A DNA stretch of 40,517 nucleotides from positions 1 to 40,517 of IMG/VR virus record IMGVR_UViG_3300042504_003359. The stretch is one strand, 5' to 3'. Source of the stretch: a virus. The notes beneath the pieces are model-generated. The model worked only from the letters and a program-made list of their open reading frames with translations. It was not told the origin of the DNA and ran no database searches. Made by a program: the position numbers and the translations under genes. Positions 1 through 40,517 of the stretch are shown piece after piece. Position 1 is the first letter of the stretch; each line of letters starts with the position of its first letter.

Positions 1-17
1 CCCCTCCCGTTCCTCGC

Positions 18-57
18 AACCCTTCCCCCCTTGATGGTCTGGGGGGAGGGGTTTTTT
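18..57 (+). terminator. Strong hairpin with T-run; 3' arm doubles as ribosome binding site
   Basis: Bases 18-30 pair with 41-53 (13 pairs, one G-T wobble) around a 10-base loop, and six T follow (52-57), which is a classical Rho-independent terminator. The 3' arm contains GGGGAGGGG and lies directly before the ATG at 59, so it is also the only ribosome binding site for the nuclease gene. If the contig is circular this terminates the gene ending at 40467. The arm is a copy of the dispersed AACCCCTCC motif. The shape is seen directly; the dual role is inferred. Confidence 0.7.
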
Positions 58-58
58 C

Positions 59-1264
59 ATGGAGTCCCACATGCCCTCCGGAACTGAAACCCGTTTCCTC
101 CTCGACGAACTCGGCCTCAAGGCCACCATCCCACACATCCGCTCCTCCGACTACGAACTCGCCCTCACCAACCCCTTCGCCTACTACCTCGCCCGCCGCC
201 TCTCCCTCTCCTGCCCCCTCCCCTCCTCCGAGGCTCTCTCCCGCGGCTCCTTCTTCCACGCCTGCGCCGAGCACGACGACTTCTCCTACTCCTACCCCAA
301 GCTCCAGGGCTACGACGCCCACATCGCCCTCGAGAAAGACAAGCTCGCCACCCACCTTTCCAACTTCGGCATCATCGGCGATACCCGCGACCGCTACTTC
401 ACCTCGCTCCTCCGAGACGCCGAGATCGCCCGCTCCTGGTACATCGCCTCCGCCTCTGTCCCCCTCCCATCCCCGTTCCACACCTGGCGCCACTGGATCA
501 CCCATTCCCCCTTCGAACTCATCGCCAAGGAGTTCGACCTCACCGTCGACAACCCCTTCTCACCCCACGCTCCCATCACCGTCCGCTTCGACCTCCTCCT
601 CTACCACAAGCTCCACAACACCCTCTGGATCGTCGACTTTAAGACCACCTCCCTCCCTCCCCGCTTCCGCGCCCTCACCATCACCCGCGAGTTCCAAACC
701 CAAGCCTACCTGGCCGCCCTTTCCAAAGCCCTCTCCACCTCCACCTTCCCCCTCCCGCTCCCGTCCGACGTCCGCGTCGGTGGCATGACCCACATCATCG
801 TCGAGAAGTGCCCCCTCCTCTTTTCCCAGGCCGACCGCTCCTTCACCCTCGAGCCCTTCACCCCCACCCGCGGACCCAACAAGGGCGTCACCCGCTTCGA
901 GAAGAAGTTCCACGGCGACCCCGTCTTCTCCAACTACCTCACCCGGGTCTCCAACTGGTATCTCGGCGCCGACGAGTACGCCGACCTCCTCCCCGAACGC
1001 TCTTCCTCCCCGGTCGTCCTCATTTCCAACACGCCCTATGAAGACGTTCTTCACGCCGACGGCTTGTCCGAGTACGAATCCCGGCTACACTACATCACTT
1101 CACTTGCAACCTGTCCAGCGAACCCCTCCCTCTTCCACCTCAACCCCTCCTCCATGATCTCTTCCGACGGTCCTACCCCCTTCGCCCCCTTCGCTTTCAC
1201 CCCACCCGCCGCATGGCCAGACCTTCTCGCCCCCAACCACCTCGCCATCATTCCCCGCAACTGA
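59..1264 (+). CDS. PD-(D/E)XK nuclease, Cas4/RecB-like
   Basis: A 401-residue protein with the hallmarks of the RecB/Cas4-type PD-(D/E)XK nuclease family. It has a G-x-x-x-H motif at residues 63-67 (GSFFH), a metal-binding Asp at 178 (VRFD), the catalytic D-x-K at 193-195 (VDFKT), and a Q-x-x-x-Y motif at 213-217 (QTQAY). Proteins of this family resect DNA ends or cleave single strands. Here it shares an operon with a Sak4-like annealing ATPase and a candidate single-strand-binding protein, so the likely job is the exonuclease of a phage recombination and replication module. The start at 59 follows a G-rich ribosome binding site formed by a terminator arm. ATG 71 is a possible alternative. 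Codons mostly end in C. The family call is firm; the exact polarity and substrate are unknown. Confidence 0.8.
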   Translation: MESHMPSGTETRFLLDELGLKATIPHIRSSDYELALTNPFAYYLARRLSLSCPLPSSEALSRGSFFHACAEHDDFSYSYPKLQGYDAHIALEKDKLATHLSNFGIIGDTRDRYFTSLLRDAEIARSWYIASASVPLPSPFHTWRHWITHSPFELIAKEFDLTVDNPFSPHAPITVRFDLLLYHKLHNTLWIVDFKTTSLPPRFRALTITREFQTQAYLAALSKALSTSTFPLPLPSDVRVGGMTHIIVEKCPLLFSQADRSFTLEPFTPTRGPNKGVTRFEKKFHGDPVFSNYLTRVSNWYLGADEYADLLPERSSSPVVLISNTPYEDVLHADGLSEYESRLHYITSLATCPANPSLFHLNPSSMISSDGPTPFAPFAFTPPAAWPDLLAPNHLAIIPRN

Positions 1265-1300
1265 CTTAGTCACTGACCAACCTCTCTCCTGGAGCCCCTT

Positions 1301-1918
1301 GTGTCCGACGAAAATCCCCTCGAATCCTTCCCCACTACCGACGCCATTCCGGTCGTCTCCAACCCCCGGCCCAAGAAAGCGGGAGGGGGAAAGAAGAAGA
1401 AGGCCCCCAAAAAGACCCGTCGCGCACCCTGGCACCTCGTCCTCTTCGCCGAGCTCTGCCCCACCCTGATCACCGCCATCAAAACCACGCTCGCCGAAAG
1501 CGGCGGAGTCCGCTCGCTCGCCGATCTGCACCGCACGTTCGAGAAGAACCTCAACTGCACCATCGACCGCGACACCTTCGACAACGCCGTCTTCATGGAC
1601 GACACCCTCGCCGCCCTCTTCAACAAGCCCAACCTCATCACCCTCCCCACCGCCTCCACCAACCTCAACCCCCAGAAACAGACGCCAGACAGCTCCTTCG
1701 GCCCCGGCGCCCGTACATCCTTGATGGTCCTGGACGATCCCGAAGATCCGCCCCCCGGCACTCTCGACATCGACTTCAAGCCCATCTTCGAAGCGTTGGG
1801 TGACCACGGCTCGACGCCGGCGGCTGGTGGTGCCGCGGCGTCATCGCCGTGGGTGCCCCCTCCTGATCCCATGGCGGTCCAGTTGGACAGATCGGGACGG
1901 CCCGTCTCCCGCATCTGA
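1301..1918 (+). CDS. Hypothetical basic protein in recombination operon
   Basis: A 205-residue protein starting at GTG 1301, with GGAG about seven bases upstream (1290-1294). The N-terminal third carries a Lys/Arg cluster (residues about 24-42, GGGKKKKAPKKTRR within it), which suggests nucleic-acid contact or a flexible tail. Residues 45-110 look folded and helical, and the C-terminal 70 residues are Pro/Gly/Ala/Ser-rich and probably disordered. No known domain was recognised. It lies 36 bases after the nuclease and 30 before the Sak4-like ATPase, in the same direction, so a helper role in recombination or replication is plausible but not shown. Confidence 0.6.
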   Translation: MSDENPLESFPTTDAIPVVSNPRPKKAGGGKKKKAPKKTRRAPWHLVLFAELCPTLITAIKTTLAESGGVRSLADLHRTFEKNLNCTIDRDTFDNAVFMDDTLAALFNKPNLITLPTASTNLNPQKQTPDSSFGPGARTSLMVLDDPEDPPPGTLDIDFKPIFEALGDHGSTPAAGGAAASSPWVPPPDPMAVQLDRSGRPVSRI

Positions 1919-1948
1919 TTCCCCCCTCCCCTCTTTCGAAAGGTTCGC

Positions 1949-2896
1949 ATGTCCCAATCCCTCTCGCAGGGTGCAACTCTCCAGTCCAAGTGGAAAGGGC
2001 TCGGAGGCTCCGTCGGCCGGATGATCGCTCCCCCCTCCCGCATGAAGGGCTTCCTCTTCGGCCTCCCCGGCGAGGGCAAATCCGCCTTCATCCAGTCCCA
2101 CCCCGACGGCTACATCTTCAACCTTGACGCCTCCTCGACCACCACGCCCAACCCCTCCGCCGTCATCTTCCCCGGCGTCGATCCCGAGACCGGCCGTGCA
2201 GTAGGCGACAACGGCGAACACATCGTCCTCACTTACGACTACATCGAGGCCAAGGTCGCCAAGCTCATCGCCCTTGCCGCGGCCAACGAACCCCGGCCCG
2301 AAACCATCTTCTTCGACTCCATCTCCGCCTGGATCTCTCTCCTCATCCAGTGGATCCCGCCCAACGCCGCCAAACTCGGCATCTCCCGCGAGCCGGCCTC
2401 CGACTGGAAGCAGCTCCACGGCCCCGCGGCCTGGGACACCCTCTACTCCATCATCACGACCACCATCACCAAGCTCCACAACGCGGGCTACGGCGTCTAC
2501 GTCATCGGCCACGTAGTCAACGCCAAGATCCCCCTCGAAGAGAACCGCTTCATCGTCAAGCCCGAGCTCACCATCACCGACGGCCTCTGGAAGCGCCTCT
2601 ACCACATGTTCGAGCTCTCCGCGCTGATCCACCGCGAAGAAGTCCAAGAGGTCAAAGAGATCCCCCAAACCGTCAAGCGCTCCGACGGCCGCACCGAGTC
2701 CTTCATGCACAAGAAGACGGTCTCTACCCTCAAGGTCCGCCTTACCGTCTCCAAGCTTGAACTTGCCGGTATCGCCAAGGCCCGCGTCCCCCTCCCCGCC
2801 AACATCGACCTCCCGCTCGACACCGGCTGGCGCACCTTCACCGACGCCTACAACACCGCCGCCGCGTCCATCTCCTCAACCCCTCCCGCTCCTTAG
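1949..2896 (+). CDS. Sak4-like RecA-fold ATPase (phage annealing/recombination protein)
   Basis: A 315-residue P-loop ATPase. Walker A is at residues 38-45 (GLPGEGKS). The Walker B strand is at 119-123 (TIFFD), followed by a Ser and a conserved helix. A RecA-like sensor strand ends in His 188 (VYVIGH). Single-domain ATPases of this kind next to a nuclease and an SSB are typically phage Sak4-type recombinases, which help anneal complementary strands. The gene starts at ATG 1949 with AAAGG just upstream. It carries one motif copy inside the gene (2150-2158) and another across its last codons (2878-2889). The P-loop fold is clear. The assignment to Sak4 rather than another AAA_24-like ATPase rests on size and context. 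Confidence 0.7.
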   Translation: MSQSLSQGATLQSKWKGLGGSVGRMIAPPSRMKGFLFGLPGEGKSAFIQSHPDGYIFNLDASSTTTPNPSAVIFPGVDPETGRAVGDNGEHIVLTYDYIEAKVAKLIALAAANEPRPETIFFDSISAWISLLIQWIPPNAAKLGISREPASDWKQLHGPAAWDTLYSIITTTITKLHNAGYGVYVIGHVVNAKIPLEENRFIVKPELTITDGLWKRLYHMFELSALIHREEVQEVKEIPQTVKRSDGRTESFMHKKTVSTLKVRLTVSKLELAGIAKARVPLPANIDLPLDTGWRTFTDAYNTAAASISSTPPAP

Positions 2897-3062
2897 TCTT
2901 TGGGGGCGATAGGCAGGGACGGATACTCCCCAAAAGCCAGATCGAAGTTGCCGTTGAACCGGGGGCTTTCGCTCCTTTCCACCCCGGCCGTGTCGGAACC
3001 TAGAGTCGCCCCCTTTGTTTCCCAGTTCCCAGTCCCATTTCTTTCCCCTTTCAGGAGCTCAT

Positions 3063-3647
3063 ATGAGCCAGCTTTCGAACGACGTGTCCGCTCTCCTCAA
3101 CGCCGCCGCTTCCGACCTCGGCAAGGCCACCCCCAACACCGGCCAGGGCCTGCAGGGCGAGTGGCCCCCGCAGGGCGACCACGACTGCTTCATCGTCGGC
3201 GTCCGCGAGGTCGTCACCGACATCAAGATCGGCGGCGGCGCCTCGGCCAAGGGCGTCGAGATCCAGTTCCAGTACCTCTACCAGACCTCGCCCTCCGACC
3301 CCAACTTCGACCCGGCCAACCCCAAGCCGCCGCTTGAGTTCTGGGGCGAGAAGTTCCGCGTGGTCCCCAACTACGAGAAGGTCGTCCTCGAAGAGGGCAT
3401 GAAGACCGCCATGCGGATCTCCAACGACCGCTTCATGGGCCACCTCACCAAGATCCTCCGCCAGCCCAAGGAGAACATCCCCTCGGCCGCCGCCGGCTAC
3501 GCCTCCGTCAAGTCCCTCATCGAGACCGGCGAGTCCCGCATCATGGTCCGTCTCCGGGTCGACATCCGCTCGACCCCCAACAAGAAGGACCCGACCAAGC
3601 CCAACTGGGTCAACCGGACCGAGTTCATCCTCGACCGCCTCAGCTGA
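3063..3647 (+). CDS. Candidate single-strand DNA-binding protein (DUF669-like)
   Basis: A 194-residue protein starting at ATG 3063 behind a good AGGAG at 3053-3057. An in-frame upstream ATG at 3015 has no ribosome binding site and would add 16 unlikely residues. The body has alternating beta strands with many aromatics and basic residues, and a polar, charged organisation that resembles OB-fold phage proteins found beside Sak4-type recombinases. There is no diagnostic catalytic motif. The function is inferred mainly from position: exonuclease, annealing ATPase, then this gene, followed by a terminator. It could also be another replication accessory protein. Confidence 0.45.
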   Translation: MSQLSNDVSALLNAAASDLGKATPNTGQGLQGEWPPQGDHDCFIVGVREVVTDIKIGGGASAKGVEIQFQYLYQTSPSDPNFDPANPKPPLEFWGEKFRVVPNYEKVVLEEGMKTAMRISNDRFMGHLTKILRQPKENIPSAAAGYASVKSLIETGESRIMVRLRVDIRSTPNKKDPTKPNWVNRTEFILDRLS

Positions 3648-3706
3648 AAATCTGAGTTGACCGGGACCGAGGCCCCCGGTACGCTCTTCGAGTAACCCCT
3701 CCCCTC

Positions 3707-3749
3707 AGCCCCACATTCGCCTTGACCGGCCCGTGGGGCTTTCTCTCTC
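3707..3749 (+). terminator. Rho-independent terminator after the recombination operon
   Basis: Bases 3707-3714 (AGCCCCAC) pair perfectly with 3733-3740 (GTGGGGCT) and are followed by a pyrimidine run of T and TC repeats. It lies about 60 bases after the SSB-like stop codon and before the tRNA genes, so it probably closes the recombination operon. A motif copy at 3694 lies just upstream. Confidence 0.65.
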
Positions 3750-3760
3750 TCTCCTCATAT

Positions 3761-3793
3761 GGGCCCCGCGCCGCCCAACAGCGCCGGGGCCCT
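3761..3793 (+). other. GC-rich hairpin ahead of the tRNA genes
   Basis: GGGCCCCGCGC at 3761-3771 pairs with the matching arm ending at 3792, with one bulged C, followed by a short T run. It may be a second terminator, or a leader or processing structure for the tRNA transcript. The role is unclear. Confidence 0.4.
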
Positions 3794-3856
3794 TTGCCGC
3801 GAATGCCCAGTGGGACTACATGTATCACAGTCTCACACCCCCTCGTCGCGGCTCTT

Positions 3857-3930
3857 GGTGACCCTAGTTTAACTGGACAAAACAATGGGTTGTGGTCTCG
3901 AAGATACGGGTTCAAGTCCCGTGGGTCACC
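3857..3930 (+). tRNA. tRNA-His (GTG anticodon)
   Basis: The cloverleaf folds by hand. The acceptor stem has seven pairs plus the extra G(-1):C73 pair that is specific to tRNA-His. T8 and A14 are in place. The D stem is GTTT/AAAC, the anticodon loop is TTGTGGT with GTG at 3892-3894, and the T stem is ACGGG/CCCGT with loop TTCAAGT. The anticodon stem is weak, with two wobble pairs and one mismatch at 27-43. CCA is not encoded. It sits six bases before the second tRNA, so the two are probably co-transcribed. A phage His tRNA may adjust decoding of the C-ending His codons used by most genes here. Confidence 0.9.
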
Positions 3931-3936
3931 CTTGTC

Positions 3937-4008
3937 TGCGGGATAGTTCAGTGGTAGAACGCGCGGCTCATAACCGCACCGTCGTGGGTTCGATTCCCAC
4001 TCCCGCTA
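3937..4008 (+). tRNA. tRNA-Met (CAT anticodon)
   Basis: The cloverleaf folds by hand. The D stem is GTTC/GAAC, the anticodon loop is CTCATAA with CAT at 3969-3971, and the T stem is GTGGG/CCCAC with loop TTCGATT. The acceptor has six good pairs, but with standard spacing position 1 is T and position 72 is T, so the terminal pair is open, as in initiator tRNAs. On the other hand the D stem has the elongator-type T11:A24, and only two of the three initiator G-C pairs are present in the anticodon stem. It could therefore be elongator Met, an initiator-like Met, or a CAT tRNA modified to read ATA (Ile). CCA is not encoded. Confidence 0.85.
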
Positions 4009-4011
4009 TTT

Positions 4012-4524
4012 ATGCCCCATTCCTGCTCCCTTGAGGTTCAGCACCTCGATTTTGTGGAGCCGCAGGGCGATTTCCATCCAGTGACCCTCTCGTTCGTAAG
4101 GCCCCGCCTCGGGCCCCTCTTTCGCCTGTCCTGGAACTCGACCCTCCTCCTCTCCCTTTCCCCGTTCCGCTCCTCTTTCCAAGCCACCCTCATCGTCTCC
4201 TCTCTGCCCGGAGACGCCCCTTCCTACGCGCACCTGGACTTCTCCCAAGAGATCCTGGGCCACGCCACATTCCCCACCCTCTACATCGCCCCTCTCCGCC
4301 CCTCCGCGCCCGAGGGCCTCTCCCGCAAGCGCCTTCCTCCCAACCCCATCCCCCGCCTCAACTACCACCTCTTTCCCAAGACCCTCAAAGCCCTCTCCTT
4401 CACCGCGGGCGACCCCAAGGGGAGGGGTTCATGGTGGGCCTCCCGTCTCACCGCCCCCAACGACCTCCCCTGCACCGTCCACTCCACCTCCAACGGAGTC
4501 CAGTTTTGGATACCTTTCCACTGA
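4012..4524 (+). CDS. Hypothetical protein starting 3 bases after tRNA-Met
   Basis: A 170-residue protein with the same C-ending codon preference as its plus-strand neighbours, so it is likely real. The first ATG is at 4012, only three bases after the last tRNA base, and there is no ribosome binding site because the upstream bases belong to the tRNA. Release of the tRNA by 3'-end processing would leave a nearly leaderless mRNA. A later non-ATG start cannot be excluded. No domain was recognised; the middle is beta-like and the protein ends with aromatic residues (FWIPFH). Its end overlaps the start of the next gene by 19 bases. Confidence 0.55.
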   Translation: MPHSCSLEVQHLDFVEPQGDFHPVTLSFVRPRLGPLFRLSWNSTLLLSLSPFRSSFQATLIVSSLPGDAPSYAHLDFSQEILGHATFPTLYIAPLRPSAPEGLSRKRLPPNPIPRLNYHLFPKTLKALSFTAGDPKGRGSWWASRLTAPNDLPCTVHSTSNGVQFWIPFH

Positions 4525-5033
4525 TCCTTCGTCCCCACCTCGATCCCCTCAACCTCCCCCGGTGGGACCACACCTTCGCCCGCCTCTGGGACTTCCCCCT
4601 CTGGGTCCTCATCACTCCCCACCCCCAGCCCCGCGATTTCCTCACCCTCCGAGCCCGCTGCGTCGCTTCCACCGCCTTCAAGCGAGCCATCCAGCGCAAC
4701 GAGCGGCCGCCCTCCATCCCCATCCCGCTCTGCCCTTCTGATTCCGCCCCCTTCTTCCCCCAACCCCCCGCCAGCGCCCCCGACCCCACCGCACCCCACT
4801 CACTCATCCTTCAACCCGTCGACCTCACCCTCTTCTCGTTCGAGTTCTGGGGCCCCTGCGGCACCTGCGCCCAGTCCTTCTACGCCGGCGCCTGTCCCGC
4901 CTGCAACTCCGTCCACTGGCAACCCCATCGGATCCTCTCCGCGCCCTGGAACGCCGCCGACTACGCGGGGGAGGGGAAACGCGGATCTCCCCTCTGGGTG
5001 ACCACCAACAATAAGGGACCTGCTAGGGGGTAG
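4506..5033 (+). CDS. Hypothetical zinc-ribbon protein
   Basis: About 175 residues. The reading frame has no good ATG near its beginning. TTG 4506 has GGAG at 4495-4498 seven bases upstream and is the best start, giving a 19-base overlap with the previous gene. An ATG at 4431 would bury a quarter of the protein in the neighbour's coding region. Near the C-terminus there is a four-Cys zinc ribbon (C-x-x-C, then nine to ten residues, then C-P-A-C) followed by His/Trp, suggesting nucleic-acid or protein binding. It is the last gene before the convergent giant gene on the other strand. Its final codons hold the G-run of the 5.05 kb repeat element. Confidence 0.55.
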   Translation: MDTFPLILRPHLDPLNLPRWDHTFARLWDFPLWVLITPHPQPRDFLTLRARCVASTAFKRAIQRNERPPSIPIPLCPSDSAPFFPQPPASAPDPTAPHSLILQPVDLTLFSFEFWGPCGTCAQSFYAGACPACNSVHWQPHRILSAPWNAADYAGEGKRGSPLWVTTNNKGPARG

Positions 5034-5047
5034 CCAACATACTGACC

Positions 5048-5107
5048 TCCCCCTCTCTCTTATAGTATTATTGTGTGTTACTTCTCAAAAAAAGCTGACT
5101 ACTCTGT
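5048..5107 (+). repeat. AT-rich direct repeat, copy A
   Basis: Sixty bases that closely match 37331-37390 in the same orientation. The shared pieces are TCCCCCTCTCT, TATA(TA)GTATTATT, a run of six or seven A, and TGACTACTCTGT. It sits in the 75-base gap between the convergent genes ending at 5033 and 5109. GGGGG at 5026-5030 and CCCCC at 5049-5053 could form a short stem before the T-rich part, as in copy B, so a shared terminator is one reading. A recombination or replication site is another. It is strikingly AT-rich against the surrounding GC-rich DNA. Confidence 0.8.
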
Positions 5108-5108
5108 A

Positions 5109-8100
5109 CTACTCCTCTTTGAATCCCCTGAATGAAGAGCCCCCACCCCTCCCCTCCGGGCCCACCGCGTTCCTCCTCGCCTCGACCTCCCTCATCCGTT
5201 CCTCAAGCCCCGGCCGCAGGGCGTCCCTAGACGACGCGGAGCCGCCCTGTGACAACACAGTGGGGTCCATGCCCCGGACGCTTCCTGAGCCCGCTACGGC
5301 CGCCGCGTACGGCTGCCGCACATCGGTCCCGTACGAGTCCAAGATGCGCTCGGTCCTCGACGTTGCCCTGTTCCGGGTGTACTCCTTCAACTGGGCCTTG
5401 CTGATCGTGAGCGGCACCTTGAACTTCTTCTGGAACTCGGCCTTCAGCTTCGCCACCCTCCCCATGTCCCCCACATAGAGGGCCCGGATCGCCTCGTGCC
5501 TCATCCCATCAATCTGCTTCTTATGCTTCACCAGCCAGTTGTCCAGCTCGCCCTGCTGCTTCCACGTCCCCAGGTCCGCACCCACCGCCTTCGCCACCAC
5601 CTCCGCCGGGCTCCGGTACTCCTTCAGCAACCCCTCCCCGTTGTACACAGGCACCAGCCCGTTCTGCATCTCGTCCCACCCCACGCTCTGCGTCTGGAGG
5701 GCCCCCAGCCCCCCTCCCATCCCGGTCCGCGGCATCTCGGGCATGAACCCCATCGCCCGGTTGATCGCCACGCCGCCCGGCACCATCCTCGCCACCGCGC
5801 TCTGCATCAGCTTCGAGTCGTCGTTGGCCCACCCCCTGATTAGATCCACCGGGATCGCCACCACCGGCGGCACCGGGATCGGGCTCGACTCCGGGTCCAG
5901 CAACCGGTCCCCACCCGCGATCCCCGTCAACGACCCAGCGAACAACCCTTTGCTCAGATCCGCACCCACCAACCCCTTCCCCACCTCATACAGCATCGCG
6001 CTCATGCCCATCCCCCGGAAGAACATATTCGCCATGTTCTTCACCACCGACGGGTCTCCCTCGAACGTCTGCAGCTGAGGGAACACCTGAGTCGTGCCCA
6101 CAAACGACCGCAGCGGGAACGTGAAGAACTGCCGCACCAACCGGTTGCTCAGGATCCCCTTCTCAAACACCAGCGGCGTGTTCATATCGCTCTGCCCGAA
6201 CTGCGTTTGCAACACGAACCGCCTCAGATCGCTCCTGAACAAGTCGCCCGTCGGCGCCCGGCCCACGCCCTTGTAGGCGTTCTTGAGGATCTTGCCGGCG
6301 ACCACCCGGTTCATCCACTCCGTCTTCTCGAACCCCTTCATGAAGACCTCGAACATCCGGTCCGTCGCCGTGCCCTTGCTCGCCGCCAGGTGCGAGTCCA
6401 GACTCTGGAACATGTCGGGCCCAATCCCCAGATCGTCCGCGTGCTCAAAGCTCTGCCGCACCAGGTTCGCCTTTTCCTCCGCCGTGATGAACCTGCCGCC
6501 CATCCCGATCCTCTTCCTCGCATAAGTCCCCATCTCCCCGATCGCCTCTCCGTACGCCTTCAACACATCCATCGGGTTCTTCGAGACCGTCGCCGCCAGG
6601 AGGAGGGGTTGCGTCAGGTTCATCAGCATCGACGACACATTCAGACCCAGATGGCTCGCGTACAACCACTTTGCCAGCCCATCGCTCACGTTCCCAAGCT
6701 TCGTGTCCATATCGAACGACCCGATGTTCTCGAGCCGCGTCACCAGCTTCTTGCCCCACTCCCCTCCATACTTCTTCACCCCCTCCCCCAAGGGGCTCTT
6801 CGCCCACCATCCCGCCATCTCCTTCGTCCTGATCTGCGCGTTGTACAGCGCCAAGTACTGATCCCCGGCGTTCCCGATCATGCTCGGCACCGCGCTACTC
6901 CGGAAAATCTCCTGAGCCGCGGGGCTCGGGATACTCGAGTAGATCCGGTCCAAAATGTCCCCGTTGCTCACCCTCCACGGCGTCGCCGTCCTCCCCACAA
7001 TATCCTTCCCATCGCTCTTGAAGGCCCAGTCCAGCCGCCAGTTCCCGATCACACCGAACTGCGTCCTGTGGCTCTTCAAGTCCTCCCGCATGTTGCGGAT
7101 CCGGTTCGCGTCATCAATAAACGCCTCTTCCGCAGCCGGCGCCGTGTCGAACGCATGGAGCTGGGTCAGGCCCCTCTGGTGCCTGTCGTTCGACTCCGCG
7201 TACCGCGACGGGTCCCACGTCATCAACGTGCTCTGGTCCTTCGCCCTCGTCCGCATCACCACCCCGGTCTTCCTCACCAGCGCCCTGTGCGCCCTCCCTT
7301 CCTCGGTCAGCGCCCCGTGCTTCTCCAACAGATCCAGGTAGTCCTCCGAGAACCAGACCTCCTTAGGCGTGATGGGCGCCACGTTCTTCGCGTTGCTCGC
7401 GGACGCCGCGTGCGGCGCCAGCCCAAACGCCTTCTCCTGGACCACGTCACCCAGCTGCAACAGCATCCGCGTCCCGTCCTCGTTGCGGGCCGGGGTGAAC
7501 ACGTTCCTCGAGCTCCAGTTCCCCACGTTCCAGTTCAGGTGGTCCCCTCCCACAATCCGCTCCACCTCTTCCGCCACATTCTCCAGCTGCCTCACCACAT
7601 CCCCTCTGATCTTCAACCCTTTCACCCGCTCCACACCCAGAAGCTGCACCAGCGCATCCATCCCATAGATCGTGCTGGTCATCTTCCCATAGGGGTCCTT
7701 TACGTTCATGTTGCGGTTGAAGCTCGAGATCAACCGGAACGTCTTCTCCCGGTCCATCCTGAACATCCCCGTCTCCGCATAATGCGCCTCATCCCCCAGC
7801 GCCTCCACAAACCGGTCCTTGTTGGCCTTGTCCCACGCCGTCATGAAATCGCCCAGCTCCTTCTCGATGGGCTCCGCCAGCTTCGCCAACCTCACCCCGT
7901 CCGCCACCTTCGGCACCGGCGCCGCGTCCTCAACCCCTCCCAACGATTTCAGGTCGGCCTCAAAGAACTCGTCCGAGTCCTTCCAGAAGTTGTCGATCGC
8001 CCGATCCCTCGACAAAATCTCAAACGCCTCATTCGGCGCCAGCTGTGTCGCGTCTGGATGCCTGCTCCCCTCCCGCGTGAACTCCACCCTCGCCAACTCA

Positions 8101-9089
8101 TCCGGCGCCGCGTTCTGCACTTCCCACTCCGCGTCCTGTATGTACCTCGCGTAGATCGCCCTCTTGTTGGGGTCCTCGCTCTTCGCCAACGCATAGAACG
8201 CATCCCTGCTCTTACCCCTCATCTCCTCCTCGACAGTCTTCAGCATCATGTACTTCGACTGCTCGATATCCGAGTGGATCCCGTCCACCTTCAACCCGTC
8301 CAGGTGCGGCACCCACTCCTCCACGATCTTTCCGTCCTCGCCCTTCCTCTTGCGGAACGCCTGAAACTTCGTCCCCGATACCTTCAGCACCCGGCCATCA
8401 ATCGCGCCGCTCGACCGCGACCCCGCCACCAATCCCACCTGCTCCAGCATGTCCCGCTCGGGCGTCCCCACCTCGTACCGGCTCGCCACCATCCACGGGC
8501 CATCAATCCACCGGGGCTTCTTCCCGTACTGCTTCACGAACACTTCCGTCAACTTGTTCTGCAACGCCACCTCAGCCCCCGCCACCACGCCCTTCGTCGC
8601 CTGCGCGCTTTTGTCCAGGTTCCTCGTGATCGCCATCGCCGTGCCGCTGCTCTCCCCATAGATTTCAAGGTTGCTCTTGAGCTGGTGCAGGAGCCCAAGC
8701 CCCTGCTTCTGGAACATCGAGTACGCCTTCTGCACCTTGAACAGCGAGCCACCCGCCCTTAGCGCCGCACCGCCCACCGGGCTCGTCACAAAGTACAACC
8801 AGACCCACGGGTTCGTGGCCAACCCGATCGCGGCCTTCGCCACGGGATTCTCAACCCCTCCCGCGAACCTCGCCCCCAGGTCCAGCCTCGCCGCGGGCGT
8901 CAACCGGTTCGGGTCGACCATCGCCCCCACCAGGTTGTTCCACCCCGCCTCGCCCCCCAGCACCTGTGAGATCACCGTCCCCGGCGCATCGTAAACATTC
9001 ATGGACTCCCACGAGTCGCCCTGCACCATCCCCGGATCTCTGCTGCCCAACCCGATCGCCGTGTTGTTCCGAGCCAGTTGGTCAAACAT
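5109..9089 (-). CDS. Giant internal virion (ejection) protein
   Basis: A 1326-residue protein starting at ATG 9089 behind AGGAG. It is the last gene of the structural block and the largest in the window. Its size, position after the other internal proteins, mixed helical composition and several hydrophobic stretches (residues about 86-112, 805-830, 980-995, and a Gly/Pro-rich hydrophobic part about 1050-1100) fit the inner-core proteins that podoviruses eject into the cell before DNA, such as T7 gp16. The region around 800-1000 loosely recalls C-terminal domains of large polyvalent phage proteins. No lytic transglycosylase motif was recognised. Codons in this gene end in G rather than C, unlike the minus-strand genes beyond about 25 kb. 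The function is inferred from context. Confidence 0.6.
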   Translation of the reverse strand: MFDQLARNNTAIGLGSRDPGMVQGDSWESMNVYDAPGTVISQVLGGEAGWNNLVGAMVDPNRLTPAARLDLGARFAGGVENPVAKAAIGLATNPWVWLYFVTSPVGGAALRAGGSLFKVQKAYSMFQKQGLGLLHQLKSNLEIYGESSGTAMAITRNLDKSAQATKGVVAGAEVALQNKLTEVFVKQYGKKPRWIDGPWMVASRYEVGTPERDMLEQVGLVAGSRSSGAIDGRVLKVSGTKFQAFRKRKGEDGKIVEEWVPHLDGLKVDGIHSDIEQSKYMMLKTVEEEMRGKSRDAFYALAKSEDPNKRAIYARYIQDAEWEVQNAAPDELARVEFTREGSRHPDATQLAPNEAFEILSRDRAIDNFWKDSDEFFEADLKSLGGVEDAAPVPKVADGVRLAKLAEPIEKELGDFMTAWDKANKDRFVEALGDEAHYAETGMFRMDREKTFRLISSFNRNMNVKDPYGKMTSTIYGMDALVQLLGVERVKGLKIRGDVVRQLENVAEEVERIVGGDHLNWNVGNWSSRNVFTPARNEDGTRMLLQLGDVVQEKAFGLAPHAASASNAKNVAPITPKEVWFSEDYLDLLEKHGALTEEGRAHRALVRKTGVVMRTRAKDQSTLMTWDPSRYAESNDRHQRGLTQLHAFDTAPAAEEAFIDDANRIRNMREDLKSHRTQFGVIGNWRLDWAFKSDGKDIVGRTATPWRVSNGDILDRIYSSIPSPAAQEIFRSSAVPSMIGNAGDQYLALYNAQIRTKEMAGWWAKSPLGEGVKKYGGEWGKKLVTRLENIGSFDMDTKLGNVSDGLAKWLYASHLGLNVSSMLMNLTQPLLLAATVSKNPMDVLKAYGEAIGEMGTYARKRIGMGGRFITAEEKANLVRQSFEHADDLGIGPDMFQSLDSHLAASKGTATDRMFEVFMKGFEKTEWMNRVVAGKILKNAYKGVGRAPTGDLFRSDLRRFVLQTQFGQSDMNTPLVFEKGILSNRLVRQFFTFPLRSFVGTTQVFPQLQTFEGDPSVVKNMANMFFRGMGMSAMLYEVGKGLVGADLSKGLFAGSLTGIAGGDRLLDPESSPIPVPPVVAIPVDLIRGWANDDSKLMQSAVARMVPGGVAINRAMGFMPEMPRTGMGGGLGALQTQSVGWDEMQNGLVPVYNGEGLLKEYRSPAEVVAKAVGADLGTWKQQGELDNWLVKHKKQIDGMRHEAIRALYVGDMGRVAKLKAEFQKKFKVPLTISKAQLKEYTRNRATSRTERILDSYGTDVRQPYAAAVAGSGSVRGMDPTVLSQGGSASSRDALRPGLEERMREVEARRNAVGPEGRGGGSSFRGFKEE

Positions 9090-9097
9090 GCTGTTTC

Positions 9098-9133
9098 TCC
9101 TAAAACAAAGGCCACCCCTTTACGGAGTGGCCT
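9098..9133 (-). terminator. Rho-independent terminator, minus strand
   Basis: On the minus strand AGGCCAC (9133-9127) pairs with GTGGCCT (9115-9109), with extra inner pairs, and is followed by a T-rich run (TTGTTTTAG). It lies between the stop of the 144-residue gene at 9176 and the start of the giant gene at 9089. It may lower transcription of the giant gene. Confidence 0.7.
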
Positions 9134-9175
9134 CGTTCCCATCACCTGCGGAGTCCCACTTCCGCGAGCAACTTC

Positions 9176-9610
9176 TCAGTGAATCTTGTCGGTCGTCCGA
9201 ACAGTGAGCACCAACCCATCCAGCAAGTTGGCCGTGGTGCTCAACTCGAGCAACACCGTCGCCCCCGCGGGCACGATGTTGTTGTTCGGAACCTCGCCCG
9301 TCACACCGTTCGCCGTCTTGATCGTCATCACGGTGTTCGTGTTGGCGCCGGCGTTCAAGTCCACCGTGTTCGTGATGTCTGTGTTCGTGCTCAGCGCAGT
9401 ACCGCTCACAGCGTACGCCAGATTCCCCGTCAGCGCACCGCTATTGGTCGTGCTCCACCGGGCCACAACATACTCGACCGCCGTCGCCACTTCCGCTACG
9501 AAGAGCGGGATGTACTGCTTGCCGGTGATGGCCGCGGCCATCCACGAGAAGTTCTCGGTGTGGTTCTGCTGCTCACGCTGCTCGGTCAGGGTGGGACGTT
9601 GTCCAGCCAT
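9176..9610 (-). CDS. Small beta-rich virion protein
   Basis: 144 residues starting at ATG 9610 with AGGAG upstream. After about 40 residues the sequence is rich in Thr, Val, Ala and Asn with alternating beta strands, similar in style to the other beta-rich structural proteins here (18271-18942, 26139-26648). It is probably a small virion surface or fibre-like component. It is followed by a terminator, which separates it from the giant ejection protein. No family was recognised. Confidence 0.5.
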   Translation of the reverse strand: MAGQRPTLTEQREQQNHTENFSWMAAAITGKQYIPLFVAEVATAVEYVVARWSTTNSGALTGNLAYAVSGTALSTNTDITNTVDLNAGANTNTVMTIKTANGVTGEVPNNNIVPAGATVLLELSTTANLLDGLVLTVRTTDKIH

Positions 9611-9632
9611 GGTTCATCTCCTGTTCCGCAAA

Positions 9633-12272
9633 CTATAGCCTGCGTCTCCCGTCCTCGTCCAAGGGAACCCCTCCGCCCGCCGGGCGGGGTCCCCTCATCG
9701 CTTCCGCGAGCTTGTTCTTGAACGCCTCCTGGATCCGGTTCCACGACGCCTTCGCCGCCGGCTCCCCTGCCTCCGCCCGGGCCTTCACCGAAGCCACCAA
9801 CCTCTTCACCTCTTCCGGGTCCCTCCCCAGATCCTTCGCCAGCATCTGCAGCGCCAGGGGCCTCACCGCCGCACTCGACGCCGCCGCCTGATATCTTGGG
9901 ATCACCTCATCCGGCACCGGCTCCGGCAGATCCCCTCTCCCGGGCTGCGGCTCCGGTCCCTCCTGCTTCCACCGGCCCTCCGGGGTCCCCTGCTGCACCA
10001 CAAACCCATCGTCATCAAACACCGTCCGGTCCTTCGGAAACCCCACCTGCTCCACATCCCGCTCGCCCATCGCCGGTCCATCATTCGGATCGTGCGACCG
10101 CGGCAGCTTCCCCGCCGCCGACGGCAACTGATCGCTCTTGCCTTGGCCCGCGGGCTTCGCCTTCATCGTCGCATACTGCCAATCGTCCCTCGCGCGGTCC
10201 AGCCACGCATTGGCCGCCCTCGCCCGCACCCGCGGCGGCTGGCCTTTCATGAAGTTCGGATCGGTCACCATCGAAACCGCTTTGTTCGCGGACCGAATCC
10301 CCAAGAAAACCGACCCTCTGTCCGGGATCCGGGGCCCACCCTTCTCACCAAACACCCGAGGAGTTCCCCCCTCCCCTTTGACCTTGCTGACGAACCTGGT
10401 CTTCGATCCCTCCATGTGCATCATGCCGCTGTAGAACTTCACCATCCGGTTCGCCTTGTCCGCCACCTCCTGCTCCAACGGCAGCGTCAGCGCCTTCGCC
10501 TTCTCCTCATTCGTCTTCCAGAAGTTCAGCTCTCTCCTCAACTGGGCGTCCATGACCCTCGGCGCCCGGCGGAACGCATCGGACACCCACCTCTGGCCCT
10601 CCACGCCATCAAAGATCGCCTGATCAAGAAGCTTCTGGGTCTTCGCACCCACCATCTTCAACGCACCCTTCGCCCTCTTATCTCCCTGTGGCAAGCCCTT
10701 CAACAAGCGGCCAAAGTCCCGGTCCAACTGCTCGAGCTCATCCAGCGCCGCGATCGCCCTATGCGGCGCGCCCTCGGTCGACGGAACCCCTCCCAAGCTC
10801 CTCCCAATCTGCTCGCCGGCAGAAACCCCGTACTTCTTGGCCTTCTTCCCCGTCAGCCCCGGCATCGTCCAAGCCGGGGTGTTCTTCCCCCGGAGGAACT
10901 TGCCCGCTGCCCGGAGCTTCTCCAGATGCTTCGGGTCCCTCCAGTTCGAGTCCCTCTCCAACTCCCCCATCTCCGTCTCGGGGTCGTACAGATCCTGCCG
11001 CTCGATCTTCTCCCGATCCACAACCTGCTTCTTCCCAGCTCGATCCTGTCTCCGGTACTCCCAATCCCTCAGCGTCTGGAGCTTTCTCTCCGCCTCTCCC
11101 ATCTGCTCCTTCGGGATCCCCCTGAACTTCTGGTCCATCTTCCCGATGGCGATCTCCTGGTCCAACTTCACATGGATCGGAGTAAACGCATCAGGCTCGG
11201 TCACCCCATCCATCTCTTCCTTGGTGGGCAACCGACCCTTGCTCCCCTCCACCTTCGCCTTGCTCTTCTTCTCCAGACCCTTCGTGAACCGAACAAGACC
11301 GCTCCGCCTCGCGATGTTGCTCCGGTCCGTTCCCTTCCAATCAATCCCAGGCCCGACCCGGAACTCGGCAAGCTCCGCCTCACTCTTCAACAACCCCTGG
11401 GGGCCCAACCGATCGAGGAGAATCTGGTCCTCCTTCGACAGGTCGTTCATCTTCTTGGAGCGGCTCACCACACCCCGCTCCGTGATGTTGAGCGGCTCGC
11501 CCTTCTTCTGTGCCTCCATGATCTCGGTGAACTGCCTCTTCCCGGGGTTCATCGGCGTCTTGCCGTCGCCCTGCCGGTACTTGGCCCGAGACTCTTGCAC
11601 CTTCTTCTTGTAGTCAGCCAGAAGCCCCCGCGGCTCCTCCTTCACTTCGCCCTTCCTTGCCGAAGTGACACCCCTCCGCCGACGGATCAGGTCCGCGGGC
11701 GACATAGCCCCCACCGCAAACTTCTCGCCTCTTTCCTTCCGCCGGGCCTTCAACAACAGCCGAAGCTCCCGCCTATCGGTCGAAGAACTTTCAATCTGAG
11801 GCCGGTACTTCTCTACATCGCCGAGCCGCAACCGGCCCATCGAGTCCTTGAACCGATCGCGGGGCTTGGTGTTCGGGAGTCTCTTCCCCTCCTTCACCCG
11901 ACCCCACCCCAGCGAACGGGGATGCTTGGGCCCATACGACCCCTCCCCCTCCGGCTGGTCGCCCTTCTTGACCCGGAACCGCTGCTCTTCGGGGCCCCAC
12001 TCGCTCTTCTTGACCAACCCCTCCAGCTTGCCCTTCTTGGCCAGCTCGACCCTCTTCCCCTTCTCCAACCCGTCAAGCCACCGCTTCGTCTTGAGGGCCT
12101 TGACTCGCTTGGTGCGGCTTGCGTCCGTGAGTTCTGCGAACCGGCCGGGGCCCTTCGGATTGAAGACCCGGAGGTCGGGCCGCTTCGCCCAAAGCTTCCG
12201 CAGCGCGACGGCACGCTCGGCTCGCGGCATGTTCCGGAGCGCCTTCATCAAGCCGAGAAGGGGAGGGGGCAT
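9633..12272 (-). CDS. Large basic internal virion protein candidate
   Basis: An 879-residue protein starting at ATG 12272 with GGAG six bases upstream. It is strongly basic and charged (many Lys, Arg, Glu), with few hydrophobic segments and a Pro/Gly-rich C-terminal part (residues about 720-790). It lies between other putative internal proteins and may contact packaged DNA in the head or form part of the ejected core. No catalytic motif was recognised. Codons mostly end in G. It carries motif copies at 9666, 10785 and 12016 read in two different frames. Confidence 0.5.
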   Translation of the reverse strand: MPPPLLGLMKALRNMPRAERAVALRKLWAKRPDLRVFNPKGPGRFAELTDASRTKRVKALKTKRWLDGLEKGKRVELAKKGKLEGLVKKSEWGPEEQRFRVKKGDQPEGEGSYGPKHPRSLGWGRVKEGKRLPNTKPRDRFKDSMGRLRLGDVEKYRPQIESSSTDRRELRLLLKARRKERGEKFAVGAMSPADLIRRRRGVTSARKGEVKEEPRGLLADYKKKVQESRAKYRQGDGKTPMNPGKRQFTEIMEAQKKGEPLNITERGVVSRSKKMNDLSKEDQILLDRLGPQGLLKSEAELAEFRVGPGIDWKGTDRSNIARRSGLVRFTKGLEKKSKAKVEGSKGRLPTKEEMDGVTEPDAFTPIHVKLDQEIAIGKMDQKFRGIPKEQMGEAERKLQTLRDWEYRRQDRAGKKQVVDREKIERQDLYDPETEMGELERDSNWRDPKHLEKLRAAGKFLRGKNTPAWTMPGLTGKKAKKYGVSAGEQIGRSLGGVPSTEGAPHRAIAALDELEQLDRDFGRLLKGLPQGDKRAKGALKMVGAKTQKLLDQAIFDGVEGQRWVSDAFRRAPRVMDAQLRRELNFWKTNEEKAKALTLPLEQEVADKANRMVKFYSGMMHMEGSKTRFVSKVKGEGGTPRVFGEKGGPRIPDRGSVFLGIRSANKAVSMVTDPNFMKGQPPRVRARAANAWLDRARDDWQYATMKAKPAGQGKSDQLPSAAGKLPRSHDPNDGPAMGERDVEQVGFPKDRTVFDDDGFVVQQGTPEGRWKQEGPEPQPGRGDLPEPVPDEVIPRYQAAASSAAVRPLALQMLAKDLGRDPEEVKRLVASVKARAEAGEPAAKASWNRIQEAFKNKLAEAMRGPRPAGGGVPLDEDGRRRL

Positions 12273-12275
12273 GAA

Positions 12276-13484
12276 TCACTCCATTTCGTCTGGCGCCGCA
12301 AACATGCCGGCGCCCATCTGATCCGCGACCTGATCCAACAGATCCGTGCGGGGCCGACCCCCGATCACTACGCCGTCCATCGGGAGCTCCATGCCCGCCA
12401 ACAAACTCTGGGCGAGGTGCGGGCTCGTCTGCATCAGCCGCATCCGGTTCTGGGCCCTCAGCATCTCCAGCCGCTGCTGCCGCTTCTGCTGGATCCGGTT
12501 CACGGTGTTCACGGCGTTCTGCTGCTGGAGCATCTCATCGACCGCGCTCATGCCGTCGAACATCTGAGACCCAACCCCGAACATCTCCTTCGTACCGGTC
12601 ACCGTGTTCTTCACAAAGTCCATCGCGAACGGCAACGCCCCCGCGAGCAACCCCCCCTTGAGGCTCATGGGGTTCATCCAACTCCCCTGCTTCCACACAG
12701 CCCTCATGTCCGGGCCCATGGCCTTCCTGGCCTTGACCCGCAGATTGGTCACCAGCCCCTTCTTCTTGCCCCACTCCGCCATCTTGGGCTCAACCGCCGC
12801 AGCCCTCTCCGCCGACGCCTTCGCCTTGGCCGCCGCCGCCTCCCTCATGCTCTTCCTGTCGGCCTGCGTCGGCCGCGGAGGCCCAACATGGGGGCTACCC
12901 TCGAGGTTGTACGCCGGTTCGGCGAAATCATCCAGAGGATTCCCACCGCTCTTCGGAGACCGGAACCCACCCGAACCCAGATCAACATCATCAAACGGGG
13001 AGGGGGCAGGGATCCTCTCGGCCTCGGCCTTGGCCATGATCTCTTCGGCCAGCCGCTCATCCACCTCGGTCCGAAGCACCTTCAACTCGTCCGGGGTCGC
13101 CTGCAGATTCCCCGTCGCACCCCCCGGAATCACCATCCCAGCCTTGGAGGGGAGGGGTTGAGGCCGCCCCATCACCCTCTGAATCTGAGAGTCGATCTTG
13201 TCGATCGCCTTCTGGATCTTCGCCCTGTTCTTTGCCGTCTTGCCCTCAAGGCTCCTCTCGAGCGCCAGTCTCTTTCTCTGCAGCTCCTTGGGACTCATGC
13301 CCACATCCCGAAGAATCCTTCCCTCCGGGTCGTTCTCCAGATTCAGCTCATCGAAGAACCCACTGAGATCGAGATTAGAAGCCCGTGAGCCGAGCGACCT
13401 GGAGCCTCCGGTGGGACGAACCCCTCCCTCATCCAGCTTCCGGAGAAGGTCCTTTAGGGGGTCTTTCTTGGGTTTCTTGGCCAT
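12276..13484 (-). CDS. Internal virion protein candidate with membrane-like segment
   Basis: 402 residues from ATG 13484, which has GGAG eight bases upstream and lies next to the previous gene's stop; an upstream in-frame start at 13517 would overlap that gene. The N-terminal part is very basic (AKKPKKDPLKDLLRK), the middle has charged helical and Ala-rich stretches, and residues about 255-300 form a Gly-rich hydrophobic segment (LKGGLLAGALPFAMDFV within it). The C-terminal part is Gln-rich and helical. Together with its neighbours this suggests an ejection protein that could touch the host membrane. This is inference from composition and position. Confidence 0.5.
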   Translation of the reverse strand: MAKKPKKDPLKDLLRKLDEGGVRPTGGSRSLGSRASNLDLSGFFDELNLENDPEGRILRDVGMSPKELQRKRLALERSLEGKTAKNRAKIQKAIDKIDSQIQRVMGRPQPLPSKAGMVIPGGATGNLQATPDELKVLRTEVDERLAEEIMAKAEAERIPAPSPFDDVDLGSGGFRSPKSGGNPLDDFAEPAYNLEGSPHVGPPRPTQADRKSMREAAAAKAKASAERAAAVEPKMAEWGKKKGLVTNLRVKARKAMGPDMRAVWKQGSWMNPMSLKGGLLAGALPFAMDFVKNTVTGTKEMFGVGSQMFDGMSAVDEMLQQQNAVNTVNRIQQKRQQRLEMLRAQNRMRLMQTSPHLAQSLLAGMELPMDGVVIGGRPRTDLLDQVADQMGAGMFAAPDEME

Positions 13485-13486
13485 GG

Positions 13487-13753
13487 TCAGTGCTCCGTTC
13501 CGCCGCAGAGAAGCCACTTCCCCTCGGCCTCTTTAGCATAGACCACAGTGCAGTCCTTCAACTTGTCACGGAAGTCCCACAGATACCGCCGCACAGCTTT
13601 CTCGGTGAGGGACCCCTCCCCCGCGATCAGAGCTTCCAGGTCCGCGACAAAGTTGCCGCTGGGCTCGGCCTCCGGCTCGATCAACATGGCCGCTTCACCC
13701 TGCTTGCGGGCGCTCGCCACCAAGTCCCTCGCCAGAGAAACCCACTTGCTCAT
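13487..13753 (-). CDS. Small hypothetical protein
   Basis: 88 residues, starting at ATG 13753 and overlapping the preceding stop by four bases (ATGA), so translation is probably coupled. It is acidic in the middle and helical, with Cys at two positions near the C-terminus. No family was recognised. Its place inside the internal-protein operon suggests a minor virion protein or a chaperone for one. Confidence 0.55.
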   Translation of the reverse strand: MSKWVSLARDLVASARKQGEAAMLIEPEAEPSGNFVADLEALIAGEGSLTEKAVRRYLWDFRDKLKDCTVVYAKEAEGKWLLCGGTEH

Positions 13754-14244
13754 ATGCTCATCCCGATCCTCTGCGCCAGCTCGTACAAATCCGGCTGCTG
13801 GCTCTGCCTCATCGAAGCCATTCCCAAGCGGGACTGCTCACGCATCAGCATCTCCTGCAGCCCCGCCATCTCCGCGCTACCGCCCGCCCCCGAGTTGTAC
13901 AGGGGCGTCTGGATCGAAGGGCCCATCTCGTTCATCCGGGACGAGTTCAGGAACTCCTTGCCCTCCATCAAACTCAGCTCATCGTTCTCTCTCAGCATGT
14001 CCGCGAGAGCCGAGTTGGCCAAGCTCCTCGCGTCCCGCTTCTTTCCCAGCATGTCCGTCCCGAGCACGGTGTCCGAGAGATCGAACCCGCTTGACAGCAT
14101 CCCGGGCAGCATCATCGCGCCGAAGCCGCCGCTGATCAAACCCCCAACCCCCACCTTCCCGGCAAGGCCCTTCCCAAGGGAAAGAGCGGCCGTGCCCAAC
14201 CTACCGGCACCCATCAATCCTGCCGCAATCGCTGGCAATGGCAT
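13750..14244 (-). CDS. Gly-rich hydrophobic internal protein candidate
   Basis: 164 residues from ATG 14244 with GAGGGAG upstream. Residues 1-50 are Gly/Ala/Leu-rich and hydrophobic (for example GLAGKVGVGGLISGG), the kind of sequence seen in small phage proteins that insert into membranes. The rest is Met- and Gln-rich and helical. It might be an ejection protein. A holin-like role is conceivable, but the hydrophobic region is too Gly-rich and the operon position too structural to call it one. Confidence 0.5.
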   Translation of the reverse strand: MPLPAIAAGLMGAGRLGTAALSLGKGLAGKVGVGGLISGGFGAMMLPGMLSSGFDLSDTVLGTDMLGKKRDARSLANSALADMLRENDELSLMEGKEFLNSSRMNEMGPSIQTPLYNSGAGGSAEMAGLQEMLMREQSRLGMASMRQSQQPDLYELAQRIGMSI

Positions 14245-14247
14245 GGC

Positions 14248-16107
14248 TTAATCTCCCTCAAAAATAGAAAGAATGGTGTCGTCCATACCCCTACCGATCT
14301 CGCCTCTCTTCGTCCCGTACTCGCCCAAGACTCCCTTGTTTCGAGCCCCAAGATTCTTGGCCTGTTCCGCCTCCAACTGCTGCTGCCTCCGGTCCAACGC
14401 TCTCTTCTCTTCCTGCACCCTGGACATGTTCAAGGGATTTTCGGGATCATTGAACGTATCCCAGAAGGTCCGATCCTTGTTGTACTCGCTCTGGATCCTC
14501 TTCTTGATCCCCCACACGTACTGCTTCACCTGCTCCTGCGCACTCGGAGGAAGCGTAGACATCATGCGGGCAAACTCCGGCGCCGTGTTCGGGTCGTCGT
14601 CGATCGCCCCATCCAACAGCATCGTCGACATCCCCGCGAACTCCTGATCCGCGACCAACTCAACAAGCGCCTTGGTGACCTTATCCTCAACGTCGTTTTT
14701 CAACACCCGCACCTTCTGCCCGTTCACCGTCCGCTCCTCGAACATCATCTCCGACCCGTTCCAGTTTGAGACCAGACTCTTGTTGGTCTTCGGGTCCACC
14801 AGCTGCAACATCCTCGCCAACGAGGACGCCTTCTTCTTCCCGTCAAACAACCCCTCCGCCCCCACCGGCGTGATCCCCGTCTGCTGGGCTGCCACACCCC
14901 TCGCCGCATTATCCATCACCCCGATACCGGGCCCGTTCCCTCCCAACAGATCATGGGCCAGCCTCATGTGCTTGTCCAGGTTCCGCATGTTCACCCCGGA
15001 CTGAGCCAACTGGTTGTACTCGTCCGCCGCGATCTGCATCATCGTCGTCCGATCGGGTCCCTCCGCCTTGTCCAGAGCCCACATCATCCTCGCCAACTTC
15101 CCCGACACGTACTGCTGAGCCGGCATCCCCTCCGCCGTCTTGATCTCGCCCGTCAGCGCGGTCGAAGCAATCGCTCCGGCCAACCCCTCCCACTCACCGA
15201 CGGCTCGTTTCTGGCTTTCCGCGATGTCCATCGCGTCTTCGGCAAGCTGCATGTTTGGGTTGTTCCTTACAATGAACCTAGCAACACCCTCAACAGAGTC
15301 TTTGACGAGCCCCTCCCAACCTTTCCTGCCTTCCTTGGGCGGGGACTTGGCTCCGGTGTTCGTCTTCATGTTGTAGATGGCGGCCTCGATCGAGGGCAGG
15401 GCGGTTTCGGTGAGGCTCATGTCCACAGCCACCACCTCACGGAGCCGCTTCGTAAGAGCACCGACCGCTTCGGGGTCCTTCGCCTTTTGGAGGGTCGCGG
15501 CGAGGATCGAAAGACCCGTCATCTGCCGGGTGTTGATGTCTATTTCGTTGTTGATCTGGCGAAACTTCGGCTCGTACTCCGCGGCGTTGTCGAACCCCGC
15601 CTGCTCCTTCTTCATCATGTACTCATCCCTCAACCAATCCAGCTTCATGCCATCCGATTTCAGCTTGAGGGTCGTCTCCTCCATCTTCCGACGGTGCATC
15701 TCGTTGTTCTGCTCGGTCTTGAGCCGGCGATCTTCCGAGGACCTCGCGTACTCCAGTTCCTTCTTCTGGATGTCCCGGGTCTTCTCGTTCTCGCCGGCCT
15801 CGAACACCTGCCGCTTCTGCTCTTCCGCGGCCCTCGCCTCCTGCTCCCGGCGCTGCATCTCCTGGCCCGCCGCCATCTGCTTGTCGCCCAACAGCGCCTC
15901 GTGCTGCCGGTCCCGCTCCTTCTCCTCGGACTGGACCATCCGGTCCTTGTCGTTCTCGCCGGCCTGGAACCCGAGCTGGGTCCGCTGCATCTTCTGCTGG
16001 TTGAACACCTCGACCGACTGTTCCGGCGAGACGCCCGTGGGGTTGAGCACGTTGAAAGGCTTGCTCGGGTACAAGTACCCGCTACCAATGGTTTCCTGTT
16101 CAGCCAC
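14248..16107 (-). CDS. Coiled-coil internal virion protein candidate
   Basis: 619 residues from GTG 16107, which overlaps the previous stop and has GGGAG upstream. An upstream ATG at 16200 would add a 31-residue Arg-rich stretch encoded inside the neighbour, and is less likely. Residues about 30-190 are extremely rich in Glu, Gln, Lys and Arg, with heptad-like spacing of a long coiled coil. The rest is helical. This fits an elongated internal core protein, comparable in role to T7 gp15. Motif copies lie at 14849 and 15182. Confidence 0.5.
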   Translation of the reverse strand: MAEQETIGSGYLYPSKPFNVLNPTGVSPEQSVEVFNQQKMQRTQLGFQAGENDKDRMVQSEEKERDRQHEALLGDKQMAAGQEMQRREQEARAAEEQKRQVFEAGENEKTRDIQKKELEYARSSEDRRLKTEQNNEMHRRKMEETTLKLKSDGMKLDWLRDEYMMKKEQAGFDNAAEYEPKFRQINNEIDINTRQMTGLSILAATLQKAKDPEAVGALTKRLREVVAVDMSLTETALPSIEAAIYNMKTNTGAKSPPKEGRKGWEGLVKDSVEGVARFIVRNNPNMQLAEDAMDIAESQKRAVGEWEGLAGAIASTALTGEIKTAEGMPAQQYVSGKLARMMWALDKAEGPDRTTMMQIAADEYNQLAQSGVNMRNLDKHMRLAHDLLGGNGPGIGVMDNAARGVAAQQTGITPVGAEGLFDGKKKASSLARMLQLVDPKTNKSLVSNWNGSEMMFEERTVNGQKVRVLKNDVEDKVTKALVELVADQEFAGMSTMLLDGAIDDDPNTAPEFARMMSTLPPSAQEQVKQYVWGIKKRIQSEYNKDRTFWDTFNDPENPLNMSRVQEEKRALDRRQQQLEAEQAKNLGARNKGVLGEYGTKRGEIGRGMDDTILSIFEGD

Positions 16108-17650
16108 GGTTCTCTCCCTCCTTCGAAACGTAGTTGCCCACGTTTTCCTTCTCCCACGCCGCCTTCCGCTTCTGATACTGCCCCTCAGCCACCGAAACAT
16201 CTCCCATCAGATCAATGTTCCTCGCCTCTCGCTTACTCCCCCGATACGCATTGGGATTCGGCCTCTTCTGCACCGGCTCCTTGGCCTTGGCCTGTGCCGG
16301 CGCTTGGGTCTGAGCGGGAGGGGTTGGCCTGTTCTGCCGCCCGCCCTTCACTTCTCCACCCCCTCCCCCCATGGCGGCTTCGGTGCTCAGGAGCCCCAGG
16401 AGCCCCTGGAAGTAGGAGACGACGGAGCGGGGGTTCTGCATCACGAACTCCGCGGTCTTCTCCATGCCTTGCATGATCATCTCGGCGGCCTTGAACATCG
16501 CGCTCTGCTCGATCTGAGCCCCCATCTGGTGCATGGTCGAAGACAACTGGGCCATCTGCCGCTGCCCCTCCATGGCCTGCAACTGCTGATCGACCAACCG
16601 GCTCTGAGCGTTGGCCGCACCCAGCCCGGCCTCCATCCCACTCATGGCGATGCCCTTCCGCTCGGCGGCGCCCTGGATCCGGAGCTGACCGCTCGTCATC
16701 TTCATCTGGGCCACCATCTGCCCCAGCTGAGCGTCAACCTCGTTGAACCGGGCCAGGATCGGAGTCACCTGTTCCTGGATCGCCATCTTGCTCTGCAAGT
16801 TGAGTTCCGCATGGGCCTGCATCTGCTCGCCCATGGTCATCTTCGTCCCGTCCGGACGAAGCCCGCCCACGATCATCTTCTCCTGCTCCTTGAAGCTCCG
16901 AGCGATCCCGCTCGCCGCCGCGCTGGCCTCCATGGCCCCCGTGTCAACGTAACCCCTCCGGACCTGTTCGGCGTACGCCGCGGCCTGATCCGCGATCTTG
17001 TACCCCTCGTCGATGTCCTGGTTGGCTTTGTCCAGCCCTTGCATCGTCTGGTCAAACGACCGCTCGATCCCCTCCCCAACGGGCCTCTGGGCCTCAAGGG
17101 TTGCGTCCATGTGCTCCTGGCCCAACCGATTAAACCTATCGGCCTGACCCATCAGCCCGCCAAACAGATCGTCGGCCTGACCCAACATCCGATCGTCGAT
17201 CGTCCCGAGAAAGTCCTCGTACTGCTCTCGCTCGTTGTTGACCCTCTGCCACTGATCCGTAGCCAGTGCGTTCTGGACCCCGATGTCACTCTCCAACGCG
17301 CCGGCAAGCTGGGGGTCGACACGCGGCGCCGTGCTGGTGGCCTGGCCCACGGGGGCGTAGACCGGGATACCCCTCCCGTTCATGCCCTTCACGTACTTCA
17401 CGGCCTGCTTGCCCTTGACCGTGTACCCGGCTCGCCTCATGGCGTCGGCGGGATCCGTGGTCTGACCCCCCCTCCCCATGTCGCCGATCACGTCGGTCAT
17501 GGACGACGTGTGGTCCCTCAACATGGAGTCGATGCCGGCGGAGTTGAACTCCGAGTCGCCAGCGTTCCGATGCCCCTCGTTGCGTGGGGTGTAGAGCGGA
17601 TTCTGGAGCTGACTCTGAGGCTTCGGCCGGGCAAAGTTGTCGTATCCCAT
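16100..17650 (-). CDS. Helical internal virion protein candidate
   Basis: 516 residues from ATG 17650, whose first base is the last base of the upstream TAA, behind AGGAG. The middle (residues about 130-400) is Gln/Met/Ala-rich and helical, with many amphipathic stretches. The C-terminal part (about 425-516) is Pro-, Gln- and Lys-rich and probably disordered. It carries two motif copies in opposite orientations (16317 and 16951). It is most likely part of the ejected internal core. No domain was recognised. Confidence 0.5.
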   Translation of the reverse strand: MGYDNFARPKPQSQLQNPLYTPRNEGHRNAGDSEFNSAGIDSMLRDHTSSMTDVIGDMGRGGQTTDPADAMRRAGYTVKGKQAVKYVKGMNGRGIPVYAPVGQATSTAPRVDPQLAGALESDIGVQNALATDQWQRVNNEREQYEDFLGTIDDRMLGQADDLFGGLMGQADRFNRLGQEHMDATLEAQRPVGEGIERSFDQTMQGLDKANQDIDEGYKIADQAAAYAEQVRRGYVDTGAMEASAAASGIARSFKEQEKMIVGGLRPDGTKMTMGEQMQAHAELNLQSKMAIQEQVTPILARFNEVDAQLGQMVAQMKMTSGQLRIQGAAERKGIAMSGMEAGLGAANAQSRLVDQQLQAMEGQRQMAQLSSTMHQMGAQIEQSAMFKAAEMIMQGMEKTAEFVMQNPRSVVSYFQGLLGLLSTEAAMGGGGGEVKGGRQNRPTPPAQTQAPAQAKAKEPVQKRPNPNAYRGSKREARNIDLMGDVSVAEGQYQKRKAAWEKENVGNYVSKEGENRG

Positions 17651-18234
17651 TAGCCTCTCCTGTCGTAGAGTCCGCGACTCTTGGGGTTGCCCCCCACGCT
17701 AAAGAAACCGCTCGAGGGGTTCTTGAAGCTCTGGTTGCCGAACGGCTGTCCAACCCCTCCCGCTCGGGTTCCGCCGAGCGAGTTGCTCTTGTAGGGCGAG
17801 CCCTTCCCCTGCGTCTTGCTGAACATCCCGAGCGTCGTCTCGCCGGGCATCGCCCGGTAGTCGTCGATCCGGGGAGGAGCATTGACCACACCCGACGTAC
17901 GCAGCACATCGGGGTTCATCTCCGCCGCGCCCGTCGAGTAGTTGCCCCTGGCCTTCATCTCGGCCCGGGCCTGGATCACCCTTCGGATCGAGTCCAGCGA
18001 CCTCATCCCCATCTCGGCCGCCTGGTTCCTCGCCCCTCTGTACTTCATCTGTTCGGCCTGAATCATCGAATCGGGATTCAGCGGGTCGTCGGGATTCACG
18101 CCCACGCCCGAGTACGACTCCTCGGCCCGTCTCAGGAACTCGTCGTAGACGTCATCCTGAACCGCTCCGAGTTGCTCGGCACCGATACCCATGGGGTTCG
18201 AGTAGGGCTTCCATCTCCGAGTGAATACCGCCAT
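17650..18234 (-). CDS. Hypothetical virion protein
   Basis: 194 residues from ATG 18234 with GGAGGAG upstream. The N-terminal half is helical (residues about 20-95). The C-terminal half is Gly/Ser/Asn-rich and probably flexible, with a motif copy at 17752 encoding AGGV. It lies at the junction between the tail-associated proteins and the internal proteins and overlaps the next start by one base. No family was recognised. Confidence 0.5.
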   Translation of the reverse strand: MAVFTRRWKPYSNPMGIGAEQLGAVQDDVYDEFLRRAEESYSGVGVNPDDPLNPDSMIQAEQMKYRGARNQAAEMGMRSLDSIRRVIQARAEMKARGNYSTGAAEMNPDVLRTSGVVNAPPRIDDYRAMPGETTLGMFSKTQGKGSPYKSNSLGGTRAGGVGQPFGNQSFKNPSSGFFSVGGNPKSRGLYDRRG

Positions 18235-18270
18235 GGTTCATACTCCTCCCCCATCGTATCCATCCCCGCC

Positions 18271-18942
18271 CTAGTACGAGTCCACTTCCAGCCACTCCAT
18301 CTCGACCGCGACGCGGGCCGTCCCACCCGCACCCATGAGGATCGAGTTCCGCAGAATGAGCCCCTGGTTCTGGCTCAACACCAGCGGGTACTCCCAGCCC
18401 GGATCGCCCATCTTGAAACCGATTTCAAAGAAGCCCTTGGGCACCGCCGCGCCCGCCGCCAGTTCGGCGAACGAGCCCGCCGCGAGCTTGTGGGTGCCGA
18501 TAGTGTGGGTGCCGTTCGTGAGCGCGCCGGTGGTGGAGATGTTGGCCGTGATGTTGTTCGCGTTGCCGTGAGTCGCTCGCTTGCGAAGTTCCTCGCCGGT
18601 CGTCGTGATCGACGTACCGCCCGAGTGCGCGACGGTGTAGGCCGTCGTCCGGAACAACTGGAGCCCCACTTCCTGAGCCGCAGTAAAGCCCGAGACCGTG
18701 ACCCAGCGGGCCCGGAACATCGTGACGAGCATGAGCTTGGTCGCGTGGGCGTAGCGAAGGGCGAAGATATGCCCGGCGCTCGCCGTGCCCGCTGCAATGC
18801 CGGTGATGAGCCCGGTTTCCTCGCACAGCCGGTAAGCGCCGTTGGCGCCGAAGTCGGGAGAGCGGGCAGAAACGAGGCCAGCGCCGCCGGTCTGAACCTG
18901 CCACTTCACCGTGCTCGGATTGCCAACGATTTCAACTGCCAT
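18271..18942 (-). CDS. Beta-rich structural protein (fibre, spike or decoration candidate)
   Basis: 223 residues from ATG 18942 with GGGAG upstream. The protein is rich in Gly, Thr and Ala with regular beta strands. It runs from a compact N-terminal part to a C-terminal sandwich-like region ending VEMEWLEVDSY. Proteins of this composition next to a nozzle-type protein are commonly tail fibres, spikes or decoration proteins that contact the host. No receptor-binding or enzymatic motif was seen. Confidence 0.5.
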   Translation of the reverse strand: MAVEIVGNPSTVKWQVQTGGAGLVSARSPDFGANGAYRLCEETGLITGIAAGTASAGHIFALRYAHATKLMLVTMFRARWVTVSGFTAAQEVGLQLFRTTAYTVAHSGGTSITTTGEELRKRATHGNANNITANISTTGALTNGTHTIGTHKLAAGSFAELAAGAAVPKGFFEIGFKMGDPGWEYPLVLSQNQGLILRNSILMGAGGTARVAVEMEWLEVDSY

Positions 18943-18945
18943 GGC

Positions 18946-19281
18946 TCATGCTCCCGCGACCCAGTCGACATAAAAGGTGCCCAAAGCTCCCAGAGGGGCG
19001 TTGGCGTAGATTGTAAACCCCTCCCCTTCAACCAGCGATCCGACGTAACAGGTGATTCCCTCGAGCATCGCCTCTTCGGCCCGGCGCCCCGCAGTCGGTA
19101 CGGCCGAGACAGATGCGAGGATCCTGCTCCCGCTCCGAACCCACGTCTGGCCGGTTACCACCGCGGTCGCCTGAAAGTCACCCGTCCCAAAGTTCAAGGT
19201 GGCCCGGCCCAAGCACAGAGACCCGGGATCCCTGGTGCTCTGGACGTAGGGCACTCGGAACTTTGTGGGAAATCCTGGCAC
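18946..19281 (-). CDS. Small beta-rich structural protein
   Basis: 111 residues from GTG 19281 behind a strong AGGAGG. It is a compact, all-beta looking protein with a hydrophobic, aromatic C-terminal end (TFYVDWVAGA). Its place between the nozzle-like protein and another beta-rich protein suggests a tail or fibre-attachment component. No named family was recognised. Confidence 0.55.
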   Translation of the reverse strand: MPGFPTKFRVPYVQSTRDPGSLCLGRATLNFGTGDFQATAVVTGQTWVRSGSRILASVSAVPTAGRRAEEAMLEGITCYVGSLVEGEGFTIYANAPLGALGTFYVDWVAGA

Positions 19282-19291
19282 AACCTACCTC

Positions 19292-22063
19292 CTACGGCAT
19301 CCTGGTTCGAACCGTCCCACGAACCGACCCGGTTACCGACGCCCCCAACAGCGTGAAATCCGCGTCGGGGTACGCGATCTGGATCCCCGGCGACAGGCAC
19401 GACCCATCAACCCCGTGTGTCCCGAACCCCGCGTAGTACGTGCCCTCGTACTCCGTCAGCGCGTTGGTCTTGGTCCCAGTCGTGTCCAGCGAGTAGCCGG
19501 TGGCGTGCGGGTCCTCGTCGGAGCCGCGGAACGCATACGAAGCGAAGAAGCCGGGAGCCTCCGCCGCTCTCTCGTTCACCACGTTGGTCATCGAAAGGCC
19601 GATCGAGTCGAAGTGACGGATGCGGAAGAAGCCTTGCTCGGGCGCCGGTTGTCCGGGCTCAAACTGGATCGGCGCCGGAGAGCCGACCCACCGGACCACC
19701 ATGGGCGAGATCCCCACAACATCGTCAATGGCCAGCCCGTACAGCTGCGAGGCCTCATCGGTCTTCAACTGGATCGTGTCGTAGTTGCCCGTCGACTGCT
19801 CGCTCTGCACAATGGTCGCGCTCTTGCCGACCAGCGAAGCCGTCGCGCTCTTGAGCACGTAGAGCTTGTACCCGTGCAACTGCTTTTCCGAAGTGTCAAC
19901 GATCCTGGTGTACCCGGATCCGGCCTTTACTTTGAGGTTGGTCCCGGTACTGAACGCGGTCTTCACCGGGAAGATAGAGTCATGGGTGAAATCCATGAGC
20001 GTCCTTCTGCTCTCGTCGGCAAACGCACCCTCTGTCTGCGTTCTCTCCCGAGCGATGTCCACCACAAAGAGACGGGGCTTGAACGAGGTGCAGATGTCGG
20101 AAGAGCTCGAGTAGTCGATGTGGTTCTGGAGGAACAGGGCCCGCTCGGTCAGGGTGCCGGCCCAGTCCGCGGCCTGCGTTGAGCCCGAACTCGTCAGCAA
20201 GTCGGACTCGTCCAGAATGGGGAAGTCGAGGGGGAACGTGCCCCTCTTTACCTGGGTGAAGGGCGTGTCAATGAGGCGGGTGACCTTCGAGGTGTTGAAC
20301 CACAAGAGCACCGTCTCTTCTCTCTCCTCGTTATGAATGAAGAGACAGCCAAGATGGGGGTCGTGGGCCATCGAGATCGAGTCCAGGAGCCCCTTCCACT
20401 GGGTCTGGACCAGGTAGTTCAGGCTCTTCACGTCGTCCAGCTGAGCCTGCACGTCCACAGCCTTCAGCCCCTTGGCCGTGATGAAGTAGCAGGTGGTGCC
20501 CACAACCTCGGTGGTGTTGGTGTTGATCGTCCCGTAGCCCACGTGGATCTCGTAGACCGAAACCCCTCCCTCCTTGCGGATGAGGTACTGGCGGTCCTTT
20601 CCGAACCCGATGACATTGGGGCCCACCTTCTCCATCGCGATGATCTTGTTCGACGGGATATCCGGGTAGTACCGGTTGCCGGGCGAGAAGAGCTCGGGGC
20701 TCGTGTCCGTCAGGCTGCTCCACCTCAGCTCGCCCAGCCCCCTCAGCGCGTCGTCGGGTCGGTTCACCTCGGAACTCGAGGTCATGCCGCTCCGGATATT
20801 CGACACAAGGAGCGTGCCCTCGTACAGCAAGGCACAGCCCCCACGAGGCATCTCCTCATCGAACATGACCTGATCGACAAAGGTGTCCTGCCTCACCAGC
20901 TGCTTGTCGTCCAACTCGTAGAAGTAGACCGCCTGCCTGATCGTGCTCGCGCTGGCGGGAGGAACCGGCAGCCCTCCGGAGTTGCTGTTGTTCGAGGTCA
21001 GATACTCGTTGAGGTTGATGATGGAGTCGAGGTGCATGATGGCCGCGATGTACGTGCCGCCCGCGTCCTCCACCCGCACGCTCCGGTAGATGTAGGCCTG
21101 GTCGAACTTGGTCGAGTCAAACGTGATCTCCATCGCCGCGTGCAACGGCACCGGGACCCCTGCGCCTCCCCCATCCGGATCGAAGTGCTCGTACTTCGCA
21201 TAGGCCACCTCGCTCAACGCGCTGCGGCGGCCGTTCTCGCTGTTGTACAGCACATACGCAAAGGAGTAGGAGCCCGGCTGCAGACTCACGATCTCCAACC
21301 GGCCCTGCTTGTACCCCTCCTCCAGCGAGCCCGAAGTAGCGGCCGTCATGAGATCGAGGCCGCCACCGTCGGTGATCTCGTCCGGGTAATACTCCGTGAG
21401 GAACACCTGGCCCGAGCCCGGCCGGTCTGTGTTGTCGATCGAGGTAACCCCTCCCAATCCGGCCGCGACCACCTTCTCCACGCTCAAAAGCTTGGGCCGC
21501 AACCCCGGACCGGGGTTCAACTGGATCGTTTCGGTAAACGTGGGCGTATTGTCCGCCACGCTGAAGCTGAAGGGCTCCGACCCCTCTACGAACACGTAGA
21601 CGAAGCGACCCCACACCGCCACACTCATCTGCCGGCCGTTGATCGGATCCTCTTCGACGGGCAAGGCCCGGTCCGCGTACAGCAGCTTTCCCGTGCGCCA
21701 CTCGCCCAGTCCGCTCACCCAGTAGTCGATGAAGATGTCGGTCTTCGCGGTGTTCGACACCCGCCGCACCCGGTACACCCACCCCCACGCATAGTAGATC
21801 GAGCCGATCTTGAAGCTGATCGGGAAGAACTCCAGGATCTTCGAAGTCGAGTCGTGGTGGGTCGGGAGCACCGTGGCCCACACGCTCGGATCAAACGTGT
21901 ACACATGCTTGAACCCCGGATGTGGTCTCAGCCCTCCGTCCGCGTCCGCGTCCACACCCGCCACGTCGTACGCAAGAGGAGCCTCTACCGTGGGCAACGT
22001 CCCCTTCCGGTCCATGGAAGCGGTCGTCAGATCGCTCTGCCAGGTGGTTTTGATCTCCTGCAT
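19292..22063 (-). CDS. Large tail protein, nozzle or stabilisation-type
   Basis: 923 residues from ATG 22063 with GAGG six bases upstream. It is a long beta-rich protein with repeated strand-turn patterns and many aromatics. Its size and position after the portal, capsid and adaptor fit the tail nozzle of podoviruses (T7 gp12) or the P22 gp10-type DNA stabilisation protein, which close and extend the tail. No clear repeat motif could be aligned by eye, so the call rests on composition, length and gene order. Motif copies at 20561 and 21446 both encode GGV. An adhesive baseplate-like role is the main alternative. Confidence 0.5.
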   Translation of the reverse strand: MQEIKTTWQSDLTTASMDRKGTLPTVEAPLAYDVAGVDADADGGLRPHPGFKHVYTFDPSVWATVLPTHHDSTSKILEFFPISFKIGSIYYAWGWVYRVRRVSNTAKTDIFIDYWVSGLGEWRTGKLLYADRALPVEEDPINGRQMSVAVWGRFVYVFVEGSEPFSFSVADNTPTFTETIQLNPGPGLRPKLLSVEKVVAAGLGGVTSIDNTDRPGSGQVFLTEYYPDEITDGGGLDLMTAATSGSLEEGYKQGRLEIVSLQPGSYSFAYVLYNSENGRRSALSEVAYAKYEHFDPDGGGAGVPVPLHAAMEITFDSTKFDQAYIYRSVRVEDAGGTYIAAIMHLDSIINLNEYLTSNNSNSGGLPVPPASASTIRQAVYFYELDDKQLVRQDTFVDQVMFDEEMPRGGCALLYEGTLLVSNIRSGMTSSSEVNRPDDALRGLGELRWSSLTDTSPELFSPGNRYYPDIPSNKIIAMEKVGPNVIGFGKDRQYLIRKEGGVSVYEIHVGYGTINTNTTEVVGTTCYFITAKGLKAVDVQAQLDDVKSLNYLVQTQWKGLLDSISMAHDPHLGCLFIHNEEREETVLLWFNTSKVTRLIDTPFTQVKRGTFPLDFPILDESDLLTSSGSTQAADWAGTLTERALFLQNHIDYSSSSDICTSFKPRLFVVDIARERTQTEGAFADESRRTLMDFTHDSIFPVKTAFSTGTNLKVKAGSGYTRIVDTSEKQLHGYKLYVLKSATASLVGKSATIVQSEQSTGNYDTIQLKTDEASQLYGLAIDDVVGISPMVVRWVGSPAPIQFEPGQPAPEQGFFRIRHFDSIGLSMTNVVNERAAEAPGFFASYAFRGSDEDPHATGYSLDTTGTKTNALTEYEGTYYAGFGTHGVDGSCLSPGIQIAYPDADFTLLGASVTGSVRGTVRTRMP

Positions 22064-22078
22064 GGTGCCCTCACTGTA

Positions 22079-23116
22079 TCACACGTACCAGCCCTTCGTA
22101 ACCCCTCCCGTCCGCACCTTCGACCCCTCCCGCTCGAGGGCGGCAATGAGAGGAATGTGGGGGAACGCGGTGAGGCCCGAGCCCGCGGTGCAGTTGTAGA
22201 CTTCGATGGGCATCCCCAACCGAGCCAGGGCCCGGAACCGCTTGTCCAGCATCTGGTAGAGCTTGTTGTTGGCCTTCCGCCCATTCGCGTCCTTGGTCTC
22301 GTCCCACGCATACGGAGAGGCGGAGGGGTCCTCACTCATCTTGAAGTCGGCGCCGAGCAAGTAGACCCGCCTGAACCCCAACCAAAACGACAACTTCAAC
22401 GCGGCCAACATGACCGACCGGCTCGCCTTGATCCCCACCATGTCCGTCTGCCCCTTGAGCGTACCCCACTGAACGCGGTTCGACGCCCAGAAGGTGGAGG
22501 GGTTGAAGTCGTCCTCTCTCACGAATAGCCCGACGTTGGGACACCCCGACACCCGGGTCCCGTCCTTGACAAGTTCCCCCTCCCGCTCAACCCGCAGGGG
22601 CGCGTTTCTCGATGACTGGGGGCACATCTTGAGGATGTGGGGATCTCTCCACCCGGCGTCCGAAAAGCGGGAGGGGGGATCAACGCCCACCCAGAAGTTG
22701 GGGCGCCACATGAGCCACGAGTTGTTCACGCACATGGAGAGGTGGCCGGCTTCTCTCAGCAGGTGGAGGGGTTCGGAAGCGAGTGAAGGTCCGGAGAGCA
22801 CCAGGAAAAGGGTCTGACCCCAGTACAGGTTGTCCAGGCACAGGGCCCGGCCGTCGTGCCGCTGGAGCAGGGAAGTGTGTCCCTTCCTCTGGTCCGAGCG
22901 GGAGGGGAACCGAACCGAAACCCGGACATCAGAGGGGAGGGGTGCCGGCGCTCGGCGGAACCGATCCCGGAAGACGATCGGGGAGAGACTCGTTCGAGAA
23001 TCCGGGACGGCCGAGGGGGCACTTGAGATAGGGGAACTCGAGCTTGGAGGGGTCTCCATCAAGGCGAGCATCTTCTCTAACTCCGCATCCGCACGAGGCG
23101 CAGTAGTGGAATCCAT
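22079..23116 (-). CDS. DUF115/GPSL-type enzyme candidate
   Basis: 345 residues. A characteristic hydrophobic strand ends in GPSL (residues 109-112), followed by a VGVDPP segment (about 143-148) and a helix leading to a YLLGADFK strand near 250. This order is typical of the DUF115 / MAF / 6-hydroxymethylpterin-pyrophosphokinase-like fold, whose members bind nucleotides or nucleotide sugars. The product might modify a glycan or a small molecule; the substrate is unknown. ATG 23116 has GAGG ten bases upstream, but the first 188 bases lie inside the preceding gene, so the true start could be downstream. The Pro/Ser-rich first 45 residues look non-globular. Confidence 0.5.
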   Translation of the reverse strand: MDSTTAPRADAELEKMLALMETPPSSSSPISSAPSAVPDSRTSLSPIVFRDRFRRAPAPLPSDVRVSVRFPSRSDQRKGHTSLLQRHDGRALCLDNLYWGQTLFLVLSGPSLASEPLHLLREAGHLSMCVNNSWLMWRPNFWVGVDPPSRFSDAGWRDPHILKMCPQSSRNAPLRVEREGELVKDGTRVSGCPNVGLFVREDDFNPSTFWASNRVQWGTLKGQTDMVGIKASRSVMLAALKLSFWLGFRRVYLLGADFKMSEDPSASPYAWDETKDANGRKANNKLYQMLDKRFRALARLGMPIEVYNCTAGSGLTAFPHIPLIAALEREGSKVRTGGVTKGWYV

Positions 23117-23522
23117 CGGTGTGCTTCCTCAACATCGAACAGGCCTCGGACCCCACCCGCCCAAAGCAACTCTCCCTGCGCTTCTCCAGAATGGGGAGGG
23201 GGACCGGACCAAGGACGCGAGAAGCTTTGGACTTGAGCCACTCGCCCGCGGCCTTCCACGTGATCTGGGCTTTCTGCCATCCCGTGAACGCTTTGACCCG
23301 CTCGGCCATCGCGGGATCCACCCGGATCTTGTGGAGCACCAGATCCTCCACGCGGGTCCGCATAGCGACCGACTCGGGGGAGTCGATGCCTTGCTCGAGG
23401 CACTTGGTACATCCTTCAAGGGAGACACCAACAGAGAACCCCAGTTTCTGGGAGACCAGCTTGCACGAACTCCCGAAGCAGTTGGGGCAGTTGACTTGTT
23501 TGGGCGCTGGGACTGGTTTCAT
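22929..23522 (-). CDS. Cys-rich zinc-binding protein
   Basis: 197 residues from ATG 23522, overlapping the previous stop by four bases (ATGA). Two Cys clusters are visible: C12, C15, C20, C38 and C41 near the N-terminus, and C119, C128, C141, C144, C146 and C168 in the C-terminal half (HYCASCGC followed by a KCPL segment). They look like zinc ribbons. Such proteins in phage tail regions often accompany modification or assembly enzymes. The last 60 codons overlap the DUF115-like gene in another frame. No family name can be given. Confidence 0.55.
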   Translation of the reverse strand: MKPVPAPKQVNCPNCFGSSCKLVSQKLGFSVGVSLEGCTKCLEQGIDSPESVAMRTRVEDLVLHKIRVDPAMAERVKAFTGWQKAQITWKAAGEWLKSKASRVLGPVPLPILEKRRESCFGRVGSEACSMLRKHTDGFHYCASCGCGVREDARLDGDPSKLEFPYLKCPLGRPGFSNESLPDRLPGSVPPSAGTPPL

Positions 23523-24616
23523 CGGGGGCAGATCCTACACACATAGGCCGAGGGCATTGCAGCCGCAGAACCAGTGACTACCGAGGTGAGGCACTGGTAC
23601 GAGAGATCGGTGTACTGCTTGTGGTAGCAGCAGGCGTACTCCACAGCACAGATTTCACCGGGAGGCCCATTCGGATCAAAGCAGTTGCCGTACTCGTTCT
23701 CGCAGCCATAGTGGAGGGCGCAAGAACAGAGGGTTGAGATAAAATCACCGAAGGGATCAATAACAAACAGAGGGCAGACACGGGGGTTCCAGTTGCAACC
23801 ACCCATACCGTCGTCGCTGCCGTCTCCGTAGACCACTTCCAACTCGAAGCAGTCGGACCACACCCAGGGAACACTGACCATCCCCCCTCCCCCGTACGCA
23901 TTGAACTCGTACCCGGTCCCACACCCAAGAGTGAAAGGGCCGATCCCGGGGAGGCAGTCATCGCATGGATCCGGGAGGTAACTGGTCAAGGAAGTGCCGG
24001 AGCCGCCGGTGTCGGGCGGTGGATCCGGATCATCGTCGGGGGTGATGAGGATGATGGTGCCAGAGTACCCGGTGGTGTAGCCAGGATCAACTTCTCCGTT
24101 GGTTTGGGTCGTTCCGCCCCCTCCCGTTGTGGGGCCCTCGGTTGTGGGACCGTCGCCGGGTGTTGAGACCCCTCCCGGCGTGTCGCCGCCTCCGGTGGTG
24201 GATACGTCGTCGGAGGTGTTGTAGTCGCCGGGGGTGGAGACTCCGGTGCCGGAACCCCCGGAGCCTGTGGTGCCTCCCCCTCCCGTTGTGGTGGTATCGG
24301 AAGGCGTGTCTGGAGTGTCGGGTTCTGCTGAGTCGGTTGAGGAATCGCCGCCGCCGCCGGGCGGGATGATGTTTCCACCGCCGCCACCGCCACCGCCGGT
24401 GCCGCCGCCGGTCAGGCGTTCGAGGAGCTCGCGCTGGATTTCTTCGCGGGTCTTGAGCTGATTGTCGGGGAAGTAGATGGCGAGGGGGGGAAAGGCCATC
24501 TGCTTACCGAAGCCCATCTCTTGGGCTTTGCGGGTGGCCTCGGAGAGCTTGGGGTAGAAGTTCTCGAGCCAGCGGGCTCGTTGGGCGCGGGAGTTGGGGT
24601 TGGAGTGGAATGGCAT
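23519..24616 (-). CDS. Linker-plus-Cys-rich-domain protein
   Basis: 365 residues from ATG 24616, next to the previous gene's stop and with only a weak ribosome binding site. Residues 1-68 are helical and charged. Residues about 69-215 are a Gly/Thr/Ser/Pro/Asp linker that includes a run of eight Gly. The C-terminal 150 residues hold 16 Cys with Gly, Tyr and Trp. The Cys spacing suggests a disulfide-stabilised extracellular domain or a metal-rich fold. It may be a virion surface protein that displays a Cys-rich knob on a flexible stalk. Domain and function are unknown. Confidence 0.55.
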   Translation of the reverse strand: MPFHSNPNSRAQRARWLENFYPKLSEATRKAQEMGFGKQMAFPPLAIYFPDNQLKTREEIQRELLERLTGGGTGGGGGGGGNIIPPGGGGDSSTDSAEPDTPDTPSDTTTTGGGGTTGSGGSGTGVSTPGDYNTSDDVSTTGGGDTPGGVSTPGDGPTTEGPTTGGGGTTQTNGEVDPGYTTGYSGTIILITPDDDPDPPPDTGGSGTSLTSYLPDPCDDCLPGIGPFTLGCGTGYEFNAYGGGGMVSVPWVWSDCFELEVVYGDGSDDGMGGCNWNPRVCPLFVIDPFGDFISTLCSCALHYGCENEYGNCFDPNGPPGEICAVEYACCYHKQYTDLSYQCLTSVVTGSAAAMPSAYVCRICPR

Positions 24617-24617
24617 G

Positions 24618-25532
24618 TCAGACGTTCCATCCGCGGCTGTTGATGTAGGGGTTGTCGACGGTGGACTTGACGAAGTGATGGGGCACTCGGCTCTGCATCG
24701 CGGTCATGTTGTCTCCGATGGTCTTGAGGGCCTGGATGTACATGATGCGGAGGCGGTCCATATGAACCCCGGTGATCTTGCGGGCCGTGCCGACCTGCAT
24801 GGCGGCCCACACCGCGATCGCTTGCATGAGGGGCTGGGAGCCGACGGGGGCCACCTCGTAGAGGATGGAGCCGGTGGTGTTCTCGGTGAAGGGCGGGTCG
24901 ACGGTGATGACCCAGTTCGAACCGTCCTTGATGTGGGTCGCGATGAGCCTTTCTTCGACGGCGCCGGAGGCGGGGATGAGGCGGAGCACCTGGCCGGTGT
25001 AGGAGTTGGGCCGGCGGTCGAGGGCGCCGAGGGTGGGAGAGGCGGCGAGGGTGAAGGTTTCGAGGTCGACGGCGAGGGATCCGGTTCCGGTGTGGGGCAT
25101 CACGTCGCCGTTGGAGATGTACCAGACCTGGATGGACTCGGTGTTGGTGATGACGTTGCCGGTCCGGAGGGTGAGGGAGCCGGGGAACCCCTCCACCGAC
25201 CAGTTCTTGCCGCGGTAGTCCATGCGATCGCGGGGCAGAAGGTCCTGCAGGACTTCGAGGTCGTCCTCGTTGAGCACGACGACGCGGAGGACTTCGTGGA
25301 CGCAAGGCGGCAGCTTGTAGGAGTTGACGTCGTCGGAGAGGGTGATGTCGAACTTGAGGAGGACCTGGGCCTGGCTGGTGTTGTTGATGCGGCTGACCAC
25401 GTCGACCATGGCTGGCGTGATGCAGTGCCTGACGATGTAGTCGTCCGAATACTTGGCGTCGACGTCCGGGTCGTCGAGGAGGAAACGGACCCGGGCCAAG
25501 ACAGTTCGGAGGAAGGAGTTGGTGGATTCCAT
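24618..25532 (-). CDS. Head-tail adaptor candidate
   Basis: 304 residues from ATG 25532 with AAAGG upstream. The N-terminal 60 residues are helical and the remainder is mixed, with a beta-rich middle and a helical C-terminal region (VWAAMQVGTARKITG within it). Its place after the capsid genes and before the large tail protein, and its size, fit adaptor proteins that sit under the portal (T7 gp11, P22 gp4). The evidence is positional and structural only; no signature motif was seen. Confidence 0.45.
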   Translation of the reverse strand: MESTNSFLRTVLARVRFLLDDPDVDAKYSDDYIVRHCITPAMVDVVSRINNTSQAQVLLKFDITLSDDVNSYKLPPCVHEVLRVVVLNEDDLEVLQDLLPRDRMDYRGKNWSVEGFPGSLTLRTGNVITNTESIQVWYISNGDVMPHTGTGSLAVDLETFTLAASPTLGALDRRPNSYTGQVLRLIPASGAVEERLIATHIKDGSNWVITVDPPFTENTTGSILYEVAPVGSQPLMQAIAVWAAMQVGTARKITGVHMDRLRIMYIQALKTIGDNMTAMQSRVPHHFVKSTVDNPYINSRGWNV

Positions 25533-25533
25533 G

Positions 25534-26067
25534 TCAGGCCTTTCGCATGAGCTCGTTGGTCAGCTCGACGGTGGACTCGGACGGCCGCTCTACAGGGTAG
25601 TACCCCTCCGCCATCTTCTTTGATTCACGGTCCAGGCCGAGAGACTTGAGCCGCTTGGAGGCTTCCTTGCGGATGTCGGCCCGCTCCTCCATCTGGGACC
25701 GCTTGAGGTTCGCGGCCGATCGGAGCCGCTCGCGTTGGACGCGGGAGATGTCGGGCGTGGGGGTCAGGCGGGCGGCGAGGACTTCGGGGTGCATGAGGTC
25801 CTCGGGCCACCCGAAGCCCTGGGGCTCGCACTCGAACCCCTCCAGCTCCTGGGCCACGGGCTTCACGGCTTCATGGGGCTCGTAGAGCCACTGGCACAGC
25901 ATGAAGCGGCGGGTGTGGCGGTGCCGGTAGACGAAGAGTTTGGGATCTTCCATCTTGCGGCGGAGCCACTCGAGCCACGGCCACACCGGCATGATCTCGT
26001 GGTCCTCGTTGATGACCAGGAACTCCTCGCACGAGGCCTCATACGGATCCCTCACAACCTGCACCAT
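25534..26067 (-). CDS. Hypothetical protein between head and adaptor genes
   Basis: 177 residues from ATG 26067, which has GGAG seven bases upstream. A longer frame from 26118 would run through the upstream terminator hairpin and is rejected. The first half has many aromatic and acidic residues (WPWLEWLRRK within it), and the second half is highly charged and helical (residues about 115-160). No family was recognised. Adjacent to the adaptor candidate, it may be a head-completion or accessory assembly protein. Confidence 0.55.
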   Translation of the reverse strand: MVQVVRDPYEASCEEFLVINEDHEIMPVWPWLEWLRRKMEDPKLFVYRHRHTRRFMLCQWLYEPHEAVKPVAQELEGFECEPQGFGWPEDLMHPEVLAARLTPTPDISRVQRERLRSAANLKRSQMEERADIRKEASKRLKSLGLDRESKKMAEGYYPVERPSESTVELTNELMRKA

Positions 26068-26081
26068 GATTTCACTCCAAG

Positions 26082-26108
26082 GAAAAGGGCCCCCTCTCGG
26101 AGGCCCTT
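26082..26108 (-). terminator. Rho-independent terminator after the small head protein gene
   Basis: On the minus strand AAGGGCC (26108-26102) pairs with GGCCCTT (26091-26085), with additional inner G-C pairs, and TTTTCC follows. It lies 31 bases after the stop at 26139 and 15 bases before the next start, so it may reduce read-through into the adaptor genes. Confidence 0.7.
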
Positions 26109-26138
26109 CACTATACACGACTCAACTGCACCCGGCGC

Positions 26139-26648
26139 TTACTTCTTCGTGTAGAAATACTTGGTCTTGTCGACCTTCGTGGTATCGCTGGTAATGTCCC
26201 GGCGATCAGGGGCCTTGCGGAGAGTGACGGTGATGTAGAGGTTGACGAGGCCGGTCGTGGCCTGCGCGTTGCTGACCGTCACCCCGAACACCGTGCCCGC
26301 GGCCAGATTGATCTGGGGGGCCGTGGAGAGGAACGGAACATCGTGAGGATCTTCCACACCGTCCACAAAGGCGGCGAGGTTGATGGTCTCCAGGGCGGTG
26401 ATGGCCGTGCCGGAGGCGATGGCCGTGCCGGGGGCCGCAACCTTGAAGGTCACTTCGGCGGCGTTCGTCGCCGCGGTGCCGACGCGGAGCGTGATCTTCT
26501 CGATGTCCATCGGCTGAGTGATCATGAAGTAGCCGTAGGACGTGTTCTGGACGAGGGTGGCTGCGGCGAACGGGCCGAGAGTGCGGGTTTCGAGGGCCCA
26601 ATCGTTGACGTCGCCCGTGTAAGGGGAAACGTGAGTAACCATTGCCAT
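26139..26648 (-). CDS. Beta-rich head protein (decoration candidate)
   Basis: 169 residues from ATG 26648 with AGGAG upstream. It is rich in Thr, Val and Ala with regular beta strands. It follows the major capsid gene and is bounded by hairpin terminators on both sides, so it is probably strongly and separately expressed. This is what is usually seen for capsid decoration proteins, although a head spike or fibre is also possible. No known decoration family was recognised. Confidence 0.5.
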   Translation of the reverse strand: MAMVTHVSPYTGDVNDWALETRTLGPFAAATLVQNTSYGYFMITQPMDIEKITLRVGTAATNAAEVTFKVAAPGTAIASGTAITALETINLAAFVDGVEDPHDVPFLSTAPQINLAAGTVFGVTVSNAQATTGLVNLYITVTLRKAPDRRDITSDTTKVDKTKYFYTKK

Positions 26649-26689
26649 GACGAAATCTCCTGTGAGGAGGGGTTTTTGGAAAGAGGAGT

Positions 26690-26725
26690 CCCCCCTCCCC
26701 CGAGGTCATTCGAAGGGGAGGGGGG
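26690..26725 (-). terminator. Very strong hairpin after the major capsid gene
   Basis: Eleven perfect pairs (CCCCCCTCCCC at 26690-26700 with GGGGAGGGGGG at 26715-26725) close a 14-base loop, 13 bases after the capsid stop codon. On the minus strand it is followed by GACTCCTCTTTCC, only a weak T run, so it may act as an mRNA 3'-end stabiliser as well as a terminator. Its arms resemble the dispersed AACCCCTCC motif, and a full copy lies at 26666-26674. Confidence 0.65.
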
Positions 26726-26738
26726 CCCTGGAGGGGAC

Positions 26739-28346
26739 TTAGACGTAAATGCGGTCTTCGGCGACGTTCGTGAGCTTGAGGCCGCAGACCTGCTCGGGGA
26801 CGAGCTGCATGCGGAGGTAGCCGGGGAGCTGGGAACCTTCGGTGACGAAGGTACGGTTGGCCTGGGTCATGAAGATCGGGATCTGGTTCGAGCCGTTGCC
26901 GGTGATCGCCGAGCCGACGAACCGGAAGGGGACCCAACCAGGGAGCTTCTCGTTCTTCTTGACGCCCTTGTGGTCGGGCGGCGAGTAGCGCTTCCAGTTG
27001 TTGCGGAACTTGTGGCCGTAGACGGTGCCGCTCTCGATGTAGTTGGAGGTCATGCCGCGGTACGAGCGGCCGTCCATCTGGATCTCGAAGTCACCGGCGG
27101 AGCCTTCGTTGTCGATCTTGGAGACGCGGCCGGTCCGGTCGTAGAACTGGCGGCCGATCTTCTGGGCCTCGTAGGCGAGCCAGACACCGTCGGAGGCGAC
27201 GAGGCCGTCGATGGTGTGGCCGTACTTGCCCTTGGCCGCGTGGAAGCGGCGGAGCACCTTGCGCATGTAGTGCTCGGTGAGCGGAGAGCCGGCGAGGCTG
27301 AGGGCCATGGACCGGAACTCGGGGTGGACGTTGACGTTGATGTTGCCGCTGTCGCCGCCCGCTTCGAAGCCGAGGAGGGTGTTGTCCGCGGACTGGGTCG
27401 TGCCGCTGCCGTCGCCCTTCTTCAGCCAAGAGTTGATGCCCGCGATGCCCGTGAAGTAGGCGCCGCCCGAGGCGCTGTAGGGGGTGGAAGCGGAGCCCTT
27501 GCTGGACGCCATGACGATGATGTCGTTGGCGGAGATCGCCGAGGTGAACACGTTGGTCGTGTCCAGGGTGGCGTTGTTGGCTTCCTTGAGCTTGACGGTG
27601 GCGTTGAGCTCGTCGATGGCGACCACGACGAAGGTCGAGTTGGTCGTGGAGCCGAGGACCACTCGCTGGGTCGTGCCGGCGGAGTTGTAGAACTGGACTC
27701 TCATGCCGATCATGAAACGATCGACGGCGTAGTTGGACTGCTGGAGGTAGATGACCAGCGTACGGTCGGAGTCCTCGAGACCCCAGCCGGTGTCCTTCGT
27801 GGCGCTGCCGATGTAGGAGAGGGCGTAGTAGGAGTTCTGCGAGACGTACCAGTAGTTGCACAGGGTCTGGCAGATGTGCTTGGCGAAGCCCTCGAGCTTG
27901 GGCGCGATGACCTGACCGATGAAGGCCTTGGTGGCCTCGGCCTGCTGCTCGGCGAGGGTGAGCATGAGGTTGGTGTGCATCGACCGCATCGGGATGGAGA
28001 GTCGGTAGGGCGTCTGGTTGGCGCCGAGGGTGGCGTCGGGGAAGACGTTGGAGAGACCCTGGAGGTGGATCTTCTCGCCGAGGGCGGTGTTCATCGGGTC
28101 GCCGTACAGGGTAAAGTCACCCTTGGGGCCGCCGGGCTCGATGACGCCCGTAAGACCCTGCATGAAGGTCTTCTTGATGAGCCAGTCGCGGCCGAACTCA
28201 TCGGCGCTGCCGACGTTCTCGTTGGACACGACCATGTCCTCCCAGACCTTGTCGCAGGAGGGCAGGAACATCTCGATCTTCTTGTTGATGACTTCTTCGA
28301 CTCGAACGCTCTGCGTCGAGAACAAAGAGCCGGTAGGAGCTGGCAT
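26739..28346 (-). CDS. Major capsid protein
   Basis: 535 residues from ATG 28346 with GAGG eight bases upstream. It directly follows the scaffold candidate in the classic portal-scaffold-capsid order. The sequence has an N-terminal helical part, mixed alpha-beta segments, and an extra Thr/Ser/Gly-rich region (residues about 220-320) that could be an inserted surface domain. The overall length and style fit the HK97-fold capsid proteins of P22-like podoviruses. The gene is flanked by a hairpin upstream (28363-28385) and a strong hairpin downstream, as expected for a highly expressed gene. Gene order gives most of the confidence. Confidence 0.75.
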   Translation of the reverse strand: MPAPTGSLFSTQSVRVEEVINKKIEMFLPSCDKVWEDMVVSNENVGSADEFGRDWLIKKTFMQGLTGVIEPGGPKGDFTLYGDPMNTALGEKIHLQGLSNVFPDATLGANQTPYRLSIPMRSMHTNLMLTLAEQQAEATKAFIGQVIAPKLEGFAKHICQTLCNYWYVSQNSYYALSYIGSATKDTGWGLEDSDRTLVIYLQQSNYAVDRFMIGMRVQFYNSAGTTQRVVLGSTTNSTFVVVAIDELNATVKLKEANNATLDTTNVFTSAISANDIIVMASSKGSASTPYSASGGAYFTGIAGINSWLKKGDGSGTTQSADNTLLGFEAGGDSGNINVNVHPEFRSMALSLAGSPLTEHYMRKVLRRFHAAKGKYGHTIDGLVASDGVWLAYEAQKIGRQFYDRTGRVSKIDNEGSAGDFEIQMDGRSYRGMTSNYIESGTVYGHKFRNNWKRYSPPDHKGVKKNEKLPGWVPFRFVGSAITGNGSNQIPIFMTQANRTFVTEGSQLPGYLRMQLVPEQVCGLKLTNVAEDRIYV

Positions 28347-28362
28347 GATTCACCTCGTTGGA

Positions 28363-28385
28363 GAATCGCCTTAGAGGGGCGATTC
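28363..28385 (-). promoter_or_regulatory. Inverted repeat over the scaffold stop, before the capsid start
   Basis: GAATCGCC at 28363-28370 pairs with GGCGATTC at 28378-28385, an eight-pair perfect stem with a seven-base loop. It covers the scaffold stop codon and ends 17 bases before the capsid ATG. It probably shapes mRNA processing, stability or coupling so that capsid is made in excess of scaffold. The structure is seen; the role is inferred. Confidence 0.5.
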
Positions 28386-29315
28386 GGTTCTTGTCCCACG
28401 CTCGGCGTCCACGGAAGCTCGGAGGAGGGTGTCAACTGCCCAGTCATGGGCCTCTTTGGACACCTCGTCCATCGACTTCCCCTTCTTCCAGACGGGAGCG
28501 GAGACGGGTTTGTTCTGGGAGACGTACGCCTGTTCATCCGTCAAGTCTTCGGTTCGCCCCAAGCGGGAGGGGTTCGGAACCAGGAGCTTGAACTTGCCGT
28601 ACACCGCGGACGCGGCCTTGGCGGCTTCCTCGTTGATCCACTCGTCCCGCCACGCCCCACCGCTCTGCAACCGACGCGCCCGGAGGCGATCGAGAGTTTC
28701 ACGGCGGACGTCGGAGAGAAGAGTCTCTCGGAGGTTGGCTGTTTCCGTTTCCCCTTGACCTTCTGAGTCCCGGGACTGCGAGATCGCCTTGTAAAGCTTA
28801 CCAAGATCCGTACGAGAGTCAAGAGTGCCGTTGAGGGCCTCCTTCATCTGACCCTCGAGACGGTTCCGGTCCTGGCGCCGGGTGGCCTCGCGGAGCTCCT
28901 CGAGACTGGCCCGCGTCTGCTGCACGAACTGGGCGGCCTCGCTCTCGTCCTCGTCGTCGTCCTGTGAACCCCTCCCTTTGGGTTCGGGGGTCTCGGGCGT
29001 TTCGCGGGTCGAGCGGATGTAGTCCTCGATCTCGGCGGAGGAGTAACCGGTGCGGGCCATGAGCCGGCGGACGGAAGCTTCGGAGGCGGAGGGGTCGGAG
29101 CCAGGGCGCAGGAGGGTGTTGACGTGACCGAGGTCCTCTTCGGCCGACTTGAGCTTGAGGCGGAGGGCCTCGGACTCGGTCGACTGCTTGAGAAGCTTGT
29201 CGTACTCGGCGCGGGAGAGGGGGATGGTGTCGGCAGGAGGTGTGGTAACCCCTCCCGTGGGGGTGGGGGTGCCGCCGGTTTCGGAATCAGGCGAACGGAG
29301 AAGAAGGTTGCGCAT
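28371..29315 (-). CDS. Scaffolding protein
   Basis: 314 residues from ATG 29315 with GGAG upstream, overlapping the portal gene's end by 29 bases. The protein is acidic and highly charged, mostly helical, with a Glu/Asp-rich centre (residues about 110-130) and long predicted coiled-coil stretches (35-75 and 130-215). This is the usual character of phage scaffolding proteins, which line the inside of the prohead and are lost before packaging. It sits exactly between portal and capsid. Motif copies at 28967 and 29247 are read in different frames. Confidence 0.7.
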   Translation of the reverse strand: MRNLLLRSPDSETGGTPTPTGGVTTPPADTIPLSRAEYDKLLKQSTESEALRLKLKSAEEDLGHVNTLLRPGSDPSASEASVRRLMARTGYSSAEIEDYIRSTRETPETPEPKGRGSQDDDEDESEAAQFVQQTRASLEELREATRRQDRNRLEGQMKEALNGTLDSRTDLGKLYKAISQSRDSEGQGETETANLRETLLSDVRRETLDRLRARRLQSGGAWRDEWINEEAAKAASAVYGKFKLLVPNPSRLGRTEDLTDEQAYVSQNKPVSAPVWKKGKSMDEVSKEAHDWAVDTLLRASVDAERGTRTESPL

Positions 29316-31344
29316 TGGGGGCTCCAGGGGATGCAGGCAGGCCGGGCATCATTCCCGGACCCATTCCGGGTTGAAGTGAGCCGGCGCCGATCTGCATCTG
29401 GGAAAGCATAGCCGCATCGTCGGGGTTCGGTACGGCGGATGGAAGGACCATGCCCATGAACTCGATGAGGGTGAGGCGGAACTTCCGCATGGCGTTGTGA
29501 ACCGAGGCGGAGGCGACCGACATGGCAGGGCCCGCGATGAAGGAGTTGAGCACGCGGAGAACGATGGAGGGGCGGGTGGTGTGGGGGCTGATGATCGCTT
29601 GGCCGGGGTTCTGGCCGTCGCCGTAGATGAGGAGGATGGTGCGGACTGCCATCTCGTAGGCGGCCTTGTCTTCGTCGACCCACATGGCGAAGTCGAGGTT
29701 CTCTTTAAGCGCAAAAAGGGTGAAGGCCTCGGGGTCCTGGTTGATGCCCTTGGCCCACAGGTCGATCGCTTCCTGTTTGCGGGCGACGATGGACTTGGGA
29801 ACGAGGGCCCGCACAGTGAAGTTGATGCGGGACAGGTTGGGGAGGGGGTTGTCGGTGAAGGAGACGGTGAGGGCCTCGGGGTCGATGACGGCGCCGGCGA
29901 GGTCGAGGGTGAGGGAGCCGACGGGCAGGGCGCGGCGGGACATGGTGAGATGGGAAGTGACGTTCTGGATGAGGGAGCGGTACATGTCGCCCCAGGCCCG
30001 CGAAACCCCTCCCGTTGGGGTGGTGAGCGTGCGCTGGATCTGTTCGTCGAGGAAGGCGAGACCGGAGGCGGAGTCAACTCGGCCCTTTTCCTGGATGAGA
30101 TCCTGGATGGGGTTGACGGCCTGCATGGCCTCGCGGGCGAACTGGGCCACGCGGCCGGGCATGTCACCGAGGTTGTGGGGCGTGATGACGAAGGGGTTGA
30201 ATCCTTCGGTCATGGCGTCGGGCTGCCAGAACATGGTGCGCAGGCCGCGGCCGACGTCGCGGAGGAGCTGGTTCTGGTTGATCTGGCCCTGGGGCAGGAC
30301 GAGGACGCCGTAACGGTCGAGGTCGTAGATGTTGTTGAAGAGGGCCTTGGTGAGTTTCTCGAGGTTGCGGTGGACGGAGAAGAGCATGTCGAACATGCCG
30401 GCGCCGTGGAAGGTGCCGTTGTTGAAGAAGCGGGCGTAGCCGATGGGGCAGTAGACCTCCTGGTTCTGGAGGAGGTCGTCCTGGAGGACCTCGTTGCCGC
30501 AGACGACGGCGTAGCGGCGGACGGTGTTGTTGACGCCGGTAAGCCAGAGCTCGCGGACCTTGGCGACACCGATGAACTCTTTCTCGCCGCCGGTGCGGTC
30601 GGCGCCGGCGGAGGGGCCGATGGAGCGGGTCGAGGTCCAGTAGACGATGTCGTTGTTGACGTTGCGGTCGGGCCAGGCTTCGCCCGGGTCGGCCTCGTAC
30701 CACTCCATCTGGTCGAGCTTGGAGTTGATGGCGCGGGTGCCGTAGATTTCGCGGAGCTTGTCGAGGGTGATCCAGCGTTGGCGGATCAGACCCATGGACT
30801 TGGTGTGGTCCTGGCCGGTGAGGGGGAAGGGGTAGATTTCGCGGGGGTGGATGACTTCGATGTCGGTGGTCAGGCCGATGGTGGGATGGTCGACGACGTG
30901 GCCGGTGATGCCCGCGAAACCGAGGCACGCGAACATGTAGCCGAAGTCGTCTTTGGCTTTGTCGACCATGTTCTCGGAGATGGTTGCGTCTCCGATGATC
31001 TGGGACGTGGCCTTCGATCTCATGCCGTCGAGTGAAGAGGACTGGGTCTCGGTACGGAGGCGGAGGTCCATGCCCGAGATGCGGCCCGCGACCTGGTTGA
31101 TGGCGAAGAGGAGGTCCTGGGACGTGTACTCCATGTTGCCCTCCTTGTCCAGGAGGTGCGGGGAGAGCTGGCCGGAGATGGGGTCGAAGACGTCGAAGCG
31201 CCGGTAGCCCTGGAGGTAGTACCAGGCGAGGAGCCACATGGTTCGCCGGTACATGTAGTGGGACTCGGCGATGTTGGCGTGCCGACGAACGACGTTAGCA
31301 AGTTCTCTTGCGTTGGTCGGAAGCGTGATGGTGTCGTTCGTCAT
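29287..31344 (-). CDS. Portal protein
   Basis: 685 residues from ATG 31344, overlapping the previous stop by four bases (ATGA) with AAGGA upstream. Length, mixed helical organisation, a long crown-like helical segment and a Met/Pro/Gly-rich C-terminal tail (residues about 645-685) fit the portal of podoviruses, the dodecameric ring through which DNA is packaged and ejected. The place between the terminase and scaffold genes supports this strongly. A motif copy at 30004 encodes TGGV inside a loop-like stretch (TPTGGVSRA). Confidence 0.8.
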   Translation of the reverse strand: MTNDTITLPTNARELANVVRRHANIAESHYMYRRTMWLLAWYYLQGYRRFDVFDPISGQLSPHLLDKEGNMEYTSQDLLFAINQVAGRISGMDLRLRTETQSSSLDGMRSKATSQIIGDATISENMVDKAKDDFGYMFACLGFAGITGHVVDHPTIGLTTDIEVIHPREIYPFPLTGQDHTKSMGLIRQRWITLDKLREIYGTRAINSKLDQMEWYEADPGEAWPDRNVNNDIVYWTSTRSIGPSAGADRTGGEKEFIGVAKVRELWLTGVNNTVRRYAVVCGNEVLQDDLLQNQEVYCPIGYARFFNNGTFHGAGMFDMLFSVHRNLEKLTKALFNNIYDLDRYGVLVLPQGQINQNQLLRDVGRGLRTMFWQPDAMTEGFNPFVITPHNLGDMPGRVAQFAREAMQAVNPIQDLIQEKGRVDSASGLAFLDEQIQRTLTTPTGGVSRAWGDMYRSLIQNVTSHLTMSRRALPVGSLTLDLAGAVIDPEALTVSFTDNPLPNLSRINFTVRALVPKSIVARKQEAIDLWAKGINQDPEAFTLFALKENLDFAMWVDEDKAAYEMAVRTILLIYGDGQNPGQAIISPHTTRPSIVLRVLNSFIAGPAMSVASASVHNAMRKFRLTLIEFMGMVLPSAVPNPDDAAMLSQMQIGAGSLQPGMGPGMMPGLPASPGAPNAQPSSPFA

Positions 31345-31655
31345 GAGGTGGTTCCTTCAGGGGGCTTGGTTCCTGAAGGATAGGTCTGGGCCGCGATGCC
31401 ACGGGGCTTGAAGCCTGCGGGTGCGCCGACAGCAGCCCGCAGGCGGGTGAGGTCGATGGGGGAGGGGGCCGCGGTGGCTGGGTTGAAGTCGACCGGGGGA
31501 GAGGGAGGGGTTTCGATTTCTTCTGCGAGAGGCTCTTCTTGAGCGGAGGCGTGGCGGGGACCCCTCCCGTAGTAACAGGAGAAGAGGCGGTCGGCGAGGA
31601 CCATGGGCAGCCAGACGCCGGAACCTTGGGGCGAGGGATTGGAGGAGGGGTTCAT
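31341..31655 (-). CDS. Small Pro-rich hypothetical protein
   Basis: 104 residues from ATG 31655 with AAGG upstream. It is Pro-, Ser- and Ala-rich with only one short hydrophobic segment (WLPMVLADRLF within it), so it is largely disordered. Its stop overlaps the portal start by four bases, implying coupled translation and a role in head assembly. Two exact motif copies fall in or next to it (31504, 31644). Confidence 0.5.
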   Translation of the reverse strand: MNPSSNPSPQGSGVWLPMVLADRLFSCYYGRGPRHASAQEEPLAEEIETPPSPPVDFNPATAAPSPIDLTRLRAAVGAPAGFKPRGIAAQTYPSGTKPPEGTTS

Positions 31656-31658
31656 GGT

Positions 31659-32522
31659 TTACCTTCGGAAGGAGCGGGTGACAAGGGACTTTAAGAAACG
31701 AGACACAAAGGAAGTGCCATCGGTGGCTGCGGTGAGGGTTTGGATCGCGGGGTTTTGGGCGACAGATGCCCGCATAACCCCTCCCCCCATTCTGAACAGG
31801 TCGCGGCGGCTGATGGGTTTCTGGAGAGTCGCTCTGAGGAGGAGGGGTTGCTGTCTCCTGAGCTCCTCGTTGCGAAGCGCACGCGCGTACTCGGTTTCCT
31901 TGAGCTTCTCGTGCATCGGACGGCCAACGAAAGTTTTGTTCTTTTCGAGGCTGTGCTTCACAACCTCGTCGGCGTCGCGTTCGGTTGAATCGCTGTTCCA
32001 GTAGTGCTCGGCGCCGTCAGCCATCGCGTCTACCTGCGCGTCTTCCAGGGTATATGGCTTGAAAAGGCCTTCCTTTGCTTCTTTGATGCGTTGGTCGCTG
32101 TAGCCCCTCAAATAGCCCTGTTTGCTTTGTGTATGTCGGTCTGCGAGGTTGAGGCTGCGGAGGATCCGCTCTGCTTCTACAGAACGTCCCTCTGTTGGGG
32201 CCGCGAGTTTCCTGAGTTTCAGAAGCTCGGCGATGGCGATGCGCTTTTTACCGGCCAAGGTTTTCTTGCGGATCTCTTTCGCGATTCCTAGTCGTTCAGT
32301 GAGTTTTTTGTCATATAGGTCTTCAAAGAAGAAGTCGTCGTTGAAGGAGACGGGATGGTAGTTGGGGGGGAGTGGGTGGGAGGTGTTGTCGAAGGGGTTT
32401 TGTTGGAATAGGTCTGGCATCGAAGCCTTAATGGCTTCGTGTTGGGCTTTGTCGGCGAGGTCATTAAGGATCTCCAACTCGGAGATGGTCATCCGATCGC
32501 GATGGGAGAGTGGGGATTCCAT
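31659..32522 (-). CDS. Hypothetical protein between terminase and portal
   Basis: 287 residues if read from ATG 32522; ATG 32492 is an alternative, and neither has a good ribosome binding site. The protein is highly charged and helical, with several Arg/Lys/Glu-rich stretches and a Met/Gly-rich insertion (FRMGGGVMRAS within it) generated by a motif copy at 31776. No domain was recognised. Its position suggests a packaging or head-assembly partner. Confidence 0.55.
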   Translation of the reverse strand: MESPLSHRDRMTISELEILNDLADKAQHEAIKASMPDLFQQNPFDNTSHPLPPNYHPVSFNDDFFFEDLYDKKLTERLGIAKEIRKKTLAGKKRIAIAELLKLRKLAAPTEGRSVEAERILRSLNLADRHTQSKQGYLRGYSDQRIKEAKEGLFKPYTLEDAQVDAMADGAEHYWNSDSTERDADEVVKHSLEKNKTFVGRPMHEKLKETEYARALRNEELRRQQPLLLRATLQKPISRRDLFRMGGGVMRASVAQNPAIQTLTAATDGTSFVSRFLKSLVTRSFRR

Positions 32523-32530
32523 GCGGAAGG

Positions 32531-34483
32531 TTAGACGCGGGAATCTCCAGAGAGGGCGGTTGCAGGGTCGACAGGGAAAGAGACAGTGGGTGAGGATTGG
32601 GAGGCGAGGAGGGTGTTGAGCTGGTCGGCGGTAAGGGATTGGAGAGGGAGGCCCTGGGCGATGGAGGCACCGCCGGGGAGGGTCTTGATGCCGCGGGCGA
32701 GAAGGTCGAAGGGGTCGAGGGAGAGATCGGAGTTGGGGGTGTGGGGTGCGGAGATGCGGCCGCGGAGAGCTTGGAGGGACATGGAGACGGTGTCGAGCTC
32801 GTCGTCGTGGTCGAGACCGCCGTTGGCCGCTTCGGGGTTGAAGCCTTCGATCTGGTCGAAGAGACGGCGGATGCCGGGGTTGGTGGAGCGGGCGTGGAAG
32901 GGGAGCTTGATGAGGGCCCACTCGAAGCGGGGCTCGAGCGCGGCGATCTTGGAGGACTTTTCGAGGGTGCCCGGGCGAAGGTCGCGGAGGGCGATGGGTT
33001 GGGTGAAGCCCATGTCGGAGGACATGCGGGTCGAGATGATGTGGGAGAAGGCGGTGTAGAGCTTGAAGGACTCGCGGACGACTTCGACGAAGATGGTGGA
33101 GCAGCCCCAGCGGGCGGACATGCCGAGGGTTTTCTGGATGAGAGCGGAGTCGGTGCAGCGCGAGGATTCCATGTCGAGCACGAAGAGCTCGTTGGCGGAG
33201 GTCGCGGCGAGGAGGGTGGCGACGCGGCGATCGGAGTGGGAGGTTTCGGTGAAGGCGGTGTCGACGGTGATGAAGAGGCGGCAGGAGGAGAGGAACTCGC
33301 GGATGGTGGTGGACTGGGGGCCGGCGGCGGAGGTCCAGTTGATGCGGGCGAGGGACTGGCGGGGGTTGGTGGAGAGGAGGGTGTCGGGTTCGGTGAACCA
33401 GTAGGAGTGACGGCCGGAAGGGGAGGGGTCGAGTTTGAAGAAGGTCTCGGAGGACTCGCCGGGACGACCGAGCATTTCGTTGTTGAAGGCGGCGGTGCCC
33501 ATCATGCCCTTCATCTCCTCGAGGGAGACGAGGGTGGGTGTGCCGCGGGCGTGTTTTTCGGCGATGGTCGCGGGCCACATATCGGGCCAGCAGGAGATGA
33601 CGGCGCCGGTGGTGGGGTCTTCGGTGGCGGCCCGGACCCAGAGCTTGGACCAGTAGTTGAAACGGGGGTCTTCGGAGACGACGGAGCCGGTCGCGGGGTC
33701 GGTGTGGGTTGACATCGCGTGCCAGAGATAGTGGCGTTTGGAGACGAAGGTGCCGAGCCAGCGGATGGTGGACTCACCGCGGAGGACCATGGGGATGCAG
33801 AGACGGAAGATGAGGCGGTCCATGTAGTCACGGATGAGCGTGAGGGAGGTGGAGGCCTTTTCGTCGTACTCGGGATCGTCGAGGGCGAAGGTTTTGGGGC
33901 GGATACCACGGACGCGGGACTCGGCGGAGACGCAGCGGAGGTAGGCGCCGTTGGTGAGGAAGAAGTATTCGACGCCGGTGGGTCGCTCGCCGCGGGAGGG
34001 CTTGAGGTTTCCGAAGTCGTCGAAGATCCGGGAGTTGTTGTAGCACTGGTCCTTGATGAGCTGGCCGGTGTGCTTGGCGTTGTCGTGCGTGGAGGTGGCG
34101 TAGACGCACGAGTGGGCGTGGCCAGAGACCAGCTCGAGGATCAGGGACTTGCGGATGAGCGTGGACTTGGCGCCGCCGCGGGGGGCAAGGCCCACCGAGT
34201 AGCGGTGGCCGTACCACTGAGCGACGAGGGCGTCGTGGAAGGCCGGCGTTTCACGGGGAGGGGCGTCGTAGAAGAGGGGATCGAAGGCGCCGGCCGGGTC
34301 AGGGTGGAGGTAGTAGAGGTCGAAGAAGCGGAGGGCGGCGACGGCGTAGCGGGGTGGGGCATTGGGGACGGTCCAGATGCGGGCCGCGTTGACGCGGGCA
34401 AGACGCTGGCCCTCGGGCGAGAGGTCCGGGTAGTCCTCGGGGAGGGGGAAGTAGGGCGAGTTGTGGAAGAGGGTGGCTGTCAA
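32531..34483 (-). CDS. Terminase large subunit (TerL)
   Basis: 650 residues from TTG 34483. An in-frame TTG at 34501 overlaps the previous stop but has no ribosome binding site, whereas TTG 34483 is preceded by GGGAGGGGTTCA, a motif copy that serves as one. The ATPase half shows Walker A at residues 98-107 (GLAPRGGAKS) and Walker B at about 198-205 (TFALDDPE). The C-terminal nuclease half has an RNase H-like first acid at 408 (ITVDTAF) and a second at 437 (FVLDME), and an Asp-rich segment near 585 may supply the third. This is the motor that packages and cuts DNA into the prohead. Codons mostly end in C here. Confidence 0.9.
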   Translation of the reverse strand: MTATLFHNSPYFPLPEDYPDLSPEGQRLARVNAARIWTVPNAPPRYAVAALRFFDLYYLHPDPAGAFDPLFYDAPPRETPAFHDALVAQWYGHRYSVGLAPRGGAKSTLIRKSLILELVSGHAHSCVYATSTHDNAKHTGQLIKDQCYNNSRIFDDFGNLKPSRGERPTGVEYFFLTNGAYLRCVSAESRVRGIRPKTFALDDPEYDEKASTSLTLIRDYMDRLIFRLCIPMVLRGESTIRWLGTFVSKRHYLWHAMSTHTDPATGSVVSEDPRFNYWSKLWVRAATEDPTTGAVISCWPDMWPATIAEKHARGTPTLVSLEEMKGMMGTAAFNNEMLGRPGESSETFFKLDPSPSGRHSYWFTEPDTLLSTNPRQSLARINWTSAAGPQSTTIREFLSSCRLFITVDTAFTETSHSDRRVATLLAATSANELFVLDMESSRCTDSALIQKTLGMSARWGCSTIFVEVVRESFKLYTAFSHIISTRMSSDMGFTQPIALRDLRPGTLEKSSKIAALEPRFEWALIKLPFHARSTNPGIRRLFDQIEGFNPEAANGGLDHDDELDTVSMSLQALRGRISAPHTPNSDLSLDPFDLLARGIKTLPGGASIAQGLPLQSLTADQLNTLLASQSSPTVSFPVDPATALSGDSRV

Positions 34484-34497
34484 TGAACCCCTCCCGC

Positions 34498-34872
34498 TCA
34501 ACCAGAGACGGGTTCGGTGAGCTCGGGGTTGGTGGGCGTGAACCCCTCCCGCTTGGGTGGGTGGGAGGAGGCGGCGAAGGACTGGATGTGGTGGACGAAG
34601 GCGTGGCGGGTGATGAGCGCGAGCTGGAGGTAGGGGTCGTGGATGAAGAGGGTGTCGCGGTGGTACTGGATGAGGGAGGTGGTGAGGGGGTTGGTGAGGA
34701 TGAAGAGGCGGATGGAGGCGCCGATGGAGGAGGCGCGGAGGTGGCGGGTGGGATCGGAGAAGCCGAAGTCGATGAGGAGGGGGCCGACGAAGCCCGAGAG
34801 CTCTTCGTTGGAGAGGGTGGAGATGTGGGAGAGGATGGTGGAGAGGAGCGGGTCAGGCGGAGGGGTCGGCAT
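34498..34872 (-). CDS. Hypothetical protein upstream of terminase
   Basis: 124 residues from ATG 34872, which has CGGAG six bases upstream and overlaps the end of the preceding ORF by 20 bases. A second possible start at 34968 also has GGAG, but the extra 32 residues would be low-complexity and overlap a better-supported frame. The core (residues about 10-95) is helical with hydrophobic patches. It ends next to the terminase start and carries a motif copy at 34541 read as REGF. It could be a small terminase or packaging factor; no motif proves this. Confidence 0.5.
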   Translation of the reverse strand: MPTPPPDPLLSTILSHISTLSNEELSGFVGPLLIDFGFSDPTRHLRASSIGASIRLFILTNPLTTSLIQYHRDTLFIHDPYLQLALITRHAFVHHIQSFAASSHPPKREGFTPTNPELTEPVSG

Positions 34873-35233
34873 GGGTGACTCCGGGGCCGTAGGAGGAGGG
34901 GGGGACTGAGGGTCGGAGGCGGGTGAGGAGGGAAGAGGTTGTGATTGAGGCGACTTGGGCCGTGCCATCGGGTTTCTCCAGGGGTTGCGAGAGTGTAGTC
35001 GTGGTGCGGGCAACGAGGCCGGAGAGCTTGACGGTGGTGAGGAGGAAGGACTGGAGGGACTTGAGGGCGGGGAGGGAGATGGTGGGGTCCGGGTCGCGGG
35101 AGAGTTTGACGAGGCGTTCAACGAACTCCTGTTGAGTGAACTGGCAGCAGGAGAGGGCGAGGCCGGCGCCCTCGAGGGAGAAGAAGGAGAGGGCGATGGA
35201 CTCGGAGGTGTGAGAGGGGGAGGGGGATGGGTC
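34853..35233 (-). CDS. Start-less ORF, possible +1 frameshift extension
   Basis: About 126 codons with the C-ending codon preference of neighbouring real genes and a helical protein-like sequence (QFTQQEFVERLVKLSRD within it). The frame contains no ATG or GTG, and its only TTG (35293) lies deep in the upstream gene without a ribosome binding site. The upstream gene ends in CCC TGA C; a +1 slip of the Pro-tRNA on CCC would move ribosomes into this frame, giving a fusion of about 313 residues. An ATC start at 35197 or a sequencing indel are alternatives. The translated part may belong to a small-terminase-like helical protein. Confidence 0.5.
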   Translation of the reverse strand, partial: DPSPSPSHTSESIALSFFSLEGAGLALSCCQFTQQEFVERLVKLSRDPDPTISLPALKSLQSFLLTTVKLSGLVARTTTTLSQPLEKPDGTAQVASITTSSLLTRLRPSVPPSSYGPGVTHADPSA

Positions 35234-35795
35234 AGGGTGTGAGAGGTTGCGAGGTGTAGAGAGGGATGGAAGGGTTGGTTGGGTCGGGAGCAAGGAGCTG
35301 GGGGGCGAGTTTGGCGACGGTTGCTCGGGCGATCTCGTTTTGGGTTCGGACGGGAAGCTCAGCGAAGACCTCGGTAGTGAGTCGGGAGGCGGCGGCGTTG
35401 ACTGCGTCGGCGAAGGCGCGTTGGGTGGCGTCGGATTCGGGTTGGACTCGGGCATAGAGGAGCTCGGAGAGGATGGAACGGAGGTTGGCTTCCACGGAGG
35501 ACGGGTCGAGCTTGGTGACAAAGTTGCGCTGGGCGATGGGCTTGAGGATTTTGCGGTGGCCTGGCAGAGCGAAGTCGGAAGAGCCTATGCGGGAGATGGC
35601 GCGGAGGGCGATGGTGAAGGTGAGGTGGTCGACGAAGTCGTAGCGGCCGATCTTGATGCGGGGAACGTGGAGGGCGCGGAGGAAGCGGATGAAGGCGACA
35701 CGGGTGACGCCGAAGGGGGCGAAGGCTTTGTAGTAGTGGTCGACGGTGTAGAGGCGGGACGATGGGCCGATGTGGATTGATGCGGATTCTGTCAT
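35232..35795 (-). CDS. HTH (MerR/excisionase-like) protein, first gene of the late operon
   Basis: 187 residues from ATG 35795 with a weak ribosome binding site. Residues about 15-60 match the pattern of MerR/excisionase-type DNA-binding domains: a helix-turn-helix with FGVTRVAFIRFL followed by VPRIKIGRYDF, the typical wing. The rest is helical. As the first gene of the leftward structural operon it could be a regulator or a DNA-recognition subunit of the terminase; both are inferred. Its stop codon context (CCC TGA C) may allow +1 frameshifting into the next ORF. Confidence 0.55.
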   Translation of the reverse strand: MTESASIHIGPSSRLYTVDHYYKAFAPFGVTRVAFIRFLRALHVPRIKIGRYDFVDHLTFTIALRAISRIGSSDFALPGHRKILKPIAQRNFVTKLDPSSVEANLRSILSELLYARVQPESDATQRAFADAVNAAASRLTTEVFAELPVRTQNEIARATVAKLAPQLLAPDPTNPSIPLYTSQPLTP

Positions 35796-35865
35796 GGTTC
35801 ACTGGAATGGGCAAGAGTGAAGTGATAGGATGGGGGACGAGTTGACGGACTTTTAGGAGAAGTGT
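35796..35865. promoter_or_regulatory. Divergent intergenic region
   Basis: A 70-base gap between the leftward structural operon and the rightward helicase gene, so it should hold two divergent promoters. A ribosome binding site AGGAG is clear before the helicase ATG. TTGACG followed 17 bases later by TATGAG resembles a sigma-70 promoter, but its -10 overlaps the start codon, so it is not convincing. No pair of promoter boxes could be assigned with confidence. Confidence 0.35.
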
Positions 35866-37299
35866 ATGAGCGGAATCGGTTCAACGGATCGGCCTTTCGT
35901 GAATGATGAGCCTTTGACTCTGGCGAGGGGCATGGCGGACACGTGGGGGAAGACGGAGAACGGGAAGAGGGGGCTGTGGCGGATGCCCAATGGGTGGTGG
36001 GTGTGGGAGGGGAACAAGTGGAAGGTGAAGGGAACGGACAAGCTGGAGCGGGAGGTGTGGCGGTGGTTGGACGGGAAGTGGTTTGTGAAGCGGGAGAAGG
36101 AGGGGCAGCGGGTGCTGGAGAAGGTGAGGGTGGGGAGGGGTCTGGTGTCGGACGTGGTCGCGGCGCTGGACGCGGTGTGCGAAGGGCTGTGGGAGAAGTT
36201 GCCGACGTGGGATGATGGAGTGGGCCCGGACGCGGAGCGGTGCGTGGGGTTCGAGGATGTGGTGCTGAGTGTGGGTGGGAATGGGGTGGAGGTGGTGGAG
36301 AAGCGGACGGAGCGGTGGGTGGACGGGGTGGTGGTGCCTGTGAAGTGGGAGGAGGAGGCGGAGTGTCCGCGGTGGATGCAGGCGCTGGAGGAATGGGGGA
36401 ACGGGGACAAGGAGTGGGGGAGGTTGCTGCAGTGGTGCATGGGGTACAGCCTGTTGGGGTGGAGGGGCTATGCGAAGTGGCTGTTGATGCAGGGCAAGAG
36501 CAGGGCGGGGAAGGGTGTCATTGCGCATGTGTGGAAGAAGATGCTGGGAGGGGAGTGCTGGTTTGAGACCGGGATGCAGGACCTGGCGAATGACTTTGGG
36601 CTGGATGGAGTGGAGGGGGCGAGGGTGCTGAGTATCAGCGAGTTCTATGAGGCGGAAACGGCGACCAGCGCGAAGGTGAGCCGGGTGATGAAGAATGTGA
36701 TCGGGGAGGATGGGGTGACGGTGAACGTGAAGTATGAGAGGCAGAGGAGGGTAAAGGAGAGCCCGCTGGTGGTGGTGCAGAGCAACATGATGCCGAAGCT
36801 GCCGAACGAGAGCGAGGGGATCAGCAGCAAGATGCTGGTGCTGCCGTTCACGGTGAGCTTCAGGGATGGGGGAGAGAGGGCGCCGGATTTTGGGTTGAAG
36901 GCGAAGCTGGAGAAGGAGATGGCGGGGATCGCGGCGTGGGCGGTGAGGGGCGCGGTGGAGATGGAGAGGAAGGGTGGGTTGGGGTGGCCGCGGCCGGCGG
37001 TGGCGGCGGAGGTCGAGAAGAGCTTCAGGATCAAGAACAACCCGATGGATGCGTTCCTGGAGGCAAGGTTCAAGCTGGACCCGGAGGGGTTCGTGCCCAG
37101 TGAGATGCTGTGGCAGGAGTGGCGGCAGTGGGTGGACGTGAACCAGGTGCAGATGCGGGTGAGCAGGAACTACCTCGGGATGAGGCTGGAGTCGGACAGC
37201 ACCTGGAAGCTGTGGCGGGGAAGGAGGAAGGTGGGCGAGGAGCAGGTGAGGGGCGTGTTTGGGATCGCGCTGAGGAAGGTTGTGGACGATGAAGTGTAA
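35866..37299 (+). CDS. SF3 helicase, D5/P4-type replication protein
   Basis: 477 residues from ATG 35866 with AGGAG upstream. The C-terminal two thirds hold a superfamily 3 helicase: Walker A at residues 210-217 (GKSRAGKG), Walker B at 253-260 (RVLSISEF, with E259), and motif C around 303-311 with N307 (VVVQSN), followed by the hydrophobic strand MLVLPF. No primase motifs were recognised in the first 160 residues, so this may be helicase only. The usual Arg before the MLVLPF-like strand appears as Ser-Lys (321-322), which is odd. Unlike other plus-strand genes, its codons end mainly in G, matching the strand composition rather than the gene direction. It is the best candidate for the replication initiator or helicase. 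Confidence 0.8.
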   Translation: MSGIGSTDRPFVNDEPLTLARGMADTWGKTENGKRGLWRMPNGWWVWEGNKWKVKGTDKLEREVWRWLDGKWFVKREKEGQRVLEKVRVGRGLVSDVVAALDAVCEGLWEKLPTWDDGVGPDAERCVGFEDVVLSVGGNGVEVVEKRTERWVDGVVVPVKWEEEAECPRWMQALEEWGNGDKEWGRLLQWCMGYSLLGWRGYAKWLLMQGKSRAGKGVIAHVWKKMLGGECWFETGMQDLANDFGLDGVEGARVLSISEFYEAETATSAKVSRVMKNVIGEDGVTVNVKYERQRRVKESPLVVVQSNMMPKLPNESEGISSKMLVLPFTVSFRDGGERAPDFGLKAKLEKEMAGIAAWAVRGAVEMERKGGLGWPRPAVAAEVEKSFRIKNNPMDAFLEARFKLDPEGFVPSEMLWQEWRQWVDVNQVQMRVSRNYLGMRLESDSTWKLWRGRRKVGEEQVRGVFGIALRKVVDDEV

Positions 37300-37330
37300 G
37301 GGGGCTGGACGGGGGGCCAAGTTCTAAGCT

Positions 37331-37390
37331 TCCCCCTCTCTTATATAGTATTATTTGTTGTTTGTTTCTGAAAAAAGTTGACTACTCTGT
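37331..37390 (+). repeat. AT-rich direct repeat, copy B
   Basis: Sixty bases matching 5048-5107 in the same orientation: TCCCCCTCTCT, TATATAGTATTATT, a run of six A, and TTGACTACTCTGT. It starts 31 bases after the helicase stop. A G run at 37311-37316 can pair with CCCCC at 37332-37336, as in copy A. The T-rich part that follows could act as a terminator for the helicase gene. TTGACT could also be a -35 box pointing rightward, but no matching -10 is seen. Confidence 0.8.
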
Positions 37391-37476
37391 CTTGTTGAGT
37401 ACTTGTTGGGTGGGTTTTGAGCAGGTTGTAGGGGGTTTGAACGGGGTAGTACGGGAGATGGCTGGGGCACTAGTAA

Positions 37477-37498
37477 AACCCCTCCCGCAGGGGAGGGG
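37477..37498. other. Perfect hairpin built from a motif copy
   Basis: CCCCTCCC at 37479-37486 pairs with GGGAGGGG at 37491-37498, an eight-pair stem with a four-base loop (GCAG). The left arm belongs to an AACCCCTCCCGC motif copy starting at 37477. It lies in the presumptive origin region. There is no T run, so a terminator role is weak. Confidence 0.55.
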
Positions 37499-37666
37499 GG
37501 TGGATGGGCCTAGTGAACCCCTCCCGTATGGTGAATGGGTCCCAGCCATAGTGAATAATCCAAGGAAGACGCAGTAGACAGGGTAGACGGGTTGTGGGGA
37601 AAGTGAAAAAGGGCCCTGGGAGTGCGGGAAGCGGGAAATGGGGACCGGGAGAAGCCCCTGGAAAGT

Positions 37667-37710
37667 GATTATGCAACGCGGGAACGGGGGCGAGGGTGGG
37701 GATTATGCAA
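37667..37710. repeat. Paired GATTATGCAA repeats
   Basis: Two exact ten-base copies of GATTATGCAA at 37667-37676 and 37701-37710, spaced 34 bases start to start (about three helical turns), in the same orientation. Same-face spacing suggests a protein binding pair, either iteron-like or operator-like. TTATGCAA is only distantly similar to a DnaA box. Confidence 0.5.
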
Positions 37711-38012
37711 GATTTTTGATATGGGGGGGCTCCTTCCTTCCACTCGACCGCAGTTGGTCCGGGGGCCGACGCCGGGGGCTGCGCATGGCGACAGCGCGAG
37801 CGGCGAACGAAGGCCGTACGAGCGTGCAGCACGGAGCAAGGCAGTCGGTAGCACAGTGACATCCGGTCCCGAGCACGAGCCAACCTCGAACCCAACGGCT
37901 GGGGTCGCAGGCGTTCGGTGGGTGTTGGGTGCTTCTGCGGGCGGAATGGGTTCGTAGGTGTGGGGCACGTTAGCCTCACCCGAACCCAAGTTTACAGTGG
38001 AAAGGAAGCGTA

Positions 38013-38525
38013 ATGCAGTACAACAAGTCAACCGTGACCGCTCGGAAGTTTGATTCGTTCGTGAATCTCCCGACGACCCGCGAGGGCGGCCCGCGTCTGG
38101 AGGGCGTTGTGAGCTTCTCGCGTCGCCCGCACGGCGCGAAGGGAGTCACCGCCGTCAAGGTGGCGGAGTCCGAGGCCCTCATCTGGTCCAGCCTCGAGTG
38201 GTCAACGATGGCCGCCTCAGCCGCGGGTGCGGAAGGCGAAGGCTGGCTGGCGGCGAACAAAGCCGCGATCGACGCCGATCCGGAGCTCGCCGCTCTGAGG
38301 GACGCCATCCTTGGATGGCGAGCCGATGGTGAACTGTCCGCGATCCTCAAGCTCACCGCGGCCGGAAAGCCGCTGTTCCAAGCAGCGACCAGCACCGAGG
38401 CCGCGGCCGCAACCGGGATGTTCGTCCCCGGCCGGACCCGCGCACAGCCCGCGCCGCGCGGCAGCTACAGCAGGCCGCAGGCCTCCGAGAACGGCGGGTT
38501 GACCGCTGAAGACCTCGGCGTCTAA
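38013..38525 (+). CDS. Hypothetical Ala-rich protein
   Basis: 170 residues from ATG 38013 with GGAAAGGAAG upstream. It has a basic N-terminal part (RKFDSFVNLPTTREGG within it), an Ala/Glu-rich helical middle, and a Pro/Gly/Arg-rich tail. The third codon bases are mixed rather than dominated by C or G, unlike the genes on either side, as expected just beside a composition switch. It is followed by a clean terminator and so forms its own transcription unit next to the origin candidate. Function is unknown. Confidence 0.6.
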   Translation: MQYNKSTVTARKFDSFVNLPTTREGGPRLEGVVSFSRRPHGAKGVTAVKVAESEALIWSSLEWSTMAASAAGAEGEGWLAANKAAIDADPELAALRDAILGWRADGELSAILKLTAAGKPLFQAATSTEAAAATGMFVPGRTRAQPAPRGSYSRPQASENGGLTAEDLGV

Positions 38526-38535
38526 CCCAAACCCC

Positions 38536-38577
38536 GACCTACCCGGGCCTAACCGCTCGGGTAGGTCTTCAGTTTTA
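38536..38577 (+). terminator. Rho-independent terminator
   Basis: GACCTACCCG at 38536-38545 pairs perfectly with CGGGTAGGTC at 38558-38567 (ten pairs, 12-base loop), followed by TTCAGTTTTA. It lies about ten bases after the 170-residue gene's stop. This is the clearest terminator in the window. Confidence 0.85.
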
Positions 38578-38759
38578 CGGGGGGCTGCCCTCGCACTCCA
38601 CTCTCCTCTCCTCCAGTTACCCCCTACCCCTAGTACCTACCACTCCCCTACCCACAATCCCTAGCGGTCCCCCGCTCCCCACCCCCAACCTGTTGTGTCC
38701 CCCTCCAGATGCTCCGTTGCATCCGGATCCCCTTTCCCCTCCCTCAAGGAGTCCGCCTC

Positions 38760-39272
38760 ATGAACGCTGACCGCTCCCGCCCCATCGACGCCCTCTTCAC
38801 CGCCGCCCGCCTCTACACGGCCTCCGTCCTCCCCGCCAACATGCCTCAGGAAGAGGCCGATGCCGAGAACCTCCTTGAGTTCATCGGCGGCTACCACCAC
38901 TCCATCACTTCTCCCAACATGCCCCCCTCCTCAATCCGCACTCCTGCCTTCCACGCCGGTTTCAAGTTCGGCATGTCCCGTCGCCTCGACCCCCAAATGG
39001 CCAACTTTATCGACGACCTCCTCTGGGAACGTCTCTCCCACTACAACCCCATCCACCCCTCCTTCCTCCGAATCTCCAACCTCAAACTCTTCCCCGCCAC
39101 CAACTACACCGTCCCCCTCAACCTCTTCAAACCCAAAACCTTCCCTATGTCTCGCCTCTCGCTCATCTCCTCTCTCTTCCAAGCTCGCTACCCCCTCCAC
39201 AAACTCAACTTCCACCTCGCCCTCAACGATGACGGATACTGCTCCCTCCAGTTCTCCGTCGACCCCGCCTAA
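38760..39272 (+). CDS. Hypothetical protein
   Basis: 170 residues from ATG 38760 with AAGGAG ten bases upstream; an earlier in-frame ATG at 38709 lacks one and adds an unlikely leader. It has a helical, acidic first half (residues about 1-50) and an aromatic-rich second half with a conserved-looking FKFGMSRRLDP segment. Codons strongly prefer C. No domain was recognised. It is followed by a terminator hairpin at 39283. Confidence 0.55.
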   Translation: MNADRSRPIDALFTAARLYTASVLPANMPQEEADAENLLEFIGGYHHSITSPNMPPSSIRTPAFHAGFKFGMSRRLDPQMANFIDDLLWERLSHYNPIHPSFLRISNLKLFPATNYTVPLNLFKPKTFPMSRLSLISSLFQARYPLHKLNFHLALNDDGYCSLQFSVDPA

Positions 39273-39282
39273 CCCACCCAGC

Positions 39283-39313
39283 ACCCCTCCCTCACCGGGG
39301 AGGGGTTCTTTTC
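39283..39313 (+). terminator. Terminator made from a motif copy and its complement
   Basis: ACCCCTCCC at 39283-39291 pairs with GGGAGGGGT at 39298-39306 across a six-base loop, followed by TCTTTTCC. The 3' arm is an exact GGAGGGGTT motif copy (39299-39307). It lies ten bases after the stop at 39272. Confidence 0.7.
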
Positions 39314-39363
39314 CACAACTCAACGTGAGTTGTCTGTCCCACTCTCCCTCAAGGAGCCGTTCC

Positions 39364-40467
39364 ATGTCCACCGACCTCGCCCGTGCCCGCATCACCTTCC
39401 TCCAACAGTGCCTCGTGGCCGCCCGCGAAGCCCTCACCCTCCCCCCAGAACAATCCCTCAACCCCGCCCACACCCTCGCCCCCGACTGGTACTTGGGCTA
39501 CGCCAACAGTCCCTCCCTCTCCCTCCGCGACGGCCCCGCCTTCGTCACAGCCCCCTCCTTCTCCACCACCCCCCACTCCCTCTGTCACCTCCCCCCCAAC
39601 CGCACCGCGGTCCTCGGCATAAACGGGCCCTACGCTCGCTTCTTCCTCCACGACCCCCGCGACGAATCCGGCTACGGTGGCTCCACCTCCACCGTCCTCA
39701 CCTCCTCCGGCGACACCCGCTCCTTCCGCGGGCCCTGGTCCTCTAGAGTTTCAGCTATCTCCTGCCACTTCCCCACCTCCCCCGCCTTGTGTGAGGTCTC
39801 CCTCAACTGCTGCTCCGCCCTCACCCTCCGCAGCGTCATCCACCGCATGTCCCATCTCAACCGTGAGGTCCCCGCCAACCTCACCGGCCCCGGCCCCTTT
39901 AGCTCCGAAAAGCCCTCCTCCCTCTCTAACCCCGCCGGCCGCTGGGCCCTCTTGGCCCACAGTGCTCTCTTCTCCTCCTCCGAGTTCGAGTGCTACATCA
40001 CCCCCATCATCATCCTGCCCGGCGACTCCGGTTTCTGGATGAAGGGCGACGAACACAGCCCCACCTACAACGCCATCGCCCGCTCCTCCCAAATCTACAT
40101 CATCGACCCGCCCCAGCGCACTCCCCTCTGGACCCCTCCCGTCCCCTCCCGCCCGGTCGACTCCATCATCCCCGGCCGCACCCTCGCCATCTCCACCAAC
40201 ACCTGTATGCCCGCTCCCATCGGCTGCGGCAAGCCCATCACCGAGTTCCGCGACTCCCTCTCGCGCCGCGAATACTTCATCTCCGCCCTCTGCCAGTCCT
40301 GCCAGGACTCCGTCTTCCCCCCTCCCCCTGAGGACACCACCGACTGGGACGCCGCCGAACTCGCCGACGAGCCCAACTCCGGCGTCGACTCCGAGATCGA
40401 GTTCAAGCCCTCCATCCTCGACCCCGACCTGTTCGACGACCGCGACCGCAACGACTCCCGCCTCTAA
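39364..40467 (+). CDS. Hypothetical protein with Cys cluster
   Basis: 367 residues from ATG 39364 with AAGGAG eight bases upstream. The N-terminal 35 residues are helical, the central part is beta-rich with several Cys (for example LCEVSLNCC), and the C-terminal part has a Cys-containing segment with C-x-x-C (ALCQSCQD) preceded by GCGKP and a SRREYFIS stretch. This resembles zinc-binding ends of some phage proteins. The last 60 residues are acidic. The function is unknown. It is probably the last gene before the hairpin at the end of the window. Codons strongly prefer C. Confidence 0.55.
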   Translation: MSTDLARARITFLQQCLVAAREALTLPPEQSLNPAHTLAPDWYLGYANSPSLSLRDGPAFVTAPSFSTTPHSLCHLPPNRTAVLGINGPYARFFLHDPRDESGYGGSTSTVLTSSGDTRSFRGPWSSRVSAISCHFPTSPALCEVSLNCCSALTLRSVIHRMSHLNREVPANLTGPGPFSSEKPSSLSNPAGRWALLAHSALFSSSEFECYITPIIILPGDSGFWMKGDEHSPTYNAIARSSQIYIIDPPQRTPLWTPPVPSRPVDSIIPGRTLAISTNTCMPAPIGCGKPITEFRDSLSRREYFISALCQSCQDSVFPPPPEDTTDWDAAELADEPNSGVDSEIEFKPSILDPDLFDDRDRNDSRL

Positions 40468-40481
40468 CCCCCAACTCAACA

Positions 40482-40505
40482 CCTCCTCCCCCAACGGGGA
40501 GGGGG
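40482..40505 (+). other. Strong G/C hairpin near the window end
   Basis: CCTCCTCCCC at 40482-40491 pairs with GGGGAGGGGG at 40496-40505 (ten pairs with one wobble, CAAC loop). It lies 14 bases after the stop at 40467. There is no T run, so it is a weak terminator on its own. If the contig is circular, it and the hairpin at 18-57 lie in the same gap of about 109 bases. Confidence 0.5.
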
Positions 40506-40517
40506 GAGTTATCCTGT

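Follow-up and report, generated by a model that had tools for sequence, protein, structure and literature searches.

A strict short word kept across a virus family in lineage-specific dialects, tentatively a recognition sequence for phage DNA machinery

A strict nine-base word, AACCCCTCC, occurs 44 times in the window (the whole 40,517-nucleotide stretch of viral DNA analysed here), a density of about one copy per kilobase, and its sites are maintained at the DNA level. Related viruses carry different but related words. We tentatively interpret the motif as a virus-specific recognition sequence that the phage's own DNA-handling proteins read. Its likeliest role is that of a Chi-like signal or self-tag working with an exonuclease-HTH-Sak4-SSB operon; this is the best of the available readings and still falls short of probable.

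The motif in the window

The C-rich word lies on the plus strand in 30 of the exact copies and on the minus strand in 14, as follows.

45..53, minus, GGAGGGGTT ahead of the ATG at 59
1121..1129, plus, within the exonuclease gene
1142..1150, plus, within the exonuclease gene
2150..2158, plus, within the Sak4-like gene
2878..2886, plus, 3' end of the Sak4-like gene
3694..3702, plus, 47 nt past the SSB-like stop; anchor site of ten dialects
4421..4429, minus
5629..5637, plus
6602..6610, minus
7932..7940, plus
8853..8861, plus
9666..9674, plus
10785..10793, plus
12016..12024, plus
13151..13159, minus
13419..13427, plus
14849..14857, plus
15182..15190, plus
16317..16325, minus
16951..16959, plus
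17752..17760, plus, relative G044 has a different dialect at the shared position
19016..19024, plus
20561..20569, plus
21446..21454, plus
22100..22108, plus
22496..22504, minus
22765..22773, minus, related dialect at the orthologous position in relative G001
25186..25194, plus
25835..25843, plus, related dialect at the orthologous position in G001
26666..26674, minus
28566..28574, minus, related dialect at the orthologous position in G001
28967..28975, plus
29247..29255, plus
30004..30012, plus
31504..31512, minus
31644..31652, minus
31776..31784, plus
31841..31849, minus
34486..34494, plus, terminase gene start
34541..34549, plus
37083..37091, minus, within the helicase gene
37477..37485, plus, intergenic hairpin
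37516..37524, plus, intergenic
39299..39307, minus, terminator-like hairpin 39283-39307

By the gene list of this analysis, 38 copies are genic (13 on the gene's strand and 25 on the opposite one, in all three frames) and six are intergenic. This gene-by-gene placement bears out the sequence-only reading, which had described copies in different frames and both orientations, and the hairpin at 39283-39307 and the pair at 37477/37516 match its description. The ribosome binding sites that it also proposed fared unevenly: the copy before the ATG at 59 is indeed RBS-like, while such a role is uncertain for copies next to start codons such as 31644 and 34486, because they can also be read, on the other strand, as first codons (ATG AAC CCC TCC). 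The counts of AACCCCTCCC, AACCCCTCCCG and AACCCCTCCCGC are 29, 12 and 8, and the core is strict, with C the next base after AACCCCTC in 44 of 45 instances in the window.

The early estimate of about 44 copies, where chance would give about one or fewer, proved accurate: dinucleotide shuffles of the window predict 0.97 copies and a third-order Markov model 1.9. Codon-preserving shuffles yield 5.25 +/- 1.8 and no more than 12 in any of 200 runs, so that composition and codon use account for about one-eighth of the copies. Neither of the shuffles that the sequence-only reading had proposed as a check thus reproduces the count. By megablast, no phage record matched the window's first 25 kb, and an Rfam scan returned nothing beyond two tRNAs.

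Dialects and maintenance of the sites

At least 195 viral contigs share the terminase of the window, and nearly all of the long relatives have a dominant CCCC-core word of their own, one word in each genome, spaced at about one per one to few thousand bases. These dominant words include AACCCCTCCC, ACCCCCACTG, CCCCCACTC, TTCCCCGCTAG, TTCCCCACTAG, CCCCACCAGC and GTCCCCCCACG among others; most of the dialects contain GTGGGG, and enrichment of the dominant word above codon shuffles was found in eight genomes of eight dialects. The dialects correspond to clades of the terminase tree: each dialect with several members forms one clade, and the 15 label changes are the minimum. In the literature searched, no report of such a genome-wide dialect pattern was found. 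It had been proposed that the motif would be a by-product if homologous phages carried the same residues with different DNA. The comparison gave the opposite outcome, in that the homologues carry another CCCC word that is equally over-represented and sometimes stands at the same position.

Among relatives of the same dialect, 519 of 911 sites (57%) are identical, as against 1828 of 8793 control windows (21%). Between dialects, sites coincide within 3 nt in 19 of 240 cases (8%), compared with 4 of 1735 (0.2%) in the control. This conservation, the use of all frames and both strands, and the shortfall of the codon shuffles uphold the original suggestion of selection acting on the DNA, and its argument that a cause in the protein or in composition fails. 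The same reading had offered insertion, or a tiny mobile sequence, as an option. When gained and lost copies are aligned they prove to be substitutions, and gaps are almost never involved (substitution explains 11/12, 4/5, 13/13 and 7/8 of the differing sites, and gapped alignments are few), and a mobile-insertion origin is therefore rejected.

The core tolerates almost no mismatch, variation being confined to the ends. Over the wider set of genomes, 222 sites have the orientation of their gene and 265 the opposite one, in all frames; about 70% of sites are genic, with a mild intergenic excess (207 against 132 expected). Sites are spaced more evenly than chance would have it (P 8e-8 when one genome per dialect is combined; 0.002 for the window alone). 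The C-rich strand opposes the terminase strand in 29 of 29 genomes (443:219), but codon shuffles yield nearly the same ratio (67% observed, 63% expected), and this 2:1 polarity is therefore not counted as evidence of function.

It is very improbable that the motif is a side effect of composition or of codon use, or the trace of a small mobile insertion. The strand skew is strong, and together with CCCC-rich codons it does lift the expectation to 5 copies; the 44 observed nevertheless far exceed the highest shuffle, which refutes a composition or codon artefact for most copies, and conservation, cross-dialect coincidence and the predominance of substitutions over insertions also speak against this explanation.

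The recombination operon and other genes

The genes of the window singled out here are the following.

59..1264, plus, PD-(D/E)XK exonuclease of RecB/AddB/RecE/Cas4 type, first gene of the operon (Pfam PDDEXK_1, 3.6e-13)
1301..1918, plus, small protein with a basic N-terminus, putative motif reader (synteny; alignment A2; HTH model of a family member)
1949..2896, plus, Sak4-like AAA_24 recombinase (Pfam AAA_24, 2.5e-8; synteny)
3063..3647, plus, conserved protein encoded at the end of the operon, probably SSB-like because it adjoins Sak4
32531..34501, minus, terminase large subunit-like, the gene that defines the family (putative name; no Pfam match)
35866..37299, plus, SF3 helicase (DUF5906) without the primase half of its homologues (Pfam DUF5906, 3.1e-8)

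A sequence search with the exonuclease returned no significant solved relative. Its AlphaFold2 model (pLDDT 91) has Cas4, AdnAB, AddB and RecE as best Foldseek matches, with E about 1e-3, and the predicted fold thus appears to resemble those of AddB, AdnAB, RecB and RecE. The slot of the 1301..1918 protein holds an HTH protein in every relative, the fastest-evolving of the core proteins, for which neither sequence nor fold searches gave a significant solved relative. The exo-HTH-Sak4-SSB order is kept in all genomes with a complete Sak4 region, and in ten dialects one same-strand site lies 4-70 nt downstream of the SSB-like stop. Sak4 is known to act together with its cognate phage SSB (PMC5928155).

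Elsewhere, members of the virus family encode a family A polymerase. In D2, D3, D4, D5, D6, D11, D12 and D13 the gene after it encodes a small HTH_23 protein, whose recognition helix is identical within D2. No such partner was found in D1c, D8, D9 or D10, where motifs are strong, and the polymerase-adjacent protein was therefore rejected as a universal reader. Among the families scanned, in part of the genes, there was no integrase or repressor, nor was an immunity locus identified.

Alternative explanations

The stoperators of Cluster A mycobacteriophages are dispersed, short, asymmetric and related but non-identical between genomes (PMC6550527), features in which they resemble the motif. The mild intergenic excess and the conserved operon-end site would likewise suit dispersed sites bound by a regulatory or architectural protein of the phage, whether a stoperator-like immunity repressor, a partition protein or a DNA-organising protein. 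Stoperators, however, lie predominantly in one orientation relative to transcription (PMC6550527), which the motif does not; most of its sites are inside genes, and its core is intolerant of mismatches that regulator sites usually accept, so we consider this explanation rather unlikely. The main rival, in our view, is that a phage primase-polymerase starts new DNA strands with the C-rich strand as its template, which would call for a site roughly once per kilobase on either strand. The candidate reader would be the family A polymerase and its small HTH partner, acting with the primase-less SF3 helicase. Even spacing and the use of both strands agree with this, as do the helicase, whose homologue matches phage primase-helicases over the C-terminal half only, and the succession of polymerase and HTH_23 protein in eight dialects. 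An A-family polymerase of SCCmec with a small partner primes DNA, mostly starting opposite template C (PMC7581432), and the GTGGGG of most dialects recalls the NrS-1 PrimPol sites, TTTGGTTA and GTGG/GTGA (PMC8718748). Priming is unlikely all the same: the partner was not found in four dialects with strong motifs, known primase signals are shorter, and a fixed fork direction predicts a polarity flip along the genome, of which none was seen beyond composition.

Chi and DNA uptake sequences (DUS) are also G/C-rich, strict and taxon-specific, Chi is over-represented in phages without RecBCD inhibitors (PMC3784561), and DUS dialects track lineage (PMC7371117). The motif might by analogy be a host-encoded signal, either the Chi of a host RecBCD or AddAB or an uptake sequence, its dialects mirroring different hosts; the sequence-only reading had listed a Chi-like signal and a host-uptake sequence. 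The lineage dialects with conserved sites seen here are what an uptake sequence would show. Host Chi and uptake sequences should, however, be enriched in the host or competent cell's chromosome. In a candidate Myxococcales bin the dialect is almost restricted to three contigs, at least two of them viral (two carry viral core genes), and among 113 Myxococcota genomes the count of AACCCCTCCC never exceeds 60 in 5.5 Mb, nor is any of them enriched in ACCCCCACTGG. As far as testable, a host word is thus unsupported, with tests that covered one candidate bin and its phylum, so that the true hosts may lie elsewhere. The polarity of a host Chi is also not seen beyond composition, and the phage observed-to-expected ratio greatly exceeds the known Chi values of 2-3; we regard a host signal as quite unlikely.

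A proposed recognition sequence read by the phage

Since other lineages keep a different but related word, the reader is most likely phage-encoded, with a specificity that changes between lineages. The operon HTH protein or the nuclease is the candidate for this role, and the bound motif may act as a stop or switch for the nuclease. The RecB/RecE-type exonuclease, small HTH protein, Sak4 recombinase and SSB-like protein would jointly process DNA ends; the bound motif would halt or switch the nuclease, and annealing would take over the end. DNA with the motif would then survive end-processing and serve as repair donor, so that sites would spread by substitution anywhere, fairly evenly, regardless of gene or frame. 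Counted in favour of this reading are the enrichment above codon shuffles, the single dominant word per genome and the match of dialects to clades, the conservation and cross-dialect coincidence of sites, the intolerant core, gain by substitution, the lack of a preferred gene orientation and the even spacing. To these come the confinement of the dialect to three contigs of the Myxococcales bin, the constant operon order with its downstream site, the exonuclease fold and the known partnership of Sak4 with SSB.

Several observations are set against the Chi-like reading. Relative G036 has the recombination operon, yet is without a dominant motif. Known Chi is strand-polarised, whereas the polarity of the motif is close to that of composition. 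In phages, known Chi sites have a density of 0.2 per kb (PMC3784561), lower than that of the motif. Within D2 the operon HTH protein diverges down to about 35% identity while the motif is unchanged, and as sole determinant of specificity this protein is not supported there.

Relation to known systems and significance

Like the DUS of Neisseriaceae, the motif is a strict short word, dense, present both inside genes and as inverted pairs in terminators, and its copies change jointly from one lineage dialect to the next; it differs in belonging to virus genomes rather than the candidate bacterial genomes tested, and no competence pilus is involved. It shares with Chi a short strict G/C-rich sequence, the context of a RecB-family nuclease and many copies per phage genome. 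Unlike Chi, it is enriched 10- to 100-fold rather than 2-3, is unenriched in host candidates, has no polarity beyond composition, and, in contrast to Chi-enriched phages, belongs to a phage with an exonuclease and a recombinase of its own. Cluster A stoperators are similarly dispersed asymmetric short sites that differ between related phages; the motif departs from them in having no single orientation to transcription, a mostly genic placement and a mismatch-free core. NrS-1 PrimPol and SCCmec CCPol-MP, viral or mobile-element enzymes that prime DNA at specific sites, share the context of SF3 helicase and A-family polymerase, whereas the motif is longer, stricter and lineage-specific compared with primase recognition sites, and a priming role here is putative. 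HIP1 of cyanobacteria is also a very frequent short genomic word, but is palindromic and cellular where the motif is asymmetric and viral.

It is quite possible that these viruses possess a self-tag system in which a phage-encoded reader and a strict genome-wide motif co-evolve into dialects, the tag protecting or directing viral DNA. Such a tag would act in recombination or replication and would spread by molecular drive, in the manner of DNA uptake sequences, within the virus. More than 12 natural dialects would then await decoding, and comparing them would help both to identify the reader and to test how such words spread. A dialect is also a practical handle linking contigs of one virus, as when it picked out the three contigs of the Myxococcales bin. 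If this reading is right, viruses would have evolved words of their own that mark identity throughout the genome, a counterpart of Chi or DNA uptake sequences.

A word in excess of composition and coding

The sequence-only reading held that a nine-base motif, AACCCCTCC, is over-represented in the window, which is a single 40,517-base virus record from IMG/VR, and that its copies lie within genes in different frames and on both strands. Both statements hold. The motif occurs 44 times, against expected counts of 0.97 from dinucleotide shuffles, 1.9 from a third-order Markov model and 5.25 from shuffles preserving each protein and its codon set, the check then proposed, which never exceeded 12 copies in 200 trials. 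The most frequent extensions are AACCCCTCCC (n = 29) and AACCCCTCCCG (n = 12). According to a curated gene list, 38 copies are genic, in all frames and on both strands, and six are intergenic. No near match to the first 25 kb of the window was found among 50,697 phage records.

The window has a very strong GC skew, with one sign reversal near 24 kb and a second, abrupt one near 38 kb (−0.41 to +0.47 in 2-kb windows), and its codon choice differs between the strands, so that a simple gene caller is misled. Two of its proteins were also noted:

22079-23116, structural region: C-terminal part matches a PHROG annotated alpha-2,3-sialyltransferase (5e-11)
23519-24616, tail/adaptor region: glycine/threonine-rich low-complexity protein, then a cysteine-rich C-terminus

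Lineage-specific dialects

Relatives sharing the terminase were collected with a single query (41 loci) and a profile search (195); one locus (L031, 10001-11944) has an in-frame stop within the terminase match, reflecting recoding, frameshift or sequencing error. A search for the motif in related phages had been proposed. AACCCCTCC itself is almost missing outside the nearest relative, G001 (7 copies); almost all long relatives instead possess a dominant CCCC-core word of their own, or dialect.

Dominant dialect words of the terminase relatives (G handles)
CCCCTCCAC: G001
CACCCCTCCCATC: G044/G045
GTCCCCCTCCCAT: G173
CCCCCTCTCCCGT: G043
ACCCCCACTG: G022, G023, G029, G032, G035, G058, G060
CCCCCACTC: G012, G014, G016, G046, G177
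TTCCCCGCT: G008, G034
TTCCCCACTAG: G037
CTCCCCCACT: G011, G015
TTCCCCACCACCAT: G021
CCCCACCAGC: G049, G051-G053
GTCCCCCCACG: G048, G055, G057
TCCCCCCACT: G042
TCCCCCAGAAA: G174

G036, the most divergent family member, has no dominant word. The top word was picked genome by genome, so that the enrichment of dialect words is partly selected. In control 12-kb stretches, a score of 6 with a CCCC/GGGG word was reached by 46 of 86 family contigs versus 3 of 21 other viral contigs, the latter chosen for a AACCCCTCCC hairpin. CCCCACCAGC occurs 35 times each in G049 and G052, and its reversed control word not once. On the terminase tree each multi-member dialect forms one side of a branch, and 15 changes, the minimum, account for all labels; dialects track descent. 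In three contigs outside the family (L079, L093, L101) the top word likewise contains CCCC and is dispersed; in L079, for example, CCCCACAGGG has five copies in 12 kb. The phenomenon may reach past the window's terminase family.

Selection on the sites

With the motif masked during alignment, 519 of the 911 sites that could be aligned between same-dialect relatives (57%) matched exactly, versus 1828 of 8793 nearby same-length windows (21%), the genome pairs being non-independent. Of the 240 sites mapped across dialects, 19 lay within 3 nt of the partner's different word in the same orientation (for example, TTCCCCACTAG in G037 opposite TTCCCCGCTAG in G034), versus 4 of 1735 shifted positions. 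Selection therefore works at the DNA level, as had been suggested. The suggested insertion of a tiny mobile sequence did not survive alignment, in which differing sites appear as substitutions and seldom as gaps. Inner letters tolerate almost no mismatch, and the ends are tolerant. Copies are more regularly spaced than chance predicts (P = 0.002 for the window; P = 8e-8 when combined over dialects, each represented by the genome with most copies). In nearly all of the 29 genomes examined, the C-rich strand is more often the one opposite the terminase strand (443/662 sites), but this Chi-like polarity was dropped as evidence because codon shuffles give 63% versus the observed 67%.

A host-encoded word found no support in the one candidate bin or in genomes of its phylum. 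The sole relative on a genome contig, G042, lies in a 3.6 Mb Myxococcales metagenome bin (NP1036), where TCCCCCCACT occurs 21 times, all except two on contigs C7 (terminase, helicase), C72 (exonuclease, PolA, UDG, ERCC4) and C18, the last attributed to the virus on motif density alone. These contigs (L142, L225 and L226 for C7, C18 and C72) look like parts of one family virus, linked by their common dialect. None of 113 genomes of the bin's phylum reached viral-level density. As far as testable, the motif is not a host word, and the bin may be other than the host's.

A probable virus-encoded reader

A word so strict, asymmetric, gene-indifferent, evenly spaced, gained by substitution, conserved, altered in concert between lineages and absent from candidate hosts very probably requires the virus to encode a reader that acts in trans. 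One candidate source is the recombination operon:

59-1264 (+), PD-(D/E)XK exonuclease
1301-1918 (+), small protein, putative HTH
1949-2896 (+), Sak4-like ATPase
3063-3647 (+), SSB-like protein
3694, anchor motif copy, strand of the SSB-like gene
3858-4008, adjacent tRNA His(GTG) and Met(CAT), directly past the operon

This gene order is kept wherever the Sak4 region is complete. The small protein is predicted by AlphaFold2 to form a three-helix HTH (residues 13-75 above 90 pLDDT in most blocks), with no significant match among solved structures; the exonuclease model (pLDDT 91) shows a marginal resemblance, with E-values of about 1e-3, to Cas4, AdnAB, AddB and RecE nucleases. One motif lies 4-70 nt past the SSB-like stop on the gene's strand in ten dialects, that of the window among them. 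In six relatives (G029, G032, G058, G060, G049, G052) a long G/C-rich hairpin, probably a two-way terminator, follows this anchor at a convergent early/late block junction.

Relatives additionally encode a family A polymerase, a UDG-superfamily protein and an ERCC4 nuclease; these genes, present in ~50 kb relatives, were not found in the window, whose record is probably incomplete. A small HTH_23 protein (L118:11438-11737 and homologues) lies 3' of the polymerase gene in several lineages. Its recognition helix reads SRKR[VI]FDLARRH in 5/5 D2-dialect genomes where it was found, with related helices in D4, D5 and D6.

Known systems each share part of this pattern. DNA uptake sequences are likewise strict and dense, with dialects of their own (PMC7371117), but they are a feature of competent bacteria, whereas this motif is viral. 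Chi shares the nuclease context, and in enteric phages stands at about 0.2 per kb, 2-3 times expectation (PMC3784561). Stoperators are likewise dispersed in phages (PMC6550527, PMC9283540), but regulation of their type fails on orientation (PMC6550527): of 694 copies, 222 lie on the gene strand, 265 on the opposite strand and 207 between genes (132 expected). None of the three matches all tested features, and no account of the pattern seen here was found in the open-licence papers searched. The main rival is that the sites prime replication, read by the A-family polymerase and a small partner. In SCCmec such a pair primes DNA, starting mostly opposite C (PMC7581432), and the relatives' SF3 helicase is without its primase half; against this, the HTH_23 partner is missing in four dialects.

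We favour the recombination operon as the reader's source because it is constant and combines an appropriately sized DNA-binding protein with a nuclease of a class that obeys Chi in bacteria, even though its HTH protein varies within a single dialect and G036 keeps the operon without a dominant word. If the operon is the reader, the tag would stop the nuclease, and motif-bearing DNA would survive and act as donor, so that the tag would spread by drive.
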